Origin: Aequorivita iocasae
Lineage (GTDB): Bacteria > Bacteroidota > Bacteroidia > Flavobacteriales > Flavobacteriaceae
Direction: 5' to 3'
Length of the DNA stretch: 64,000 bases
Assembly: GCF_016757735.1 (NCBI RefSeq)
Contig: NZ_CP068439.1
Coordinates: 124,001 to 188,000, forward strand
Under the pieces are notes generated by a model. The model was not told the origin of the DNA and made no database searches. It saw only the letters and a list, made by a program, of their open reading frames with translations. The translations under genes and the position numbers were made by a program. Shown one piece after another: positions 1-64,000 of the stretch; positions within the stretch are counted from its first letter, which is position 1; the number at the start of each line of letters is the position of its first letter.

Positions 1-513
1 CTGTGCCGCCACGGCAAAGCCCAAGCGTACCTTCATCCCGCTGCTATAATTCTGTACGGGCATATCAATAAACTCGCGTATTTCGGCAAAGTCTATAATC
101 TCTTCTATTTTTTCGTTTATCTCTTTTCTGGTAAACCCGAGGATGGCACCGTTGTTATAAATGTTTTCGCGACCACTCAGAATGGGGTTAAAACCCGCGC
201 CCAGCTCTATCAAGGCGCCTACCCTGCCCTTGATGGTTACCTTGCCGGCATCGGGATTTATTAGGCCGTTCAGTATTTTTAAGAGTGTAGATTTCCCGGC
301 GCCGTTATGGCCTATGAGGCCCAAACACTCGCCGCGGCGTAGCTCAAAGCTAATATCCTTCACCGCCCAAAACTCCTTGGGCCGCAGTTCCCTATCGTTG
401 CGGTTGCCGCTTAATCCACTGGCCAAGTCCTTCACCCCATACCACAGGCTGGTCTTAAGGTCTTTGCAGAACTTTTTGGAGAGGTTTTCGACGGTTATTA
501 GTACTTCGTTCAT
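1..513 (-). CDS. Polysaccharide ABC exporter ATPase, Wzt/TagH type (3' end outside window)
   Basis: The first 171 residues are visible, starting at the ATG at 513 (MNEVLITVENLSKKF); the rest lies beyond base 1. The Walker A motif GHNGAGKST, the Q-loop region and the start of the signature (QNYSSGMKVRLGFAVAAQ) are all present. The long insertion before Walker A (residues about 14-45) is typical of the family that powers export of O-antigen, teichoic acid or capsule across the inner membrane. The membrane partner is the permease at 1004-1849, separated by a four-helix-bundle gene. Whether a C-terminal sugar-binding domain exists cannot be seen. Family assignment is firm, the exported glycan unknown. 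Confidence 0.9.
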   Translation of the reverse strand, partial: MNEVLITVENLSKKFCKDLKTSLWYGVKDLASGLSGNRNDRELRPKEFWAVKDISFELRRGECLGLIGHNGAGKSTLLKILNGLINPDAGKVTIKGRVGALIELGAGFNPILSGRENIYNNGAILGFTRKEINEKIEEIIDFAEIREFIDMPVQNYSSGMKVRLGFAVAAQ

Positions 514-523
514 TTTTTTCGTT

Positions 524-593
524 GTGAGCCGTGAGGCGTGAGGCGTGAGGCGTGAGCTGTGAGCTGTGAGCCGTGAGCTGTCACCCTTCACCC
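524..593. repeat. Degenerate heptamer array, 10 units
   Basis: Ten contiguous 7-base units: GTGAGCC, three GTGAGGC, two GTGAGCT, GTGAGCC, GTGAGCT, GTCACCC, TTCACCC. The array lies between the Wzt-like start codon and the stop of the four-helix-bundle gene, and its last unit includes that stop codon (588-590). Confidence 0.9.
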
Positions 594-938
594 TTTCCTG
601 TTTAAATAATTCCTATATCCTATTAATAATTTCCTGACTTTAACTAATAATTCCTGTAAGGTGCTATTCTTTTTAATAAATTGCAAACGTACTGCAATCA
701 TATATTGAGTTTCCAATTCGGCTATAGAACCTACTGCTATCGCTATAAACTGAATAAGTTCTTTATCCCCTTTCCTTCCCGAACCTTCTGCTATATTGGA
801 AGGTATGGAAACTGCAGCACGACGCATTTGACTTGTTAATCCATATCGTTCTTCTTTCGGAAATTTAGCTGTTTCTTGATAAACCAACTCAACTAAATCC
901 ATACTAAACTTCCAGACATCTAAATCTTTATGATTCAT
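588..938 (-). CDS. Four helix bundle protein (23S rRNA intervening-sequence family)
   Basis: 116 residues. It carries the family hallmarks: an N-terminal DLDVWKFSMDLVELVY helix, the conserved SIPSNIAEGSGR motif and a following helix with IQFIAIAVGSIAELE. Such proteins form all-helical pentamers and were first seen encoded in 23S rRNA intervening sequences; most are stand-alone genes in Bacteroidota and their function is not known. It sits between the ATPase and permease genes of a polysaccharide exporter, a place where no known exporter needs it, so it is probably a secondary insertion. Its stop codon lies inside a heptamer array. The family call is secure; role is unknown. Confidence 0.85.
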   Translation of the reverse strand: MNHKDLDVWKFSMDLVELVYQETAKFPKEERYGLTSQMRRAAVSIPSNIAEGSGRKGDKELIQFIAIAVGSIAELETQYMIAVRLQFIKKNSTLQELLVKVRKLLIGYRNYLNRKG

Positions 939-975
939 AACCGTTAATTATTAATCATTTCACTTTACCGAACTA

Positions 976-1003
976 TTCACGCTTCACGTCTCACCCTTCA
1001 CGC
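976..1003. repeat. Heptamer array abutting a stop codon, 4 units
   Basis: Units TTCACGC, TTCACGT, CTCACCC, TTCACGC end exactly at base 1003, one base before the permease stop codon (1004-1006). On the coding strand they read GCGTGAA-type heptamers, the same word family as at 1971-2005 and 10279-10299. Confidence 0.85.
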
Positions 1004-1849
1004 TTACGCACTCATCCTTTCAACTAAAATAGGAATCGAAATTCTATAGAACAACAAAGCAATAAAAAACAGGGGGATGCAACAAGCAATTACGATTAAA
1101 AAATAGGTGAGATGTGCTGGAGGCATGCCTACTGCCAAATCGCGGGCTGTCAAAATGATGGGGGTAAATGGGTTTAGTTCCATTACGGTTTTCATGATAC
1201 CGCTTTTGGGAATGGCATATACTACTGGCGTTACATACATTAAAAATTGCAATCCAAAGCCTATCATACGGCCAATGTCTTTATAGAGCATTCCTAAAGG
1301 GGTAATAAATAACCCGAGGGTTGTTCCAAAAAGTATTCCGCCTAAAACAGCCACAGGAAACAAGAAAAGGCTCCAGTTAAAGCCTACCCCGAAAAAAAAT
1401 ATGAAAAACAAGAGCAACAGTATTTTTATGGAACTGTTAAACAGCAGTTTGTAGATACCAGAAATAACTAGAGCCTCCTTCGGAAAGTTAATTTTTGATA
1501 AAATACCCTTAGCACTATTAGTACTGCCTATAGGCGAATTGATAGCCTCGGTTATAATGGACCACAACAAGGTACCCGAAAAGGCAAATACGGGATAGGG
1601 AATACCGGTATCGGTAACCCGTACCGTTCCTGAATTGTTAAGAAATATCCAAACAAAAGCGGTGGCTAATGGCGTTACAAAGGCCCAAATAATGCCTAGA
1701 TAACTTTGGCGGTATTGTGCCTGTATGTCGCGCTTAGCTAACTGAAACGATAAAAACCGTGACCGGGCAATATCTGCCAAACTCTCTTTGAGCAGTTTAC
1801 CAAGGCGTAGGTTACTTTCCTTTTGATAGACTTTTGTTTCCAGTTCCAT
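1004..1849 (-). CDS. Polysaccharide ABC exporter permease, Wzm/TagG type
   Basis: 281 residues, the usual length of ABC-2 type permeases of O-antigen or teichoic acid exporters. An N-terminal amphipathic stretch (RSRFLSFQLAKRDIQAQYRQSYLGIIWAFVTP region) precedes about six hydrophobic segments. The motif YRQSYLGIIWAF is characteristic of the family. It should form the membrane channel for the ATPase encoded at 1-513 and move a completed lipid-linked glycan to the periplasm. The Wza/Wzc-type proteins further along (13-16 kb) belong to a different, Wzy-dependent style of export, so two surface-glycan routes may share this locus. Start ATG at 1849 is well placed. Confidence 0.88.
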   Translation of the reverse strand: MELETKVYQKESNLRLGKLLKESLADIARSRFLSFQLAKRDIQAQYRQSYLGIIWAFVTPLATAFVWIFLNNSGTVRVTDTGIPYPVFAFSGTLLWSIITEAINSPIGSTNSAKGILSKINFPKEALVISGIYKLLFNSSIKILLLLFFIFFFGVGFNWSLFLFPVAVLGGILFGTTLGLFITPLGMLYKDIGRMIGFGLQFLMYVTPVVYAIPKSGIMKTVMELNPFTPIILTARDLAVGMPPAHLTYFLIVIACCIPLFFIALLFYRISIPILVERMSA

Positions 1850-1907
1850 GGGGTTGGGGAGAAGTGGTTTTTTCTTGACGGCTAAGATAGGGAATTTGGT
1901 TTAACTG

Positions 1908-2019
1908 GTGTCGGTTCTCGGTTCTGTGTTGTCGGTTGTCCGTTGTCCGTTGTCGGTTGTGGGTTGTGAAGCGTGAATCGTGAATCGTGAATCGTGAATG
2001 GTGAATTGTGGAATCGGTT
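1908..2019. repeat. Degenerate heptamer array, 16 units
   Basis: Sixteen consecutive heptamers without a phase break: GTGTCGG, TTCTCGG, TTCTGTG, TTGTCGG, TTGTCCG twice, TTGTCGG, TTGTGGG, TTGTGAA, GCGTGAA, TCGTGAA three times, TGGTGAA, TTGTGGA, ATCGGTT. The word drifts from TTGTCGG to TCGTGAA while the 7-base period is kept. It lies upstream of the permease gene. Confidence 0.9.
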
Positions 2020-2182
2020 CATTGGGATTCGGGATTCGTTAATTCGGGATTCGGGGTTCGTTAATTCGGGATTTGTTAATTCGGGATTTGTTGATTCGGG
2101 ATTCGTTAATTCGGGATTTGTTGATTTGGGATTCGTTGATTTGGGATTTGGGATTTGGAATTTGGAATTTGGAATTTGTTAA
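2020..2182. repeat. Mixed 7/8-base (15-base) tandem repeat
   Basis: Continues directly from the heptamer array. The text alternates 7-base and 8-base words (ATTCGTT / AATTCGGG, ATTTGTT / GATTCGGG), giving a 15-base super-unit, then returns to pure heptamers ATTTGGG and ATTTGGA near 2140-2175. The open frames here encode only five-residue repeats and are not genes. Between 2183 and the CDF stop at 2290 nothing further is seen. Confidence 0.85.
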
Positions 2183-2289
2183 TATGACCCTGAATTTTCT
2201 AAATAAACTGTCAACTTCGCACAATCTGCAGTAAGTGTTTCCACCTCATTCAAGTTGGCGCCTTTGGACAGATTTGAGTGGAACAAATA

Positions 2290-3174
2290 TTAGTGTTCGT
2301 AATTTGTTGGCTCAATGTGAATAAGCACATGGCCTAAATTGGGAATTTCTTTGCGCAGATGGTCCTTCAGCCTATGCGATAATTCATGGCCTTCCCGAAC
2401 CGGAATCTCCCCATCCACAATCGCGTGCAGATCCACATGATATTCCATTCCTGCTTTTCTAATAAAACACTTCTCGGTTCCTTTTATCCCTTTCACCTTC
2501 ATGGATTCTTCCCGTATCTCTTCCAAGAGATCGTCATAAATATGTTCGTCCATAATCTCTCCCAAGGCCGGTCTGAAGATAAGGTAGCTATTATAAAGAA
2601 TAAAGCCCGAGGCCAGGAGTGCAGCCCAATCATCGGCCGTTTCATAGCCTTTTCCAAAAATTAAGGCGATTGAAATGCCCAGAAAGGCCATAACGGAAGT
2701 AATAGCATCGCTTCTGTGGTGCCAGGCATCTGCCTTTAGGGAGGAGCTGTTGGTAAGTTTGCTCTTGTTCAGTACATATCGATAGGAGCCTTCCTTCCAC
2801 AAAATGATAAGTCCGAGTACAATAAGGGTCCAAGTTTCCGGAATTTTGTGTGGGGTTCGGATGTTAATAATACTTTCATAGGCGATTACAGTAGCCGAAG
2901 TAACCAAAAAAGCTACAACCACAAAGGTAATCAAGGGCTCTATGCGGGAATGACCGTAGGGATGGTTTTCATCTGGGGGGCGCTGGGCATATTTGATACC
3001 AAAAAGTACAAACAAAGAGGAAAATACATCGGTGGTAGATTCAATGCCATCTGCTATCAATGCATAGGAATTGCCCAAAAAGCCTGAGACCAATTTAATT
3101 GCCGCCAAGAGTACATTGCCCACTATACTGAAATAGGATGCCTTAATTGCCGATTTGACTGTTGCAGACTCCAC
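2290..3174 (-). CDS. Cation diffusion facilitator (CDF) family transporter
   Basis: 294 residues with the CDF plan: about six transmembrane segments in residues 10-205 followed by a cytoplasmic ferredoxin-like metal-sensing domain. The metal-site motif ALIADGIESTTD in helix 2 and HHRSD in helix 5 supply the expected Asp/His ligands, and HPYGHSRIEPL is a family signature. It should exchange Zn, Fe, Mn or a similar divalent cation for protons across the inner membrane; HHRSD replaces the HxxxD of zinc exporters, so specificity is uncertain. It is the last gene of a three-gene operon, six bases after the preceding stop. Confidence 0.92.
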   Translation of the reverse strand: MESATVKSAIKASYFSIVGNVLLAAIKLVSGFLGNSYALIADGIESTTDVFSSLFVLFGIKYAQRPPDENHPYGHSRIEPLITFVVVAFLVTSATVIAYESIINIRTPHKIPETWTLIVLGLIILWKEGSYRYVLNKSKLTNSSSLKADAWHHRSDAITSVMAFLGISIALIFGKGYETADDWAALLASGFILYNSYLIFRPALGEIMDEHIYDDLLEEIREESMKVKGIKGTEKCFIRKAGMEYHVDLHAIVDGEIPVREGHELSHRLKDHLRKEIPNLGHVLIHIEPTNYEH

Positions 3175-3180
3175 TGCTAT

Positions 3181-3690
3181 TTATTTAACAAATTCAGCAC
3201 AATCCGCTGAAGGTTTATAAGTACCCGCACCCTGTTGATAGACTAAACTTGCGCCTAAGTGGCCAGTATAGATTAAGCCTCCCAGAGCCGCGGTAAGTAA
3301 AATAAGCACTCCAAATTTTATAAATTTTGAAAAAGTACTTGGGGAAAAAAATTTAACCATAATTAAACCCAAAGCGCCAGAATAAGCAAAGAGGGTGGCA
3401 TATGCCCACCATGAATGCTCCTGCAGCACTTTTGGATCACATATTTTTCTTACCTCAACCGAATATGCAATTTCCCCTGTATAGATAGCGACCCAACCGG
3501 ATATAACCCCAATGGTCAATAGTACCATAACGAGTTTTCCGAGAAACAAACGATGGGTGGAACTACATACCCCATAAACCATGGCCGTAAGAGAGGCCAG
3601 AAACAAGGTAGCTATGGGTAAGTGTACCGATAGCGCATGCCAAACTTCCTCTCTCCAGATAGAGGGAATTTCCGGAGCCATTAACATCAT
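3181..3690 (-). CDS. DUF2231-like membrane protein
   Basis: 169 residues with four predicted transmembrane segments. The opening HALSVHLPIATLFLAS resembles the HP-x-x-HFP-type start of DUF2231 proteins, and the end GHLGASLVYQQGAG is also typical. DUF2231 members are uncharacterised inner-membrane proteins, often near heavy-metal or haem-copper genes. It sits between a lipoprotein and a CDF exporter with six-base gaps on each side, so it is probably co-transcribed and may take part in metal homeostasis. That role is inference. Two start codons (MM) are adjacent, the first is used here. Confidence 0.7.
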   Translation of the reverse strand: MMLMAPEIPSIWREEVWHALSVHLPIATLFLASLTAMVYGVCSSTHRLFLGKLVMVLLTIGVISGWVAIYTGEIAYSVEVRKICDPKVLQEHSWWAYATLFAYSGALGLIMVKFFSPSTFSKFIKFGVLILLTAALGGLIYTGHLGASLVYQQGAGTYKPSADCAEFVK

Positions 3691-3696
3691 CGGTAA

Positions 3697-4017
3697 TTAA
3701 TCCAGTATCTTGACCGAAACGGGAACGTTTTTATTTCCTTCCTTTGTTACCGTAACCTCTACTTTTCCATTTTCTTTTAAGGATTCAAAATTAGTAGTTT
3801 GGCCATCGGAAGTCATTAGTTGAGTTGCGTCAGTGAAATAAAGCTCAATAAGTTTATCGTCTGCCGTTCTAACATAGATTTCCTTTTCACCCGGCTCTAC
3901 TTCTTCTGCTACACCTTGGTAGATTCCTGCTTCAACCACATCAGTGTTCTTGTTTTCTCCGCAGGATGTAAATAAGAAGGTTAATCCAAGGAAAAGGCCT
4001 AAAATAAGTTTTTTCAT
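3697..4017 (-). CDS. Small lipoprotein of a metal-transport operon
   Basis: 106 residues from the ATG at 4017, chosen because it opens a clean lipoprotein signal (MKKLILGLFLGLTFLFTSCGENK, lipobox FTSC); an upstream in-frame ATG at 4053 would add residues before the signal and is unlikely. The mature part is a small acidic beta-rich domain (YVRTADDKLIELYFTDAT) with no family I recognise. It begins the operon with the DUF2231-like and CDF genes, so it may bind or sense metal in the periplasm or outer membrane. Function is not known. Confidence 0.75.
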   Translation of the reverse strand: MKKLILGLFLGLTFLFTSCGENKNTDVVEAGIYQGVAEEVEPGEKEIYVRTADDKLIELYFTDATQLMTSDGQTTNFESLKENGKVEVTVTKEGNKNVPVSVKILD

Positions 4018-4285
4018 AATGTAATACTTTTGGTTTTTTTCAAAAATAAACATAAGAAGTGGAAGGCGTAGGAGATTTATAGTAAAATTAAGATATTTTG
4101 GAGAGGGAGACGGGTGACGGAGATCTGCTAGTTAAGGGTTTTGGAATTTGGGATTTGGGATTTGTTAATTCGGGATTTGGGATTGGGGATTTGTTAATTT
4201 GTTAATTCGGGATTCGTTATTCGGGATTTGTTGATTCGGGATTTGTTAATTCGGGATTTGTTGATTCGGGATTCGTTGATTCGGG

Positions 4286-4313
4286 ACCTGCCTGCCAGAG
4301 GCACGACAGGCGG
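4286..4313. repeat. 28-base GC-rich element, copy 1
   Basis: A 28-base block starting ACCTGCCTGCC and ending ACAGGCGG, inserted exactly after a GGG of the surrounding low-complexity array. It can form a short stem (GCCTG with CAGGC) and an internal TGCC-AGA-GGCA hairpin. Its length equals four heptamers, so it does not break the array's phase. Confidence 0.85.
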
Positions 4314-4387
4314 ATTTGGGATTTGGGATTTGGGATTTGTTAATTTGTTAATTCGGGATTTGTTAATTTGTTAATTCCGGATTTGGG

Positions 4388-4415
4388 ACCTGCCTGCCAG
4401 AGGCACGACAGGCGG
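4388..4415. repeat. 28-base GC-rich element, copy 2
   Basis: Identical in sequence to the block at 4286-4313 and also placed directly after a GGG, 102 bases further on. Confidence 0.85.
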
Positions 4416-4440
4416 GTTTGGGGTTTGGGATTTGGAACCT

Positions 4441-4496
4441 CGTACTTCGTCGTTCGTACTTCGTTGTTCGTACCTCGTCGTTCGTACCTCGTACTT
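4441..4496. repeat. Heptamer array, 8 units
   Basis: CGTACTT, CGTCGTT, CGTACTT, CGTTGTT, CGTACCT, CGTCGTT, CGTACCT, CGTACTT with no phase break. It continues the low-complexity stretch but with a wholly different word. Confidence 0.9.
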
Positions 4497-4513
4497 CCAC
4501 TGTGAGGTCGAGT

Positions 4514-4547
4514 AAATTTTAATGAAGCGCCAGCCTTATTAAAATTT
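4514..4547. repeat. Perfect 10-base inverted repeat
   Basis: AAATTTTAAT at 4514-4523 is mirrored by ATTAAAATTT at 4538-4547 around a 14-base loop. The rest of 4497-4671 holds no gene I can support; a short CGTTCTCGATA word near 4583 is shared with the palindromic element at 8342-8386, suggesting remnants of a dispersed intergenic repeat. Confidence 0.6.
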
Positions 4548-4671
4548 TTATTGAGACTTATTTGGGGTTGTGATACTGAAGCCGTTCTCGATATACTTCG
4601 ACAAGCTATCACAGGCTTTTTTATTGCGCTACATTCCACAGAAAAACTTGAAATAACATTGTGATAGATTT

Positions 4672-5496
4672 CTACTCTACTAGGTAAGTAAATTCAATAT
4701 TACACGGTAATCCAACGCCAACATACGCTCTACCATCACCTGAATTGCCTCCATTTTCAAAATTAGAAGAAACAAAAAGATCAATTTCAAAACGATATGT
4801 AAAGGGTACGCCTGCAACTAAATCTACATAGACAATAAGGGAAGAATCATGTCTAAATTGATCAAAATAAGTTCCCCCAGCTATATCATGATTATGGATG
4901 GAGTAGGCATGGGTATAAATTAAATATTGATCGGGACCCAGTGTTATTCTAAAGTATCCTTCTTGTGTTGCCATAGCTGTAGCGAAACCTGGTTCTGGCA
5001 CAATTTTACCCGCACCAAAATTCACATTCGCCTTTATTCTATACGTACCTGAATATTTAGGAGTAAATGACGAACCGGATCCTAAACCTGCAATGTCAAC
5101 ATAACTCCCGGAATCGGTAATCCTTTGTGCCAAAGTTGTTTGTTGCTTGATTTCTGAATCCTCTCTAATATACTGGGTGGTCCATCTGCTTCCATCCCAA
5201 GCATATAATCCAGGATATACATCATTTGTTCCAGTAGTGGTTGTGTTTGTATTATAAACCACGGTACCAGCAACTAAATTGCCACCGCTGGGATTTTGAA
5301 CGGGTGCGGCAATTTCAGTAGAGGTTAATGCAAAACGTGGGTAGGCAATACCTGCTGTACTATTTTGCATATCTACCAATCCTTTGGGGTTGTTGGTAGG
5401 AGTTCCATTACTAATGGAGACTTGTCCTAGGGCAGAAATTGCAATTAAAGAAAAAATTGCAAAAAATATAATTTTGTGTAGGGTAGGTTTTTTCAT
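4672..5496 (-). CDS. Exported surface protein, paralogue C of a three-gene set
   Basis: 274 residues with a signal peptide (MKKPTLHKIIFFAIFSLIAISALGQ). Residues 26-110 form the flavobacterial module ending GTVVYNTN...YPGLYAWDGSRW; residues 130-274 form a beta-rich domain (YSGTYRIKANVNFGAG ... LPCNIEFTYLVE) that looks like a C1q/TNF-type jelly roll. It is closely similar in layout to the proteins at 5535-6842 and 6866-7681, with gaps of 38 and 23 bases, so the three form one operon made by duplication. No type IX secretion tail is evident. Likely cell-surface or periplasmic; function unknown. Confidence 0.75.
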   Translation of the reverse strand: MKKPTLHKIIFFAIFSLIAISALGQVSISNGTPTNNPKGLVDMQNSTAGIAYPRFALTSTEIAAPVQNPSGGNLVAGTVVYNTNTTTTGTNDVYPGLYAWDGSRWTTQYIREDSEIKQQTTLAQRITDSGSYVDIAGLGSGSSFTPKYSGTYRIKANVNFGAGKIVPEPGFATAMATQEGYFRITLGPDQYLIYTHAYSIHNHDIAGGTYFDQFRHDSSLIVYVDLVAGVPFTYRFEIDLFVSSNFENGGNSGDGRAYVGVGLPCNIEFTYLVE

Positions 5497-5534
5497 GATT
5501 TGGGTAGGGTTTTAAAGTAGGTAAAAACACTGTT

Positions 5535-6842
5535 TTATTCTCCTATATAGGTAAATTCTATTTGGCAGTCCACTTCGTTTCCAATATAACCGCGACCCTC
5601 ATTGCTAATTGGACCCGAAACCTCAGTAACTTTTACATTATCGACCGATGCGGAAAGACCTCTGCTGGAATTAACATACTCAAAACGAAGGGTATAAGTG
5701 GTGCCAGCCACCACCGCAAGTGAGCCATAATACGAGGTATTTCCAGAAGTATTTACAAGATTTACTAAATCTGCTCCAACTTGGGCGGTTCCGTCATGCA
5801 GATATACTCTAAATCTATCATAATTACTACTTTTCTCCCTAAATCTATAATCAAAACTAATATTTACTGAATTTACCGTTGGTGTAAAACTCATTTTTGC
5901 AGTAGCATTTTGTTGACAATTGGTATTATCATTCGCATTAATATTTAGTGTTTTTCCAGTACAGAAACTACATTGGTTCGCTGCTGAAGATGCCACCCAA
6001 CCTGCTGTTGGACATTCGGGGTCTGGTGTATAAGTTTGAACTACCGTATAGCTTTCAAAATTTTCATTGATTAAATTCACTTTGGTTGGTCCTGTAGAAC
6101 CGTTACCAATAAAACCCGGGGCATCATAAGCATCAAAACTTAATGAAAAAGGATAGGTAGTACCGGCAGTAAGTGTAACATAATTAGTTTCATAGGACTC
6201 TTTCCAAATTCCCTCATAATACTTTCCTGAGTTGATATAATTTGAATAAGCAGAAAAAGCCGTAGTTTCAAAAAAGTATGGAGTACCTCCAAAAAAAAAT
6301 CTAAATTGTCCCTTTGCCTGGCTTACAAAAATACTGCTATTGGATTCGGTTTTACCGCCCGCAAAATTAGTTTTTACTTCTATTCTATACAGTCCTGAAT
6401 ACTTTGCCGTAAAAGTTTTGGCATCACTAATTCCCAAGCCGGGAATATCTTGATAACCTCCTGAAAAATTTGCCTCTGTTCTGAGCATCGTGGTTTGATT
6501 GTGCAATTCAGATTGTCTCTTTTTATAATGTACGACCCACTCTGATCCGTTCCACACATATATACCGGGATAAATATCAGTTATAAGACCATTGTTTGTG
6601 GTATTGGTATTATACACTACGGTACCCTCTGCGATAGGGCCACCCTGTGGATTCACTACGGTTGTAGCATCATCTGTTCCCAAAAGGGCCACATTGGGAT
6701 ATACCACCCCTAGGGTAGAACTGTTGAAATCTATAATTCCTTTGGGATCAGTTGTATTAATACCAACTTGGGAATAACCAATACTCTGTAATAACACTAT
6801 TGTAACAAAATTTATACAATAGAAAAAGGTAGTTTTTTTCAT
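5535..6842 (-). CDS. Exported surface protein, paralogue B with inserted domain
   Basis: 435 residues. Signal peptide, the VGINTTDPKG start, the YPGIYVWNGSEW module and the beta-rich domain match the neighbouring paralogues. It is about 160 residues longer because a separate domain interrupts the last loop: the sequence follows the family up to GNGSTGP, then runs through NLINENFESY and a cysteine-containing segment (PECPTAG, CSFCTG) with a typical carbohydrate-binding or MAM-like jelly-roll pattern, and returns to the family at SNEGRGYIGNEVDCQIEF. The fold call for the insert is inference. Second gene of the three-paralogue operon. Confidence 0.75.
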   Translation of the reverse strand: MKKTTFFYCINFVTIVLLQSIGYSQVGINTTDPKGIIDFNSSTLGVVYPNVALLGTDDATTVVNPQGGPIAEGTVVYNTNTTNNGLITDIYPGIYVWNGSEWVVHYKKRQSELHNQTTMLRTEANFSGGYQDIPGLGISDAKTFTAKYSGLYRIEVKTNFAGGKTESNSSIFVSQAKGQFRFFFGGTPYFFETTAFSAYSNYINSGKYYEGIWKESYETNYVTLTAGTTYPFSLSFDAYDAPGFIGNGSTGPTKVNLINENFESYTVVQTYTPDPECPTAGWVASSAANQCSFCTGKTLNINANDNTNCQQNATAKMSFTPTVNSVNISFDYRFREKSSNYDRFRVYLHDGTAQVGADLVNLVNTSGNTSYYGSLAVVAGTTYTLRFEYVNSSRGLSASVDNVKVTEVSGPISNEGRGYIGNEVDCQIEFTYIGE

Positions 6843-6865
6843 AACTAATATGATTCAGTTGATTT

Positions 6866-7681
6866 TTAATCGAGAAAAACAAATTCAACGGTACAGGGAA
6901 TATCTCCACCCAGCCAGCCTCTTCCAGTGCCAGAATCACCATTGCTTACAAATCCATCTGCAACAGTTTGATCAAACCCCAAAGTAAAAGTATACGGGGT
7001 ACCGGCAACAAGGTCTTTATAAATTACTACAGTAGATTGCTCCCAAATATCGTAATACTGCGTGCCCCCTCCATGACGGCCCGACCAAGTATGTGCGGGA
7101 ATCAATTTATCTACGCCATCCAAGGTAAACTTGAAATTTCCGGACATTACGGCAACGTCCGTTCCTGAACCCAAATTATCCACATAACCCCCACCCCAAT
7201 TCACACTTACTTCAATTTTGTAAGTACCTGTGTAGGCAGGAGTAAAAGTTCGGTTTATTAAGCCCGGAATGTCCTGATAAGTTCCAGCAGTAACCGTTCT
7301 TAATGCACCGCTACTATTATCCTGTTTAAAAATTTGCGCATTTTTTTTGGGGAATTCATTAATCCAATCTACACCATCCCACATATAAATGCCCGGATAA
7401 ACACTTTCACTGCCAAAATTTGTAGTTACCGTATTATATACAACGGTACCGATAGCAGGATTTCCTCCTTGCGGATTTAATACAGGAGCAGCCACATCAG
7501 TTCTTGTGAGTGCTACTCTTGGTAAAACAAGACCATACTTATTAGTACCAGAATCATTATTTAAATCCAAGACCCCATCAGGTGTTACCGTACCCACCCC
7601 TACTTGGGCCATACCTGCTGCTTGCGAAAGAACCAAGACAAGACAAGTTATAAGTATTCTACAGATGTAATTTTTTACCAT
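6866..7681 (-). CDS. Exported surface protein, paralogue A (first of operon)
   Basis: 271 residues with signal peptide (LVLVLSQAAGMAQ), the VGVGTVTPDGVLDLNN start, VVYNTVTTNFG, YPGIYMWDGVDW and the C-terminal beta-rich domain ending DIPCTVEFVFLD. Layout and motifs match the two downstream genes, which it precedes by 23 bases. The promoter should lie in the A+T-rich region upstream of 7681, but no clear -33/-7 pair was found. Probably an adhesin-like or matrix protein produced along with the polysaccharide genes of the region; this is inferred from position only. Confidence 0.75.
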   Translation of the reverse strand: MVKNYICRILITCLVLVLSQAAGMAQVGVGTVTPDGVLDLNNDSGTNKYGLVLPRVALTRTDVAAPVLNPQGGNPAIGTVVYNTVTTNFGSESVYPGIYMWDGVDWINEFPKKNAQIFKQDNSSGALRTVTAGTYQDIPGLINRTFTPAYTGTYKIEVSVNWGGGYVDNLGSGTDVAVMSGNFKFTLDGVDKLIPAHTWSGRHGGGTQYYDIWEQSTVVIYKDLVAGTPYTFTLGFDQTVADGFVSNGDSGTGRGWLGGDIPCTVEFVFLD

Positions 7682-8052
7682 ATTCAGAGGTATTTAAATT
7701 TTCACATTTAGTGAGCAATATTAAACATTTTATCGATATAATGCAAATTTTGTCTGTAAAATGCATTTTATTCTGATTAATCAAGTTAATTATTGTTAAC
7801 TTTTTATGAATTTTACAATAAAATGTAAGATTTTTCCTAAATCTTTCAATTGCGAATCTGTAGTTTGGATATATTAAAAACATCCGATTTGTATAAGCTT
7901 GTTTATAAATACATTAAGTCAACTTAGTATTGCTTGAAATTGTAACTCAGCAATTGACTCTAAAGAATTTCGCTAATGCAAGAAGATTTTTTAAAGATTT
8001 TTTTTTTGGGGGGGGTATTGCGCAGGAATGCAAGAATGTATTTTTAAAATAG

Positions 8053-8101
8053 CTATTTCTTCTATCTTCTGAGTTCTGGGTTCTTGACCTTCTTAGCCCT
8101 T
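8053..8101. repeat. Degenerate heptamer run, 7 units
   Basis: CTATTTC, TTCTATC, TTCTGAG, TTCTGGG, TTCTTGA, CCTTCTT, AGCCCTT. It lies in the 779-base gap 7682-8460, which also contains A+T-rich sequence, a T-run followed by nine G at about 7998-8015, a possible 59-codon frame (8106-8285) and a palindromic element (8342-8386). Confidence 0.7.
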
Positions 8102-8105
8102 GGCT

Positions 8106-8285
8106 TTACAATAATGGGGATTTTGTGGTTGTTAATTTAAGATTAAGAAACTGTAGCTTAGAATGGAACTTTAAAGAAAACAACGAATGCTCTAAGGATA
8201 TAATGTTGACAGCCCCTTTTTCCTGTTTTATCTCGGTAAGTAAATATATGCATTCACTCAAACTGACATTAGGTTTTATTTTCAT
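8106..8285 (-). CDS. Possible small ORF, 59 codons
   Basis: An ATG at 8285 opens 59 codons beginning MKIKPNVSLSECIYLLTEIK and ending KSPLL before a TAA at 8106-8108. The amphipathic start looks protein-like, but there is no promoter, no recognised family and no operon partner. It could be the remnant of a transposase-like or regulatory gene. Kept only because nothing else explains this stretch. Confidence 0.2.
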   Translation of the reverse strand: MKIKPNVSLSECIYLLTEIKQEKGAVNIISLEHSLFSLKFHSKLQFLNLKLTTTKSPLL

Positions 8286-8341
8286 GTAGAGAGGGGAGTT
8301 TGTTGAATAGTTTAATGGGGATTTGGAGCTGGGGCTCTAAT

Positions 8342-8386
8342 GCGTTCTCGATACATTCACCTCGTGGCTCGGTGAATACTCGAACG
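8342..8386. repeat. Palindromic intergenic element
   Basis: CGTTCTCGATACATTCACC is followed, after a short loop, by GGTGAATACTCGAACG, its imperfect reverse complement. Elements built on TTCTCGATAC...ACTCGAAC are common dispersed intergenic repeats in flavobacterial genomes, to my knowledge without known function. Confidence 0.65.
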
Positions 8387-8460
8387 GACATTTGAAAAAA
8401 ATGAGTATTAAAAAATCTGTAAAGGTTTTATAAGGATTTTGATTTAACTAATAAAATATT

Positions 8461-8853
8461 TTAATTATTCCAAATAATTAAAGAAGGAATAGTTAGAGAA
8501 GCGTTAACTTCCTGATGTGTTGTGATATTAAATTTTTCATTTTCACTTTCTTTTTGATTATTCTCATCAATTGAGAGATAACTAACACTTTCTGAGAAAA
8601 AGACTTCAGATGCTATCATTAAAGAATGTACTATTATTCTAGAACTATTTCTTGATCTCTGAATATTTTTATTATCAATTGTATTTTTCTGACTTATATC
8701 ATCAGGATAACCAATATTATACTCATATTTAATAGTCTGTATAGAATTACCAACATGAATAGGCGGATATTGTGAAACATTATTTTCTTGAGCTTGAAGT
8801 AACAAACTCATCATTAAGAAAACAAACAAATAAATGATTTTTGATGATTCCAT
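8461..8853 (-). CDS. Short exported protein, unknown
   Basis: 130 residues starting with a signal peptide (SSKIIYLFVFLMMSLLLQAQ). The mature part is polar, asparagine- and serine-rich and ends LTIPSLIIWNN. It starts four bases after the stop of the exported protein at 8858-9952, so it is co-transcribed and perhaps works with it. I recognise no family. The 3' side (8387-8460) shows no hairpin terminator. Confidence 0.55.
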   Translation of the reverse strand: MESSKIIYLFVFLMMSLLLQAQENNVSQYPPIHVGNSIQTIKYEYNIGYPDDISQKNTIDNKNIQRSRNSSRIIVHSLMIASEVFFSESVSYLSIDENNQKESENEKFNITTHQEVNASLTIPSLIIWNN

Positions 8854-8857
8854 AATT

Positions 8858-9952
8858 TTAAATTTTATTTATACCTAATGCTACAGCGCCATTGGTTACC
8901 AACCCACCATAATTATATATTCTTAATACTATAACATCAGGGCGAGCCTCCACATTTTCAACAGATAAGTTATTTGCAATTGCAGCAGGAACTGGGCCGA
9001 CTAAATTTGCACTTACAGTAGAAGATGCTGTAACACCTGTCACATTAAAGGTATAGACATTTAGACCATTTGCAATAAATGGCAATGGACCATAAAATGT
9101 TTCAATATGATTTACTTCATTTAGGACTACCCATCGGTTATAATTTGTATTATATTGCAAGGTAACCGAGGCATATTGTCCCCTTAAGATTAGATCAGTT
9201 GCTCCTGGCACATTAATTCTATTTGCCCCACTTCCACCACTGTTATGACTTAAAGTCATTAATTGGTTGGTATTGTTTATAAGTGTTATTAATTGACCAT
9301 CAGAATTATTAATTGGAACAATGCTATTAATAGTAAATGCACTAGTAGGACCATTTATTCTATATATTGAATGGGGAGTTGTTCCTAACGAAATATTGGT
9401 ATTATTGCCATTTGATAGAGTAATAATAGCCCCTTCCCTTAAAGATAGAGCACCCTCAATATCTAAACTTGTTCTAGGATTATTAACTCCAATACCTACA
9501 TTACCATTACTCAACACACGCATCCGTTCAGCACCATCAGTTGCAATCACTAAATCTTGAGAATTACTTGTCCCTAAATAATTCTGTCCGGCTCCTGTCC
9601 CCGGGATAGTCCCAGTATTCCCTGTCCGACCCCAAGCATCCGTACCATTGCCATCACCTACGGGAGTCCAAGAAGAACCATTCCAAAATACAAAACCTGG
9701 CCCTGTGGAGGTATTTGTATTATACACCAACATACCCTCCGCACCACTAGTTAAGGGCGAAAGGCTGTTTAAATTAGCTATATCTATACGGGGCAATAAC
9801 ACCCCCTTATTCGTACTGCTAATATCCAGTATAGAACCAGAATCTGGACTCGTAGTTCCAATACCAACCTGTGCAAATGTATTAAATGAAAGCATTAAAA
9901 AGAGAGAACAAATACTTAAAGCAAGCCCCTGGGGAGTGTACAAATTTTTCAT
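8858..9952 (-). CDS. Exported surface protein with QVGIGTTSP start
   Basis: 364 residues with signal peptide (ALSICSLFLMLSFNTFAQ) followed by VGIGTTSPDSGSILDISS and NKGVLLPRI, the hallmark of a large flavobacterial group of surface proteins related to tail-fibre-like modules. Repeated motifs include DAWGRTGNTGT, YLGTSNSQDLVIATDGAERMRV and GNVGIGVNNPRTSLDIEG, which resemble the beta-helical 'NVGIGT' repeats. The C-terminal part (residues 190-364) is beta-rich. Likely secreted or surface-anchored; exact role unknown. The region upstream (9953-10250) is A+T-rich with a small CTGCT-GAA-AGCAG hairpin at 10214-10226 and no evident gene. Confidence 0.75.
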   Translation of the reverse strand: MKNLYTPQGLALSICSLFLMLSFNTFAQVGIGTTSPDSGSILDISSTNKGVLLPRIDIANLNSLSPLTSGAEGMLVYNTNTSTGPGFVFWNGSSWTPVGDGNGTDAWGRTGNTGTIPGTGAGQNYLGTSNSQDLVIATDGAERMRVLSNGNVGIGVNNPRTSLDIEGALSLREGAIITLSNGNNTNISLGTTPHSIYRINGPTSAFTINSIVPINNSDGQLITLINNTNQLMTLSHNSGGSGANRINVPGATDLILRGQYASVTLQYNTNYNRWVVLNEVNHIETFYGPLPFIANGLNVYTFNVTGVTASSTVSANLVGPVPAAIANNLSVENVEARPDVIVLRIYNYGGLVTNGAVALGINKI

Positions 9953-10250
9953 AAAAAAATGTTTTAGATTAAAACGAAATTGTTATGATAAGGGGCGAAA
10001 CAATGATATGGAAGTAGTTAAAAAAAAGCAAATTTTTTAAACTATACTTGATGTTGTGGTCTTTTTATTACAAAATACTCAAAATCTTCGTTAAGAAGTT
10101 TTTGATTTTCGACAAAAGGCTAAAATATGTAGGAAAATTACTTGCGCTGTAAGTGCATTAATTGTAGGAATTTAAACTTTAACATTTTGAAATTGTTAAA
10201 ATTGGGGGAAATTCTGCTGAAAGCAGTATTTGGGGTGGGTTTTTTAAGAA

Positions 10251-10362
10251 GTGAGATGTGAATAGTGAGACGTGAAAAGTGAAGCGTGAAGTGTGAAGTG
10301 TAGTTGTGGGTTAAAATGAGAACAGACACTAGACACTAGACACAAGACACAAGACAACAAAT
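10251..10362. repeat. Degenerate heptamer array, 16 units
   Basis: Sixteen in-phase heptamers: GTGAGAT, GTGAATA, GTGAGAC, GTGAAAA, GTGAAGC, GTGAAGT twice, GTAGTTG, TGGGTTA, AAATGAG, AACAGAC, ACTAGAC twice, ACAAGAC twice, AACAAAT. The word changes from GTGAAGC to ACTAGAC without losing the period. It ends on the first base of the epimerase stop codon (10362-10364). Confidence 0.9.
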
Positions 10363-11336
10363 CAGAACTGCTCCCAGGTAAGTCTCAAACCATCTTTTAC
10401 TGAAAACAAAGGGTCGTAGCCCAAAAGTTTTCGTGCTTTATCAATATTTGCCAATGAATCGCGAACATCGCCTTTGCGGGGAGGGCCGTAATTGGCTTTA
10501 ACTTCTTTGCCAGAAATATTTTTTAAGTTTTCCCATAGCATGTTTAAACTTATTCTTTCGCCAAAAGCCACATTGAAAACCTCATTTATGGCTTCCTCAT
10601 TTGCAAAAAATGCACGCACATTTGCCTGCACGGCATTCTGGACAAAGGTGAAATCGCGGGTCTGTTCGCCATCGCCATTGATGGTTGGTGCTTTTTCGTC
10701 TTTTAAAGCCTGCATAAATAGCGGAATAACAGCTGCATAAGCACCCGTGGGACTTTGGTTGGGGCCGAACACATTGAAGTAGCGCAGCCCGATGGTCTGG
10801 GTGCCGTAGGTTTTGAAAAACACATCGGCATACAACTCATTCACCAATTTGGTAACCGCATAAGGTGATAGTGGCTTTCCAATGGTATCTTCCACTTTTG
10901 GGAGGTTTTTGCTATCGCCATAAGTAGAACTGGAAGCTGCATACACCATACGCTTTACTGTTTTGCTTTCGTTTTGTGCCACCAGCATATTTAAAAAACC
11001 TGTCACGTTTACCTCATTGGAAGTAAGCGGATCGTTGATGGAGCGTGGCACAGAACCCAAGGCGGCTTGGTGGGAAACAAAATCCATGCCCTCCATTGCT
11101 TTTTTGCAGGTTTTCAAATTGCGAATATCTCCTTCCAGAAATTCAAAACGGGGGTTATTCTGAAATGGCTCCAGATTCTTCATAAAACCTGTAGCCAGAT
11201 TATCCAGCACACGAACTTTTTTGGCATTGTTTTCCAATAAATAAGCTACAAGATTTGAGCCTATAAAGCCTGCGCCGCCAGTTATTAGGAAAGCATGTTT
11301 TGAGAGGTCTGTGGTAGGGTATTTTGGAGTTTGCAA
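10362..11336 (-). CDS. UDP-N-acetylglucosamine(-uronic acid) 4-epimerase, WbpP/TviC type
   Basis: 324 residues of the short-chain dehydrogenase extended family. GGAGFIGSN binds NAD, SSTYG plus YAVTK supply the catalytic Ser/Tyr/Lys, and the ends NVFGPNQSP...AYAAVIPLF and GDGEQTRDFTFV match WbpP/TviC-type epimerases acting on N-acetylated UDP-hexoses. With the neighbouring dehydrogenase it would give UDP-GalNAcA, either by epimerising first (as WbpP) or after oxidation (as TviC). The gene is separated from the dehydrogenase by about 220 bases that contain a heptamer run and accACAGAGGACAC-type low-complexity sequence. Confidence 0.88.
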   Translation of the reverse strand: MQTPKYPTTDLSKHAFLITGGAGFIGSNLVAYLLENNAKKVRVLDNLATGFMKNLEPFQNNPRFEFLEGDIRNLKTCKKAMEGMDFVSHQAALGSVPRSINDPLTSNEVNVTGFLNMLVAQNESKTVKRMVYAASSSTYGDSKNLPKVEDTIGKPLSPYAVTKLVNELYADVFFKTYGTQTIGLRYFNVFGPNQSPTGAYAAVIPLFMQALKDEKAPTINGDGEQTRDFTFVQNAVQANVRAFFANEEAINEVFNVAFGERISLNMLWENLKNISGKEVKANYGPPRKGDVRDSLANIDKARKLLGYDPLFSVKDGLRLTWEQF

Positions 11337-11521
11337 AGCGTTGATTGTTAATTATGGATTTATCTTTTAACCACAGAGGACACTGAGTTTTTCACAAAGA
11401 TCACAAATATTTTCGCAGTTTCCCCTTGTGCCTTCTTGTGTTCTTTGTGGTTTACTTTTTATGGAATTCGTAAAATTTTATTTATTAATACAAAAGTCGT
11501 CAACAACCGCATAATTAGACA

Positions 11522-11563
11522 GCAGAAAGCTGAAAACCGAGAACCCAGAACCGAAAACTACAA
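11522..11563. repeat. Heptamer array running into a stop codon
   Basis: GCAGAAA, GCTGAAA, ACCGAGA, ACCCAGA, ACCGAAA, ACTACAA. The dehydrogenase stop codon (11558-11560) lies in the last unit. The wider gap 11337-11557 also holds repetitive TTGTG/CACAAAG words around 11390-11455. Confidence 0.8.
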
Positions 11564-12844
11564 ACATCCATCGACCAAATTTTTTGGGAAAAACGATTTT
11601 ACGTCAAATACTACCGACGGGGATGCCTTGTGTTTTTCTACATTAAAATCTGAAAACTCCCTATGGCCTACTGCCAATATAATGGCTTCATAATTTGCTT
11701 TTAGTTGGGATTCTTCGGTCAGCAATCGCAGTCCAAATTCATTGGATACTTCGCTAGCTTTTGCCCAAGGATCATAAACATCTATATTGAGGTTGTATTT
11801 ACGCAACTCTTCTATAACATCAATTACCTTACTGTTACGTATATCGGGGCAGTTTTCCTTAAAGGTAATACCCATAACGAGTACATGGCCGCCCTTAACC
11901 TTGCATTCCTTTTGGATCATTAATCGAACTACTTCTTGGGCTACGTAATTGCCCATTCCATCGTTCATACGTCTTCCTGCCAAGATTATCTCCGGATTGT
12001 ATCCCTCTTCCTGTGCTTTCTGTGCCAAATAATATGGATCTACGCCAATGCAATGCCCGCCCACTAGACCGGGAGTAAACTTTAAAAAGTTCCATTTGGT
12101 GCCCGCAGCTTCCAAAACATCTTGGGTGTCAATATTCAAAAGGCGAAAGATTTTAGAAAGTTCATTTACAAAAGCAATATTGATGTCGCGCTGTGAATTC
12201 TCAATCACTTTTGCCGCTTCCGCTACTTTTATAGAAGGTGCCAAATGGGTTCCGGCCGTTATTATTGAGGCATAAAGTTGGTCTACATATTCAGCAGCTT
12301 CGGGCGTAGAACCGGAGGTTACTTTTAAGATCTTGGTAACAGTATGTTGCTTATCGCCTGGGTTGATTCTCTCTGGAGAATATCCTGCATAGAAATCTTT
12401 ATTGAATTTTAAATTGGAATATTCCTCCAGGATAGGAACACAAATATCCTCAGTAACTCCAGGATATACAGTAGATTCATAAATAACCACATCGTCTTTT
12501 TTCAAAAGCTTTCCAACAGTTTCACTAGCTTTTTGAAGCGGTATCAAAACAGGCTGGTTGTACTTATTGGTTGGGGTAGGAACCGTAACAATAAAAACCG
12601 TTGCCTGGGCCATTTTAGAAGCATCGTCCGTAACAATAAGACCAATAGTTTCGGATTGCTGCAATGCTTTCTTTAATTCTTCAGAAGAAAGTTCCAGGGT
12701 ATTGTCGATCCCTTTTTGCAATTGACTGATACGTTCAGAATTGATATCGAAACCTATAACTTTATATTTTTCAGCAAATGCTGCGGCAAGCGGCAGACCT
12801 ACATAACCAAGGCCTATTATTGCAATTGTGGGGTTTTGTTTCAT
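11558..12844 (-). CDS. UDP-N-acetylhexosamine 6-dehydrogenase, TviB/WbpO type
   Basis: 428 residues, the usual length. GLGYVGLPLA (residues 11-20) is the NAD-binding Rossmann motif, VPTPTNKYNQP and YSPERINPGD are family signatures, and the catalytic cysteine is C265 in GGHCIGVDPYYL. It oxidises C6 of UDP-GlcNAc or UDP-GalNAc to the uronic acid in two NAD-dependent steps. Together with the epimerase it should supply UDP-GalNAcA for the surface polysaccharide exported by the nearby Wza/Wzc system. The last few residues (VDGCL) are encoded where the heptamer run begins. Confidence 0.92.
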   Translation of the reverse strand: MKQNPTIAIIGLGYVGLPLAAAFAEKYKVIGFDINSERISQLQKGIDNTLELSSEELKKALQQSETIGLIVTDDASKMAQATVFIVTVPTPTNKYNQPVLIPLQKASETVGKLLKKDDVVIYESTVYPGVTEDICVPILEEYSNLKFNKDFYAGYSPERINPGDKQHTVTKILKVTSGSTPEAAEYVDQLYASIITAGTHLAPSIKVAEAAKVIENSQRDINIAFVNELSKIFRLLNIDTQDVLEAAGTKWNFLKFTPGLVGGHCIGVDPYYLAQKAQEEGYNPEIILAGRRMNDGMGNYVAQEVVRLMIQKECKVKGGHVLVMGITFKENCPDIRNSKVIDVIEELRKYNLNIDVYDPWAKASEVSNEFGLRLLTEESQLKANYEAIILAVGHREFSDFNVEKHKASPSVVFDVKSFFPKNLVDGCL

Positions 12845-12902
12845 CTGTGGATGTTTGGTAATATTTTTTGGGGCTTTTTCGATAATCGGCCACTTTAGTC
12901 GG

Positions 12903-12910
12903 CAAAATTA
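12903..12910 (-). promoter_or_regulatory. Possible -7 box of the sugar dehydrogenase gene
   Basis: On the minus strand TAATTTTG fits the Bacteroidota TAnnTTTG consensus, 59 bases upstream of the start codon at 12844. No convincing TTG box lies 19-21 bases upstream, so this is tentative. Confidence 0.4.
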
Positions 12911-13018
12911 AGGGTTTTCATGGAATTTGGAGCGTTAAAATTTGAATACATACCTCCCCCTCCTTCATTCAAAGGGTGGAGCCAGTTTCGGAAATAACTT
13001 ATGTTTTGTTATAAGCTT

Positions 13019-13053
13019 AAAAAGCCTCCTCTTAGAAGAGGGGTTTGGAGGAG
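13019..13053 (-). terminator. Probable terminator after the tyrosine kinase gene
   Basis: Just downstream of the kinase stop, on the minus strand, CCTCTT-CT-AAGAGG forms a perfect six-base stem inside a wider CCTCC...GGAGG pairing, followed by a run of T (AAAAA at 13019-13023 on the plus strand). A second CTCCCCCTCC-rich block lies at 12954-12985. Confidence 0.55.
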
Positions 13054-13056
13054 ATG

Positions 13057-15525
13057 TTACTTTCTTTTAAAAATCTTCTTCACCCTATCCAATAGCGTAG
13101 GGGGCTTTATATGCTCGTGATAGCCATTTCCGTAATTGCCATAACTACCATAACCGTAACCATAACCATAGCCGTAACCGTAGCCATAGCCTTTTCCGGT
13201 TTTTTCTAAATAGTCGTTCAGAACGATACTAATATGTTTTACTTCGCCAGTCTTGTATTTTTCGTTGACGAAAGTGAACATATTCTTATGGGTATAATTG
13301 AAACGGGCCATATAGAGCGTGGCGTCTACGTGTTTCATAAGTTCCAAAGAATCGGAAACGAGACCCAATGGGGGGGAGTCCAGAATAATATAATCATAGC
13401 GCTCCTTGAGCGCACCAATCAAATCATCCAGTTTTTCGCTGATCAATAATTCGGAAGGGTTTGGGGGTATGGGTCCTGAAGGGATAACATCCAAATGTGC
13501 TATTTCGGTTTTTTGAATTACGGTGTCAATATCTGCTTCATCTATAAGAAAATTTACTACCCCCATATCATTATTGATATTGAAATCGCCAAAAATCTTA
13601 GGCTTCCGAAGGTCGAGCCCTACCAAGACTGTCTTTTTTTCACTTAATGCAAATACCGAGGCAAGGTTTATGGAACAAAACGTTTTTCCTTCCCCACTGA
13701 CGGAACTGGTTACCAATACAGTCTTAGCACCTTTAATGCCCTGCTTTTTATAAATGAATTGCAAGCTTGAGCGCAGTGCCCTGAAAGCCTCCGCGATTGC
13801 CGATTTAGGCTTGGTAAGCACCACCAGGTTACTTTCAATAGGACTTTTACCTATAATCCCCAACAACGGGATGGAGGTTATACGTTCCAGTTCCTTTACG
13901 TTGCTTATTTTGGTGTCGAAAAAAACACGCAGAAACACAAATACAAAGGGTATAAAAAGGCCAAGAAGACCTGCCATCATATAATTTAACTGGGTATTGG
14001 GGCCAATCTGTCCGCCTCCGGTATCCTTTGCGGAATCAATCACCATTACATCGCTAACATTGGCTGCTTTTACCAGACCAGCCTCACTGCGCTTTGCCAA
14101 AAACAGGTTGTAGGTGCCTTGGCTCAGGTTATAGCGGCGCTCAATGTTCAGTAAATCTTGCTGCTCCTTTGGAAGTTTTCGTATTTCGCCTTCATAACGG
14201 CCAATATCGCGGTTGATGGAAGTAAGTTCCTGATTTTTTAAACTTTTTGAGGAACGGATATTCTCCAGCAATACAGTTTTCACTGCATCAATCTGCCTAT
14301 CAATATCGTTAAAAATCGGCGCGCCTTCCTTGAAGGAATATTGAAGCTTGTTGCGCTCTTCAGCAAGGGCAACGATTTTCCCTACCCCTGTTACTACACT
14401 AGCTTCTGAAATACCAGCAACAGAGGGAGCGGGCACATCCCTATAGTCGGAACGGTTTATAAGATAATCCTGAAGGGTGTTATAATAATTGAGCTCACGA
14501 TTAACGGATTCTTTTCGCAAATCCAATTCATTCAATTTTGCATTTATCTCAGAGCCTTCGCTCTCCAAATTAAAGATGGCATTTTTGTTTTTGAATTGGT
14601 TTAGTTCGTCTTCCACCGTAGAGAGTTCGGCGGATTTTATGGCAAGGCTGCTATCGATAAACTTGATGGTTTTAGTAGCGAAAAGGTTTTTTCGCTCCAG
14701 CATATCTTCGCTTAACACTTCAACTGAAGTATTTAAGTAATCCACCAACTGCGCTTTGTTATTGCCCGTAAGCCGCATTTTTAGTACGGAAGAACCTTTA
14801 CTTTCTGGACTAACCCGCACCCCGAGATATCTTCTTACGATGCCATCGTAATTTCGAAATACAATGTAGTAGGGAGTTCCCGGTTTTGAAATCATTTCGG
14901 GATTGGGCATTAAAACCCCACTGAAAAAGGGAAGCCGTATGGGTTCACCGATTTTGAAATCCTGTGAAAACTCGCCAGCATCCACAAACCTTGAACTTCT
15001 TTCTTTGGTACTATAATTTTGAAGATTGATGTTTCCTGCTTCCTCAAAGGCTACACTTAGGTTAAAATTAACCGAATCCTTAAAAACAATCTTGATTTGT
15101 TTGTTAAGCATTTGTGCTTTGGAGGTATCTACTTCCACAAAGAAAGGAGTCTGCTTATAAGCGTTCACCTGTTGGTATTTACCATCGCGCAGGTAATCCA
15201 TATAGTATTGTAAACGCTCCACCACTTTTTCATTATGTGAGCGGGACTGTAAGGTTATAACGGCTGTGTTCACCTTATCTGTAGTACCTCCCCAATTAAA
15301 GGTTAGACTGGTATTGGAAGTAAAAAAGGGGTTTTGGTCGTCCTTAATGGAAACCATATTTTCCATTTGGTAAATAGGCAGTTTACGGACGTTTATATAA
15401 TAAGCTATGGAAAAAGCAATAACTAGCGAAACCAAGAACAGCGGCCAATGGTGTAAAAGCCTAAATAGAAAACCTTTAAAATCAAAGGTGGTATGGGTTT
15501 CGTTTATTTCTAATTCCTCGCTCAT
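13057..15525 (-). CDS. wzc: Wzc-like polysaccharide co-polymerase / tyrosine autokinase
   Basis: 822 residues. A Wzz-type domain lies between transmembrane segments at about 27-45 and 515-535, with a long coiled-coil region at 280-470. The cytoplasmic bacterial tyrosine kinase follows: Walker A SSVSGEGKT (607-615), Walker A' VLVGLDLRKPK (633-643) and Walker B YIILDSPP (712-719). The tail has a GY-repeat tyrosine cluster (about 779-802), the autophosphorylation region of this family. It should control chain length and export of capsule or exopolysaccharide with the Wza-like protein, whose gene ends seven bases upstream. Confidence 0.95.
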   Translation of the reverse strand: MSEELEINETHTTFDFKGFLFRLLHHWPLFLVSLVIAFSIAYYINVRKLPIYQMENMVSIKDDQNPFFTSNTSLTFNWGGTTDKVNTAVITLQSRSHNEKVVERLQYYMDYLRDGKYQQVNAYKQTPFFVEVDTSKAQMLNKQIKIVFKDSVNFNLSVAFEEAGNINLQNYSTKERSSRFVDAGEFSQDFKIGEPIRLPFFSGVLMPNPEMISKPGTPYYIVFRNYDGIVRRYLGVRVSPESKGSSVLKMRLTGNNKAQLVDYLNTSVEVLSEDMLERKNLFATKTIKFIDSSLAIKSAELSTVEDELNQFKNKNAIFNLESEGSEINAKLNELDLRKESVNRELNYYNTLQDYLINRSDYRDVPAPSVAGISEASVVTGVGKIVALAEERNKLQYSFKEGAPIFNDIDRQIDAVKTVLLENIRSSKSLKNQELTSINRDIGRYEGEIRKLPKEQQDLLNIERRYNLSQGTYNLFLAKRSEAGLVKAANVSDVMVIDSAKDTGGGQIGPNTQLNYMMAGLLGLFIPFVFVFLRVFFDTKISNVKELERITSIPLLGIIGKSPIESNLVVLTKPKSAIAEAFRALRSSLQFIYKKQGIKGAKTVLVTSSVSGEGKTFCSINLASVFALSEKKTVLVGLDLRKPKIFGDFNINNDMGVVNFLIDEADIDTVIQKTEIAHLDVIPSGPIPPNPSELLISEKLDDLIGALKERYDYIILDSPPLGLVSDSLELMKHVDATLYMARFNYTHKNMFTFVNEKYKTGEVKHISIVLNDYLEKTGKGYGYGYGYGYGYGYGSYGNYGNGYHEHIKPPTLLDRVKKIFKRK

Positions 15526-15531
15526 ATTTTT

Positions 15532-16326
15532 TTATAATCGGGTAAACAACAAAATGGTAGTAACCAAGGCTGTTGTAATGGAAATAATAGTGGTAAATGA
15601 CTGCAGCCCCGTGGTACCCGTACCCAAGGATTTTTGTGGCAGTGGGTTAATCAAAATTAGGTCGTTCGGTTTTATGTAGTAGTAGGGTGAATTCATTGCG
15701 TCAAGTTTAGTAAGGTCTATGTGGTGCACCTTCTGGCCTGCCGGGTATTGGCGAATAATGACCACATCGCTCCTATCGCCCGTAAGTGTAATATCGCCGC
15801 TATTTGCAATGGCTTCCATAATGCTTACCTGGTCGCGATAAATAATTTTTGACCCCGGGCTGCCTATTTCACCATTGATGGTATAACGGATTCCCGCCAA
15901 TTTTACAGTTACAAATACATTTGCCTCAGCCTTAAAATAATCACGAAGAAGAATTTCTTCCAAGCGTTCGCGAACCTCATCCACGGTATAGCCCAAAACA
16001 TTCATCTCTCCCAGACTGGGAATGCGGATATTACCGTGATCGTCTACCACAAAACCATCGTAATACAGTCTTTCTTCTCCTGTGGCATTGGGATTGGCAT
16101 CGCTTATCGGGTTAAAGATTCCTACAGTTTCTTGGTCCAATGCCTTTACCCTGATACTCAAAAGATCGTTTATTTGAAGTCTGTAAGGTTCTTGCCTTTT
16201 TCGCAATAGTGCCAATGTATCGGTACTACTTGTATTTTCCTGCAAATAGGTAAGCTGCTTGGTGGTTACGCAAGATGTGGCACACAGGGCAACAATCAAA
16301 AACAGCAACAGATAGGTAAACTTCAT
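15532..16326 (-). CDS. wza: Wza-like polysaccharide export outer-membrane lipoprotein
   Basis: 264 residues. Lipoprotein signal LLLFLIVALCATSC is followed by VTTKQLTYLQ, then the Poly_export domain (YRLQINDLLSIRVKALDQE), and a SLBB domain (AGIRYTINGEIGSPGS). A hydrophobic C-terminal segment (FTTIISITTALVTTILLF) is typical of Bacteroidota members, replacing the amphipathic helix of E. coli Wza. It should form the outer-membrane export channel docking to the Wzc-like protein, with which it is co-transcribed (kinase ATG seven bases downstream). Confidence 0.93.
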   Translation of the reverse strand: MKFTYLLLFLIVALCATSCVTTKQLTYLQENTSSTDTLALLRKRQEPYRLQINDLLSIRVKALDQETVGIFNPISDANPNATGEERLYYDGFVVDDHGNIRIPSLGEMNVLGYTVDEVRERLEEILLRDYFKAEANVFVTVKLAGIRYTINGEIGSPGSKIIYRDQVSIMEAIANSGDITLTGDRSDVVIIRQYPAGQKVHHIDLTKLDAMNSPYYYIKPNDLILINPLPQKSLGTGTTGLQSFTTIISITTALVTTILLFTRL

Positions 16327-16348
16327 AAAGTGCAGGGTTGTTAATGGA

Positions 16349-16356
16349 CAAATATA
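16349..16356 (-). promoter_or_regulatory. Possible -7 box of the wza-wzc operon
   Basis: On the minus strand TATATTTG fits TAnnTTTG, 23 bases upstream of the wza start codon. The matching -33 position has TTTC rather than TTG, so the site is only likely. Confidence 0.45.
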
Positions 16357-16503
16357 AAGTAACGCATTTAATAATGAAACATTTTTTCAGAAAGGAACAT
16401 TTTCAGAAAGTTGTTGTTAAAATTAAAAAGCTCAGCGTAAAAAAACCATCAATAATTCCCTTTAGCAATTGAACCCTTGAGCCTACTTTTTAAATAAATA
16501 ACT

Positions 16504-16511
16504 TACTTTTG
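16504..16511 (+). promoter_or_regulatory. Possible -7 box upstream of the SRPBCC gene
   Basis: TACTTTTG fits TAnnTTTG, 27 bases before the ATG at 16538. A TTG at 16477-16479 is 24 bases upstream, slightly wider than usual. Confidence 0.4.
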
Positions 16512-16537
16512 AATAGCTCACTATATAAATTACAATT

Positions 16538-16972
16538 ATGAAATATTCCGTATCAATCACCATAGACAAACCCGTGGATGAGGTTATTGCGCTTTTTGAC
16601 AATGTCGATAATATGAAAAAGTGGATGGAGGGTCTTGAAAGTTTTGAACATATAAGCGGAACGCCCGGCGAAGTAGGCGCAAAATCGCGATTGGAATTTA
16701 AGATGGGTAAGCGTGAAATTGAAATGATAGAAACCATAACCGCCAAAAATCTGCCCGAAGAATTTACAGGCACCTATGAGGCCAAAGGAGTTTTCAATAT
16801 AGTAAAAAACAGTTTTGAACCCTTGCCAGATAATAAAACCAAGTACAGCACCGAACAGGAGTTTCAGTTTAAGGGTTTTATGAAAATAATCGGTCTTTTG
16901 ATGCCCGGGGCTTTTAAGAAGCAATCGATGAAATATTTGAGGGATTTTAAAACCTTTGCGGAAAGTCAATAA
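16538..16972 (+). CDS. SRPBCC (START-like) family protein
   Basis: 144 residues of the polyketide cyclase/SRPBCC fold: the start SVSITIDKPVDEVIALFDNVDNMKKWMEGL is the usual first strand plus ligand-cavity helices, and the end MPGAFKKQSMKYLRDFKTFAESQ is the long C-terminal helix. Such proteins bind a hydrophobic small molecule; no substrate can be named. It is followed after nine bases by a small membrane protein on the same strand. Confidence 0.85.
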   Translation: MKYSVSITIDKPVDEVIALFDNVDNMKKWMEGLESFEHISGTPGEVGAKSRLEFKMGKREIEMIETITAKNLPEEFTGTYEAKGVFNIVKNSFEPLPDNKTKYSTEQEFQFKGFMKIIGLLMPGAFKKQSMKYLRDFKTFAESQ

Positions 16973-16981
16973 CTAATTAGC

Positions 16982-17497
16982 ATGGGCAAAGAAAAGTTGA
17001 TTAAAAGACTGCGCTGGTATTATCCTTTAGAGAAGCTCCACACTTTTTTTACATTTCCCCTTTTGGCAATCTATTTTCTTACCCAACATCCATTTGTAAA
17101 AAGTATTTGGTTTCTCTATGGAATGATGGTGTGTATTTTTATTCTTTACCAAGGTCAAAAGTATTGGCAGCTCAAGTTATGGCGGCTAGTGGGAAAGCCG
17201 TTTTCACAAGTAAAAAACTTAAAGTTTTTCAAGAAGGCCAAACGCATTAATTTCCTTTTGATAATGGGGATGCCTGTTATTTTAGTTGTTCAGTTATTAA
17301 TTGTTAACTGGAGTGTAGCAGATTTTGAGATACTGCTTTGGTCGTTTGCCGCAAACCTTTTTGCCATTTTGGAGCACATCAATTATTACCACACGCAATT
17401 GATGATTGACAACACTTCGGATATAGCATTTATTTTTAGGAATAAAAAATTGAAAACCGCCAGTTTGGCGAAGGATTTAAAGGAGAATCGTTTTTAA
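16982..17497 (+). CDS. Membrane protein, unknown
   Basis: 171 residues with about four hydrophobic segments (residues 20-35, 40-57, 91-110, 117-135) and basic loops. The end ILEHINYYHTQLMIDNTSDIAFIFRNKKLKTASLAKDL is polar. I do not recognise a named domain with certainty; similar conserved proteins of unknown role occur in flavobacteria. It follows the SRPBCC gene by nine bases and is likely co-transcribed. Confidence 0.7.
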   Translation: MGKEKLIKRLRWYYPLEKLHTFFTFPLLAIYFLTQHPFVKSIWFLYGMMVCIFILYQGQKYWQLKLWRLVGKPFSQVKNLKFFKKAKRINFLLIMGMPVILVVQLLIVNWSVADFEILLWSFAANLFAILEHINYYHTQLMIDNTSDIAFIFRNKKLKTASLAKDLKENRF

Positions 17498-17520
17498 AAA
17501 TTGTTATCCAACAAATTCTT

Positions 17521-17548
17521 CATTACACATTATTCATTAAACATTTAC
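17521..17548. repeat. Heptamer run, 4 units
   Basis: CATTACA, CATTATT, CATTAAA, CATTTAC in phase, between the membrane-protein stop and the ABC-F promoter box. Its A+T-rich text makes it weaker evidence than the other arrays. Confidence 0.55.
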
Positions 17549-17550
17549 AG

Positions 17551-17558
17551 TACTTTTG
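17551..17558 (+). promoter_or_regulatory. Possible -7 box of the ABC-F gene
   Basis: TACTTTTG fits TAnnTTTG, 16 bases before the GTG start at 17574. The -33 region overlaps the CATT heptamers and has no clear TTG. Confidence 0.45.
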
Positions 17559-17573
17559 CCGAAAATATAAACC

Positions 17574-19442
17574 GTGAATTACCTTTCAGTAGAAAATATC
17601 TCCAAGTCCTTCGGGATGCGGGTTTTGTTTGAAAATATTTCCTTCGGAATAAACGAAGGGCAAAAAATAGGTTTTGTGGCCAAAAACGGAACCGGAAAAA
17701 CATCGCTTCTCAATATAATTGCGGGGAACGATAAAGCCGATACCGGCAATGTTGTTTTCAGAAAAGGGCTGAAGATAGCCTATCTACCCCAAGAACCGGA
17801 TTTGGATCCAAAATTAACGGTAGAACAAACCATTTTTTCTTCAGATAATCCGATTCTCAAAATAATTGAGAATTACGAGCACGCAATCGAAAACCCTGAC
17901 GATTCCGAAGCATACCAAAAAGCCTTTGACGCAATGGATGCGCATCACGCTTGGGATTTTGAAACGCGTTATAAGCAGATTCTTTTTAAACTGAAATTGG
18001 AAGATTTACAGGCAAAAGTTGGCAATTTGAGCGGCGGACAGAAAAAGCGACTCGCACTGGCGAATGCACTGCTTACTACACCGGATTTGCTGATAATGGA
18101 TGAGCCCACCAACCACTTAGACTTGGAAATGATAGAATGGCTGGAAAATCTATTTGCGAAGGAAAATTTCACGCTGTTTATGGTTACGCACGACCGTTAT
18201 TTTTTGGAGCGCGTTTGCAATGAAATTGTGGAATTGGACGAAGGCACACTTTACAGTTATAAAGGAAATTACAGTTATTACCTCGAAAAACGTGAAGCTA
18301 GAATAGAAAACGAAGCCACCGAAACCGGAAAGGCGAAGCAACTTTTTAAAAAGGAATTGGAATGGATGCGCCGCCAACCCAAAGCGCGAACTACCAAAAG
18401 CAAAAGCCGGATTGATGATTTCCACGAAATAAAGGACCGCGCCAGCAAACGCCGCAACGACCACCAAGTGCAACTGGAATTGAACATGGAACGCATGGGC
18501 ACCAAGGTGGTGGAGCTTCATAAGATATCAAAATCATTTGGGGATAAAGTATTGTTGGACAAGTTTGAATATAACTTCAACCGTGGCGAACGCGTTGGAA
18601 TTATAGGAAAGAATGGAACTGGGAAATCTACCTTTTTAAATATTCTCACAGGAGCATTAAAACCCGATTCGGGGAAAGTGGTTGTGGGTGAAACGGTACA
18701 ATTCGGTTATTATACCCAAGCTGGAATCAACATAAAAGAAGGCCAAAAAGTAATTGATGTAATCCGTGAATACGGCGATTATATTCCCCTGAAAAAAGGA
18801 CGGCAGATTTCGGCATCGCAACTGTTGGAGCGGTTTCTTTTTGATCCCAAAAAACAATACGATTTTGTGGAAAAATTGAGCGGTGGTGAACGCAAGCGAC
18901 TTTATTTATGTACCGTTCTCATCAAAAACCCAAACTTTTTGATTCTCGATGAGCCTACGAACGATCTTGATATTGTGACGCTGAATGTTTTGGAAAGTTT
19001 TCTTTTGGATTTTCCCGGATGCCTTTTGGTAGTGAGCCACGACCGGTATTTTATGGATAAAATTGTAGATCATCTTTTTGTTTTCAGAGGAAATGCCGAG
19101 GTGGAGGATTTCCCTGGAAATTATACAGATTTTAGAGTTTACGAAGACAGTAATATACAGGAAAAACGCGAGGCCAGTGAGGCAGCACCAAAGGTAAAAA
19201 AAGACTGGAAGCAGGATAATACTCCCGCAAAACTGAGCTATAACGAGCAGAAGGAATACCAAAAACTGGAAAAGGAAATTGCCAATCTGGAAAAGGAGCG
19301 CGAAGAACTTCAAAATAAATTTGCCACGGAAAACTGGGACGGCGAAGAAATTGATAAGCAATCCATAAAACTACAGGAGATTATAGATACCATTGAAGCA
19401 AAGGAAGAACGCTGGTTTGAGCTTTCAGCGAAAATGGAGTAA
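17574..19442 (+). CDS. ABC-F family ATPase (Uup-like)
   Basis: 622 residues with two ABC domains and no membrane segments. The first has GFVAKNGTGKTS (Walker A, about 33-44) and LSGGQKKRLAL; the second has GKNGTGKST and LSGGERKRLYL. The P-site linker between them is basic (MRRQPKARTTKSKSRIDDF). A C-terminal coiled coil (residues about 555-622) is the Uup-type domain. ABC-F proteins act on ribosomes or stalled complexes. The start is GTG: it gives the expected NYLSVENISKSFG beginning and no better ATG exists upstream. It is followed by heptamer repeats three bases after the stop. Confidence 0.93.
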   Translation: MNYLSVENISKSFGMRVLFENISFGINEGQKIGFVAKNGTGKTSLLNIIAGNDKADTGNVVFRKGLKIAYLPQEPDLDPKLTVEQTIFSSDNPILKIIENYEHAIENPDDSEAYQKAFDAMDAHHAWDFETRYKQILFKLKLEDLQAKVGNLSGGQKKRLALANALLTTPDLLIMDEPTNHLDLEMIEWLENLFAKENFTLFMVTHDRYFLERVCNEIVELDEGTLYSYKGNYSYYLEKREARIENEATETGKAKQLFKKELEWMRRQPKARTTKSKSRIDDFHEIKDRASKRRNDHQVQLELNMERMGTKVVELHKISKSFGDKVLLDKFEYNFNRGERVGIIGKNGTGKSTFLNILTGALKPDSGKVVVGETVQFGYYTQAGINIKEGQKVIDVIREYGDYIPLKKGRQISASQLLERFLFDPKKQYDFVEKLSGGERKRLYLCTVLIKNPNFLILDEPTNDLDIVTLNVLESFLLDFPGCLLVVSHDRYFMDKIVDHLFVFRGNAEVEDFPGNYTDFRVYEDSNIQEKREASEAAPKVKKDWKQDNTPAKLSYNEQKEYQKLEKEIANLEKEREELQNKFATENWDGEEIDKQSIKLQEIIDTIEAKEERWFELSAKME

Positions 19443-19444
19443 AA

Positions 19445-19533
19445 ATGCTATAGGCTATAAGCTATAAGCCGTAAGCAACTATTTATGAAATATGTATTTT
19501 AGCCTACAGCATAAAGCCTAAAGCTTATAGCCC
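19445..19533. repeat. Two opposed heptamer runs forming an imperfect hairpin
   Basis: TGCTATA, GGCTATA, AGCTATA, AGCCGTA, AGCAACT (19445-19479) face TAGCCTA, CAGCATA, AAGCCTA, AAGCTTA, TAGCCCT (19499-19533). The second run is roughly the reverse complement of the first, so the transcript could fold. It fills the gap between the ABC-F stop and the methyltransferase start. Confidence 0.8.
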
Positions 19534-19539
19534 TAAAAA

Positions 19540-20316
19540 ATGATCCATCAATCAAAAAGTTACATAAAATTTATTCGGCTTGCCAAAAACAGACACGGCG
19601 TGCACTCCCCTTTTGTATATGATTTGGTGACAAATTGTTTTAACGACAAAACGAAATATCCCGAATACGAAACTCTTAAATCGCACCGTAAAGCTCTGCG
19701 AAGTGATACTTCCATGGTAGAAATGAAAGATTTTGGCCAAGGCTCAAGGGTGTTTAAAGGCAATGCCCGCAAGGTTTCCGCAGTGGTAAAAAATTCCGGG
19801 ATGAAAAAGAAACGCCAAAAACTGCTCTTCCGTTTGGCGAAATATTTTAAAAGTGAAACTGTTTTGGAATTGGGTACCTCTCTGGGTTTGGGGACGGTTG
19901 CGCTTTCGCTTTCCAATGAGTTTTCTGCAATCCATACGGTGGAAGGCTGCCCAAATACCTTGCAAAAAGCGCAGGAATATTTTGAAAAATTCAACTTGCA
20001 CAATATTCAAATCCATCAAAAAATATTCAATGAATTTCTTGCTGAAAATACTTCAGAAAAATACGACCTCATTTTTATAGACGGCGACCACAATGGCGAA
20101 AGGACATTGGGCTATTTCTATTCCCTATTAAAAAACGTACATAACAATTCCGTAATTATTTTCGACGATATTTACTGGAGCAAGGATATGACGGCGGCAT
20201 GGCAGCAAATAATTGCTAATGATAAAGTAACGGTGAGCATAGATACTTTTCAATGGGGATTGGTTTTCTTTAGAAAAGAGCAGGCAAAGCAGCATTTTAT
20301 TATTCGGGTTGGTTGA
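19540..20316 (+). CDS. Class I SAM-dependent methyltransferase
   Basis: 258 residues. The SAM-binding motif I is LELGTSLGLGTVALSLS and motif II is IHTVEGCPNTLQKA; LIFIDGDHNGERTLGYF resembles the catechol O-methyltransferase-like group with an acidic metal site (DGDH, IIFDDIYW). An N-terminal helical extension (residues 1-95) holds HGVHSPFVYDLV, a flavobacterial family trait. Substrate unknown. The last codon and stop (GGT TGA) lie in a GGTTGAT duplication. Confidence 0.85.
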   Translation: MIHQSKSYIKFIRLAKNRHGVHSPFVYDLVTNCFNDKTKYPEYETLKSHRKALRSDTSMVEMKDFGQGSRVFKGNARKVSAVVKNSGMKKKRQKLLFRLAKYFKSETVLELGTSLGLGTVALSLSNEFSAIHTVEGCPNTLQKAQEYFEKFNLHNIQIHQKIFNEFLAENTSEKYDLIFIDGDHNGERTLGYFYSLLKNVHNNSVIIFDDIYWSKDMTAAWQQIIANDKVTVSIDTFQWGLVFFRKEQAKQHFIIRVG

Positions 20317-20333
20317 TGGTTGATAAAATAGAG

Positions 20334-20382
20334 TTTTCTCTCTATTCTCTATTCTCTTCTCTATTTTCTTTTCTCTTTTACC
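20334..20382. repeat. Heptamer run, 7 units
   Basis: TTTTCTC, TCTATTC twice, TCTTCTC, TATTTTC, TTTTCTC, TTTTACC in phase, just after the methyltransferase gene. Confidence 0.7.
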
Positions 20383-20406
20383 TTTCCGCAAATTCCTTTC
20401 CCACAT

Positions 20407-20441
20407 AACTTTAAACTTTTAACTTTGAACTTTTAACTAAC
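20407..20441. repeat. Heptamer run, 5 units
   Basis: AACTTTA, AACTTTT, AACTTTG, AACTTTT, AACTAAC in phase, upstream of the LolD-like gene. Confidence 0.75.
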
Positions 20442-20457
20442 ACTGTAACAACCCACC

Positions 20458-20465
20458 TACCTTTG
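20458..20465 (+). promoter_or_regulatory. Possible -7 box of the LolD-like gene
   Basis: TACCTTTG fits TAnnTTTG, 29 bases before the ATG at 20495. The -33 region lies in the end of the heptamer run and has no TTG at the right spacing. Confidence 0.45.
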
Positions 20466-20494
20466 CGTCCTATAAAACAAATTGAAATACGCCC

Positions 20495-21196
20495 ATGAGC
20501 TTAGTAATTAAAATTCGAAATATCACGCGCGACTTCCCACTGGGGAATGAAGTGGTTAAAGTTTTAAAGGGAATAGATCTGGACATTGAGCGCGGCGAAT
20601 ACGTAGCGCTGATGGGCCCTTCCGGTTCGGGAAAATCTACTTTGATGAACCTCTTGGGATGTTTGGACACGCCAACTTCGGGCAGCTACGAACTCAACGG
20701 AAAGGACGTCAGCAATATGACGGATGACGAATTGGCTGAAATTCGCAATAAGGAAATTGGCTTCGTTTTTCAAACTTTCAATCTCTTGCCCCGTACCACC
20801 GCACTTGAAAATGTGGCGCTACCGATGGTTTATGCAGGTGCTTCAAAAAGCGAACGCACTGAACGCGCCAAAGAAGTTTTAACAAATGTGGGGCTAGCTG
20901 ACCGAATGGACCATAAACCAAACCAACTTTCCGGTGGGCAGCGCCAGCGGGTAGCAGTAGGAAGAGCTTTGGTGAATAAGCCTTCCATTATTTTGGCAGA
21001 TGAGCCTACGGGAAATTTGGACTCAAAGACCTCGGAAGAAATAATGAATCTTTTTAACGAAATCCACAAAGCTGGCAATACAGTAATTCTAGTTACCCAC
21101 GAAGAGGATATTGCTGAAAACGCCCATAGAATTATTCGCTTGCGGGATGGAATTGTGGAAAGTGATACTAAGAAGGAAGTAGTGAGTAGTGAGTAG
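20495..21196 (+). CDS. ABC transporter ATPase, LolD/MacB type
   Basis: 233 residues. Walker A is GPSGSGKST, signature [15 protein letters not shown], Walker [12 protein letters not shown], followed by the switch His in VTHEED. The [11 protein letters not shown] segment is diagnostic of the LolD/MacB/FtsE clade that works on lipoproteins, efflux or cell division. No membrane partner lies next to it, so its permease must be encoded elsewhere. The final codons (VVSSE) and the stop are made of GTAGTGA heptamers, so the natural tail may have been altered by the repeat. Confidence 0.9.
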
Positions 21197-21220
21197 TGAG
21201 TAGTGAGTAGTGAGTAGTGA
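21179..21220. repeat. Perfect heptamer array, 6 x GTAGTGA, through a stop codon
   Basis: Six exact GTAGTGA units. The first two and a half encode the end of the LolD-like protein; its stop codon (21194-21196) lies in the third unit. Confidence 0.95.
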
Positions 21221-21263
21221 GTAAAAATATTATAACCCATTTCGCATTTCCTCTTTCCTGTTT

Positions 21264-21271
21264 TATCTTTG
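21264..21271 (+). promoter_or_regulatory. Possible -7 box of a small membrane-protein gene
   Basis: TATCTTTG fits TAnnTTTG and ends four bases before the ATG at 21276, which would give a leaderless or nearly leaderless transcript. Confidence 0.35.
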
Positions 21272-21275
21272 GAAT

Positions 21276-21446
21276 ATGAATCTTGACCTTTCAAACCCCA
21301 TCGTTTTAATTATTGGTGGAATTCTGCTACTTGCAATTCTCTATTTTTGGAACAAACGCAATGCTTCAAACCAAAAGGCGCGTCGTAATAGAAATTTCCG
21401 CAGTAGTTATTACGAGCGGAAAAAGGAACGGGAAAAAGAAAGTTAG
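21276..21446 (+). CDS. Small single-span membrane protein, 56 residues
   Basis: A short frame starting MNLDLSNPIVLIIGG with one hydrophobic segment (residues 8-25, IVLIIGGILLLAILYFW) and a strongly basic, arginine/lysine/glutamate-rich tail (KARRNRN, YYERKKEREKES). The hydrophobic-plus-basic layout and an upstream TATCTTTG box support a real gene. Function unknown; probably an inner-membrane small protein with its tail in the cytoplasm. Its stop codon is part of a heptamer run. Confidence 0.6.
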   Translation: MNLDLSNPIVLIIGGILLLAILYFWNKRNASNQKARRNRNFRSSYYERKKEREKES

Positions 21447-21469
21447 CAGCTAGCAGTTACAGATGGCAG
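21442..21469. repeat. Heptamer run through a stop codon, 4 units
   Basis: GTTAGCA, GCTAGCA, GTTACAG, ATGGCAG in phase; the TAG of the small membrane protein is inside the first unit. Confidence 0.65.
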
Positions 21470-21477
21470 TTATTACC

Positions 21478-21509
21478 TTGTATTATTCTTAGGGTAATTT
21501 GTAACTTTG
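21478..21509 (+). promoter_or_regulatory. Promoter of the adenosyltransferase gene
   Basis: TTG at 21478-21480 and TAACTTTG at 21502-21509 are 21 bases apart, matching the Bacteroidota -33/-7 consensus, with the ATG 25 bases further on at 21535. Confidence 0.7.
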
Positions 21510-21534
21510 GAAGTTCACAAACTACAAAAATAAA

Positions 21535-22107
21535 ATGAAAATATATACCAAAACCGGCGATACAGGCACCACTGCCCTTTTCGGCGGTACACGTGTTCCC
21601 AAGCACAACATCCGTATTGAGAGTTACGGTACGGTTGATGAACTTAACTCATACCTCGGTCTGATCAGGACACAGGAAATTGACCCACGTAGCAAAGAAA
21701 TATTGACCCAAATTCAAGATAGACTTTTCACCTTGGGCGCCATTTTGGCCACAGACCCTGAAAAGGCAACTTTAAAAAGTGGAAAGGAACGCCTAAACAT
21801 TCCGAAAATTGAGGAAGAAGACATCACGCTTTTAGAAAATGAAATGGACCGTATGAACGATGCCCTACCACCAATGACACATTTTATATTGCCTGGCGGA
21901 AATACTACCGTGTCATATTGTCACATAGCCCGTACTGTCTGCCGCCGTGCAGAGCGGCGTACCACACTTTTGAATGAAAATGAGCCTATTGATGAACGGG
22001 TGCTGATCTATTTAAACCGACTATCTGACTACCTATTTGTGCTGGCACGAAAGTTGTCTAAAGACACAAACGCAGAAGAGACGCAATGGATTCCGAAGAA
22101 GTTGTGA
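21535..22107 (+). CDS. Cob(I)yrinic acid a,c-diamide adenosyltransferase, PduO type
   Basis: 190 residues. The start KIYTKTGDTGTTALFGG is the ATP-binding signature of PduO-type adenosyltransferases; RIESYGTVDELNSYLG, ARTVCRRAERR and YLNRLSDYLFVLAR contain the further conserved Arg, Glu and Asp residues. It adds the 5'-deoxyadenosyl group to corrinoids, making coenzyme B12, which methylmalonyl-CoA mutase needs; the MeaB-type chaperone of that enzyme is encoded at 31832-32914. It has its own well-formed promoter. Its stop lies at the start of a heptamer array. Confidence 0.93.
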   Translation: MKIYTKTGDTGTTALFGGTRVPKHNIRIESYGTVDELNSYLGLIRTQEIDPRSKEILTQIQDRLFTLGAILATDPEKATLKSGKERLNIPKIEEEDITLLENEMDRMNDALPPMTHFILPGGNTTVSYCHIARTVCRRAERRTTLLNENEPIDERVLIYLNRLSDYLFVLARKLSKDTNAEETQWIPKKL

Positions 22108-22164
22108 GTTGTCGGTTGTCGGTTGTCGGTTGTCGGTTGTCGGTTGTCGGTTGTCGGTTGTCGG
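22102..22164. repeat. Heptamer array, TTGTGAG plus 8 x TTGTCGG
   Basis: Eight exact TTGTCGG units (22109-22164) preceded in phase by TTGTGAG, which contains the adenosyltransferase stop codon, and followed by TTGTGAA. The same word occurs at 1929-1956, on the same strand, 20 kb away. Confidence 0.95.
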
Positions 22165-22300
22165 TTGTGAAAAATGAGAAAATGTATTGATTTTCAATAT
22201 TTTCGTTAAAAAACCGAGCTATAAGTAAATATGTAATTCACTTACAATCAATCATTTAAAAACGTTCTTTAAAATATAGCAGAAATAATTTGGATTTTTC

Positions 22301-22330
22301 TTGACTTTTTAATCTAAAAAATTACTTTTG
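22301..22330 (+). promoter_or_regulatory. Promoter of the DUF2795 gene
   Basis: TTG at 22301-22303 and TACTTTTG at 22323-22330 with 19 bases between them, 25 bases before the ATG at 22356. A textbook Bacteroidota promoter. Confidence 0.75.
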
Positions 22331-22355
22331 CAGAAATTATAAAACCTAAAGTGCT

Positions 22356-22577
22356 ATGTACTGGACATTAGAATTGGCATCCTATTTAAGCGATGCGCCC
22401 TGGCCCGCAACCAAAGACGAATTGATTGATTACGCGATCAGGACCGGTGCTCCACTGGAAGTAGTGGAAAACCTTCAGGCTATTGAAGACGAGGGAGACT
22501 CCTATGACTCTATTGAAGAGATATGGGCAGACTACCCAACCGACGATGATTATCTTTGGAACGAGGATGAATATTAA
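22356..22577 (+). CDS. DUF2795 protein
   Basis: 73 residues, strongly acidic at the C-terminus (DYPTDDDYLWNEDEY). The segment ELASYLSDAPWPATKDELIDYAIRTGAPLEVVENLQ is the DUF2795 domain, a small helical fold of unknown function that is common and highly expressed in Bacteroidota. It has a strong promoter and its own hairpin terminator, so it is a single-gene transcript. Family call firm; role unknown. Confidence 0.88.
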   Translation: MYWTLELASYLSDAPWPATKDELIDYAIRTGAPLEVVENLQAIEDEGDSYDSIEEIWADYPTDDDYLWNEDEY

Positions 22578-22610
22578 TCCCAAAGGTTTGGGAAACAATT
22601 AAAATAATAT

Positions 22611-22638
22611 AAAAAGTCTCTTTTACGAGGCTTTTTTT
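22611..22638 (+). terminator. Terminator after the DUF2795 gene
   Basis: AAAAGTCTC and GAGGCTTTT pair with one G-T wobble around a TTTTAC loop, followed by a T run. A second small hairpin CCCAAAGGTTTGGG lies at 22579-22592. Confidence 0.8.
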
Positions 22639-22651
22639 TATTTAAAAAGTC

Positions 22652-22700
22652 GCCACTAAGACACTATTAAAATATAATCAATCGTGAATTTGTGGCTAAA
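22652..22700. repeat. Degenerate heptamer run
   Basis: GCCACTA, AGACACT, ATTAAAA, TATAATC, AATCGTG, AATTTGT, GGCTAAA. The ends GCCACTA and TGTGGCTA are inverted. It precedes secA; weak because the units are diverse. Confidence 0.4.
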
Positions 22701-22755
22701 AAACAAAATTGACAAAAGAGTGCTGCGCTGCAACACTTCAAAATAAATACACATC

Positions 22756-25700
22756 ATGGGAATATTAGATAACGTACTAAAAGTTTTTGTAGGCGATAAA
22801 TCAAAAAAAGACATCAGCCAAATACAGCCACTTGTAAATGAAATAAAAAAACACGAAGCAGCCATAGAAAAACTCTCCCACGATGAGCTAAGGGCGAAGT
22901 CAGATTTTTTCAGAAAAGAAATAAAAGCAGCACAAAAAGATGTTCAGGACCAAATTGACAGCCTTGAAAAACAATCTGAGGAAGAGCAGGACATCAACAA
23001 AAAAGAAGAATACTACAACCAGATAGACAAACTAAAGGACGATCGCTACGAAATTGAAAAAGCGACCCTTACCAAAATACTTCCCGAAGCTTTTGCCGTG
23101 ATGAAAGAAACCGCAAAACGCTTTAAAGACAACGAAACCATTACCGTTACGGCGAGTCCTTTTGACCGGGAAATTTCTGCAGACAAAGACTATGTAACCC
23201 TTGAAGATGACAAAGCCATTTGGAAAAACTCTTGGGATGCCGCCGGAAAACCCATTACTTGGGATATGGTGCACTACGATGTTCAGTTAATTGGTGGTGT
23301 GGCACTTCACGAAGGGAAAGTAGCCGAAATGCAAACGGGTGAAGGTAAAACCTTGGTTGCTACGCTACCCATGTATCTCAACGCCCTTGCCGGTAACGGG
23401 GTTCACCTTGTTACGGTGAATGACTACCTTGCAAGACGTGATAGCGCGTGGATGGCTCCGTTATTTGAATTCCACGGAATGACAGTAGATTGTATTGACA
23501 ACCACCGCCCCAATTCCGCAGCACGAAGAAAGGCTTATCTCTCTGATATAACTTATGGAACCAATAATGAATTTGGTTTTGATTACCTGCGCGATAATAT
23601 GGCGCATGCCCCAAACGATCTTGTACAGCGTCCGCACCACTATGCTATTGTGGATGAGGTGGATTCGGTATTGATTGACGATGCACGTACGCCGCTTATT
23701 ATTTCAGGGCCCGTGCCAGAAGGCGACCGTCATGAATTCAACGAGTTGAAGCCAAAAATCAGCAATATTGTTGACGTTCAGAAAAAATACTTGACCGGCG
23801 TTTTGGCCGAAGCCAAAAGGCTTATAAAGGAAGGTGATGAAAAAGAAGGCGGGTTCCAGTTATTGCGAGTATACCGCGGTTTGCCAAAGAACAAAGCATT
23901 GATTAAATACCTTTCCGAAGAAGGCGTAAAACAAATTCTACAGAAAACCGAAAACCACTATATGAGCGACAACAACCGCGAAATGCCAAAGGTTGATGCT
24001 GAGCTCTATTTTGTAATTGACGAAAAAAACAACCAGATAGAACTTACCGACAAAGGTGTAGATTTCCTTTCTGGGGAAGGTGATCCCGATTTCTTCGTAA
24101 TGCCAGAAATAGGTACCGAAATAGCCAAGATAGAAAACATGGGACTGCCAAAAGAAGAAGAAGTTGCCAAAAAAGAAGAGCTTTTCCGTGATTTTTCGGT
24201 AAAAAGTGAACGTATTCACACGATGAACCAACTCTTGAAAGCCTATACGCTTTTTGAAAAGGACGACCAATATGTGGTGATGGACAACAAGGTTTTGATC
24301 GTGGATGAGCAAACGGGCCGTATTATGGACGGTCGCCGTTACAGCGACGGACTTCACCAAGCTATTGAGGCTAAGGAGGATGTGAAGATTGAGGCCATGA
24401 CCCAAACCTTCGCGACCATTACGCTTCAGAATTACTTTAGAATGTACCGCAAGCTTTCAGGGATGACAGGTACTGCAGTTACAGAGGCTGGCGAACTTTG
24501 GGAAATCTACAAACTTGATGTGGTAGAAATTCCTACCAACCGCCCCATTGCCCGTCAAGACCGTGAGGATAAAATTTACAAAACCAAACGTGAAAAATAC
24601 AACGCCGTAGCGGAGGAAGTTACAGCGCTTTCCCAAGCAGGCAGACCCGTTTTGATTGGTACAACATCAGTAGAGATTTCAGAATTGTTGAGCCGTATGT
24701 TGAGTATTCGCAATATTCCCCACAACGTTTTAAACGCAAAACTCCACAAACGCGAGGCAGACATTGTAGCCGAAGCGGGAAAAAGTGGTATCGTAACTAT
24801 AGCCACCAACATGGCCGGTCGTGGTACAGATATTAAACTGAGCAAGGAAGTAAAAGAAGCTGGCGGACTTGCGATTGTAGGTACCGAAAGGCACGATAGC
24901 CGTCGCGTGGACAGACAGTTGCGCGGACGTAGTGGCCGTCAGGGAGATCCGGGAAGCTCGCAGTTCTATGTTTCCCTGGAAGACAACTTGATGCGTCTTT
25001 TCGGAAGTGAGCGAATTGCTAAAATGATGGACCGTATGGGCTTGAAGGAAGGCGAGGTTATTCAGCACAGTATGATTTCAAAATCCATTGAACGCGCACA
25101 GAAAAAAGTTGAGGAAAACAACTTCGGAATCCGTAAACGTTTGCTTGAATATGATGACGTGATGAACGCCCAACGTGAGGTGGTTTACAAACGTAGATAC
25201 CACGCATTGTTTGGTGACAGGCTTCGTGTGGACATTGCAAACATGATTTACGACACTGCCGAAGTAATTGCAGAAAGCAATAAATTGGCACAGGACTATA
25301 AGAATTTTGAATTTGAATTGATTCGTTTCTTCTCCATGAGCTCCCCTATTTCCGAAAAGGAATTTGAGAAAATGGATGCCCGAGAAATTGCCGGTAAAAT
25401 TTACAAAGCCGCCTACGTTCATTATCAGGATAAAATGGCCCGCAATGCCGAAATGGCCTTCCCGGTAATTAAAAATGTTTACGAGACACAAAAAGATAAA
25501 TACAAACGTATTCTTGTGCCGTTTACAGATGGCGTAAAAACCTTAAACGTTGCTACAGATCTTGAAAAAGCCTACGAAACCGAAGGAAAGCAATTGGTGA
25601 ACGATTTTGAAAAGAATATTACCCTCGCCATTATTGATGATGCATGGAAAACACACCTTCGCAAGATGGACGAATTGAAACAATCCGTACAGCTGGCAGT

Positions 25701-26115
25701 TCACGAGCAAAAAGATCCTTTGTTGATTTATAAGTTTGAAGCTTTTGAACTTTTTAAGGCGATGATTGAGAAAGTGAACAAGGATGTTATTTCGTTCCTT
25801 TTCAAAGGAGAATTGCCACAGGAAAACCAACAGCAAATTCAGGAAGCACGCGAAGTAAAACGCAAGGAAAACCTGAGCGAGCAGAAAGATGAAATTCCGA
25901 ATATGGATGAGCGTGCCGCCCAATCTCGAGCTGCAGGAAATACCCAACCCCAGCGCCAACAAGTAACTGAAACCATTACTCGTGAGCGTCCTAAAATAAA
26001 CCGCAACGATAAGGTGACCATTAAGCACGTGATGAGCGGTGAGAATAAAGAGATGAAGTTTAAGCAAGCCATTCCTCTGCTCGATAAGGGAGATTGGGTG
26101 CTTGTGGATGATTAA
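22756..26115 (+). CDS. secA: Preprotein translocase ATPase SecA
   Basis: 1119 residues, long compared with E. coli SecA (901) but normal for Bacteroidota, which carry insertions. Walker A is QTGEGKT (193-199); the DEAD-box equivalent is [16 protein letters not shown]; later helicase motifs include [19 protein letters not shown] and [15 protein letters not shown]. The family-typical C-terminal zinc motif is absent; the end is [10 protein letters not shown]. It drives Sec-dependent export with SecYEG. It is monocistronic, with a hairpin terminator downstream. Confidence 0.98.
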
Positions 26116-26118
26116 TTT

Positions 26119-26153
26119 TTAGACCTAGGACGAAAAGACTTAGGACATAAGAT
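26119..26153. repeat. Heptamer run after secA, 5 units
   Basis: TTAGACC, TAGGACG, AAAAGAC, TTAGGAC, ATAAGAT in phase, beginning three bases after the secA stop codon. Confidence 0.65.
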
Positions 26154-26183
26154 TATTTGCTTTAAATTTTTTAAATATTTTAT

Positions 26184-26212
26184 ATCCCGAAGAATTACTT
26201 CGGGATTTTTTA
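26184..26212 (+). terminator. secA terminator
   Basis: ATCCCGAAG and CTTCGGGAT pair perfectly around AATTA, followed by six T. Confidence 0.92.
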
Positions 26213-26350
26213 TGACTTATATTTTAAAGCTTTAGTTCATTAAACCTTCTTTCTGTTTAAAAATCACTTATTTATAAAGATAAAATTAATAAAATCAGGA
26301 AGTTTTTCATAATTTTATATATCAAAATCAACCTTTTAAAACCAAATATT

Positions 26351-27007
26351 ATGAAAAAAGTACTATTCACACTCGCCTGCTTATCGTTGGCATTTATCTC
26401 CTGCAACGATAGTGCAAAAGAAAAAATGGAAACCGAAGACACTACTATAGTAGCAGATACCACTGCCACTGAAGAAGCCGAAATGATGGAAGAACCCATG
26501 GATTCCATAGCGATGCAAAAAGCTTGGGAAGCATACATGACACCTGGGGAACCCCACAAAAGAATGGCTGCCGATGTAGGCACCTGGAATGACGAACTTA
26601 CTTTTTGGATGGGCCCCGATGCGCCACCAGAAAAGGCTACCGCCACCGATGAAGTAAAAATGATTATGGGAGGGCGCTACCAAGAAAGCACAACCACTGG
26701 TGAAATGATGGGTATGCCCTTTGAAGGTAGATCAACCTTAGCTTATGATAACGCCACCAATGAATATATTTCTACATGGATAGACAATATGGGCACAGGT
26801 CTGGCCGTAATGCGAGGAAAATATGATGATGCCAGCAAAACAACAACCCTTACGGGCACAATGGTAGACCCAATGAGTGGAAAAGAAAAGCAGGTGAAAC
26901 AAGTATATACTTTTGTAGATGAAAATACCCGAAAGATTGAAATGTATGAGGTAGGTGCTGAAGGAAAGGAAAACAAAACTATGGAAATTATTATGAAGCG
27001 AGCATAA
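26351..27007 (+). CDS. DUF1579 lipoprotein
   Basis: 218 residues. Signal peptide and lipobox are MKKVLFTLACLSLAFISC, followed by an acidic, Thr/Glu-rich linker to about residue 55. The DUF1579 domain follows: WEAYMTPGEPHKRMAADVGTW ... FWMGPDAPP ... GRYQESTTTGEMMGMPFEGRST ... YDNATNEYISTWIDNMGTG, a lipocalin-like beta barrel. It is probably an outer-membrane-anchored periplasmic protein; the bound ligand is unknown. It stands alone between two strong hairpin terminators. Confidence 0.88.
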   Translation: MKKVLFTLACLSLAFISCNDSAKEKMETEDTTIVADTTATEEAEMMEEPMDSIAMQKAWEAYMTPGEPHKRMAADVGTWNDELTFWMGPDAPPEKATATDEVKMIMGGRYQESTTTGEMMGMPFEGRSTLAYDNATNEYISTWIDNMGTGLAVMRGKYDDASKTTTLTGTMVDPMSGKEKQVKQVYTFVDENTRKIEMYEVGAEGKENKTMEIIMKRA

Positions 27008-27031
27008 TTATTGCACACTTTAATGTATTAC

Positions 27032-27060
27032 AAATCCCGAGGCATATACTCGGGATTTTT
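27032..27060 (+). terminator. Terminator after the DUF1579 gene
   Basis: AAATCCCGAG and CTCGGGATTT pair perfectly around GCATATA, followed by a T run. Confidence 0.92.
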
Positions 27061-27104
27061 AATGGGAAAATAAAGTATCTTTAAACTCAAAAACGAGATT
27101 AAAT

Positions 27105-27581
27105 ATGAAAAAGATTTTCATCGAGTTTAAATGGGCAATAATTTTCACCATTACCCTGCTCGCGTGGATGCTGCTGGAGAAAACACTTGGCTGGCATGAA
27201 GAGCAGATTGCAGATCATCAATGGCTAACGCTTCTATTTGCTCCTTTTGCCATATTGATGTATTTGTTGGAAATGCGCGAAAAAAGAAGGCGGGTTTACG
27301 GCGGAAAAATCACTTGGCTTCAGGGTTTTATTTCAGGAATTATTCTTAGTGTTTTTGTGGCATTGCTTTCGCCTTTGGGGCAATACATTACCCATAATTA
27401 TATAACCCCCCAATATTTCAACAATGTGATTGAATATTCCGTAACTAATGATCTGATGACCCGTGAAAAAGCTAACGACTATTTCAACATAAATAGCTAT
27501 ATGTGGCAATCTGCCATTGGGGCTTTTGGTTTTGGAGTAATTACAGCAGCTGTGGTTGCAATCTTTGTGAGGAAAAAGTAA
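27105..27581 (+). CDS. DUF4199 membrane protein
   Basis: 158 residues with four hydrophobic segments: FKWAIIFTITLLAWMLLEKTLG, LTLLFAPFAILMYLLEM, FISGIILSVFVALLSPLGQY and IGAFGFGVITAAVVAIFV. The layout, WL-QGF-SG and the final small-residue-rich segment match DUF4199, a membrane family frequent in Bacteroidota and often near glycosyltransferases. Function unknown. Confidence 0.8.
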   Translation: MKKIFIEFKWAIIFTITLLAWMLLEKTLGWHEEQIADHQWLTLLFAPFAILMYLLEMREKRRRVYGGKITWLQGFISGIILSVFVALLSPLGQYITHNYITPQYFNNVIEYSVTNDLMTREKANDYFNINSYMWQSAIGAFGFGVITAAVVAIFVRKK

Positions 27582-27643
27582 ATTAGATAGTGAAGATTTG
27601 ATTTTTTAAAACCATTTAAAATAATTGCTATACCAGTATTTGA

Positions 27644-27745
27644 AAAAACTTTTGTGGTCAATATGATTCGAAAAATGAATGGCGTTTTTCGATAAAAGTT
27701 TCCCAAAATGGAAATATTGATGACCTAAAAATTGTAAAGCAATAA
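27644..27745 (+). pseudogene. Possible protein fragment, TonB_C-like end
   Basis: In the 236-base gap after the DUF4199 gene, 33 codons without a start read ...NEWRFSIKVSQNGNIDDLKIVKQ and stop at 27745. The pattern FSIKVSQNGNIDDLKIV resembles the TonB C-terminal domain repeat. Another frame just upstream (KIIAIPVFEK) may be its continuation after a frameshift. This would be a decayed gene end; the evidence is thin. Confidence 0.25.
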
Positions 27746-27817
27746 GCAGATTCACTTTTTTTTTCACTTTAGCTGCAAGCCCTTTTCATTTGGAAAGTAA
27801 TTTCAAATCATACACGG

Positions 27818-29236
27818 CTATTGAAGTGAAACATTACTGTAAGTTGAATTTATAGTGATGGTTTTGTTAGAACCATTATTTTGGTTAAACCCTTTCACTA
27901 AAACCCGATCGGCACTTTTGGATTCTTTTAGTTGAAGTGATTTAGGATACTTCAACGTAGATTTTTTACCCGTAAAGTAAAATGAAAATGCACCGCTAGG
28001 TATTTTCACTTTGGCATCAGTATTCTCTAAACGTATATCAAGCGTTTCAAATCCATCAGAGACCTTATCAATTTTTAAGTTCCCAAAAGAACCCGATAGG
28101 AATGCCTGATTGGATATGTTACCAATACGTACGTCGCTGGAATTCGCTTGAAGATTTATGTTCTGAACATTATCAATCTTACAATTATCTACATATTTTA
28201 CATTCAAGCCGCCTTGTTTCCATACATTCACTATAACCGGCGCATAAGATGCATTGATGAGGGTTTGCCCCCCATCAATGCTATTTGCCGTAAATGGCGT
28301 GTAATTTAAATTGGCTTTTATATTATTGGCATCTGCCATTTTGAGATCGCCGTGGCGCACATTAACTTCAGTCTTGGTATTTTTTGGAAGGCGAATTATA
28401 AGGGTTTTCTTTCCCTTAGCGCTGTTCCCACTATTGTTACGGTTTCCCTGAATAACAATAGCGGTTCCGTGTGGGCTTTTGGTAACGGTTTTGGTGTAAT
28501 TGCCTCCCTCATCGTCGTACTCCTTTTCAATCTCGTTTGCCCAAGCTTCCATTTTTTTACCGTATTCTTCGCCCCAGGCTTCCATCCGTTTTCCAAAATC
28601 TTCGCCCCAAGCTTCCATTCTTTTTCCATAGGCTTCGCCTATGCTGTCTGCTCGTTTTTCATCCCAGGACTCCTCGAAGCGTTTGCCCCATTCCTCCATT
28701 CGTTTTTCAAAATCCTTCCCAAAATTTTTGTCCATTTGGGCTTCAAACTTTTTCATATAGCCCTCTTCGTCTTTTTTAAACTCTTCATAATCAAACTGAA
28801 TGTCACCTATGCTTTCCAATAAATCTGCAGGTAGCGGCGGCACTTTTATATTTTGTATCATAGGCATAACCATATCTTCCATTAGCGGGCCAATAAATTC
28901 AAGGTTAGGCATATCGCTCATTGGAAAAGGTTGGTTGCCGGCATTGGATGTTACAGTTATTTTTTTACTGTTTCCGGTCACCTCCAGATCCCAATTTTTC
29001 ATCAGTTGTTCCTTTTGACTCTCAGAAAGGTTATCCCCTTCAATAAAGGCTTCAACTTCTACCTTGTTTTTGTTCCAGGTTTCAAAAACTACATTTGTAA
29101 AAGATGTATTTACAGAAATTTCTACATTGTCAGAGACATTGAAGCTCTCCACATATTTTGTTTGTGAGTAGCCAAAAGTTGTGGCAAATGTTAGTACTAC
29201 AAGGGTACTACGTTTGAATAGCTTTAAATTCTTCAT
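27818..29236 (-). CDS. Exported DUF4097 (adhesin-domain) protein with 11-residue helical repeats
   Basis: 472 residues. Signal peptide to about residue 25 (LVVLTFATTFGYSQ). Residues 30-100 and 250-472 are beta-rich with the stacked-turn pattern of DUF4097 putative adhesins (IRLPKNTKTEVNVRHGDLKMADANN). Between them, residues 150-240 are a charged helical region with hendecad repeats: EKRMEEWGKRF (177-187), GKRMEAWGEDF (204-214), GKRMEAWGEEY (215-225), GKKMEAWANEI (226-236). It overlaps the preceding membrane-regulator gene by 29 bases, so it is the last gene of a sigma-factor operon and probably a target or sensor of envelope stress. Confidence 0.78.
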   Translation of the reverse strand: MKNLKLFKRSTLVVLTFATTFGYSQTKYVESFNVSDNVEISVNTSFTNVVFETWNKNKVEVEAFIEGDNLSESQKEQLMKNWDLEVTGNSKKITVTSNAGNQPFPMSDMPNLEFIGPLMEDMVMPMIQNIKVPPLPADLLESIGDIQFDYEEFKKDEEGYMKKFEAQMDKNFGKDFEKRMEEWGKRFEESWDEKRADSIGEAYGKRMEAWGEDFGKRMEAWGEEYGKKMEAWANEIEKEYDDEGGNYTKTVTKSPHGTAIVIQGNRNNSGNSAKGKKTLIIRLPKNTKTEVNVRHGDLKMADANNIKANLNYTPFTANSIDGGQTLINASYAPVIVNVWKQGGLNVKYVDNCKIDNVQNINLQANSSDVRIGNISNQAFLSGSFGNLKIDKVSDGFETLDIRLENTDAKVKIPSGAFSFYFTGKKSTLKYPKSLQLKESKSADRVLVKGFNQNNGSNKTITINSTYSNVSLQ

Positions 29237-29825
29237 TGTTTTGATTTTTAAGTTCTTTTAATTTGTTTTTAAGTTTGAACAGCAAATCCAAACGAAGTTT
29301 CAAATTGTCAATCAATGCGGTTACGGTCGCTTCGGTAGGGCCCACTTTGCTCAGTTCGGCATTTAACGAGTTATATTCCATATCCAATTCGGCAAGTCGT
29401 TTCATGTAGCCATCAACCAAGTCTTTATTGTCATCGGTTATCTTAAGCGAAGCCAATTGTACATTTATCCCCGCCATATAATATTCCTCCACTTTTTTTA
29501 AGTCTGGCGAAATATCTGCGAGGGTAAGTTTTGGTGCCTCACTGCTTTCTCTAGTCTCAGTAGCGTTGTCTACAACAGCCTTATTTGAATCGATAATTGT
29601 ATTGTTTTTTGACAATTGCTGATATCCAAAAAAACTTACCGCCAAAAGCACCACTACCATTGCGGCTATTTTAAGCCAGGGGATGGAAGTATTTTTCTCT
29701 TCAGAAATATTCTCTGAAAAAGCTTTGTCCAGTTTGGCCTCAAAGCGAGCCTGATGCCCTTCCCTAAGTTTAGGAGTTTTAGGGTCATCATAATTTTCAA
29801 ACATTTTTTTAATATCCTGTGCCAT
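29208..29825 (-). CDS. Membrane-anchored anti-sigma-like protein
   Basis: 205 residues. A short cytoplasmic part (residues 1-50) with MFENYDDPKTPKLREGHQARFEAKLDK is followed by one transmembrane segment (IPWLKIAAMVVVLLAVSFFGY) and a periplasmic, mostly helical part that ends with LLFKLKNKLKELKNQN. No zinc-type anti-sigma motif is seen, but topology and position (17-base overlap with the sigma gene before it, 29-base overlap with the DUF4097 gene after it) point to control of the sigma factor. The role is inferred from context. Confidence 0.7.
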   Translation of the reverse strand: MAQDIKKMFENYDDPKTPKLREGHQARFEAKLDKAFSENISEEKNTSIPWLKIAAMVVVLLAVSFFGYQQLSKNNTIIDSNKAVVDNATETRESSEAPKLTLADISPDLKKVEEYYMAGINVQLASLKITDDNKDLVDGYMKRLAELDMEYNSLNAELSKVGPTEATVTALIDNLKLRLDLLFKLKNKLKELKNQNNEEFKAIQT

Positions 29826-30447
29826 AGCGCAAGTGTTTTAGTGTTTCTTTTAATTTTGTTTTTCCACGGTGCAGGTAGGTTCTCGATGCATTTTCAGAAA
29901 TCTGCAGTATTTCTGAAATTTCCTGATGGTCATATCCTTCAATCAAAAACAATTTTACAGTTGCCTTATAATTTTCCGGTAGTTCTTCAATTGCTGAAAT
30001 CACTTCAGAAATAGAGTTTTCATCAGAAATTGACCAGTCCGAATCATCCTCCACCATTGTAAAGACCTCTTCGTTCAACGATTGCAATTCCATTTTTTTT
30101 GCCTTTATGGTATCAAGACAAGTATTTATTACAATCCGTTTTAGCCAAGCTCCAAAAGTGACGTCTCCCTTAAATTGGCTTAGCTTTTTAAAAGCCTTGA
30201 TAAATGCTTCCTGCATCGCGTCTTCCGCGGCCGCGGTGTCCTTTAGATACCTATTGGCAATGGCATACATTCCGTCACAATATTTGCCATAAAGCGCCAT
30301 TTGTGCCTTTCGATTGTTTTGTTTACACTGCTCGATAAGTAATAAATCGGACAAACTTGATGGTTTTTTTGGTTGCTGTTCACTTAAAAGACGACAAATT
30401 AATTTAGATGTTGCAGTTTTTAGTTTTTTTCTTATGTTTTTATACAC
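29809..30447 (-). CDS. ECF-type RNA polymerase sigma factor
   Basis: 212 residues. Region 2 is ALYGKYCDGMYAIANRYLKDTAAAEDAMQEAFIKAFKKLSQF with the DAMQEAF core-binding motif; region 4 is IEELPENYKATVKLFLIEGYDHQEISEILQISENASRTYLHRGKTKLKE with the helix-turn-helix. An N-terminal basic extension of about 35 residues (KNIRKKLKTATSKLICRLL) is longer than usual, so an internal start cannot be excluded. It leads a translationally coupled operon with the membrane regulator and the DUF4097 protein, and so probably responds to envelope conditions. Confidence 0.92.
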   Translation of the reverse strand: MYKNIRKKLKTATSKLICRLLSEQQPKKPSSLSDLLLIEQCKQNNRKAQMALYGKYCDGMYAIANRYLKDTAAAEDAMQEAFIKAFKKLSQFKGDVTFGAWLKRIVINTCLDTIKAKKMELQSLNEEVFTMVEDDSDWSISDENSISEVISAIEELPENYKATVKLFLIEGYDHQEISEILQISENASRTYLHRGKTKLKETLKHLRYGTGY

Positions 30448-30702
30448 TTCAATTTAAATGTTAGGTTATGAGACCTATTAAATCACTCCAAATCTTTATG
30501 TGTACGACCAATTAAATCTTGATAAAAAATTTTGTATATTATCCCCATACGCACCATTATAGAATATAATTTTTACCCTAATTTTCTTCCCTGAGAATTT
30601 TTGGCACACATTATGCCTAAGTAATTAAAAATTAGCTTATAAATTACTGTTAACTAATCATAAAAAATTGTTCATTTTTTATAAAACAGTAGTTTTTTGT
30701 GG

Positions 30703-30710
30703 TAAATTTG
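30703..30710 (+). promoter_or_regulatory. Possible -7 box of the DUF2383-like gene
   Basis: TAAATTTG fits TAnnTTTG, 16 bases before the ATG at 30727. No TTG at proper spacing. The divergent gap 30448-30726 is otherwise A+T-rich with no gene. Confidence 0.4.
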
Positions 30711-30726
30711 ATAAAACCATCTACCT

Positions 30727-31260
30727 ATGAAAAAGAAATACGCAGATTTTGATAAATTAAACCGTTTACTCGTAGCCTGTTTTGAAGCTGAAAAACTGTA
30801 TTACAATGCAGCACAGGATGCACAGACTACCGATTTAAAGAGGTTTTTGAATTATATGGCCGTGGAACGCAACCGGATGAGCCACGATATTTCAAACGAA
30901 CTTCATTCCCGTGACATTGAACCTTTAAAACAAGATTCAGAAAAAGGGAATATTGACCGTACTTGGCAAGAAATTAAAGAAGCCTTGGAGTATTTCGATG
31001 CCGAAGCCATTGTAAGGTCCTGTATAAACCGTGACCGTAACAACATTAAAAGATATGATGAACTTTTAGAGCGTCGGGAATTACCGGACAGTATTTTGGA
31101 ACTTCTAGAAAAACAAAAATATCAATTGGAGTGGTATATTAAGCAAGCCGCCCAACAGCCTAAGAAAAGTCCATTTGTTGAGGAAAAAAAAGAAGAAAAG
31201 AAGGAAGAGCCCCAAAAAGAGGAAGAAGGGGGAAAAGTGATAAATCTAAAAGCAATGTAA
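30727..31260 (+). CDS. Ferritin-like DUF2383 (PA2169-family) protein
   Basis: 177 residues. Residues 1-145 are four helices with LNRLLVACFEAEKLYYNAAQDA, LKRFLNYMAVERNRMSHDISNELHSR, EALEYFDAEAIVRSCINRDRNNIKRYDELLE and SILELLEKQKYQLEWYIKQAA, the PA2169/DUF2383 four-helix-bundle pattern with Glu/His residues at ferritin-like positions. A disordered Lys/Glu-rich tail (about 150-170) follows. Related proteins are linked to general stress. Its stop codon abuts a strong hairpin shared with the convergent OsmC gene. Confidence 0.8.
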   Translation: MKKKYADFDKLNRLLVACFEAEKLYYNAAQDAQTTDLKRFLNYMAVERNRMSHDISNELHSRDIEPLKQDSEKGNIDRTWQEIKEALEYFDAEAIVRSCINRDRNNIKRYDELLERRELPDSILELLEKQKYQLEWYIKQAAQQPKKSPFVEEKKEEKKEEPQKEEEGGKVINLKAM

Positions 31261-31294
31261 AATAAAAAGCCCCGAAAATTCGGGGCTTTTTATT
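31261..31294. terminator. Bidirectional terminator
   Basis: AATAAAAAGCCCCGAA and TTCGGGGCTTTTTATT form a perfect 16-base stem around AA. It lies between convergent genes and supplies T runs in both directions. Confidence 0.95.
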
Positions 31295-31308
31295 TATGTT
31301 ATCTTGAA

Positions 31309-31737
31309 CTATTCGTCCAATAAAAGGTTTAGGGTTACCGTAATGTTATCTCGTGTAGCACGGGAATAGGGGCATACTTCGTGAGCTTTATTAACCAGAT
31401 CCTCTCCAGTTTTCACATCAACACCAGGTAGATAACAATCCAATGTTGCACGCAATTGTAAATCTCCATCCTTTGTTTTTCCAATTTCGATATTTGCTGT
31501 TACGCTCATATCATCGCCCAATTTAATTTTTTTGTTTTCGGCTATCATTTGCACAGCACTACCAAAACAAGCCGCATAAGCACTGCCAAAAAGTTGTTCA
31601 GGATTTGTGCCTTTACCCCCATCGCCGCCAAGTCCTTTAGGTACGGAAAGTTCCATGTCAATTTTGCCATCCTCGGTAGTTACGTGTCCTTTTCTTCCGC
31701 CGACAGCTGTAGATGAAGCTTCATATAAGATTTTCAT
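31309..31737 (-). CDS. OsmC/Ohr-family peroxiredoxin
   Basis: 142 residues from the ATG at 31737, chosen because it gives the standard start MKILYEASSTAVGGRKGHV; an upstream ATG at 31770 adds an unlikely lysine-rich leader. The two redox cysteines are in AYAACFGSAVQ and HEVCPYSRATRDN, as in Ohr, which reduces organic hydroperoxides with lipoylated partners. GGDGGKGTNPEQLFGSAYAAC is typical. Single gene converging on the DUF2383-like gene; both are stress-related, which may or may not be chance. Confidence 0.92.
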   Translation of the reverse strand: MKILYEASSTAVGGRKGHVTTEDGKIDMELSVPKGLGGDGGKGTNPEQLFGSAYAACFGSAVQMIAENKKIKLGDDMSVTANIEIGKTKDGDLQLRATLDCYLPGVDVKTGEDLVNKAHEVCPYSRATRDNITVTLNLLLDE

Positions 31738-31831
31738 TTTTTTCTGAATTTTAAAATTATTAAATTTCAAGATACTACCTAAAACTCATTTCTAAAAGAA
31801 CATATTCATAAAATTGTCCTAAATTCACGCT

Positions 31832-32914
31832 GTGGCAGAGAAGGTAAAAAAAATAAGCGCACTCAAAGAAAAGGAAGGAATTTCGCAACCTGAAACTTTA
31901 AACAGGGAAGTTGTGAAACAACTCCAATCTTCCAAAAAGAAAGAGTTATCAATCGATGAATTGGTCTCTGGAATCTTAGATCAAAATCAGGCCACACTTA
32001 GTCGAGCCATAACCATTATTGAAAGCACCGCCCAAAAACACCAACAACAAGCAAAATCAATTATAGACAACTGCTTACCCCACGCCAATCGCTCCATCCG
32101 TATCGGGATTACGGGTGTTCCCGGCGTGGGCAAAAGTACTTTTATTGAAAGTTTTGGAAAGCTGCTCATTTCTGAAGGGAAAAAAGTAGCTGTTTTAACC
32201 GTTGATCCGAGCAGTAGTATAAGCAAGGGGAGCATTCTTGGTGACAAAACCCGAATGGAGAAATTGGTTAAGGAAAAAAATGCTTTCATACGTCCTTCCG
32301 CCAGTGGTGACACTTTGGGCGGGGTTGCCCGTAAAACCCGAGAAACCATCATTCTGTGCGAAGCCGCAGGTTTTGATGTAATCTTGATTGAAACCGTGGG
32401 CGTAGGCCAAAGCGAAACCGCCGTACATTCCATGACCGATTTCTTTTTATTGCTGAAGCTTGCCGGTGCCGGGGATGAACTGCAAGGCATAAAACGCGGC
32501 ATTATGGAAATGGCAGACTCCATTGTTATCAACAAAGCAGATGGTGAAAATCTAAAAGCAGCAAAAATCGCCAAAAATGAATTTAACCGCGCACTACACC
32601 TCTATCCCGCAAAAGAAAGTGGGTGGGCGCCCAAAACAATTTTATGTAGCGCCCTTAAAAATGAAGGCATTGCTGAAATTTGGGAAGTGGTTTCAGATTA
32701 TTTTGAAACTGTAAAAAGCAACGGCTATTTTCAGCATAAACGAAAAGAACAGAACAAATTTTGGCTGATGCAAACGATAGAAAGCCGTTTGAAAAGTGAA
32801 TTTTATGCTAACCCTTTAGTTAAAGTAGAACTGGAAAAGCAGTTGCTCGCCTTAGACAAAAACAAAACTACTCCTTTTGAGGCTGCGGAGAAATTGCTTT
32901 CCATGAAAAATTAA
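31832..32914 (+). CDS. meaB: Methylmalonyl-CoA mutase-associated GTPase MeaB
   Basis: 360 residues, starting at GTG. G1 is GVPGVGKST, followed by LTVDPSS (switch region), ETVGVGQSE (G3) and NKAD (G4), the ArgK/MeaB pattern. A helical N-terminal arm and C-terminal dimerisation helices are present. MeaB protects and reloads adenosylcobalamin-dependent methylmalonyl-CoA mutase. The mutase genes are not in this window, but a PduO-type adenosyltransferase is at 21535. The frame lacks an ATG near its start; the GTG at 31832 gives a plausible length. Confidence 0.93.
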   Translation: MAEKVKKISALKEKEGISQPETLNREVVKQLQSSKKKELSIDELVSGILDQNQATLSRAITIIESTAQKHQQQAKSIIDNCLPHANRSIRIGITGVPGVGKSTFIESFGKLLISEGKKVAVLTVDPSSSISKGSILGDKTRMEKLVKEKNAFIRPSASGDTLGGVARKTRETIILCEAAGFDVILIETVGVGQSETAVHSMTDFFLLLKLAGAGDELQGIKRGIMEMADSIVINKADGENLKAAKIAKNEFNRALHLYPAKESGWAPKTILCSALKNEGIAEIWEVVSDYFETVKSNGYFQHKRKEQNKFWLMQTIESRLKSEFYANPLVKVELEKQLLALDKNKTTPFEAAEKLLSMKN

Positions 32915-32918
32915 CCCC

Positions 32919-33614
32919 CTATTTCAACCGTTTCATAATATCCTCCATCATTTCCACCTGCACCTGCTGAATATTTAAAAGCTCTTGCTGTTGATGGATA
33001 ATTAAATGGTCAAGTTTTTCGTGGAGCATCCGTATTTCTAGTTCAGATTTCAGGTTTATCATATAATCCTGTTTGGCGCGCTCCCTGTCTTTTTCTTCCT
33101 GTCGGTTTTGGCTCATCATAATCACCGGAGCTTGTAATGCCGCCAAACATGAAAGTATTAAATTCAGAAGTATAAAAGGATACGGATCAAAGGGTTTGCT
33201 GGTCAAGAAAATGATGTTGATACACATCCATACAAATATGAAAGCGGCAAAAAGGATTATGAATTTCCAACTGCCTCCAAAACTTGCTATTTTATCTGCC
33301 AGTTTTTGCCCGTAAGTAAATTTGGCGGAGGCTTCATCCAGAATAATTTTAGAGGAAATTGCTTCTTGGTTTTGGATGGTTTCCAACACATCCTTTTCCA
33401 GTTCGCCCAATTCGCCAACCTCGTCCAACAAATATTCTGAAATGTATTTTTGGCGGTATTGATTTAGCTCTGAGATGGATAAGAAACTGTTGTGATTAAA
33501 AGAAGGATGCTCTTTTTCTATTAAATCAAAAATAGCTTTGCGAATGGCCTTGGCGTGCATTTTTTCGCTTTCGGGAAATTCCTTCCCGGAAACATTGCTT
33601 ACAAATGTCTTCAT
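32919..33614 (-). CDS. DUF1003 membrane protein
   Basis: 231 residues. The DUF1003 core is TYGQKLADKIASFGGSWKFIILFAAFIFVWMCINI ... FDPYPFILLNLILSCLAALQAPVIMMSQNRQEEKDR, with two transmembrane segments and a basic/acidic ending. A zinc-ribbon-less N-terminal 85 residues (SNVSGKEFPESEKMHAKAIR) begins like a motif seen in other family members. C-terminal helix (about 190-231) is a coiled coil. Function unknown. It converges on meaB with four bases between the stop codons. Confidence 0.85.
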   Translation of the reverse strand: MKTFVSNVSGKEFPESEKMHAKAIRKAIFDLIEKEHPSFNHNSFLSISELNQYRQKYISEYLLDEVGELGELEKDVLETIQNQEAISSKIILDEASAKFTYGQKLADKIASFGGSWKFIILFAAFIFVWMCINIIFLTSKPFDPYPFILLNLILSCLAALQAPVIMMSQNRQEEKDRERAKQDYMINLKSELEIRMLHEKLDHLIIHQQQELLNIQQVQVEMMEDIMKRLK

Positions 33615-33644
33615 AACTACAAAATTTCTAGTAAAAATAGACTA

Positions 33645-34532
33645 TTATAAAACACATACATTCAAGTTCTTTGGACGAATTGCTAATTTGATTATTGGTT
33701 CTTTGGGAACAAAAAATTCGCCGTCCTTTTGGGCCTTTAAGGTTGTATTTTCCAAACTTTTAATTTCCAAAGCCGTAAGTTGTTGAAACCGAACTTCCTT
33801 TAACCAATGATGTTTTTTGAAAAGAAATAGCATGGTAAAAAGCCCGAGTTTGAAACGTGAAAGTTTCGGAACAATCACCACATCCAATAATCCGTCCTGC
33901 AATGAAGCGCGGGGTGTCAAACTCATTTTATAACCCATTTCGTTGGAATTGGAAATGAAAAGCAAAAAAGGCGAAACCAGTTCTGTGGTTCCATTGTATT
34001 TTATTTGTAGCTGAGTTTGATAGCTATATTTTTTAAGTGTTCGCAATGTCGATTTTAAATAACTAAAAAGTTGTCGTGTGGTATTTTCCTCAAAATCTGA
34101 GATAACGTGCGCATCAAAACCAACGCCTGTATTGCTAAAAAATGGTTCGCCATTAATAGTTCCAGTATCTATTGTTACCACATTTTGGATTTTGATTACG
34201 GAAAGGGCTTTTTTTAGGTTTTTCGGAATTTTTAAATTGGAAGCCAAGCCATTTCCCGACCCCATCGGTAAAATCCCCAACAAAATAGAAGTATTTACCA
34301 AGCAGGAAGCTACCTCGTTAATAGTGCCATCGCCACCGCAGGCTACAATTATTTCAGCTCCTTCAGCAATAGACGCTTGTGTGAGCGCTGTGGCGTGCAG
34401 CACAAAGGCTGTTTTCTTTATTGAAATGGAATATTCAGTTTCCGGGAAGTAGGTTTTCAACAAAGCTTCAGAAAGTCCGTTATTACCTTTTCCGGCGATG
34501 GGGTTTACAATAAAATGGATTTTAGTTTTCAA
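33645..34532 (-). CDS. Diacylglycerol/lipid kinase family protein
   Basis: 295 residues of the DagK/YegS family. FIVNPIAGKGNN is the first signature, ACGGDGTINEVA the catalytic GGDGT motif, LGILPMGSGNGLA the third. The C-terminal half is the beta-sandwich domain (SLTPRASLQDGLLDVVIV). It likely phosphorylates diacylglycerol or a similar lipid at the inner membrane. Its start lies 11 bases inside the 3' end of the upstream LTA-synthase-like gene, so the two are translationally coupled, which suggests the lipid kinase recycles the lipid left by that enzyme. Confidence 0.9.
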   Translation of the reverse strand: MKTKIHFIVNPIAGKGNNGLSEALLKTYFPETEYSISIKKTAFVLHATALTQASIAEGAEIIVACGGDGTINEVASCLVNTSILLGILPMGSGNGLASNLKIPKNLKKALSVIKIQNVVTIDTGTINGEPFFSNTGVGFDAHVISDFEENTTRQLFSYLKSTLRTLKKYSYQTQLQIKYNGTTELVSPFLLFISNSNEMGYKMSLTPRASLQDGLLDVVIVPKLSRFKLGLFTMLFLFKKHHWLKEVRFQQLTALEIKSLENTTLKAQKDGEFFVPKEPIIKLAIRPKNLNVCVL

Positions 34533-36510
34533 TTTCCAAAGTGCTTAACTTCAACCCATCATTTGTAAATAAATAGTCAGCAGTTTGATAGTTTGAAATA
34601 ATTTCTTTTAAAAAAGCTTCATTTTCCTTTAATGGCAAAAGCTCGTTGCTTTCACGATCCCATTGATAGAAATTTGAAACTTTTTGGTCGCCCAAAACCA
34701 TTACTTTATCGTCGCCTTTTAAGAGTCCAAGTTTTCTGTAAGTGCCCACAAAAGCACGCTCTTCCTCAGGTTTCATGTTTAAAATATCTGTACCGTAAAG
34801 ATTTGTATCATAGTTCCAATTGAGCAATGAAAACAGCGTCGGGAAAATATCAATCTGTGAAGCCATTTTATTAACCTTTTGGGACGAAGTGTTTGGTACA
34901 TTCAACATTAATCCTGGGATGTGATAGTTTTTTACGTCCAGTTCCTGCCGTCCTGCGCTGGAGGCACAATGGTCAGCCATAATTATGATTACCGTGTTTT
35001 TGTACCATTCTTTCGTCTGTGCTTTTTTTAAGAATGCACAAATGGCATAATCGGTATATTCTACGGCACCGCTTCTGCCGCTGCCCGAGGGAATGTCTAT
35101 TTTTCCTTCCGGGTAGGTATAGGGACGGTGGTTGCTGGTAGTCATTACAAAATCGAAGAACGGTTTCCCAGTATTGTGGGCATCATCGGCAACTTTTATT
35201 ACTTTGTTATAAATATCTTCATCTGCAATTCCCCAAGCATTTTCAAAAGTTACCTCATCATCTTCAATATTTGTGCGGGTTGTGTTTATACTTGCATCCA
35301 TCAAAAAACCTCGACCGCGATCTACGATATCAAAACCGTTTCCGCCAAAAAAACTGTTCATATTGTCAAAATAACCATCGCCTCCATAAAAGAAATTCCG
35401 CGTGTAGCCTTTCTTTTTAAACACCTCGCCAATAGTAAATAGTTGCTGATTATTTTGTCTTTTTACAATGCTGCGACCAGGGGTGGGCGGAATGGACAAG
35501 GTGATGGCTTCCATCCCCCGAACGGTACGGGTTCCCGTGGCAAAAAGGTTGGTGAAAAACAGACTGTGGTTTGAAAGGGAATCCAAGGTTGGTGTAATAT
35601 TTTCTGTATTTCCGAAGCTTCCGAGAAATTTCGCACTAAGGCTTTCCACACAAATAAAAATTACATTCGGCTTGAGTTCGGGCAGGGAATCTGTATTTGG
35701 AACATTTCTGTAAATTAATTCCTTCTCGGGAAAAAGCAGACTGTGGCCACGTTTTCTGAATTTATTTTTTACTTCTGCAAAAGCTTCATTTACAGGGAGG
35801 GTTTTGTAAAAATCGGTAAAGGAAAGCTCGTTGTTCTGAAAGGCTGCAAAAAAGGAATAGATGCCGGTTTTTGCAATTTCATTATTGTAACGGTTTTCAA
35901 ATTGTTCGGCATCCTTATTTTTTACAAAAAGTGCAAAAATTATAACTGTTCCCAAGACAAGCAGTGTGGGGAACAATTTGTCCATAAAAGTACTTTCACT
36001 TGTAAATGTTTTTTGGAAAATTCCTTTTCGCTTGGTAATAAAAAGAAGCAAAGCCGTAATAAGCAGAATTCCACTCAACAGTAATGGAATGGGGTAAGAT
36101 TCGTTGATGTTTTTTACAACTTCGTAAGTGTAAATAAGGTAGTCTACCGCAATAAAGTTGAAACGGTTTTTGAATTCTTCCCAAAAGGTTATTTCTGCAA
36201 AAAAGGAAAAGAGAAATATTACCAGCCCCAACGAATATGCAAACCAAGTAACAATTCTATCAAAAACGGACCCATGCCATCGCTGCGGAATAAGCAACAA
36301 ATACAAGGCATACGGAAGTGCAAAAAATGAAACCGTACCCACATCAAACAATAGGCCTATTAGGAATGTATTTGCTATTTTGAAAAAAGAGGTATCAACT
36401 TCTTTAAAAACCCAAAACACAAAAATGAGCCGGATTAATGTTGATAATATTATATACGTTTTTACAAAGTAAAAAAGCAATTTGAACCGGGAGGGAAAAA
36501 GTTTGGACAC
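34522..36510 (-). CDS. LTA synthase-family membrane sulfatase-like enzyme
   Basis: 662 residues. Five hydrophobic segments fill residues 10-200; the extracytoplasmic sulfatase-fold domain follows. Metal- and catalysis-related motifs are CVESLSAKFLG (E289) and FATGTRTVRGMEA with a likely nucleophile Thr327, then IIMADHCASS. Enzymes of this family move glycerol phosphate (or phosphoethanolamine-like groups) from phospholipid to an acceptor, in the Gram-negative case often periplasmic glucans. Coupled by overlap to a lipid kinase. Acceptor unknown. Confidence 0.88.
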   Translation of the reverse strand: MSKLFPSRFKLLFYFVKTYIILSTLIRLIFVFWVFKEVDTSFFKIANTFLIGLLFDVGTVSFFALPYALYLLLIPQRWHGSVFDRIVTWFAYSLGLVIFLFSFFAEITFWEEFKNRFNFIAVDYLIYTYEVVKNINESYPIPLLLSGILLITALLLFITKRKGIFQKTFTSESTFMDKLFPTLLVLGTVIIFALFVKNKDAEQFENRYNNEIAKTGIYSFFAAFQNNELSFTDFYKTLPVNEAFAEVKNKFRKRGHSLLFPEKELIYRNVPNTDSLPELKPNVIFICVESLSAKFLGSFGNTENITPTLDSLSNHSLFFTNLFATGTRTVRGMEAITLSIPPTPGRSIVKRQNNQQLFTIGEVFKKKGYTRNFFYGGDGYFDNMNSFFGGNGFDIVDRGRGFLMDASINTTRTNIEDDEVTFENAWGIADEDIYNKVIKVADDAHNTGKPFFDFVMTTSNHRPYTYPEGKIDIPSGSGRSGAVEYTDYAICAFLKKAQTKEWYKNTVIIIMADHCASSAGRQELDVKNYHIPGLMLNVPNTSSQKVNKMASQIDIFPTLFSLLNWNYDTNLYGTDILNMKPEEERAFVGTYRKLGLLKGDDKVMVLGDQKVSNFYQWDRESNELLPLKENEAFLKEIISNYQTADYLFTNDGLKLSTLEIEN

Positions 36511-36611
36511 AGAAAATTAATTTAGGCACGAAATTAAAACCTAAACTGACAGGCGCGTGTTTACAGTGCCTTGAAGATGTCCTATATGTTTATAATGGAC
36601 GTTTTTAGCAC

Positions 36612-37640
36612 CTATTTTAATGATTTTCGGTACTCGGTTGGCGTGATGCCTTTGTGCTTTTTGAAAGTAGCGTAAAAATTGGATTTTGAACTAAACCCAA
36701 CATCGTTGGCTATTCCAAGCAGTGAATAGTTTGAATATTTTGGGTCGTTCAGTCTTTCCAAAAAAGCATTAATGCGATATCCATTTACAAAGTCCTGAAA
36801 ATTTGTATCCATATGGATATTCAAAATTTCTGAAATATACTGTTTGGGAATTTCCAGTTTTTCCGCTAAGGAAGTCAGTGAGAGTTTACTGTCCATAAAA
36901 CCTTTCTCTTCTTCCATAAAGGTGGTAATCTTTTTTGAATAGCCTTCAATTAAATCTTCCTTTAAACCAGAGGTTCGGTATTTTTTTATTTCGGAAAAAC
37001 GAACAATTTCAGCGGGAGCAACAACGAGTTTCCAAGCCATAAAATAGAAAAGAAAAGCAATGACCAAAAGTGTGGAAGTATTGTTTTCTGGGTCGCTGAA
37101 ATAAGGTATTTGCAAAATGCCCAACCAGTTTAAAATTTCATTTACCAAGGCAAAAATCATAATAATGGCAAGTGGAATTATAAAATACGCCATCCATTGC
37201 TGGCTTTTTGATTTTATGATTGTCCAGACCGCAAATAAGAGATATGTTAAGAAAGAAATCTCCACCAATAATTCTAACAGTTCAATTAAAAAAACATCTT
37301 CGGCAGGATAATACTTTTCATAGATTTCAATAATAAAATAAAACAGGTTAGGGGTAAAAAAGGCTACATGCTTTAAATTGAAAGTTTCTCGACTTGAAAC
37401 AAAATACATTACAAATAATAGGAAAAACGTAATAAACAATGAAGAGTCAAAAAAGAACCAATCTCTGTGTTCTACAAAAAAACCATTCTCATCATCGCCC
37501 AGAACGTAAAACAAAATGGAAAGAATACTTCCTATCAACAACCAAAATGTAGGCTGTTGGTATTTTTTTCTATTGGCCATAAGTGCCACAATGAGAAAAA
37601 GCCCTTGCAGCAAGGTAATTATTTGAAGTATTTTAAGCAT
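36612..37640 (-). CDS. AraC-family regulator with seven-helix-type membrane part
   Basis: 342 residues. Residues 1-215 contain about six to seven hydrophobic segments; residues 240-342 carry the AraC DNA-binding domain with two helix-turn-helix units (LSLTSLAEKLEIPKQYISEIL and LLGIANDVGFSSKSNFYATFKKHKGITPTEYRKS). Such membrane-embedded AraC proteins are common in flavobacteria and should sense a signal in the membrane. No target can be named; flanking genes are the LTA-synthase-like gene and a sugar epimerase on the same strand. Confidence 0.88.
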   Translation of the reverse strand: MLKILQIITLLQGLFLIVALMANRKKYQQPTFWLLIGSILSILFYVLGDDENGFFVEHRDWFFFDSSLFITFFLLFVMYFVSSRETFNLKHVAFFTPNLFYFIIEIYEKYYPAEDVFLIELLELLVEISFLTYLLFAVWTIIKSKSQQWMAYFIIPLAIIMIFALVNEILNWLGILQIPYFSDPENNTSTLLVIAFLFYFMAWKLVVAPAEIVRFSEIKKYRTSGLKEDLIEGYSKKITTFMEEEKGFMDSKLSLTSLAEKLEIPKQYISEILNIHMDTNFQDFVNGYRINAFLERLNDPKYSNYSLLGIANDVGFSSKSNFYATFKKHKGITPTEYRKSLK

Positions 37641-37668
37641 TTACGAATGAAAAGAATGAAGCCCGAAG

Positions 37669-38607
37669 TTAAAAATTATTTTTAAACCATTCAGTCTGTG
37701 CCTCCAAACCCTCTTTTAGCGTAGTCTGTGGGTTGTAGTTCAATAGTTTTCTCGCTTTGTCAATATTCGCCTTGGTTCGCGATTGGTCGCCGGCGCGGGG
37801 CGGTTTCATTTCGGTTGTAATTTTTGTTTGAAGAATTTCCTCCACCGTCGCAATGCCCTGTGCTGTGGTACTCTCAGTTTCGGTTCCGAGGTTGAAGATT
37901 TCACCGTTACAGATTTCTTCTTTACCAAAAACACTTACAATACCGTCCACAATATCCTGCACATAGGTAAAGCTGCGCAAGTGTTTTTCACTGCCGTCAA
38001 AAAGCGGGAAAGGTTTGTTGTTTAAACCGCAATCAATCAATCGAGTATAAAGTTTGTCAGGCCTTTCGCGCGGACCGTAAACGGAAAACAGACGAAAAGA
38101 TGTTGCTTGCAATTTCTTTTCCCGAGTTTTTGCCAAAACCAATTGTTCTGCGGCAAGTTTTGTAACGCCATACCACGAAGCAGGTTTGGGCGCAACATTT
38201 TCCGGAAACGTAGCTTCCAATCCATAAATGGAAGATGTTGCAATATTTATAAAATAAGGTTTTTTAGGCAGGCTTTCAGCAAATGTTATCAAACATTGCG
38301 TGCCGAGAATATTATTACTGAAATAATCCTCAAAAGTACAAGCGCTCGAAATACCAGGTTGCGCGGCAAAGTGGAAAATATATTCCAAATCATTCGGAAG
38401 CCTTTCAGCTAAATCAGCTGTCCGTAAATCTAAATTAAGAACTTCTATATTTTTTTCGGCAAGTGCTTCAGCATTCAATTTTTTCAGGGCTATATCGTAA
38501 TAGGGCGAAAAGTTGTCAATGCCAATCACTTCGTGGCCCAATTCCCTTAACCTTTCCGCAGTATGTGAACCGATAAATCCAGCCGCACCCGTAACAAGTA
38601 ACTTCAT
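37669..38607 (-). CDS. NAD-dependent sugar epimerase (UDP-glucuronate 4-epimerase-like)
   Basis: 312 residues, extended SDR. NAD motif TGAAGFIGSH, catalytic SSIYG and YGVTK, and FRLFSVYGPRERPD. The start LGHEVIGIDNFSPYYD is typical of UDP-glucuronate 4-epimerases and related GalE-like enzymes, though substrate is not certain. It is transcribed away from the GT2/LAB_N/GT39 operon (start codons 97 bases apart), so it may supply a nucleotide sugar for lipid or surface glycan modification. Confidence 0.85.
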   Translation of the reverse strand: MKLLVTGAAGFIGSHTAERLRELGHEVIGIDNFSPYYDIALKKLNAEALAEKNIEVLNLDLRTADLAERLPNDLEYIFHFAAQPGISSACTFEDYFSNNILGTQCLITFAESLPKKPYFINIATSSIYGLEATFPENVAPKPASWYGVTKLAAEQLVLAKTREKKLQATSFRLFSVYGPRERPDKLYTRLIDCGLNNKPFPLFDGSEKHLRSFTYVQDIVDGIVSVFGKEEICNGEIFNLGTETESTTAQGIATVEEILQTKITTEMKPPRAGDQSRTKANIDKARKLLNYNPQTTLKEGLEAQTEWFKNNF

Positions 38608-38672
38608 AAAATTAATTTCACTTGCAAAATAACATCTTTTTTAACGTTCTGCCGTATTCTTCAAAAAAGAAA

Positions 38673-38680
38673 TACTTTTG
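38673..38680 (+). promoter_or_regulatory. Possible -7 box of the GT2 operon
   Basis: TACTTTTG fits TAnnTTTG, 23 bases before the ATG at 38704. No TTG at proper spacing. Confidence 0.4.
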
Positions 38681-38703
38681 CAGAAACCTTTTCAAAAATA
38701 TAG

Positions 38704-39414
38704 ATGTACGAATTCACCATAATTGTACCTGTTTACAACGAAGAAGAAAACCTGCAACGGGTAGAAAAGGAACTACTAGCCTATACACAGATTGCTACCA
38801 AAAAAACTTCCATCCTTTTTGTAAACGATGGCTCCAAGGACAACAGTCAAGCTTTAATTGAAGCTATTTGCAACCGTAACGAAGCTTTCCATTTTATTTC
38901 CTTTAAGGAAAACCGTGGCCTCAGCGCTGCGATAAAAGCTGGTTTTGATTATGCTGAAAGCCCCTTAGTTGGTTATATTGACAGCGATCTACAAACGGAT
39001 CCAAAAGATTTCAATCTACTGTTGGAGCATATAGGTGAATACGATTTGGTAACGGGCGTTCGGGCCGATAGAAAGGATAAATTCGTTAAAAATATGTCGT
39101 CCAAAATTGCAAACGGCATCCGTCGCGCCTTTACCCACGATGGGATGGACGATACCGGTTGCCCGTTAAAAGTGATTAAGACGGATTACGCCAAGCGCAT
39201 CCCAATGTTCAAAGGGCTTCACAGGTTTTTACCAGCTATGATTCTTTTGCAAAATGGAAAAATAATACAGGTTCCCGTAAAGCATTTTCCGCGTATTGCA
39301 GGTACGGCAAAGTTTGGACTTTGGAACCGTCTGTTGGGGCCATTGATGGATTGCTTCGCTTACCTTTGGATGAAGAAAAAGTACATCAACTACGAAATTA
39401 AGAGCAAGGGATGA
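38704..39414 (+). CDS. Glycosyltransferase family 2 (DPM1/ArnC-like)
   Basis: 236 residues. TIIVPVYNEEENLQRV is the nucleotide-sugar start, VNDGSKDNS the first Asp motif, YIDSDLQTDP the DxD region. Without C-terminal membrane helices it resembles DPM1-type and ArnC-type enzymes that load a sugar onto undecaprenyl or dolichyl phosphate. The next two genes (four-base overlap, then 11-base overlap) encode a LAB_N protein and an ArnT-like transferase, the natural users of such a lipid-linked sugar. Confidence 0.9.
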   Translation: MYEFTIIVPVYNEEENLQRVEKELLAYTQIATKKTSILFVNDGSKDNSQALIEAICNRNEAFHFISFKENRGLSAAIKAGFDYAESPLVGYIDSDLQTDPKDFNLLLEHIGEYDLVTGVRADRKDKFVKNMSSKIANGIRRAFTHDGMDDTGCPLKVIKTDYAKRIPMFKGLHRFLPAMILLQNGKIIQVPVKHFPRIAGTAKFGLWNRLLGPLMDCFAYLWMKKKYINYEIKSKG

Positions 39415-40043
39415 GCAGTTGGATTGTGTACAGCATTGGTTTTTTGGCACAAATCCTCTTTAGCGGAAGGCTGATTATACAATGGATTCTTTCTGAAAAA
39501 AGCAAGCGCATCATTACTCCTTCCGCATTTTGGAAACTTAGTTTATTCGCTTCATTTCTGCTTTTTGTGTACGGTTATTTGCGCGATGATTTCGCAATTA
39601 TGTTAGGGCAAGCATTAACGTATTACATCTATATCCGAAATCTGCAATTGCAAGGCGAATGGCAAAAATCGCCAAAATGGCTGCGCGTTTTTCTTTTTGT
39701 CTTCCCTATTTTGATAGTAATTTATGCGTATAACAATGGCGAATACGATATAGACAAACTTTTCAGAAATGACGCCATCCCCCTTTGGCTCTTGCTTTTG
39801 GGTATTGTTTCCCAAATACTTTTTACGTTGCGGTTTGTGTACCAATGGATCGTTTCCGAAAAAACAAAAACCTCGCAGTTGCCCGTGGGCTTTTGGCGGA
39901 TGAGCGTTTTGGGCGCCTCTTTAATATTGACCTATGGAATTTTCAGGCAAGACCCGGTTTTGTTGGTAGGGCACGGCGCAGGCTTAATTATTTATGTTAG
40001 AAATATTTTCATTTGGAAAAAACAAGTTAGCCATGAAATTTGA
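39411..40043 (+). CDS. LAB_N-domain membrane protein (two tandem repeats)
   Basis: 210 residues made of two copies of the lipid-A-disaccharide-synthase N-terminal (LAB_N) domain. The copies read SIGFLAQILFSGRLIIQWILSEKSK...FWKLSL and LLLGIVSQILFTLRFVYQWIVSEKTK...FWRMSV, each with GQ/GHG then IYIRNL or IYVRNI. About six transmembrane helices in all. Its start overlaps the GT2 stop by four bases. Role in the lipid-linked sugar pathway (perhaps transport across the membrane) is inference from context. Confidence 0.88.
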   Translation: MSSWIVYSIGFLAQILFSGRLIIQWILSEKSKRIITPSAFWKLSLFASFLLFVYGYLRDDFAIMLGQALTYYIYIRNLQLQGEWQKSPKWLRVFLFVFPILIVIYAYNNGEYDIDKLFRNDAIPLWLLLLGIVSQILFTLRFVYQWIVSEKTKTSQLPVGFWRMSVLGASLILTYGIFRQDPVLLVGHGAGLIIYVRNIFIWKKQVSHEI

Positions 40044-41658
40044 AAGGAATTACATACTACTGTTGTTGCTAATCTGTGCGGCTATTTTCTTCGTAAACCT
40101 AAACGCGCTGCCAGTAAATATCATGGAAGCCCGAAACTTCATAACGGCACGAGAAATGCTAAACGACGGCAATTGGCTACTCACTACCATCAACGGCGAA
40201 CCGCGCTACCAAAAACCTCCGCTACCCACGTGGCTCACTGCTTTCTCGGCAGCAATCTTTGGAATAAAAAGCGTTTGGGCGCTGCGGCTTCCGGCAGCAA
40301 TAATGACGCTTTTTCTTGTACTTTTTTCATATAAACTTGCCAAAAAGCTTACTTCAGAAAAGATATATGCTTTCATCAGTGCGCTGGTGATGGCCACTTC
40401 TTTTTATATTGTAGCCTCTGCCCGCGATGGACAGTGGGATATTTACACCCACGGCTTTATGGTGGTTTGTATTTATCTGCTTTATTTATTTTTTACGGAA
40501 GAACCCCACAAATATCGCAATGCCATTCTTGCGGGACTTTTCTTTGGTTGTTCGTTTTTAAGTAAAGGCCCTGTTTCGCTCTATGCCCTGCTCCTGCCCT
40601 TTTTAATTGCTTTTGGAATTGTTTACAAATACAGAAATTTTAAATCGCGCTGGTTACCGCTTGTTACATTTTTGGCAGTAAGCTTTGTCGTTTCGGCTTG
40701 GTGGCATTGGTACACCTTAACCTTTGATCCAGCCGCAGCTGAAATCACCAAAAAAGAAACCACCAATTGGATAAGCTACGAGATTAAACCATTTTACTAT
40801 TACTGGAGTTTCTTCACCCAAAGTGGGGTTTGGACCATTCCGGCATTTATCGGCTTGCTTTACCCCTATTTAAAAAATCGTGTTTTTAACAAAAAAGCAT
40901 ATCTGTTCACCTTTCTATGGATCATGCTTTCGGTAGTATTGCTTTCCTTAATTCCCGAAAAAAAATCGCGCTATTTGTTGCCAGTTTTAATTCCAATGGC
41001 ACTGAATACGGGGTTTTATATTGAATATCTCTTCCGAAGGTTTACGGAACTAAAGGATAAGCGAGAAACCATTCCCGTCTATTTCAATTTTGGACTGATT
41101 GCCTTTATAGGAATTGTCTTCCCCGTTGGCGGCTATATTTTTCTGAAAGATGGAATTGCGGGAAACTGGCTTTGGTTCGTGCTACTTTCCCTTGCTTTGT
41201 TAACCATCGGAATTTTGATGTTCCGAAATCTTTTCCGCAGAAAAATTGCAAGCGTTTTCTATTTAACCATTGCCTTTATAGTTGCGGTAATTTGGTTTGG
41301 GCTTCCGCTGAGCAAAGCCATCACGATAAATCCCGACTATAAACCGTTTTCGGAATTGCACGCTTTTGAGGAAAAAGAAAACATAAAGGTTTATGAGTTT
41401 TCAGATATGACGCCCGAACTCATTTGGGATTACGGGGAAAAAATGGAAATTTTGAACCAAGACGATACATTTATAACGCCCACCGAAAACCGTTTTGGGG
41501 TATTGGTTTCAGAGGAAAGCCTCCAGCATTTTAAGGAAACCTTCCCGAACTTTAGAAGGGAACGCGTGGCTCGTTATGATATGAACCCAAAGGGACCGGA
41601 CAGCCGAACGCATAAAACAAGGCTATACCGGGATTTGTTCATCGTAACTAAAAAGTGA
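40033..41658 (+). CDS. ArnT-like glycosyltransferase family 39 membrane enzyme
   Basis: 541 residues from the ATG at 40033, which overlaps the LAB_N stop by 11 bases; an upstream ATG at 39994 would put a charged leader before the first helix and is less likely. About 10-12 transmembrane segments, with the GT-C loop DGNWLLTTINGEPRYQKPPLPTWLTA holding the N-terminal catalytic acidic region and ARDGQWDIYTHG. ArnT-type enzymes move a sugar from undecaprenyl phosphate to lipid A in the periplasm. Acceptor here is unproven. Confidence 0.9.
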   Translation: MKFERNYILLLLLICAAIFFVNLNALPVNIMEARNFITAREMLNDGNWLLTTINGEPRYQKPPLPTWLTAFSAAIFGIKSVWALRLPAAIMTLFLVLFSYKLAKKLTSEKIYAFISALVMATSFYIVASARDGQWDIYTHGFMVVCIYLLYLFFTEEPHKYRNAILAGLFFGCSFLSKGPVSLYALLLPFLIAFGIVYKYRNFKSRWLPLVTFLAVSFVVSAWWHWYTLTFDPAAAEITKKETTNWISYEIKPFYYYWSFFTQSGVWTIPAFIGLLYPYLKNRVFNKKAYLFTFLWIMLSVVLLSLIPEKKSRYLLPVLIPMALNTGFYIEYLFRRFTELKDKRETIPVYFNFGLIAFIGIVFPVGGYIFLKDGIAGNWLWFVLLSLALLTIGILMFRNLFRRKIASVFYLTIAFIVAVIWFGLPLSKAITINPDYKPFSELHAFEEKENIKVYEFSDMTPELIWDYGEKMEILNQDDTFITPTENRFGVLVSEESLQHFKETFPNFRRERVARYDMNPKGPDSRTHKTRLYRDLFIVTKK

Positions 41659-41665
41659 TTTAAGA

Positions 41666-42244
41666 CTATTGGGGTTTTTGGGTATTAAATTTTTTCTGCC
41701 CCCACTTTTGTAAAAGATAAAACAACCAACCGGTCAATCCGCCAAAGGCCATTCCGCTAATTACATCCAACGGATAATGAACGCCTAGATAAATTCGGCT
41801 ATAGCCTGTAATTACTGCCCATAGCAACAGCAGAAAGGGTAAATAGCTATACCATTTTTGAAGACTCAACCCCAAGAATACGGCAGCGGCCATAGAACTT
41901 GCAGCATGGGCCGAGAAATAGCCATAGCGGCCACAACCATCGGCTACAAAACGCATTATTGCTTTTAGGTCTTCTACTTGGCAGGGCCTGGGGCGTTTCA
42001 CACCATATTTAAAAAGGTTGGCTATTTGATCGGTAGCAGTAATCATTAAGGCAACACAAACTATAATAACCAAAGTACCCTTCCACCCATAATTTTTGAA
42101 AATCAAATAAAGGAGAATTGCATATATTGGGATTGAGGACCATTTTTCGGTAACAAATCGCCAAAACCCATCCCAAGAGGTATTCCCCAAATTGTTTAAA
42201 AAAAGGAAAAGTTCAGTATCGTATTTTAAAAGTTCTTCAATCAT
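41666..42244 (-). CDS. PAP2-family membrane phosphatase
   Basis: 192 residues with five to six hydrophobic segments. All three PAP2 motifs are present: KYGVKRPRP, FSAHAASS and YSRIYLGVHYPLDV. It should dephosphorylate undecaprenyl diphosphate or lipid A phosphate in the periplasm. It is convergent with the ArnT-like gene (seven bases between stops), so the two may act on the same lipid, an inference. The octamer array lies upstream of its start. Confidence 0.9.
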   Translation of the reverse strand: MIEELLKYDTELFLFLNNLGNTSWDGFWRFVTEKWSSIPIYAILLYLIFKNYGWKGTLVIIVCVALMITATDQIANLFKYGVKRPRPCQVEDLKAIMRFVADGCGRYGYFSAHAASSMAAAVFLGLSLQKWYSYLPFLLLLWAVITGYSRIYLGVHYPLDVISGMAFGGLTGWLFYLLQKWGQKKFNTQKPQ

Positions 42245-42272
42245 TCTTTCTAATTAATAGAATCTGCAAAAT

Positions 42273-42342
42273 CACCTACTCACCTATTCACCTATTCACC
42301 TATTCACCTATTCACCTATTCACCTATTCACCTATTCACCTA
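42273..42342. repeat. Octamer array, CACCTATT, about 8.75 copies
   Basis: One CACCTACT, seven exact CACCTATT units and a partial copy. The period is 8, the only clear exception to the 7-base rule in this window. It begins seven bases after the stop codon of the small acidic-protein gene (minus strand) and lies upstream of the PAP2 gene. Confidence 0.95.
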
Positions 42343-42349
42343 AAAAAAA

Positions 42350-42580
42350 TCATTCCTCATCATATCGCGCAATCTCCCGATCATAAAAATCATTTGCGCC
42401 CTGAATTAAATTTTCGGCTTCGGTTTCCAGTTCCTTTTGGTCCTGGGCGTCAAAATCCTCAAGCCATTCCACCTCATCGTTTTCAAGGTTAATGATAAAC
42501 CGTGGAAATTCGGTATGTATCACAAATATCGCCGTGGGATAATCGCTGTTGTCGCCTAGTAAATATTTTGGAAAGTCCAT
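42350..42580 (-). CDS. Small acidic protein, unknown
   Basis: 76 residues, net negative. It begins MDFPKYLLGDNSDYPTAIFVIHTEFPRFIINL, a beta-hairpin-like stretch, then an acidic helical tail (EDFDAQDQKELETEAENLIQGANDFYDREIARYDEE). Conserved-looking, but no family recognised. It starts within the heptamer run that follows the MATE stop codon (20 bases), so it may be co-transcribed with that exporter. Confidence 0.6.
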   Translation of the reverse strand: MDFPKYLLGDNSDYPTAIFVIHTEFPRFIINLENDEVEWLEDFDAQDQKELETEAENLIQGANDFYDREIARYDEE

Positions 42581-42622
42581 AATTGGAATTTGTTTATTGC
42601 TAATTGTTAATTGTTAATTGTT
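42581..42622. repeat. Heptamer array through a stop codon, 6 units
   Basis: AATTGGA, ATTTGTT, TATTGCT, AATTGTT three times, in phase. The MATE gene's last codons (LTINN) and stop (42600-42602) are built from these units. Confidence 0.85.
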
Positions 42623-44024
42623 CCCGTATCAATTTCTTCGAAAGATAATTAAATCTAATGAATAACATAATGCCACTAGCCGAAAGCCCTGCCAACAGGC
42701 CATACCAAATACCCATACTTTCCAGCGAGGTGTGCATGCTTAAATAGTATGAAATTGGGAAGCCAATGATCCAATACGCGATAAAGCAGATTACGGTTGG
42801 TATCTTTACATCCTGCATGCCGCGCAAGGCTCCAAGTGCCACAACTTGAAGCGCATCGGTAAATTGAAAGATGGCAGCAATAATCAAGAGTTGTGCGGCA
42901 ATGGTAACCACCTCCACGTTATCGGCAAAGTCGGCCACACTATTATAATCGAGGAATATTTTCGGCAATTCGCCATTAAATAGAATAAAGAAAACCGCAA
43001 AAATCAATGCCAAAATAGAAGTTAGCAATCCAATAGATATCGCAACCCGGCGCAATTCTCTAAAATTTTTAAGTCCTTTTTGATTGCCCACACGTATCAT
43101 CGCCGCCACGCTAAAACCCATCGCAACCATAAAGGTCATAGAAGCTAGATTCAGCGCAATTTGATTGGCTGCCTGTGGATTCTTCCCAAGAATTCCGGAA
43201 AGCCATACTGCGGAAGTAAAAATAGCCACCTCAAAAAACATCTGCATTGCCGAGGGAAAACCAAGGTTCAGCAGTTTTTTCAGCATCTTTTTACTGAGGG
43301 TAAAGATTTTGATATTTGTCACAAAATATCGCGACTTCTCCTTTCGGCTCAATAAATACCACAAATAGCCAACCATCACCACACGTGAGACCAAAGTACC
43401 GATGGCAGCCCCCACAACGCCCAATTCCGGTGCTCCAAATTTTCCAAAGATGAATATATAATTGAGCACCACATTCGCAAGGTTTGCTGCAATTGTAGCA
43501 TACATGGGGAAACGCGTCATGGACATACCATCGCTAAACTGCTTAAATCCCTGAAAGATAATCAGCGGAACTAGCGAAGCCGCAACTAAAGTAAGATAAG
43601 GCATCGCCAGATCTACCACCTCTGGGGGTTGTTTCATCACGTACATCAGGGGTTTGGCAAACATTACCATTGCAAAGAGCGCAATTCCCAAAACAATACA
43701 TAAAAACAGGCCGTGCTTAAAGGAAGACTTTCCTTTTTCGCGGTTACCTTCCCCGTCAGCTTCGGCAACCAAAGGGGTGATCGCGGTAGAAAAACCAACG
43801 CCCAAACTCATTGCAATAAACATAAAACTGTTCCCAAGCGAAACAGCGGCAAGTTCGGCACTGCCCAACTGCCCCACCATAATATTATCAACCAGCGCCA
43901 CCACTTGGTGCCCCAACATTCCCAAAATAACGGGCGTCGCCAGTTTGGTGTTGTATTTGAATTCTTTGGTGTAATCGGAAAGGGCCAAGACGTTAAAAAT
44001 TTTGCGCAAAGATAGTTGTTGCAT
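42600..44024 (-). CDS. MATE family multidrug/cation efflux transporter
   Basis: 474 residues with about twelve transmembrane segments in two MatE halves. TPVILGMLGHQVVALVDNIMVGQLGSAELAA is the first signature; FPSAMQMFFEVAIFTSAVWLSG begins the second half. It likely exports cationic compounds using Na+ or H+. The C-terminal LTINN tail is encoded by AATTGTT repeats, so its exact end may not be functional sequence. Its start lies 58 bases from the divergent DinB-like gene, across an inverted repeat. Confidence 0.92.
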   Translation of the reverse strand: MQQLSLRKIFNVLALSDYTKEFKYNTKLATPVILGMLGHQVVALVDNIMVGQLGSAELAAVSLGNSFMFIAMSLGVGFSTAITPLVAEADGEGNREKGKSSFKHGLFLCIVLGIALFAMVMFAKPLMYVMKQPPEVVDLAMPYLTLVAASLVPLIIFQGFKQFSDGMSMTRFPMYATIAANLANVVLNYIFIFGKFGAPELGVVGAAIGTLVSRVVMVGYLWYLLSRKEKSRYFVTNIKIFTLSKKMLKKLLNLGFPSAMQMFFEVAIFTSAVWLSGILGKNPQAANQIALNLASMTFMVAMGFSVAAMIRVGNQKGLKNFRELRRVAISIGLLTSILALIFAVFFILFNGELPKIFLDYNSVADFADNVEVVTIAAQLLIIAAIFQFTDALQVVALGALRGMQDVKIPTVICFIAYWIIGFPISYYLSMHTSLESMGIWYGLLAGLSASGIMLFIRFNYLSKKLIREQLTINN

Positions 44025-44052
44025 TTTTTAAAATGCCATTTGAAAAAAAACT

Positions 44053-44080
44053 GTTACTTTAAATTATTCATAAAAGTAAC
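44053..44080. promoter_or_regulatory. Inverted repeat between divergent genes
   Basis: GTTACTTT (44053-44060) and AAAGTAAC (44073-44080) are perfect 8-base inverted repeats around 12 bases, two bases before the DinB-like ATG and 29 from the MATE start. A further AAAAGTAAC lies at 44085-44093 inside the coding sequence. A regulator-binding site or a 5' hairpin are both possible. Confidence 0.5.
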
Positions 44081-44081
44081 A

Positions 44082-44552
44082 ATGAAAAGTAACCAACACT
44101 TGGCAGACCGCTTTCGGGAAGTACTTCTTAACGGTACTTTTATAGCCAATACAAATTATAAAGACCAACTGGAAAACCTACCGTTGAAAATAGCGCAAAC
44201 AAAAGTAGGTGATTTAAACACCATTGCCATTTTGGCGCAGCACATACACTATTACATAAAAGGAGTTGCCAATGTCTTTAAGGGCGGGCCCTTGGAGATT
44301 AGGGACGCGTACAGTTTTGATTTTCCAGCGTTTGCTTCGGAAGCCGAATGGCAATCCTTTTTAAAAACCTTTTTCAACGATGCCGAGGAATTCGCAACGC
44401 TGGTATCCCAAATTCCAGAAAACACCTTAAACGATGTCTTTATCGATAAAAAATACGGAACTTTCCAACGGAATATTGAGGGTATGATAGAACACTGCTA
44501 TTACCACCTTGGACAGTTAGTTCTTATAAAAAAAATGATCTTAAATACTTAG
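44082..44552 (+). CDS. DinB-like protein (DUF1572/DinB superfamily)
   Basis: 156 residues from the ATG at 44082; an upstream ATG at 44016 would overlap the MATE gene and adds a non-conserved leader. The four-helix DinB pattern is seen: ALN-like LADRFREVLLNGTFIANTNYK, LAQHIHYYIKGVANVFKGG and MIEHCYYHLGQLVLIKKM, with His at DinB metal-site positions. Such proteins are often thiol-transferases or stress proteins. Exact reaction unknown. The upstream inverted repeat may regulate it together with the MATE gene. Confidence 0.75.
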   Translation: MKSNQHLADRFREVLLNGTFIANTNYKDQLENLPLKIAQTKVGDLNTIAILAQHIHYYIKGVANVFKGGPLEIRDAYSFDFPAFASEAEWQSFLKTFFNDAEEFATLVSQIPENTLNDVFIDKKYGTFQRNIEGMIEHCYYHLGQLVLIKKMILNT

Positions 44553-44633
44553 AACAATAGTGTAGCTTTTGAATGCAAATACCCACAAAATTTATCCTAC
44601 TAAACCACCGATTTAATAAAAAGTAAATACATA

Positions 44634-45404
44634 ATGAATCACATTGAAAAAATTGAGATTGAGCTTCTTCCATTACGCAACCAACTAAAAAATCACAGAC
44701 TTTACAATAACCTATCATCCATTGCAGATATCAAAACTTTTATGGAGCAGCATGTATATGCCGTTTGGGATTTTATGTCACTTTTAAAAGCACTCCAACG
44801 CGATCTTACAACCGTTACATTGCCTTGGGTGCCCGCGCCCAATGCTAGCTTGGCCCGATTTATAAACGAAATTGTTCACGGGGAGGAAAGTGATGTTAAC
44901 GAACTTGGCCAAGCACGAAGCCATTACGAAATGTACTTGGAAGCAATGGAACAAGTGGGTGCAGATACCGAAGCGGCAAATCAATTTATTTCAAAAATAA
45001 AACAGGGAAATACGGTTGCCGAAACTTTAAAAAATACCAACCTACCCCAGCGCACCAAGGATTTTGTAAACTTTACCTTTAAAACCATACAATCCGGAAA
45101 AACCCACGCCATTGCCAGTGCATTTACCTTTGGTAGGGAAGACTTAATTCCAGATATGTTTATAGAAATTCTAAAAAGTGCCGACGCAAAAAACCAGCAA
45201 TACAACAAACTGAAATATTACCTAGACCGCCACATTGAACTGGACGGCGACGAACACGGTCAGCTCTCCTTACAAATGATAACCGAACTCTGTGGAAATG
45301 ACGAACAAAAATGGAATGAATCCCTAGCAATCGCCAAACAAGCCTTACAGCACAGAATCGCACTTTGGGACTGCATTGCGAATAGAATTGACAATAGAAA
45401 TTAG
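44634..45404 (+). CDS. DUF3050 (haem-oxygenase-like fold) protein
   Basis: 256 residues, nearly all helical. The start [49 protein letters not shown] contains the conserved [12 protein letters not shown] core of DUF3050; [25 protein letters not shown] and the Glu/His residues are compatible with a haem-oxygenase-like di-iron fold. Substrate unknown. Its last codons and stop are in an AAATAGC-type heptamer run. Confidence 0.82.
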
Positions 45405-45426
45405 CAAATAGCAAATAAATAATTTT
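45385..45426. repeat. Heptamer run through a stop codon, 6 units
   Basis: GAATTGA, CAATAGA, AATTAGC, AAATAGC, AAATAAA, TAATTTT in phase. The DUF3050 stop codon (45402-45404) is inside it. A small AAAATTC duplication follows at 45447-45460. Confidence 0.6.
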
Positions 45427-45476
45427 AAAAGACACCTTCAACATTTAAAATTCAAAATTCATCATAGTTTAAAACA

Positions 45477-47312
45477 ATGCCACGGCCCATCCCGAAATCA
45501 ATAACCGACAAAGATAAAACCAGCCTACGCGATTCGTTTAAGGCGCTAAAAACCATTCCGCGTTTTTTTAGGGAAATTTACCGAAGCAGCCCAAAACTGT
45601 TTTTCGTAAATACGTTTAGCAGGCTCATCAACGCCTTCACCCCCGTTGTAATCCTGTGGGTTGGGAAAATGATTATTGATGAAATCATCCTACAAGTTTC
45701 CCTCGAAAACCAAGATTTCACACAACTGTGGAACCTCGTCATCATCGAGTTTTGCGTGGCGGTGCTTTCCGACCTTTTGGGACGCTTGATAAATCTTACC
45801 GACGGCCTTTTGGGCGATCTGTACTCCAATATGTCTTCGGAAAAAATAATCCGCAAGACCGCAGAGCTCACCATCGCACAATTGGAAGACCCCGAATTTT
45901 ACGACAAATTGGAACGCGCCCGAACCCAAACCAACAGTCGGGTAGATTTAATGACCAATGCGCTGGGGCAAGCAGAAAGCCTGATTTCTATGGTTTCGTT
46001 GATTGCGGGCTTGATTTATTTTGAACCTATATTAATACTGATTCTTATTCTCAGCATTATTCCTTCGTTTATAAACGAGGCCAAATTCAGCAGCACGCGC
46101 TATTCGTTGGCGCGCAGTTGGACCGCCGAGCGCCGCGAACTGGATTACCTCCGCTTTATTGGCGCCAACAACCAAACCGCCAAGGAAATAAAACTCTTCG
46201 GCCTGACCGATTTTATTGCGGAACGCTTTAAAAAACTTTCGAACGATTATTACCTCATCAACAAAAAGCTGTCGCTCAAGCAGAGCCTCTACGGCTCGCT
46301 GTTCAATATCTTGGGCGTGCTCAGCTATTACGGCGCCTATGTGTATATCATTATGCGGGTGCTGGCGGGAGCCATTTCCATTGGCGAGCTCACCTTCCTT
46401 TCCGGGTCCTTCAACCGTTTGCGCAACAACCTGCAGGGCTTCTTTTCGCGCTTTACCCGTATTTCGGAAAGTGCGCTCTACCTTCAGGACTACTTTGACT
46501 TTATCGACCTAACCGTGGAGCAGACTGCCGAAGCAAAAACCCCGATACCCAAAACAATCAAGGAAGGTTTTCAGGTAAACGACCTGCACTTTGCCTACCC
46601 CGGCAGCGAGGGCGAGGTGCTAAAGGGCGTAAACTTTACGCTAAAGGCGGGCGAAAAGATGGCCTTTGTGGGGCAGAACGGTGCGGGCAAGACCACGCTC
46701 ATCAAACTCTTCCTGCGCTTTTACGAACCCACCCAGGGCGAGATCCTTTTGGACGGCATCAACATAAACCAGTTTGATGTGGATGAATACCGAAAACGTT
46801 TTGGCGTGATCTTTCAGGACTTTTTTAAATATGAATTTACCCTGCGCGAAAACATAGCCGTGGGCAATATAGACCAAGTGCAGAACGACGAGATAATAAA
46901 CTACGCCGCCAGCAAAAGCCTCGCGGAACAAGTGGTGACCGAAATGGCAGATGGGCTGGAACAACGCCTGGGCAGAAGGTTTTACAAAGGCACCGAACTA
47001 AGCGGTGGGCAGTGGCAAAAGGTGGCCCTGGCCCGTGCCTATATGAAGGACGCCGATGTGATGGTGCTGGACGAGCCCACCAGCGCACTGGATGCGCAGG
47101 CGGAGTACGATGTTTTTGAACGCTTTATAGCCCTTACCAAAGGCAAGACCAGCATTATTATTAGCCACCGCTTTAGCACCGTACGGATGGCAGACCGTAT
47201 TTTGGTATTGCAGCACGGCCAAGTGGTGGAACTGGGCACCCACGAGGAGTTAATGGCGCACCCAAAATTGTACTCGGAGTTGTTTAAGTTGCAGGCGGCG
47301 GGGTATCAATGA
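45477..47312 (+). CDS. ABC exporter, fused membrane and ATPase domains
   Basis: 611 residues. Six transmembrane helices (residues about 35-320) precede the ATPase: Walker A GQNGAGKTT, signature LSGGQWQKVALARAY, Walker B VMVLDEPTSALD, H-loop IISHRFSTV. The family exports lipids, peptides or drugs as a dimer. The gene is G+C-rich compared with its right-hand neighbours, marking the left edge of the A+T-rich restriction island. No dedicated partner is visible. Confidence 0.92.
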   Translation: MPRPIPKSITDKDKTSLRDSFKALKTIPRFFREIYRSSPKLFFVNTFSRLINAFTPVVILWVGKMIIDEIILQVSLENQDFTQLWNLVIIEFCVAVLSDLLGRLINLTDGLLGDLYSNMSSEKIIRKTAELTIAQLEDPEFYDKLERARTQTNSRVDLMTNALGQAESLISMVSLIAGLIYFEPILILILILSIIPSFINEAKFSSTRYSLARSWTAERRELDYLRFIGANNQTAKEIKLFGLTDFIAERFKKLSNDYYLINKKLSLKQSLYGSLFNILGVLSYYGAYVYIIMRVLAGAISIGELTFLSGSFNRLRNNLQGFFSRFTRISESALYLQDYFDFIDLTVEQTAEAKTPIPKTIKEGFQVNDLHFAYPGSEGEVLKGVNFTLKAGEKMAFVGQNGAGKTTLIKLFLRFYEPTQGEILLDGININQFDVDEYRKRFGVIFQDFFKYEFTLRENIAVGNIDQVQNDEIINYAASKSLAEQVVTEMADGLEQRLGRRFYKGTELSGGQWQKVALARAYMKDADVMVLDEPTSALDAQAEYDVFERFIALTKGKTSIIISHRFSTVRMADRILVLQHGQVVELGTHEELMAHPKLYSELFKLQAAGYQ

Positions 47313-47420
47313 TTATATTAAAAGAAGTTATTAACAGGAACATGTGTTGAAAATTATCATACATTCCTATAATTACTAAGTTTGATTTTGTTATTTTGTG
47401 GCTTAACCATAAATACCTAA

Positions 47421-48254
47421 ATGAAAAAGAATAAACTAGTAGCTCCATTTGTAAAATGGGTTGGTGGCAAACGACAATTAATGCCTGCTATTAAGGAGAT
47501 TCTACCCAATAATTTTTCTACATATTATGAGCCCTTTATCGGTGGAGGAGCAGTTTTATTTGAAATTCAGCCTAAAAAAGCATTTATTAATGATTCCAAT
47601 GAAGAATTAGTTAATACCTATAAGGTTATTAAGAATTATCCTGAGGAATTGATTTCAGATTTAAAAACACATATAAATACTTCGGATTATTTTTACAAAA
47701 TTAGATCACTTGATAGAGAAAGTAATTTTGATAAAATGTCTGATATTAAAAGAGCCTCAAGAGTCATCTACCTTAATAAAACTTGCTACAATGGTTTGTA
47801 TAGAGTAAATAACTCGGGCGAATTTAATTCCCCGTTTGGAAGATATAAAAATCCCAATATAGTAAATGAAGTTACAATACGTGCAGTAAGTAAATATCTA
47901 AGAAACAATGATATCACTATCATAAACGGAGATTTTGAAAATGCTTTAAATAATATTAGAAAAGGAAGTTTTGTTTACTTTGATCCACCTTACGATCCTG
48001 TTTCTAAAAGCTCAAATTTCACAGGTTATGTACAAGGTGGATTTAATATTTTTGACCAAGTTCGACTAAGAGATTTATGTGATAAGCTTGATAAAAAAGG
48101 TGTTAGTTTTTTAGTTTCAAATTCTGCAACTCAGTTTATTATGGATTTATATTCAAGATATAATATCACTCTAGTAAAAGCAAACAGACCCATAAATTCA
48201 GATGCTACTAAAAGGGGGGAAATTGATGAAGTTCTTATCAGAAATTATGAGTGA
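47421..48254 (+). CDS. DNA adenine methyltransferase, D12/Dam class (DpnM-like)
   Basis: 277 residues. FVKWVGGKRQL (residues 10-20) and YYEPFIGGGAVLF (35-47) form the SAM pocket, and YFDPPYDP (187-194) is the DPPY N6-adenine motif. The length, VYFDPPYDPVSKSSNFTGY and the missing target recognition extension fit Dam/DpnM enzymes, many of which methylate GATC, but D12 enzymes of other specificity exist. A restriction endonuclease gene begins eight bases before its stop, so it is the protective half of a restriction-modification system. The region is A+T-rich, indicating recent acquisition. Confidence 0.93.
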   Translation: MKKNKLVAPFVKWVGGKRQLMPAIKEILPNNFSTYYEPFIGGGAVLFEIQPKKAFINDSNEELVNTYKVIKNYPEELISDLKTHINTSDYFYKIRSLDRESNFDKMSDIKRASRVIYLNKTCYNGLYRVNNSGEFNSPFGRYKNPNIVNEVTIRAVSKYLRNNDITIINGDFENALNNIRKGSFVYFDPPYDPVSKSSNFTGYVQGGFNIFDQVRLRDLCDKLDKKGVSFLVSNSATQFIMDLYSRYNITLVKANRPINSDATKRGEIDEVLIRNYE

Positions 48255-49527
48255 TACTAAGAATGACATAGCTTGGGCTCAATTATTTTCTAAATATAAA
48301 ATTGTAGAAGAGGTTAGTAAGAAAGGCTTTTATGAAATCTCATCAACGGTAATAAACAAGTTTAGAGAAGCCCGTCTTATGACCAAATTTGATTATCGCT
48401 CTCAATTACCAGAAATTTTCTCTAAAAATAATCTTTCCATTCTTCCTATTACACGGGGAAAATATGTTATTTCGGACTTTGAAACATATAACGACTTTGA
48501 AAGCTCAAACCCAATACCAAAAAAAATAGATTTTCCGAATTATTTGGAAAGTATAAAATACGATAATATAACTAGCGAATCGACTGCTTTAAACTGTGCT
48601 TTCGTTACAGGTATTATTGAAGATTTTATCCAAGACGATCAAATAATGCCAACAGTAAGTGGTAGAATGAGTTCTTCAAATTTTGATTTTAGTATTGAAA
48701 CACCATCACGAGTATTAAACATTAGTGTCAATAATAGTCAGGTAGAAATTGACGGAGGATATGAAGGAGTTAAATCTTTAAATTTAATCGAAGCAAAAAA
48801 TTCTATTTCCAAAGATTTCCTAATCCGTCAACTCTACTATCCTTTTAAATTGTGGAGCGGAAAAATAAATAAAGAAATACGCCCTATCTTTTTAACCTAT
48901 TCAAATGGTATTTTTCATTTTCGGGAATATTTCTTCGAAGATCCTAATCACTATAATTCATTAATTTTAAAACAAGAAAAAAAATATATAATTAGGGATG
49001 GTGCTATTAATATAGAACTAATTCAAAGAATTGCTCACGAAATAAAAACCGTTAAAGAACCTGAAATACCATTTCCGCAAGCTGATTCATTTGAAAGAGT
49101 AATTAATATTTGTGAATTACTTAATGAAAATGGTACTTTAACTAGAGAATATGTTACCGTAAACTATGATTTTGATGTTCGACAAACTAACTATTATACA
49201 GATGCTGGAAGATATCTGGGTCTTATAGATAAATCAAAAGAGAATAATGAGATCGTGTATTACCTCACAGATTTGGGTAAAAGAATTTTTAATCTACCCT
49301 TGACTGAAAGACAAGTTGAATTTATCCGGCTTATCTTATCTCACGAGGTTTTTAATAAAGTGATTAATTCTTATTTTGAAAATGCTGAATCTCCCACCAG
49401 CCATCAAACCGTTTCTTTAATGAAAACATCTAATTTATATAATGTTAACTCAGAAAGTACATTTTATAGAAGATCTTCTACTATTTTAAGTTGGGTTAAT
49501 TGGATAATTGATCAGATTGAAGAATAA
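48247..49527 (+). CDS. Type II restriction endonuclease, PD-(D/E)xK with winged-helix tail
   Basis: 426 residues from the ATG at 48247, which overlaps the methylase stop (ATGAGTGA); ATGs at 48226 and 48202 are alternatives, the former after a GGGGGG stretch. The nuclease site is seen as D169 in EIDGGYEG and E182-A-K184 in NLIEAKN, the PD-(D/E)xK arrangement. Residues about 283-420 look like a winged-helix or DNA-binding region (VINICELLNENGTLTREYV, YYLTDLGKRIF). Proteins of this kind occur beside Dam-type methylases and are usually annotated as restriction enzymes. The target should match the methylase. Confidence 0.85.
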   Translation: MSDTKNDIAWAQLFSKYKIVEEVSKKGFYEISSTVINKFREARLMTKFDYRSQLPEIFSKNNLSILPITRGKYVISDFETYNDFESSNPIPKKIDFPNYLESIKYDNITSESTALNCAFVTGIIEDFIQDDQIMPTVSGRMSSSNFDFSIETPSRVLNISVNNSQVEIDGGYEGVKSLNLIEAKNSISKDFLIRQLYYPFKLWSGKINKEIRPIFLTYSNGIFHFREYFFEDPNHYNSLILKQEKKYIIRDGAINIELIQRIAHEIKTVKEPEIPFPQADSFERVINICELLNENGTLTREYVTVNYDFDVRQTNYYTDAGRYLGLIDKSKENNEIVYYLTDLGKRIFNLPLTERQVEFIRLILSHEVFNKVINSYFENAESPTSHQTVSLMKTSNLYNVNSESTFYRRSSTILSWVNWIIDQIEE

Positions 49528-50390
49528 TGGCTTGTAAAAAAAATCATATTGATACTGATCAAATCATAAAAGATTTACCAATTAGCCAAGGGAACTTTGA
49601 ACGACATAAGTGTGCTTCCTGCGCGTATGAAAAAGGCCTACAAAACGGCGCGAAAAAACTACTGAATTTCGATCTGGAAGACTTTATCACAAATCTAGAA
49701 AAGAGCCAAAAGGGCTTTAGGCGTCATAGAAGCGCTATTGAAGCATACACTTTAGGATTTTTTCATGGTCTGAATGGCGATAATAATCATTTAGCAATCA
49801 AAGATAAATCTAGAATTGCATCACAGATGAGAGATTTTGGATTATCGATGGTTGCAAAAGGGGTAGTTAATGCAACTTTTTCTGAAATGGGGGAACCTTA
49901 TTCACACGCTATGGGTTTAGTTCAAGTTGCAAATGGATTTGAAATCTTAATTAAATCGAAAATAGTTGAAGAACATCCTCTTTTAGTGTTTACAAAAATT
50001 CCTAAAGAAGCGAATTTAGTAGATGGAAATATTAAAATGGAAGATTTATTAGAACACGGACAAACCATTATGTATTCGGAATTACCAGATAGACTGTGGG
50101 CAACAACTGGTTATAAAATTGAATCTTTAGACTTATATAATAAGTTTGGTAGAATAAGAAATCAAATTATTCATTTTGCCATTCCTCAAATTTCATTGGC
50201 TAATTTAACTTTAGAATATACATTTAAAATAATTGAAAAAGCTATTAATACTTGGTGGGATGTTACAATTCTTGATTATGCACAAGAATATGATGATGTT
50301 ATTTTAGAGTATATTTTTGAAAGAATAGAAGATTTAGGTCTTAAAACAATTTATACAGTAGATAATAATTTTCATCTGAAAAAAAAGTAG
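49527..50390 (+). CDS. HEPN-like third protein of the restriction island
   Basis: 287 residues, starting at the ATG sharing its A with the nuclease stop (TAATG). Residues 11-85 contain two copies of a module exactly 40 residues apart: I14/L17/S20/Q21/F24/R26/H27/A30/A33/Y34/G37/G41 match I54/L57/S60/Q61/F64/R66/H67/A70/A73/Y74/G77/G81. Residues 125-245 resemble a HEPN domain (LVQVANGFEILIKSKIVEEH) with the RNase-type R-x4-H motif R211-N212...H216 in RIRNQIIHFAI. I know no named family for the whole protein. Coupling suggests a defence accessory, perhaps an RNase or toxin acting with the nuclease. Confidence 0.65.
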   Translation: MACKKNHIDTDQIIKDLPISQGNFERHKCASCAYEKGLQNGAKKLLNFDLEDFITNLEKSQKGFRRHRSAIEAYTLGFFHGLNGDNNHLAIKDKSRIASQMRDFGLSMVAKGVVNATFSEMGEPYSHAMGLVQVANGFEILIKSKIVEEHPLLVFTKIPKEANLVDGNIKMEDLLEHGQTIMYSELPDRLWATTGYKIESLDLYNKFGRIRNQIIHFAIPQISLANLTLEYTFKIIEKAINTWWDVTILDYAQEYDDVILEYIFERIEDLGLKTIYTVDNNFHLKKK

Positions 50391-50409
50391 TTCGCCCCCC
50401 CTAGCGCAC

Positions 50410-50426
50410 GCCTGCCGGATGCAGGC
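50410..50426. repeat. Short GC hairpin at the right edge of the island
   Basis: GCCTGC and GCAGGC pair around CGGAT. It follows CGCCCCCCCTAGCGCACGC (50393-50411), which resembles GTGCCCCCCCTGGCACGC at 51239-51256, so a similar GC-rich text frames the HU-like gene. Confidence 0.6.
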
Positions 50427-50480
50427 AAGTTTGCCACGTGTGCCCGACAACTTCACAACCCCAATACACACCCCACAAAA

Positions 50481-50590
50481 AAAACAAAGCCACATTTCAT
50501 ATAAAACATGGCTTAGTTTAGGGTGAAACATAGCCATGTTTTGGGTAAAACATAGCTATGTTTTTGTAAAAAGAAGGCTATCTTTCGGCA
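50481..50590. repeat. Five tandem 22-base repeats, running into the HU-like gene
   Basis: Units start at 50481, 50503, 50525, 50547 and 50569. Each has the core AAAACAT(A/G)GC and, in units 2-5, (T/C)TATGTTT-like right halves; units 3 and 4 are palindromic, and 50547-50564 is a perfect 18-base palindrome. Unit 5 contains the HU-like stop codon (50578-50580) and the last codons of the gene. Roles as a bidirectional terminator or protein-binding array are both possible. Confidence 0.85.
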
Positions 50591-50973
50591 ACCTTCTTAA
50601 AACCTGCATTCTTCATGGCATCCAGGATACGCTTGCCCGCACGGTAGCGCACGCTTACTTTCTTGATCATACTGTTGGCCACAAAATCGTCCTGCGTATC
50701 GGCAGGGCCGCTGCTAATGGATGGGTATAGGCTACCCAATTTCTCCAAGCGCACTACCTTACTGTCCGACAGCGCTTTTTGGATTACGTTTTCCAGCGCA
50801 ATGATTACGCCCTTAATATCGGGCTCGCTCAACGCACTGAACTTTTCAATTTCCGACACTAGGTCGTCAATGGTCATTTCGCCATCATTTACCATGCTGG
50901 CATACCACTTTCTGGTCCCCCCGCCCGCTACGCCGGGTTCCGCTCTTTGCACTACTTTATACTTAATAGGCAT
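50578..50973 (-). CDS. HU-family DNA-binding protein (HU-related group)
   Basis: 131 residues. MTIDDLVSEIEKFSALSEPDIKGVIIALENVIQKALSDSKVVRLEKLGSLYPSISS is the helical and DNA-arm beginning of HU-like proteins of the Bacteroidota 'HU-related' group, which are larger than classic HU. The end RYRAGKRILDAMKNAGFKKVAER is basic. It starts MPIKYKVVQRAEPGVAGGGTRKWYASMV, the family's characteristic opening. It probably shapes the nucleoid or regulates; several copies per genome are usual. It faces the restriction operon (convergent) with the 22-base array between. Confidence 0.85.
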   Translation of the reverse strand: MPIKYKVVQRAEPGVAGGGTRKWYASMVNDGEMTIDDLVSEIEKFSALSEPDIKGVIIALENVIQKALSDSKVVRLEKLGSLYPSISSGPADTQDDFVANSMIKKVSVRYRAGKRILDAMKNAGFKKVAER

Positions 50974-51247
50974 ACTTAAAAAATTTAAAGATTAATAAAA
51001 AAATTAAATGGTCCTAAAATAAAAGCGTTAGCAAAACGGCAACTTCTACAGGGAAAGGCGCCAAGACGCCATACCGTATGTATGTTCCGCGAACCAACGC
51101 GTTCGCTACAAATAAACTGGGGAGAAAAGATTAAACCGTTTGGGTTTCAGTATTTTAAAAATAGGAAGGGAAGGCGAAAAAACAAAATGTTTTTTTGATT
51201 TATTGTGAAAATACCCCGCTAGCGCGAACATCCTACTTGTGCCCCCC

Positions 51248-51307
51248 CTGGCACGCTTTGCAAAAGCGCGCCAGATTAAACGCTTTATAAAAGTGCGCCA
51301 GAGTGAG
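51248..51307. repeat. Two tandem 27-base hairpin units
   Basis: Units at 51254-51280 and 51281-51307 share CGCTTT..AAAAG(C/T)GCGCCAGA. The first is part of a 12-base stem (CTGGC-A-CGCTTT against AAAGCG-C-GCCAG, 51248-51274) with one mismatch; the second forms a shorter hairpin. The gap 50974-51425 around it has a GCGAAC...GTTCGC hairpin at about 51093-51110 and no other gene. Confidence 0.8.
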
Positions 51308-51425
51308 TCTCCCTACTTACCTTCATTAAAGAATAATCCTACCAAATATGCCACACACGTATCAACAATATTCTTTACTTTTAACCCTACTAAAACAACT
51401 ACAACCAAAACCCTGCGCTAGCTTA

Positions 51426-51806
51426 ATGAAACTGTATAGCCTAACAAAAGTTACCTTCCTTTTTATTGCAATGAGTGCCCTGCTATCCTGCAACAATGAC
51501 GAAAAAAATAACAACACAGATTCAACCAAAAGCTTACTTGGCGTATGGCAACGCAGCGACTTTAGCGAGGAATATGACTACAAACTGTATTTTAATACGG
51601 AAGGCAACGGCTACAGTACCGAATACATAGCCCAGCCGGGCGGCACCGCAATTTCAAACTTCAGGCCCTTTAACTGGAGCAGCAGCGAAACCACCCTTAC
51701 CCTAGATTATGAGGACGGCGCTACCGATGCCACCCCCTTTACCATAAACGCCGCCGGACAATTGCTGGCTTCGGGTTTAGGCAATGTACCCTTCAATAAG
51801 CTATAG
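51426..51806 (+). CDS. Lipocalin-like small lipoprotein
   Basis: 126 residues from the ATG at 51426, which gives a clean lipoprotein signal (SLTKVTFLFIAMSALLSC, then NNDEKNNN); a frame open upstream to 51348 lacks this. The mature domain is beta-rich and short: LGVWQRSDFSEEYDYKLYFNTEGNGYSTEY, WSSSETTLTLDYED and FTINAAGQLLASG, the pattern of small lipocalin-like proteins of Bacteroidota. Probably attached to the outer membrane. Function unknown. Confidence 0.7.
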   Translation: MKLYSLTKVTFLFIAMSALLSCNNDEKNNNTDSTKSLLGVWQRSDFSEEYDYKLYFNTEGNGYSTEYIAQPGGTAISNFRPFNWSSSETTLTLDYEDGATDATPFTINAAGQLLASGLGNVPFNKL

Positions 51807-51927
51807 TGTTTTCTGCTATACTGGTTTAGCGCTGCTCGTGTGTGCACTCGTCTGTTACAAAACTCTTAAATCATCTTTAAAAAAATCAATTTAATGTAAC
51901 TTGCCGCCCTATAAAAAAGTGAAAAAT

Positions 51928-53772
51928 ATGCAAGACGCCCAAATGCACAATTATATAAAAGACGTATTAAAAAATATGCCTTCAGACTGGCTAAACCTAA
52001 CTACGCACAGGCTTGATATTTATGATGAAAGCTTGGCAAAAACGCAATTCCTAGATCAGTTTGAAAACTTATACCATGACAATAATGCCGAAACGGCGGC
52101 TCTAAAAAAACTGCCCACGGCCTATGATTATATCCGCTTGGGTCACCCGCTTTCCAGTGTTTTGGAATGGGCAATTGCCAAGGCGAACCACCTAAAGCCG
52201 GAAAACGTGATCAGTTTTGCTTCCAATACGGTTCCTATTTTGGCAATCCTGCGGAAGAATTTATTGGTGAATAAAAACACCCAAATCCTTTATACCGATA
52301 CCCTGCCCTCTTTTTTCGATGCTGAAATAATACGAGATGTTTACAATTACGATTTTGAATTGAAACAGATTGATAACGCCTCAAACATCCCTGAATATAA
52401 CGGTAGTACTGTTCTCATTTCACAAAAAGATGAAATCGGCGCGTTGGATCTCAACCCCAACGTAGATTTTTACATCAACCTGTACGGCTCGCTCGGGAGT
52501 ATTTTAACGGTTTATGGCGAAAAGAACGAAACCTACGTTTCCGAAATTCAGCACGTACGAAGAAGGGAAACCATTGCCATGACGCCCGCCAATTGTGAAA
52601 TTGCTCTACAAGCATTAGTAGCAAACACTGCTATTGACCTTCCCACAACCAATGTAGCAGAAGCCAAAAAGAACGTTTTAAAATCTATACAGAAAATCAC
52701 GGGCTCCCCTACCACTCCACTTGTGGCTTCCAGCGGACTTTCCATTCAGTATGCCATTATGATGGGGCTCATTCACAATGCACAGGAAAACCATAAGGAA
52801 AAGGCTATCAAATTTCTTGTACCGCCCAACTGCTATGGCGGCACCAACGACCAAGCAAGACGTGTGGCCGCGTGCCTTAACAATGTTGAAATAGTTGATT
52901 TGCCGGTAGATGGTGATAACGATATGGTACAAAGCATTGATACCGTTTTAAATAAAGTAGCTGCCGAAGATGCCGTTGCTTACATCATTGCCGAAATTCC
53001 TACAAACCCACGAGTTGAAGTCCCAGATTTGCAGCAATTAAAGGCTGTGTTAAGCAAAGAGCGCAAAACCGAAAATGGCGAAACCGCAATCGACCCCGTA
53101 TTTATTCTCGATCAAACCTTTTGCCCAAACTATCAGTTTTTGGGTGAAGGGGAAATACTATCCACGGTTCGGGCTATTTCTTATGCGAGTGGCTCCAAAT
53201 TTCCGAGTGGCGGAAAATGTACCGCAGGCTACGTAGTGGGAAACACCAAGACCCGTGACCTAATGGAAAAAATAGCGTTGCACCTTACCCTTTGTGATAA
53301 CGAGGCTACCGCACTTCAGTATGAAATATTGGCCGAACAACTGCCGTCTATGAACCAACGTATTATTGATGCTTATAAAAATACCCGTGAATTTGTAAAC
53401 TTTATAAAAGAAACCCTGCCGGATGCAAAAATCAATTTTGTTTCAGATGAACTGGCAGCGCAAGGCTTTACCCCATCGGTATTTTCACTGGACCTTCCCA
53501 CAAAAGGAAACACCGATGCTGAAAGAGAAGCCTATAAAAGAGCTCTGAACTTGAAGCTCATCAATTTAATGATTACGGAAATTCCGACAGAGAGTAAGTT
53601 TTGTGTGAGCTATGGGCAGTTAAAGGGGTGTTATTGGACTATTCCGGCAACCTCCACGCAGGGCACCACCAAGGAAGGCGACAAGGATTATATTGTACGT
53701 GCCTCCCTGTCGGGCGATATGGATCTGGAACGTCATAAAAAAGTGTTTTTAAAATTTGTTGATAATATTTGA
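51928..53772 (+). CDS. PLP-dependent Cys/Met-metabolism-type enzyme
   Basis: 614 residues from the ATG at 51928; an in-frame TTG at 51901 and GTG at 51919 are alternatives. The PLP-binding lysine lies in SYASGSKFPSGGKCTAGYVVG; GGTNDQARRVAACLNNVEIVDLP and IIAEIPTNPRVEVPDL match the Cys/Met-metabolism fold-type I group, as do SSGLSIQYAIMMGL. It is longer than typical (about 400 residues) because of an N-terminal extension of roughly 200 residues, as in a known group of Bacteroidota proteins annotated with this domain. The substrate is not known. Confidence 0.8.
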   Translation: MQDAQMHNYIKDVLKNMPSDWLNLTTHRLDIYDESLAKTQFLDQFENLYHDNNAETAALKKLPTAYDYIRLGHPLSSVLEWAIAKANHLKPENVISFASNTVPILAILRKNLLVNKNTQILYTDTLPSFFDAEIIRDVYNYDFELKQIDNASNIPEYNGSTVLISQKDEIGALDLNPNVDFYINLYGSLGSILTVYGEKNETYVSEIQHVRRRETIAMTPANCEIALQALVANTAIDLPTTNVAEAKKNVLKSIQKITGSPTTPLVASSGLSIQYAIMMGLIHNAQENHKEKAIKFLVPPNCYGGTNDQARRVAACLNNVEIVDLPVDGDNDMVQSIDTVLNKVAAEDAVAYIIAEIPTNPRVEVPDLQQLKAVLSKERKTENGETAIDPVFILDQTFCPNYQFLGEGEILSTVRAISYASGSKFPSGGKCTAGYVVGNTKTRDLMEKIALHLTLCDNEATALQYEILAEQLPSMNQRIIDAYKNTREFVNFIKETLPDAKINFVSDELAAQGFTPSVFSLDLPTKGNTDAEREAYKRALNLKLINLMITEIPTESKFCVSYGQLKGCYWTIPATSTQGTTKEGDKDYIVRASLSGDMDLERHKKVFLKFVDNI

Positions 53773-53825
53773 GTAAATTAGGGTTTGAAAATGGCATATA
53801 AAAGTTTGCCAAAAAATAGCCTTAA

Positions 53826-54176
53826 ATGAAAAACGAAAGAGTCTATAAAATGTCTTTTGCGGGTGTGTACCCACATTACATCACCAAAGCTGAAATAAAA
53901 GGCCGCACCAAAGAAGAGGTAGATATCATCATCCGTTGGTTAACGGGTTATACACAAGACCAACTTCAGCAAGTTTTGGACAACAAAACCAATTTTGAGG
54001 ATTTCTTTGCCCAGGCCCCAGCGCTAAATCCCAACGTTTCCAAAATTACGGGCGTAATCTGCGGCTATCGCGTAGAAGAAATTGAGGAGCCGCTAATGCA
54101 AAAAATTCGTTATCTAGATAAGCTTATAGACGAGCTGGCAAAAGGCAAATCGATGGAAAAGATTTTAAGGGAATAG
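53826..54176 (+). CDS. DUF2200 protein
   Basis: 116 residues, almost the whole DUF2200 domain: [44 protein letters not shown] and [52 protein letters not shown]. The family is small, helical and of unknown function. Single gene, followed four bases after the stop by a GCAATTA array. Confidence 0.9.
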
Positions 54177-54180
54177 CTTT

Positions 54181-54233
54181 GCAATTAGCAATTAGCAATT
54201 AGCAATTAGCAATTAGCAATTAGCAATTAGCAA
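54181..54233. repeat. Perfect heptamer array, 7 x GCAATTA
   Basis: Seven exact GCAATTA units (54181-54229) and a partial copy, beginning four bases after the DUF2200 stop codon. The following text to 54260 keeps a loose 7-base rhythm (CTATCCA, ACAATCC). Confidence 0.95.
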
Positions 54234-54269
54234 ATTTCTAAAAATACAACTATCCAACAATCCAAACAT

Positions 54270-54611
54270 CTATTTCCGTTTTCTAAAAATATAACTCATC
54301 CACACCGGGTCGTTATCTTCAGAAACTACAGACTGCCTGTCCAAAAACTCCCAGTCGCGGGAATTCATATAATTCAGTAAAGTAGAAGTTTCCTCAATAT
54401 CCTCTATCTCATCAATAGAAATATTTTGACCTATGAGTGAAGTCTGCTCTTCCACTTTTATACGCTTCACCTTTCCGCGATTGTTTGCTTTTTGGACAAC
54501 AATTATTTCAAGAAAGTCATATTTCGTTATTTCCTGCGAATACCCTTCTAGTGTAAAAAGTACAAATAAGGCAAGTAGGAACAGTGTTTTAAATAGTTTC
54601 ATTGTTTTCAA
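54270..54611 (-). CDS. Small exported protein, unknown
   Basis: 113 residues. Signal peptide LFKTLFLLALFVLFTLEGYSQ, then EITKYDFLEIIVVQKANNRGKVKRIKVEE and a C-terminal WEFLDRQSVVSEDNDPVWMSYIFRKRK, whose tail is basic. The mature protein looks like a small periplasmic alpha/beta domain. An internal ATG three codons in (54602) also works. I do not recognise a family. It converges with the DUF2200 gene across the repeat. Confidence 0.6.
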   Translation of the reverse strand: MKTMKLFKTLFLLALFVLFTLEGYSQEITKYDFLEIIVVQKANNRGKVKRIKVEEQTSLIGQNISIDEIEDIEETSTLLNYMNSRDWEFLDRQSVVSEDNDPVWMSYIFRKRK

Positions 54612-54694
54612 ATTTTAAGGGAATGTACAATTATATTTTCGCGCAACAAAAAAGCTACAACGAACACATTCAAAAAACTTCACTAAAATTCCTT

Positions 54695-54702
54695 TAACTT
54701 TG
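54695..54702 (+). promoter_or_regulatory. Possible -7 box of the DUF1801 gene
   Basis: TAACTTTG fits TAnnTTTG, 26 bases before the ATG at 54729. The proper -33 spacing has no TTG. Confidence 0.4.
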
Positions 54703-54728
54703 AACTTAAACTATTCAAATTTCAATCT

Positions 54729-55184
54729 ATGCAATCAAAAGCCAGCACGCCCGACCAATATATAGCCGAACTTCCCGAAGACCGAAAGGAAGTAATGCAA
54801 AAGCTACGCGATACCGTAAATAAAAACCTTCCCAAAGGTTTTGAGGAAACCATGCAGTATGGCATGTTAGGCTATGTAGTGCCGCATAGCATTTATCCCG
54901 ATGGCTATCATTGCAATCCGAAAGATGCGCTTCCATTTATGGCTTTGGCATCCCAGAAAAACCACATTGGCTTTTACCATATGGGAATTTATAGCGATCC
55001 AGCGTTGATGAAATGGTTTACGGAAGAATACCCCAAACACGCCACGGGTAAACTGGATATGGGCAAAAGTTGTATCCGCTTTAAAAACCCTAAAAAAATC
55101 CCTTTTGATTTGTTGGGAGAACTTACCACAAAAGTTTCGGTTGATGAATGGATTGCGAAATATGAAAGCATACTAAAGCGATAA
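54729..55184 (+). CDS. DUF1801 protein
   Basis: 151 residues. YIAELPEDRKEVMQKLRDTVNKNLPKGFEETMQYGMLGYVVPHSIYPDGYHC and PFMALASQKNHIGFYHMGIYSDPALMKWFTEEYPKHATGKLDMGKSCIRFKNPKKIPFDLLGEL are a complete DUF1801 domain, a YdhG-like alpha/beta fold of unknown role. Its stop codon (55182-55184) is followed two bases later by the probable start of the DUF1853 gene, so both are likely translated from one transcript. Confidence 0.88.
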   Translation: MQSKASTPDQYIAELPEDRKEVMQKLRDTVNKNLPKGFEETMQYGMLGYVVPHSIYPDGYHCNPKDALPFMALASQKNHIGFYHMGIYSDPALMKWFTEEYPKHATGKLDMGKSCIRFKNPKKIPFDLLGELTTKVSVDEWIAKYESILKR

Positions 55185-55186
55185 CT

Positions 55187-55987
55187 ATTAAAACGACTGA
55201 TCTTTTACAACTCTTTATTAATACACCTGAACTAAAAATACGTTCAGAGCACTATCCATTTAATCATTTTGAATTTATAGCGGAAGAGGTAAATGGAAAC
55301 AATTTTGAGTTCCCAAAAAATACGGTACTCGGAATGCAGGCCGAAGCCTGTTTTGAGGCGTATTTAAAGCAATCATTAAACTTTGAATTGCTTGCAGCAA
55401 ACCTTCAAATTCAAGGTGCAAAGGAAACCTTGGGTGAGTTGGATTATATAGTTAGAAATCTTCAAGCTGAAAAAGTGCTTCACATTGAATTGGCGTGTAA
55501 GTTTTATTTGTTCGATGAAAACGCAGGTGAGGTAGCGGAGCAAAAATGGATTGGCCCCAACCGAAAGGATAGTCTCTACGAAAAATTGGAGAAATTAAAA
55601 CACAAACAGTTTCCGTTGCTACAAACTAGCGAAACCTCCAAAGTACTGGCATCCTTGGGAATTCCAAAACCTACCTCACAGGAATTGTGCTTAAAAGCAT
55701 TTTTATTTCTTCCGAAGAAATTAGGCGCTGAAGCATTCCCAAAGCATATAAAAGATTGTATCGTGGGCCATTACCTTAAACTAGAAGAATTAGTTGAAGA
55801 TGTAGCTGCGCACTATGCAATTCCTTCCAAAAAAGAGTGGCTGCTGCCCATAGATTCGATTACTAACTGGTACCATTTTTCAGAAGTAAAAGCATTGGTT
55901 GAGGAACAATTAAAAGTGAACAAATCGCCTTTGATCTATAAAAAAACGCCCCATAAAATGGAGCGCTTTTTTGTGGTTTGGTGGTAA
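55187..55987 (+). CDS. DUF1853 protein, apparently using a non-standard start codon
   Basis: At least 217 residues from the ATG at 55334 are DUF1853 (GELDYIVRN, LHIELACKFYLFD, WIGPNRKDSLYEKLEKLKHKQFPLL). But codons upstream also read as protein of this family (TTDLLQLFINTPELKIRSEHYPF, NFEFPKNTVLGMQAEACFEAYL), reaching back to a TGA at 55163-55165, and contain no ATG, GTG or TTG. The best candidate is ATT at 55187, two bases after the DUF1801 stop, giving 266 residues; ATA at 55181 is another. Translational coupling could allow this. Alternatively an ATG was lost. Confidence 0.75.
   Translation: MKTTDLLQLFINTPELKIRSEHYPFNHFEFIAEEVNGNNFEFPKNTVLGMQAEACFEAYLKQSLNFELLAANLQIQGAKETLGELDYIVRNLQAEKVLHIELACKFYLFDENAGEVAEQKWIGPNRKDSLYEKLEKLKHKQFPLLQTSETSKVLASLGIPKPTSQELCLKAFLFLPKKLGAEAFPKHIKDCIVGHYLKLEELVEDVAAHYAIPSKKEWLLPIDSITNWYHFSEVKALVEEQLKVNKSPLIYKKTPHKMERFFVVWW
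55947..55972 (+). terminator. Hairpin inside the end of the DUF1853 gene
   Basis: CGCCCCA and TGGAGCG pair with one mismatch around TAAAA, followed by CTTTTTT, all inside the last codons of the gene. The convergent peptidase gene ends at 55988, so a terminator can only fit inside coding sequence. Confidence 0.55.
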
Positions 55988-57379
55988 TTAATTGGTTCCG
56001 TATTTATCAAAAAGATAAACTAAACTCGCCATAGTTGCAGCTCCCAATTCCAGCTCACGCTTGTTAACCGCATCAAAAGTATCGTTAGCAGCGTGGTGGT
56101 AATCAAAATATCGTTGGCTGTCGGGGCGTAAACCTGCAAGCACATCAATATTTCCTTTCAAAGGACCAATATCTGCCCCTGCGTGTCCCTTTTCAAAGTA
56201 GTGAATTAAATACGGTTTAAAGAGCGGTTCCCAAGTTTGTACTTTTTTGAAATTAGCTACATTGCTGTCAAATGAAAATCCACGAGGGGTAAAGCCGCCA
56301 GCATCACTTTCCAAAGCAAAACGGTGGGTTTCGTTTTTTCTTTTGGCTTCTTCAGCATATTTATTTCCCCCGCGCAAACCGTTTTCCTCATTCATAAAAA
56401 GCACGACGCGAATGGTATGGTTTGGTTTGTAACCAACTTTTTTGAAAAGGCGCAGCACTTCCATACTTTGCACACAACCTGCGCCGTCATCGTGGGCGCC
56501 ATCGGCAAGATCCCAACTGTCCAAATGGCCACCCACTACCATATATTCATTTGGTTTTGTACTGCCCGTAATTTCACCAATTACGTTATAAGATTGCACG
56601 TCGTCAAAGGTTTTGCAATTCTGCTTAAAGTAAAACAAAAGATTGGGCTGCAGTTTCAGCAAACTGCTTAAATATTCCGCGCCATTGGTACTAATTGCCG
56701 CAGCAGGAATGCGTTGGTTTACGGGCGTCTCGCCATAACTCATGGCCCCCGTATGAGGATAATCGTCCATTCGCAAGTTCATAGAACGTACAATTACCCC
56801 AAGCGCACCATATTTTCCCGCTTCGGCAGCCCCGGCATAGCGCTGATCCACACAGCCTCCATAGGCTTCAAAAGTTTGGATTAAATCTGGCTGCATGGGT
56901 CTGTTGTAAAAAACAATTTTACCTTCAATTTTTTCTTTTCCCAAAGCTGCCAGCTCGTCTAGGCCTTTTACCTCTATTACTTGGGCTTTTATTCCCAAGT
57001 TCGGGGTAGCCACCGATCCGCCCAGTGCACAAATATTGGTTACGGTTTTTTCGCCTGTGGGCGATTCTATATAGGCATACTCTTTAAAACCACGCGTCCA
57101 CTTTGGAACCATCACAGGCTGTAGCCATACTTTGTCCAGTCCCAGAGCGTTTAATTCTGCCTCAGTATATTTTACAGCACTTTCTGCCTCAAATGATCCG
57201 GAAAGTCTGCCACCTATTTCATTGGAAAGATAATCCAGCCAATCATAGGCTTTTCCGTCGGTCAAAGCGGTGGTGTAAAGCTGTTTCAGCATAATCGAAT
57301 CCTGTACGGCGTTCTGAGAAATGCTCATGAAAGAAGTTAATATCGTAAAAATGAGTGTGGGGAGGAGAGAAATTTTCAT
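55988..57379 (-). CDS. M28 family metallopeptidase, exported
   Basis: 463 residues. Signal peptide to about residue 21 (LPTLIFTILTSFMSISQ). The M28 zinc-binding core is GGHLDSWDLADGAHDDGAGC, then LFMNEENGLRGGNKYAE with the catalytic Glu, and later DSQRYFDYHHAANDTFDAV with the last zinc His. A PA-like domain occupies residues about 120-260. It resembles carboxypeptidase-Q-type aminopeptidases of the periplasm or surface that digest peptides. Single gene, converging on DUF1853 with no base between stops. Confidence 0.92.
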   Translation of the reverse strand: MKISLLPTLIFTILTSFMSISQNAVQDSIMLKQLYTTALTDGKAYDWLDYLSNEIGGRLSGSFEAESAVKYTEAELNALGLDKVWLQPVMVPKWTRGFKEYAYIESPTGEKTVTNICALGGSVATPNLGIKAQVIEVKGLDELAALGKEKIEGKIVFYNRPMQPDLIQTFEAYGGCVDQRYAGAAEAGKYGALGVIVRSMNLRMDDYPHTGAMSYGETPVNQRIPAAAISTNGAEYLSSLLKLQPNLLFYFKQNCKTFDDVQSYNVIGEITGSTKPNEYMVVGGHLDSWDLADGAHDDGAGCVQSMEVLRLFKKVGYKPNHTIRVVLFMNEENGLRGGNKYAEEAKRKNETHRFALESDAGGFTPRGFSFDSNVANFKKVQTWEPLFKPYLIHYFEKGHAGADIGPLKGNIDVLAGLRPDSQRYFDYHHAANDTFDAVNKRELELGAATMASLVYLFDKYGTN

Positions 57380-57434
57380 TTATAAATTTTTAAAAAAGAA
57401 ATAAGGTGGAGAGTAAACAAATTAAGGGGCTAAA

Positions 57435-58313
57435 TTAATCATTTTTAAGTCGGTCACGGTATTCGGAAATCTTGGCTTTTATATCGTCGTCCAGTTCCGG
57501 TTCCTTAATGTCTTTATATTTTTTAAGTTCTTGCAGCATAATTTCTGCCACAATTACCCGGGAAGTCTCTTTATCGTCCGAAGGAATAATGTACCAGGGG
57601 GCGTGTGGTTTTGAGGTACGGTTGATAGCTTCCTCATAGCATTTTCTATAGTCTTCCCACAATTCCCTTTCGTCCAAATCGCCCGGAGAGAACTTCCAGT
57701 TTTTTTCTGGTTTGTCCAATCTGCGTAATTGGCGGTTCTTTTGTTCATCTTTTGAAAGGTTCAAAAAGAATTTAAAAATAATAGTCCCGTTTTGGTGAAT
57801 GGTTTTTTCAAAATCGTTTATCTGCTGGAAACGTTTGTCCCAAAAAGCATCATCTATATCTTCCAAACTATTCACGTTTGGTAAATTTTCACCTAAAATA
57901 TATTCGGGATGTACCCTTGTGACCAAAACATTTTCATAATGGGTTCTGTTAAAAACACCAAACTTTCCACGTTCGGGAAGTGCTATGTAATGGCGCCAAA
58001 GATAATCGTGTCTTTTTTCGAGCACGGTAGGTGTTTTAAAACTGTGCACCACTACCCCACGTGCGTTAAAATCCTTAAAGACTTCACGAATCAAACTGTC
58101 CTTCCCGGCCGTGTCCATTCCTTGCAAGCAGACCAGCACTGCATACTTTCCGTGGGCATACAATGTATCTTGAAGTTTCCCCAGTTTTTTTCGGGTATCT
58201 TCAAGATGATCTTCCAATTCCTTTTCGGAAGCGTCCAAATCCCAATCGTTCTTAGTACCATCCAGTTTTATTGGCTTGGTTACTTTAAAGTCTTCGATTT
58301 TTACTTCTTTCAT
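57435..58313 (-). CDS. ppk2: Polyphosphate kinase 2 family protein
   Basis: 292 residues. Walker A is LQGMDTAGKDSL, the Walker B/lid region GVFNRTHYENVLVTRVHPE, and KFFLNLSKDEQKNRQLRRL the lid arginines. Single-domain PPK2 enzymes use polyphosphate to phosphorylate nucleotides (AMP, ADP or GDP). The subclass cannot be fixed by eye. It lies nine bases after the sigma-54-type regulator on the same strand, so the regulator may be co-transcribed with it. Confidence 0.92.
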   Translation of the reverse strand: MKEVKIEDFKVTKPIKLDGTKNDWDLDASEKELEDHLEDTRKKLGKLQDTLYAHGKYAVLVCLQGMDTAGKDSLIREVFKDFNARGVVVHSFKTPTVLEKRHDYLWRHYIALPERGKFGVFNRTHYENVLVTRVHPEYILGENLPNVNSLEDIDDAFWDKRFQQINDFEKTIHQNGTIIFKFFLNLSKDEQKNRQLRRLDKPEKNWKFSPGDLDERELWEDYRKCYEEAINRTSKPHAPWYIIPSDDKETSRVIVAEIMLQELKKYKDIKEPELDDDIKAKISEYRDRLKND

Positions 58314-58322
58314 TTTTATAGA

Positions 58323-59486
58323 TTATTTACTTGCAAAGAGTTTTACATCTTCCTCGCTAATCTCCTTTCCGCCAAGAATTATAAGGCGTTCCACAACATT
58401 ACGAAGTTCGCGGATATTTCCGGTCCAGTCGTATTCCTGCAATAACTTGATGGCTTTTGAAGAAAATTTCTTTTTAGCGGTACCGTGTTCCGTTGAAATC
58501 TTTTCAGAAAAATAATCTACCAACAGCGGTATATCATCTCTTCTATCGTTCAACGACGGAACTTTTATTAAAATAACAGCTAAACGATGGTAGAGGTCCT
58601 CGCGGAAGTTGCCCTCCTCTATCTCTTTTTTAAGGTTTTTATTGGTTGCGGTAATCACTCGCACATCTACTTTTATATCCCTGTCGCTGCCCACACGTTG
58701 CACTTTGTTTTCCTGCAGGGCCCGCAATACTTTTGCTTGCGCGGAAAGGCTCATGTCGCCCACTTCGTCAAGAAAAATGGTGCCTCCATTTGCAGCTTCA
58801 AATTTTCCTGCGCGGTCCTTATTTGCTGAAGTAAAGGCTCCTTTTACGTGACCGAAAAGTTCGCTCTCAATCAACTCACTGGGAATGGCAGCGCAGTTTA
58901 CTTCAATCATCGGGCCACTGCTTCGTTCACTTTTTTGGTGAAGCCAGTGTGCCACTAATTCTTTACCTGTTCCATTTGGTCCCGTTATCAAAACGCGGGC
59001 TTCGGTGGGTGCTACTTTCTCTATCATTTCCTTAATCTGAACAATGGCAGACGATTCGCCAACCATTTCATAATTTTTGGACACCTTCTTTTTAAGGCGT
59101 GAATTTTCAACCACCAATTCCTTTCTATCTAAAGCAATGCGCACGGTATTGAGCAAACGGTTTAAATCCGGCGGTTTTGAAATATAATCGAAAGCGCCCA
59201 TCTTCATGGTATTTACAGCGGTTTCAAGATCTCCGTGCCCGGAAATCATGACCATTGGTATTTCGGGTTTTATTTTTTTTACGGCCTCCAAAACCTCAAC
59301 ACCGTCCATTTTTGGCATTTTTATATCGCAAAGTACCAAATCAAAATCTTCCTTTTTGATGGTTTCCATTCCCGCAAGGCCATCTTCGGCCTCAAAAACC
59401 TCGTAACCTTGGTTTTCTTCGGAAAGGATTTTTACCAAAACCCTTCTTATTGCTGCTTCGTCTTCTATTATAAGTATTCTCGCCAT
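58323..59486 (-). CDS. Sigma-54-type response regulator lacking a DNA-binding domain
   Basis: 387 residues, about 60-80 shorter than usual. Receiver domain: acidic IIEDEA and phosphate acceptor D54 in LVLCDIKMPKMDG. AAA+ domain: Walker A GPNGTGKE (169-176), Walker B GGTIFLDEVGDM. The sigma-54 contact loop reads GAFTSA (216-221) rather than GAFTGA. It ends right after NIRELRNVVERLIILGGKEISEEDVKLFASK, so the usual C-terminal Fis-type helix-turn-helix is missing; the stop is clean. It may act from solution as in FlrC-like cases. It overlaps the preceding outer-membrane gene by one base. Confidence 0.9.
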   Translation of the reverse strand: MARILIIEDEAAIRRVLVKILSEENQGYEVFEAEDGLAGMETIKKEDFDLVLCDIKMPKMDGVEVLEAVKKIKPEIPMVMISGHGDLETAVNTMKMGAFDYISKPPDLNRLLNTVRIALDRKELVVENSRLKKKVSKNYEMVGESSAIVQIKEMIEKVAPTEARVLITGPNGTGKELVAHWLHQKSERSSGPMIEVNCAAIPSELIESELFGHVKGAFTSANKDRAGKFEAANGGTIFLDEVGDMSLSAQAKVLRALQENKVQRVGSDRDIKVDVRVITATNKNLKKEIEEGNFREDLYHRLAVILIKVPSLNDRRDDIPLLVDYFSEKISTEHGTAKKKFSSKAIKLLQEYDWTGNIRELRNVVERLIILGGKEISEEDVKLFASK

Positions 59487-60403
59487 TAATATTTAAATTT
59501 AAATCCTGCCCTAAAATAAGGCGAATTTTCGGTATTGATTTTATAGATTTTATTTCCATCGCCATCTTCCAACCTAAAGTCGTTATAAACGGAATGCGCG
59601 GCATAGCCGTAAAAAAGTAGATGATCCGTAAAAAAGTGCTCATAGCCCAAACCAACAAGACCTATTGTCATCTGGATACTTTCGGCTAACTTATTATCAG
59701 CGTTTTGATTGGAAATGGGTAAAAAATTCTGCTGTATATTGGAATAAACGTTATCTAAAGTTAGGAATGCTTGGAGCGCATCTTTATGGTTATCATTCAG
59801 ATAGTGTCGTATATTTGTTTTTGGCACACCCAATGTGTAGGTCCAGTTGGGGTGGAATTCTTTGTAATAATTTAAAATGGGCAATGGGTACCACCTACCG
59901 GGTGTAGTTGAATAGGTAAGACCTGCAATAAAACGATAAGGTTTTTTGCCTTCTTCAGGATTTTTCTTTTTATCCTTTATGGCGTAAGCTCCCACTTCAT
60001 AAATAAAGTCATCGCTTACCAAACTGCCTTCAAAGTCACTTTGTATTTTAACGCCTCCCTTGACCCCAAAGCGCCAATCATCGTTTTGTTTCCAAACATA
60101 ACCTAGATAGGCATCCATTTGTTGGGTGGAGGTCACTAAATTATTATTAAAAGCAAATACATCTTCCGTATCTTCAATATTAACATCTACATACCTATAT
60201 TCCAGACCCACAACAAATATTTTTTTTCTTTCTTTATCCAAAGGAATTGGTACTTGCACCAAAGCGCGATAGCGATTGATGGAGTTGTCTGATTTTGAAA
60301 AAGGTAATGCTAAATATTCTACTCTGGCCAAATCTGTAGTTTGAGCCGTCATTGCACAAGCAAATAGCAATAGCAATGAGGTTACAACATTGTTTCTTTT
60401 CAT
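59486..60403 (-). CDS. Outer-membrane beta-barrel protein (DUF6268-like)
   Basis: 305 residues. Signal peptide SLLLLFACAMTAQ, then repeated amphipathic strands such as RYRALVQVPIPLDKERKKIFVVGLEYRYVDVNI, WRFGVKGGVKIQSDFEG, and the terminal strand SPYFRAGFKFKY ending in an aromatic-Lys-Tyr, as in outer-membrane barrels. About 12 strands. I believe this matches DUF6268, but that is from memory. It shares one base (TAATG) with the response regulator start, so the two are translated together. Confidence 0.75.
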   Translation of the reverse strand: MKRNNVVTSLLLLFACAMTAQTTDLARVEYLALPFSKSDNSINRYRALVQVPIPLDKERKKIFVVGLEYRYVDVNIEDTEDVFAFNNNLVTSTQQMDAYLGYVWKQNDDWRFGVKGGVKIQSDFEGSLVSDDFIYEVGAYAIKDKKKNPEEGKKPYRFIAGLTYSTTPGRWYPLPILNYYKEFHPNWTYTLGVPKTNIRHYLNDNHKDALQAFLTLDNVYSNIQQNFLPISNQNADNKLAESIQMTIGLVGLGYEHFFTDHLLFYGYAAHSVYNDFRLEDGDGNKIYKINTENSPYFRAGFKFKY

Positions 60404-60460
60404 AATTTTTCTTTTTTTTTAGAGTTACCGAATTCATAGCACTATCCGGCGTAAAACTTA

Positions 60461-61768
60461 TTAATATTTGAGCCACTTAAAAATTTCTTTGTAAGTGGGC
60501 TTTTTTCCATACATTAAGATACCAACCCGATAGATTTTGGCGGCAAACCAAACCATTGCAATAAAAGTTCCAAATAGAATGACTACCGAAATAATTTGTT
60601 GCCAAAGCGGAACGCCAAATGGAATTCGCATCAACATAACCACCGGAGAAGTAAAGGGGATGTATGAAAACACTTGTGAAACCGTGCCGTGGGGATTATC
60701 GATTACCGTAAAAAAACCTACGTACACAGCCAAAATCAATGGCATCAAAATAGGCATCATGAATTGTTGGGTGTCGGTTTCACTATCAACAGCAGCACCC
60801 ACAGAGGCGTATAATGAAGCATAAAGTAAATATCCGCCAATAAAAAATAGGATAAACATTACTATAAGGTTGGCTATGGGCAGATTGTTAATTTCAATCA
60901 TAATATCCTGTAAAATTTCCTGCGTGCCCCCATTCACACTATTTTGCAAAACTTGTTGCGAAGGCGTAGCTGCCGCCGGGTCAATTCCAAATATAGAAGT
61001 CACCACAGTCATTAGCACCAAAATCAAAACTACCCAAACCACAAATTGCGTGATTCCGGCAAGGGTAGTACCGAAGATTTTTCCCAGCAGCAATAAGCGC
61101 GGCTTTACAGAGGAGATTATTACTTCAATTACACGGCTGGTTTTTTCCTCTATTACACTTCGCATTATCATATTTCCATAAATAATGATGAACATAAACA
61201 GCAAATAACCCGCGGCGCCACCAAAGATTAATTTCAAACCTGAGCCAAGTTTAGAGGTTTCTTTTCCTTTAAAAGTTTCTTGGTTGGCACTTATGTTTAT
61301 GTGAAGGTTTTTGATTGTTTCAGACTCGATGCCAGCTTCTTTCAGTTTTAGGGTATTTACTTTGTTTTCTAACAATTCATTGATATCGCCCATTAATGAA
61401 AGTGAGGGCGAATCTTCGGAATAGAAGGTTATTTTTTTTGAAAGGTCTTCAAGTTTTTCTATTTTCGGAATATACAGCAGTCCATAAATTTCTTGGGTCT
61501 CAGCTTCTTTCTTTGCTTCCTGAATACTGGTTCCTTTTAGTAATTTATACTGTAAATGCGGTGTACTATTGAAGTCATCAATAAATAACCCACTTTCGTC
61601 CAAGACCGAAATTTTACGGACCGTGTCGCTATTTAGATTAGACAAATATGCTACCAACGCAAAGATACCCACAAATATTAACGGGCTTAAGAACGTCATA
61701 ATAATGAACGATTTGTTGCGTACTTTGGTAAGGTATTCCCTTTTTATAATAAGTGGAAGATGGTTCAT
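60461..61768 (-). CDS. ABC-2 type permease (NatB/YhaP-like)
   Basis: 435 residues. One transmembrane helix near the start (FIIMTFLSPLIFVGIFALVAYLS), a large extracytoplasmic domain to about residue 170, then five or six helices (GAAGYLLFMFIIIYGNMIMRSVIEEKTSRVIEVIISS is the family's core). With the ATPase directly upstream (gap of six bases) it forms a NatAB-like exporter, members of which export Na+ or other small compounds. Exported substrate not known. Confidence 0.9.
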   Translation of the reverse strand: MNHLPLIIKREYLTKVRNKSFIIMTFLSPLIFVGIFALVAYLSNLNSDTVRKISVLDESGLFIDDFNSTPHLQYKLLKGTSIQEAKKEAETQEIYGLLYIPKIEKLEDLSKKITFYSEDSPSLSLMGDINELLENKVNTLKLKEAGIESETIKNLHINISANQETFKGKETSKLGSGLKLIFGGAAGYLLFMFIIIYGNMIMRSVIEEKTSRVIEVIISSVKPRLLLLGKIFGTTLAGITQFVVWVVLILVLMTVVTSIFGIDPAAATPSQQVLQNSVNGGTQEILQDIMIEINNLPIANLIVMFILFFIGGYLLYASLYASVGAAVDSETDTQQFMMPILMPLILAVYVGFFTVIDNPHGTVSQVFSYIPFTSPVVMLMRIPFGVPLWQQIISVVILFGTFIAMVWFAAKIYRVGILMYGKKPTYKEIFKWLKY

Positions 61769-61774
61769 TGTTGC

Positions 61775-62701
61775 TTAGCTTTTTTGAATCGTTTCAATAA
61801 ATATCTCACTTGCCGAAGGCACTACTTCTACAAAATGGGTCAATTGGCCGAGAGAGGTTAAATAATTCACAAAATCATTTGGCGATACCGAATCCGGAAC
61901 TTTTACTTTGTACTGCAATTCATCGTTAATACTTTTGAAGTTTGCGGGAAAAATTTCAAATTTATCCTTTAACAATGCTGAAGTTGAAGCATGATCTTGC
62001 GTTACTAAACCAATTTCAAAGGTGTTGTTTTTATACTGGCGTTTTATATCAATTAATTTACCATCAAGTATTTTGTTTGATTTGTGGATTAATGCAATAT
62101 GGTCACACATTTCCTCCACCGATTCCATTCTATGGGTTGAAAATATAACGGTAGCCCCATCATCGCGTAGTTTTAAAATTTCATCTTTGATAAGATTAGC
62201 ATTTATAGGGTCGAAACCGCTGAAAGGCTCATCAAAAATCAATAGTTTGGGTTTATGAAGTACGGTAACCACAAACTGTATTTTTTGAGCCATCCCTTTA
62301 GAAAGCTCCTGTATTTTTTTGTCCCACCAATCACCAATTTGCAACCTATCAAACCAATATTTCAATCTTTCCTTTGCTTCCTGTTTTGAAAGACCTTTCA
62401 GCTGTGCCAGGTAAAGTGCCTGTTCCCCAACTTTCATTGTTTTATAGAGCCCACGCTCCTCGGGAAGATATCCAATGTATTTTATGTGGTTTGGCTGAAG
62501 CGGTTCCCCATCCAAAATTACCGATCCCGTGTCTGGCATCGTAATTTGATTAATAATCCTTATTAAAGTTGTCTTACCAGCTCCATTGGGACCCAATAAG
62601 CCAAATATGCTTCCTTTTTCTACCTCGATGGACACTTTATTAAGCGCTTTGTAATCTCCATAGGTTTTGGAAACATTGTTGACCACTAAAAGTTTTTCCA
62701 T
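61775..62701 (-). CDS. ABC transporter ATPase (NatA-like)
   Basis: 308 residues. Walker A GPNGAGKTT, signature LSKGMAQKIQFV, Walker B LLIFDEPFSGFDPIN, H-loop FSTHRM. A C-terminal extension of about 80 residues (residues 225-308) follows the ATPase core, as in NatA/YhaQ proteins. Partner permease six bases downstream. The start ATG at 62701 is clear. Confidence 0.92.
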   Translation of the reverse strand: MEKLLVVNNVSKTYGDYKALNKVSIEVEKGSIFGLLGPNGAGKTTLIRIINQITMPDTGSVILDGEPLQPNHIKYIGYLPEERGLYKTMKVGEQALYLAQLKGLSKQEAKERLKYWFDRLQIGDWWDKKIQELSKGMAQKIQFVVTVLHKPKLLIFDEPFSGFDPINANLIKDEILKLRDDGATVIFSTHRMESVEEMCDHIALIHKSNKILDGKLIDIKRQYKNNTFEIGLVTQDHASTSALLKDKFEIFPANFKSINDELQYKVKVPDSVSPNDFVNYLTSLGQLTHFVEVVPSASEIFIETIQKS

Positions 62702-62817
62702 AAAATTTATTTGAAGAATGTAAATATATTGATTTGGCTGCGAAGCTTAGTAATTATTAAGAGTATTTTAAGTGATAGGCTCCAAAAATGGAGTAAGGGA
62801 AGGTTGCTAAAACAAAA

Positions 62818-62845
62818 CCCACCCAAAAATAAATTCTTGGGTGGG
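62818..62845 (-). terminator. Terminator after dnaJ
   Basis: CCCACCCAA and TTGGGTGGG are a perfect nine-base inverted repeat around a ten-base loop. On the minus strand, the direction of dnaJ, it is followed by TTTTGTTTT; on the plus strand AAAA follows. It lies 90 bases after the dnaJ stop. Confidence 0.75.
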
Positions 62846-62934
62846 AAAAAAAATTGCTATGAAAAAGAAAAATTATCACTTCAAAGACGAAGCGACCCTT
62901 CAAATATATACAAAAAAATTTATTTAACGTTTAT

Positions 62935-64000
62935 TTAAGAGAACATATCTTTTACTTTCTCAAAAAAGGACTTGTCCTCTTTTTCCGGTTTGGGCTGAAA
63001 GTGTTCGTCATTGCTCATTTTCTCGAAAAATTCTCTTTGCTCTTTTGAAAGCGACTTTGGGGTCCACACATTTACATGTACCAGCAAATCTCCCGTACCA
63101 TAGCCATTAATACTTGGAATTCCTTTATTGCGAAGCCTCAATATTTTTCCGCTCTGCGCACCATTATCAATCTTTATGCGAACCTTTCCGGTGACGGTCT
63201 CAATCTCCTTCGAGGTTCCCAAGGCTGCTTCAGAAAAGCTTATGTATAAATCATAGTGTAGGTTATCACCTTCGCGCTGCAATGTATCGTGTGGTTTTTC
63301 TTCAATGGCAACCAAAAGATCTCCGGCAATTCCGTTGCCCGGAGCATCATTACCCTTTCCAGATACTTTTAGCTGCATTCCATCTACAACCCCTGCAGGA
63401 ATTTTAATGGAAACTGTTTCTTCGGTTACCAACATTCCCTCCGCATCTGCATTTGCGGGTTTTGAATCCACGATCTGGCCCAGACCTCCACATGTGCTAC
63501 ATGTAGCTGAAGTTTGCATGCGGCCCAAAATAGTGTTTTGGATTCGAGTTACCTGCCCTTGGCCATTACAGGTAGCACAGGTTTTATAAGTTGTACCTTT
63601 TGCAAGTTTTTTGCGTTTTACTTTTATCTTTTTTTCAACCCCATTGGCAATTTCTTCCAAAGTAAGCTGTACACGTATGCGCAAGTTACTTCCCTTAACG
63701 GTTCTGCGGCCACCGCCACCAAAGCCTCCGCCAAATGCCCCTCCGAAAATATCGCCAAACTGGCTGAAAATATCTTCCATATTCATGCCGCCGCCGCCAA
63801 AACCACCGCCGCCTTCAAAGGCACGATGGCCAAACTGGTCGTAACGCGAACGTTTGTTGGGGTCGCTGAGCACTTCATAAGCTTCGGCAGATTTTTTAAA
63901 CATAGCCTCTGCTTCGTGGTCGCCCGGATTTTTATCGGGATGGTATTGTAGTGCTTTTTTTCGGTATGCTTTTTTAATTTCAGCAGCCGTAGCACCTTTT
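62935..64000 (-). CDS. dnaJ: Co-chaperone DnaJ, N-terminus outside window
   Basis: 355 visible residues. The visible start is [27 protein letters not shown], containing the HPD motif of the J domain; a Gly/Phe-rich stretch follows. The cysteine domain has only two CxxCxGxG motifs, CATCNGQG and CSTCGGLG, where E. coli DnaJ has four. They align with motifs 2 and 3 of E. coli DnaJ (zinc centre II). The client-binding beta domain and C-terminal helix are normal. It stimulates DnaK; grpE is usually adjacent and may lie beyond base 64000. Confidence 0.95.

What the first reader, a model, noticed from the sequence alone, without database searches (positions are those of the whole stretch)
524..54233. 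Intergenic DNA made of degenerate repeats with a 7-base period but no shared sequence
At about twenty sites, intergenic DNA can be cut into successive 7-base words with no phase slip, for example 16 in a row at 1908-2019 and at 10251-10362, 8 at 22109-22164, 7 at 54181-54229, 6 at 21179-21220 and 8 at 4441-4496. The word differs at each site and even drifts within one array (TTGTCGG to TCGTGAA; GTGAAGC to ACTAGAC), yet the period holds. One array has period 8 (42273-42342) and two mix 7 and 8. Heptanucleotide STRR repeats are known in cyanobacteria, but with fixed words; here the conserved property is the period. This suggests a slippage mechanism with a fixed step that re-seeds on new sequence, or selection for a period-7 RNA or DNA structure.
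Basis: partly seen in the sequence, partly recalled or inferred. Interest (0 to 1): 0.75.

Follow-up and report, generated by a model that had tools for sequence, protein, structure and literature searches.

The report
Seven-base repeats growing between genes
DNA between this bacterium's genes is dotted with short stretches in which a seven-letter word repeats; the word differs from place to place and from species to species but the length of seven stays, which is a known bacterial tendency, most likely a copying slip that works best at seven letters.

Summary
In 64 kb, lag 7 gives 15 runs against 0-2 at every other lag below 14, and none at lag 7 in three simulated sequences; in 464 kb of the same genome lag 7 gives 50 runs, lag 8 ten, lags 5 and 9 none. 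Words differ from site to site. One quoted "16 in a row" (10251-10362) is really two arrays around a spacer. In related species the same gene junctions carry the same word in another copy number, another heptamer, an octamer, or only the unexpanded seed; 8 of 11 length differences inside arrays are multiples of 7. Chance supplies more two-copy 5- and 6-bp pairs than 7-bp pairs, yet in the own genome, of units 5-13, only 7 and rarely 8 reach three or more perfect copies. Arrays pile up just after stop codons and are sparse between divergent genes. Best reading: nearly neutral slippage whose growth step is period-selective, with drift of the word by mutation. Heptanucleotide dominance in bacterial repeats, and a polymerase-footprint slippage hypothesis, are already in print (PMC4679880, PMC4692102, passages). 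So it is a dense example of a known kind. What sets the length 7 stays unexplained.

The parts
524..595 (.). GTGAGCC-type heptamer array followed by TTCACCC units
976..1019 (.). degenerate TTCACGC heptamer array
1908..2016 (.). heptamer array drifting in phase from TTGTCGG to TCGTGAA
2027..2179 (.). mixed 7+8 array (ATTCGGG / ATTCGTTA, period 15 and 30) ending in GATTTGG heptamers
4136..4435 (.). mixed 7/8/15 arrays with a 102-bp tandem duplication (1.9 copies) that includes a GC-rich stretch
4440..4497 (.). TCGTACT/TCGTCGT heptamers with a 14-bp higher order
10249..10298 (.). GTGANNN heptamers x7
10324..10356 (.). AGACACA/AGACACT heptamers x4.7, a separate array
19447..19476 (.). GCTATAA heptamers directly after an ABC protein gene (17574-19442); ACTTAAC-like heptamers at this junction in G017, G005 and G012
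19501..19537 (.). degenerate AGCCTAA heptamers
20339..20385 (.). TCTCTAT heptamers
20406..20438 (.). AACTTTT heptamers, same word and length in G003 and G010
21178..21223 (.). perfect AGTAGTG array (6.6 copies) spanning the stop codon of an ABC transporter gene
22100..22168 (.). GTTGTCG array grown out of the 3' end of the cobalamin adenosyltransferase gene; seed only in G017, two units in G005, an octamer array in G010 and G012
42272..42342 (.). period-8 TCACCTAT array upstream of the PAP2 gene; also period 8 in G010
42590..42622 (.). TTGTTAA heptamers
54181..54233 (.). perfect GCAATTA array (7.6 copies), 4 bp after the stop codon of the DUF2200 gene

Best explanation
The arrays are intergenic heptanucleotide simple sequence repeats made by replication slippage. 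A chance pair of similar words seven bases apart, often in the tail of a gene and just past its stop codon, is the seed. The nascent strand slips by one unit (sometimes two or more), adding or removing 7 bp at a time. Point mutations arise in single units and spread to neighbours by further slips, so the word drifts while the period stays. Old arrays decay and new words take over at the same junction. The period is set at the growth step: pairs of every spacing exist, but in this genome only spacing 7 (and weakly 8) climbs to three or more perfect copies. Shown here: period specificity, copy-number change mostly in multiples of 7, word turnover, local spread of unit variants, position, no consistent fold. 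Inferred: that slippage rather than recombination is the event, and that arrays are mostly neutral. Not explained here: why 7; [quoted passage not shown]
For: Sharp lag-7 peak. In 76 kb of own intergenic DNA, sites with perfect units: lag 5 has 83 two-copy sites (chance 117.6) and none with 3+; lag 6 has 48 (38.2) and none; lag 7 has 51 (13.6) and 25 with 3+; lag 8 has 12 (5.4) and 2; lag 9 has 2 (2.0) and none. With arrays masked, lag-7 runs of 7 or more are 21 against 13.3 expected. Gaps inside arrays in own/G010 and own/G003 alignments: 7, 14, 21, 21, 42, 7, 21, 70 (8 of 11), the other three 8, 2, 13. Site 22107: seed in G017, 2 units in G005, 8.7 in own, GGGTTATT octamers in G010 and G012, none in G004, G008, G016; site 21196: AGTAGTG x6.6, x5.6, x7.4 in own, G003, G010, GTCGTGA in G004, GTGATTT in G012, TTTGGAA in G005. 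Unit identity falls from 0.864 for neighbours to 0.802 at seven units apart while shuffled order stays at 0.815-0.833 (63 arrays); without the G016 hot region 0.877 to 0.768 against 0.794-0.823 (40 arrays). Positional bias to stop codons and sparseness between divergent genes.
Against: No strain series, long reads or mutation-accumulation data were available, so slippage is not observed as an event. The period filter is not absolute: period-6 arrays (GAAATC, ATCGAA and the like) occur in relatives G002 and G016 (5 of 39 intergenic arrays in the G016 hot region), and period-11 arrays in the own genome and elsewhere. With arrays masked, longer two-copy lag-7 runs are in 2.5-fold excess (own, runs of 8 or more: 10 against 4.0), so a bias at the first duplication, or decayed arrays, is not excluded. 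Arrays sit at the same junction in relatives more than chance (7 of 12 own array regions also have one in G010, 2 of 65 otherwise); descent explains part, but a functional or hotspot effect there is not excluded. 14 of 51 arrays on one strand and 4 of 51 on the other fold better than shuffles at z below -2. Three of 11 gaps inside arrays are not multiples of 7. Four same-order genomes sampled at 40-60 kb show no lag-7 run.
Confidence: 0.8

Rival explanations
1. Selection keeps a period-7 element after genes, for example for RNA binding (cold-shock proteins), termination or message stability, with freedom in the word. (The rivals overlap with each other and with the best explanation, so the odds need not sum to one.)
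For: Arrays abut stop codons (15 of 40 own, 14 of 31 genus, 8 of 23 other tandem-junction arrays within 10 bp) and recur at orthologous junctions. PMC4679880 (passages) discusses cold-shock proteins binding heptamer repeats.
Against: G008 and G016 have no heptamer array at any of the 4 own-array junctions compared in each, and other relatives lack it at several; no consistent fold; period 8 replaces 7 at site 22107 in G010 and G012; 63 of 77 junctions compared with G010 have none in either genome. Seeding from gene tails plus intolerance of promoters would explain the position.
Confidence: 0.12
2. The arrays are remains of mobile or copied composite elements that carry heptamers with them.
For: In G016 a 120-kb stretch holds 24 long arrays, 23 of them GTTGTCK-type and on the + strand; of these 23, 13 have an octamer module, 10 AAAGGAC and 13 a GC-rich inverted-repeat module within 260 bp downstream, 11 the octamer plus another. 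The window's 4136-4435 array holds a 102-bp duplication.
Against: Arrays listed in the own genome have mostly unrelated words; sites 22107 and 21196 show growth in place from the gene tail.
Confidence: 0.07
3. Unequal recombination between repeats, not polymerase slippage, changes copy number.
For: Multiples of 7 up to 70 bp in one step fit either process.
Against: Arrays of 14-60 bp are short for homologous recombination (established knowledge, not tested), and recombination gives no reason for one preferred unit length.
Confidence: 0.1
4. Chance or assembly artefact.
For: Collapsed or expanded repeats are common assembly faults in general (recalled).
Against: Simulated sequence gives no lag-7 run; E. 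coli K-12 (100 kb) and S. meliloti pSymB (50 kb) give none by the same method; the same arrays occur in other genomes.
Confidence: 0.02

Closest known systems
Long simple sequence repeats of 5-11 bp units, heptanucleotides the most abundant class (Mrazek et al. 2007, known here through passages of PMC4679880 and PMC4692102; the paper itself is not held)
   Same: Unit length; proposed slippage origin tied to the length of DNA held by the polymerase
   Different: As described in those passages the survey counted repeats longer than expected per genome; here degenerate arrays, orthologous word turnover, the seed series and the growth filter are added
TAACTGA repeats of Beggiatoaceae, Cyanobacteria and five Bacteroidetes (PMC4679880, abstract and passages)
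   Same: Intergenic heptamers; in A. sublithincola and Gramella forsetii other heptamer repeats share those intergenic regions, and for three of the four sets the nearest relative has a shorter region without obvious repeats
   Different: One fixed word, in the main genome mostly just upstream of start codons; here many words, most often just after stop codons
GGGNATC / GGGGA(C/T)T repeats of Xanthomonas and Nostoc (PMC4692102, passages and Discussion)
   Same: Heptamers, mainly non-coding, under-represented between divergent genes, variable in length and sequence between close relatives
   Different: One G-quadruplex word family per genome; most arrays here have no G-run in each unit
Cyanobacterial STRR heptanucleotides (name recalled; PMC4692102 mentions three tandem heptanucleotides in Calothrix)
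   Same: Heptanucleotide tandem repeats
   Different: Few fixed words per genome (recalled, not tested)
Huang and Mrazek 2014 survey (PMC4060949, part 1 of section 3.1 with Table 2)
   Same: Table 2 gives the pattern 7n3 a positive median category in Bacteroidetes (0.75), Chloroflexi 1.0, Deferribacteres 1.0, Planctomycetes 2.0 and Verrucomicrobia 0.5, and zero in the other 18 groups
   Different: Perfect repeats only, no comparison of orthologous sites in the parts seen

Membership tests
Heptanucleotide long simple sequence repeats (LSSR5-11) | Tandem units of 5-11 bp, longer than chance | tested here: met
   50 lag-7 runs in 464 kb, 0 simulated
Heptanucleotide long simple sequence repeats (LSSR5-11) | Unit 7 is the most abundant class | tested here: met
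   51 of 77 intergenic arrays in 580 kb have fundamental period 7, 10 period 8, 5 period 11
Heptanucleotide long simple sequence repeats (LSSR5-11) | Mainly non-coding | tested here: met
   47 of 50 lag-7 runs intergenic by a mechanical gene mask
Heptanucleotide long simple sequence repeats (LSSR5-11) | Copy number changes by whole units between relatives | tested here: met
   8 of 11 gaps inside arrays are multiples of 7
Heptanucleotide long simple sequence repeats (LSSR5-11) | Made by strand slippage | not testable with these tools
   needs clones, reads or a reporter assay
TAACTGA / STRR type fixed-word repeats | One or a few words repeated genome-wide | tested here: not met
   Words differ at most sites; three exact TAACTGA units are absent from the own genome and present in 4 of 20 genus genomes. 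One degenerate own array (chromosome 227398) has TAACTGA as majority word. STRR words themselves were not searched
G-quadruplex heptamers of Xanthomonas/Nostoc | GGG or GGGG in every unit | tested here: not met
   Met by some GATTTGGG-type arrays, not by GCAATTA, AGTAGTG, GTTGTCG, GCTGTAA, TTCACTA and most others listed
Phase-variation repeats | In promoters or the 5' part of surface genes | tested here: not met
   As a class, arrays lie nearer upstream stop codons and are sparse between divergent genes; single exceptions such as 42272-42342 not excluded

The most novel reading that the evidence does not exclude
Bacteroidota carry a physical ruler in DNA replication or repair that tolerates or makes loops of 7 (less well 8, and perhaps 11) nucleotides, so that any chance seed with that spacing grows while 5, 9 and 10, and mostly 6, do not; it acts most at gene 3' ends, perhaps coupled to transcription or termination, and so keeps writing new period-7 DNA after genes.
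Probability: 0.15. Interest if true: 0.7.

Novelty: new member of a known kind. Interest (0 to 1): 0.4.

Why it matters
Why bacteria favour seven-base repeats has been noted since 2007 and, in the passages seen, has a hypothesis but no test. This genus is a good natural experiment: arrays are dense, the same junction can be read as seed, short array, long array or replaced word in sister species, and the data point to the growth of arrays, more than the first duplication, as the step that prefers 7. That turns the question into a measurable one (rate of unit gain against unit length).

Tried and rejected
Replication-strand bias: array GC skew does not follow local GC skew (rho -0.06, p 0.62, 69 arrays). 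Word as a strand-specific code: no sign of it, words vary freely. Uniform RNA fold: MFE is zero in 34% of 102 strands, mean z -0.94 and -0.23 over 51 arrays against mononucleotide shuffles, no common structure. Period set wholly at the first duplication: with arrays masked the lag-7 excess is small for runs of 7 or more, and lag 9 is as high in the genus set (30 against 15). Rfam over the window: no match at gathering score. tRNAs: none. Mismatch repair loss as cause: three MutS-domain matches are present in the genome, so no simple loss; MutL not checked. A lag spectrum for other phyla with whole genomes could not be run; the controls are only 100 kb of E. coli K-12 and 50 kb of pSymB. My first notes gave the G010/G012 array at site 22107 as a heptamer; it is an octamer (corrected). 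In one search the regions at site 21196 extracted from G010 (2,639 bp) and G005 (3,857 bp) contain extra inserted DNA, so those were read at the array end only and fell out of the counts.
Full report
WHAT WAS CHECKED. Tandem Repeats Finder and direct reading confirm the arrays at most quoted coordinates. A lag scan with a match score of +1 and a mismatch cost of 2 finds 15 runs at lag 7 in the window, one each at lags 6 and 8, two at lag 12, none at lags 2-5, 9-11 and 13, and harmonics at 14, 21 and 28; three first-order Markov simulations of the window gave none at lag 7. The window is 124001-188000 of a single-contig 3.35-Mb chromosome. In the window plus 20 stretches of 20 kb spread over that chromosome (464 kb) lag 7 has 50 runs (47 intergenic), lag 8 ten, lag 11 four, lag 6 two, lags 5 and 9 none; one simulation gave none at any lag from 2 to 40. 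With 28 pieces (580 kb) grouped by fundamental period, the 77 intergenic arrays are 51 of period 7, 10 of 8, 5 of 11, 4 of 14, 2 of 15, 2 of 21 and one each of 2, 20 and 22. Corrections are in the observation check; the main one is that 10251-10362 is two arrays round a spacer, not a drifting 16-mer.

WORDS. Perfect or near-perfect arrays in the own genome include GCAATTA, AGTAGTG, GTTGTCG, GCTGTAA, AAGCGAA, TTCACTA, AACCTGC, CAAATCC, GAAATAC, CTCATTA, AGCTACG. Neighbouring arrays in one intergenic region may carry different words (2116065-2116221 of the chromosome has three). Array density is uneven: 3-3.5 per 10 kb in five of six 20-kb stretches sampled between 1.69 and 2.72 Mb, none in 11 of the 28 pieces, and intergenic DNA is more abundant in those five (15.6-25.2%).

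BREADTH. In 80 named Bacteroidota loci around secA (1.58 Mb; the best 80 of 589 candidates) the spectrum is similar but weaker: intergenic arrays of period 7: 21, 14: 7, 22: 7, 8: 6, 11: 6, 15: 3, 6: 2, 10: 2, 21: 2, 19: 1, 9: 0; 15 of 80 loci hold an intergenic period-7, -14 or -21 array. Same-genus genomes G001, G002 and G016 (60 kb each) have 2, 5 and 2 lag-7 runs; same-order genomes G019, G021 and G028 (60 kb each) and G027 (40 kb) have none. E. coli K-12 (100 kb) and pSymB (50 kb) have none at any lag from 4 to 22. The printed survey PMC4060949 (part of section 3.1 and Table 2 read) puts Bacteroidetes among five groups of 23 with a positive median for the three-unit heptamer pattern.

ORTHOLOGOUS SITES. 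At the 3' end of the cobalamin adenosyltransferase gene (window 22107) G017 has only GTTGTGAGTTGTCCTTTGTGA, G005 has two GTTGTCG units in that frame, the own genome 8.7, G003 one or two, G010 and G012 a GGGTTATT octamer array, and G004, G008 and G016 nothing. After the ABC transporter gene (21196) the own genome, G003 and G010 have AGTAGTG at 6.6, 5.6 and 7.4 copies, G004 GTCGTGA, G012 GTGATTT, G005 TTTGGAA, G017 a 14-mer, G008 two short units, G016 none. There the array, or what stands in its place, encodes the last residues and the stop codon of the protein: the tails after ESDTKK differ between species (EVVSSE, VAVDSRS, EVMSRDL, EVVSRKS, EVVKQ). Across 77 junctions compared with G010, 7 have a heptamer array in both, 5 in own only, 2 in G010 only and 63 in neither (Fisher p 1e-5); among the 7, two have the same word, one differs by one base in the best rotation and four by two to four. 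Small sets for seven other relatives (5-11 junctions each) show the same kinds of change. Gaps inside arrays in own/G010 and own/G003 alignments are 7, 14, 21, 21, 42, 7, 21, 70, and 8, 2, 13; outside arrays, intergenic gaps were 1 or 2 bp in 33 of 35 cases, one of 7 and one of 8.

GROWTH FILTER. In 76 kb of own intergenic DNA, sites with perfect units: lag 5, 83 two-copy sites against 117.6 expected and none with three or more; lag 6, 48 against 38.2 and none; lag 7, 51 against 13.6, and 25 with three or more; lag 8, 12 against 5.4, and 2; lag 9, 2 against 2.0, and none; lag 11, 4 against 0 and none. In the 80 named loci lag 7 has 8 sites with three or more, lag 8 four, lag 5 two (chance 1.0), lag 11 one (harmonics such as 14 and 16 also score). 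With arrays masked, lag-7 runs of 7 or more are 21 against 13.3 (own), 30 against 23 (genus), 10 against 11 and 20 against 14.7 in the two outer sets; runs of 8 or more are 10 against 4.0, 14 against 5.7, 4 against 4.3 and 11 against 3.7; lag 9 in the genus set is as high (30 against 15). So pairs of other spacing are plentiful and mostly do not grow, while a small bias at the first step or traces of decayed arrays remain possible. Neighbouring units are 86.4% identical, units seven apart 80.2%, with shuffled order at 81.5-83.3% (63 arrays of 8 or more units); without the G016 hot region 87.7% and 76.8% against 79.4-82.3% (40 arrays): local duplication with drift. Against a strict filter: period-6 arrays exist in G002 and G016.

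POSITION. Arrays per 10 kb of intergenic DNA in the own genome: tandem junctions 11.7, convergent 6.3, divergent 4.1; in the genus set 7.0, 7.8, 1.2; in the other loci 2.6, 1.8, 0. In tandem junctions the mean place is 0.32, 0.31 and 0.27 on a scale from upstream stop (0) to downstream start (1), with 15 of 40, 14 of 31 and 8 of 23 within 10 bp of the stop. The genus set holds orthologues of own arrays, so these are not independent, and gene ends are mechanical: a word with a stop codon will itself end a frame that runs into it. PMC4692102 reports the same sparseness between divergent genes for its repeats.

MECHANISM. The evidence fits slippage whose productive step is mainly 7 (less 8), neutral or nearly so, limited by promoters and coding frames. 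What fixes 7 is not shown. [quoted passage not shown] 2007, with the proposal that 7 nt might be the length interacting with DNA polymerase; PMC4692102 says much the same. Mismatch repair alone would hardly do it: PMC4060949 (passage) says it is efficient on loops of 1-3 bp and falls off with length, so loops of 5, 6, 9 and 10 should escape too (inference).

IDENTITY. The relative G001 has a contig of 3,520,671 bases, which I recall as the size of Aequorivita sublithincola; PMC4679880 reports two sets of TAACTGA repeats in that species, and G001 has two places with three or more exact copies. If right, the window lies in Aequorivita, where heptamer-rich intergenic regions missing in a relative (A. 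capsosiphonis) were already noted in print.

VERDICT. Real, strong, and a dense case of a known kind. The added value is the orthologous series and the growth filter. That these two are new rests only on searches of an open-access library, where I read passages of a few papers; the 2007 paper was not held.

Noticed in passing
G016:C1:2945001-3065000 (L160-L165): Relative G016 has 24 long heptamer arrays in 120 kb, 23 of one word family (GTTGTCK) and on the + strand whatever the gene direction; 11 of the 23 are followed within 260 bp by an octamer module plus AAAGGAC or a GC-rich inverted-repeat module: a composite element that seems to have been copied from junction to junction. Exact TTGTCKG x3 matches in all of G016: 164 forward, 8 reverse.
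   Followed up: partly
window 4241-4435: 102-bp tandem duplication with a GC-rich stretch (CCTGCCTGCC...) inside the heptamer arrays; no perfect inverted repeat of 6 bp or more within 30 bp was found there, but an intergenic region of G017 has the palindrome CCTGCCTGCCGGCAGGCAGG.
   Followed up: partly
window 50502-50571: Three copies of a 22-bp unit (TAAAACATAGCTATGTTTTGGG, largely self-complementary) between convergent frames, terminator- or REP-like.
   Followed up: no
window 28540-28639: 33-bp unit repeated three times inside a coding frame.
   Followed up: no
own chromosome 2116889-2117269 (L044): The same 45-bp GATTGTTG octamer block occurs three times, 168 bp apart.
   Followed up: no
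own chromosome 1902689, 2303526, 2717267: Period-11 arrays with related words (CTATAAACATA, ATACGCTATAA), a third favoured period also seen in other Bacteroidota loci.
   Followed up: partly
window 22356-22577: A 73-residue frame between the heptamer array and secA is conserved in all 8 congeners compared, in contrast to the array beside it.
   Followed up: no
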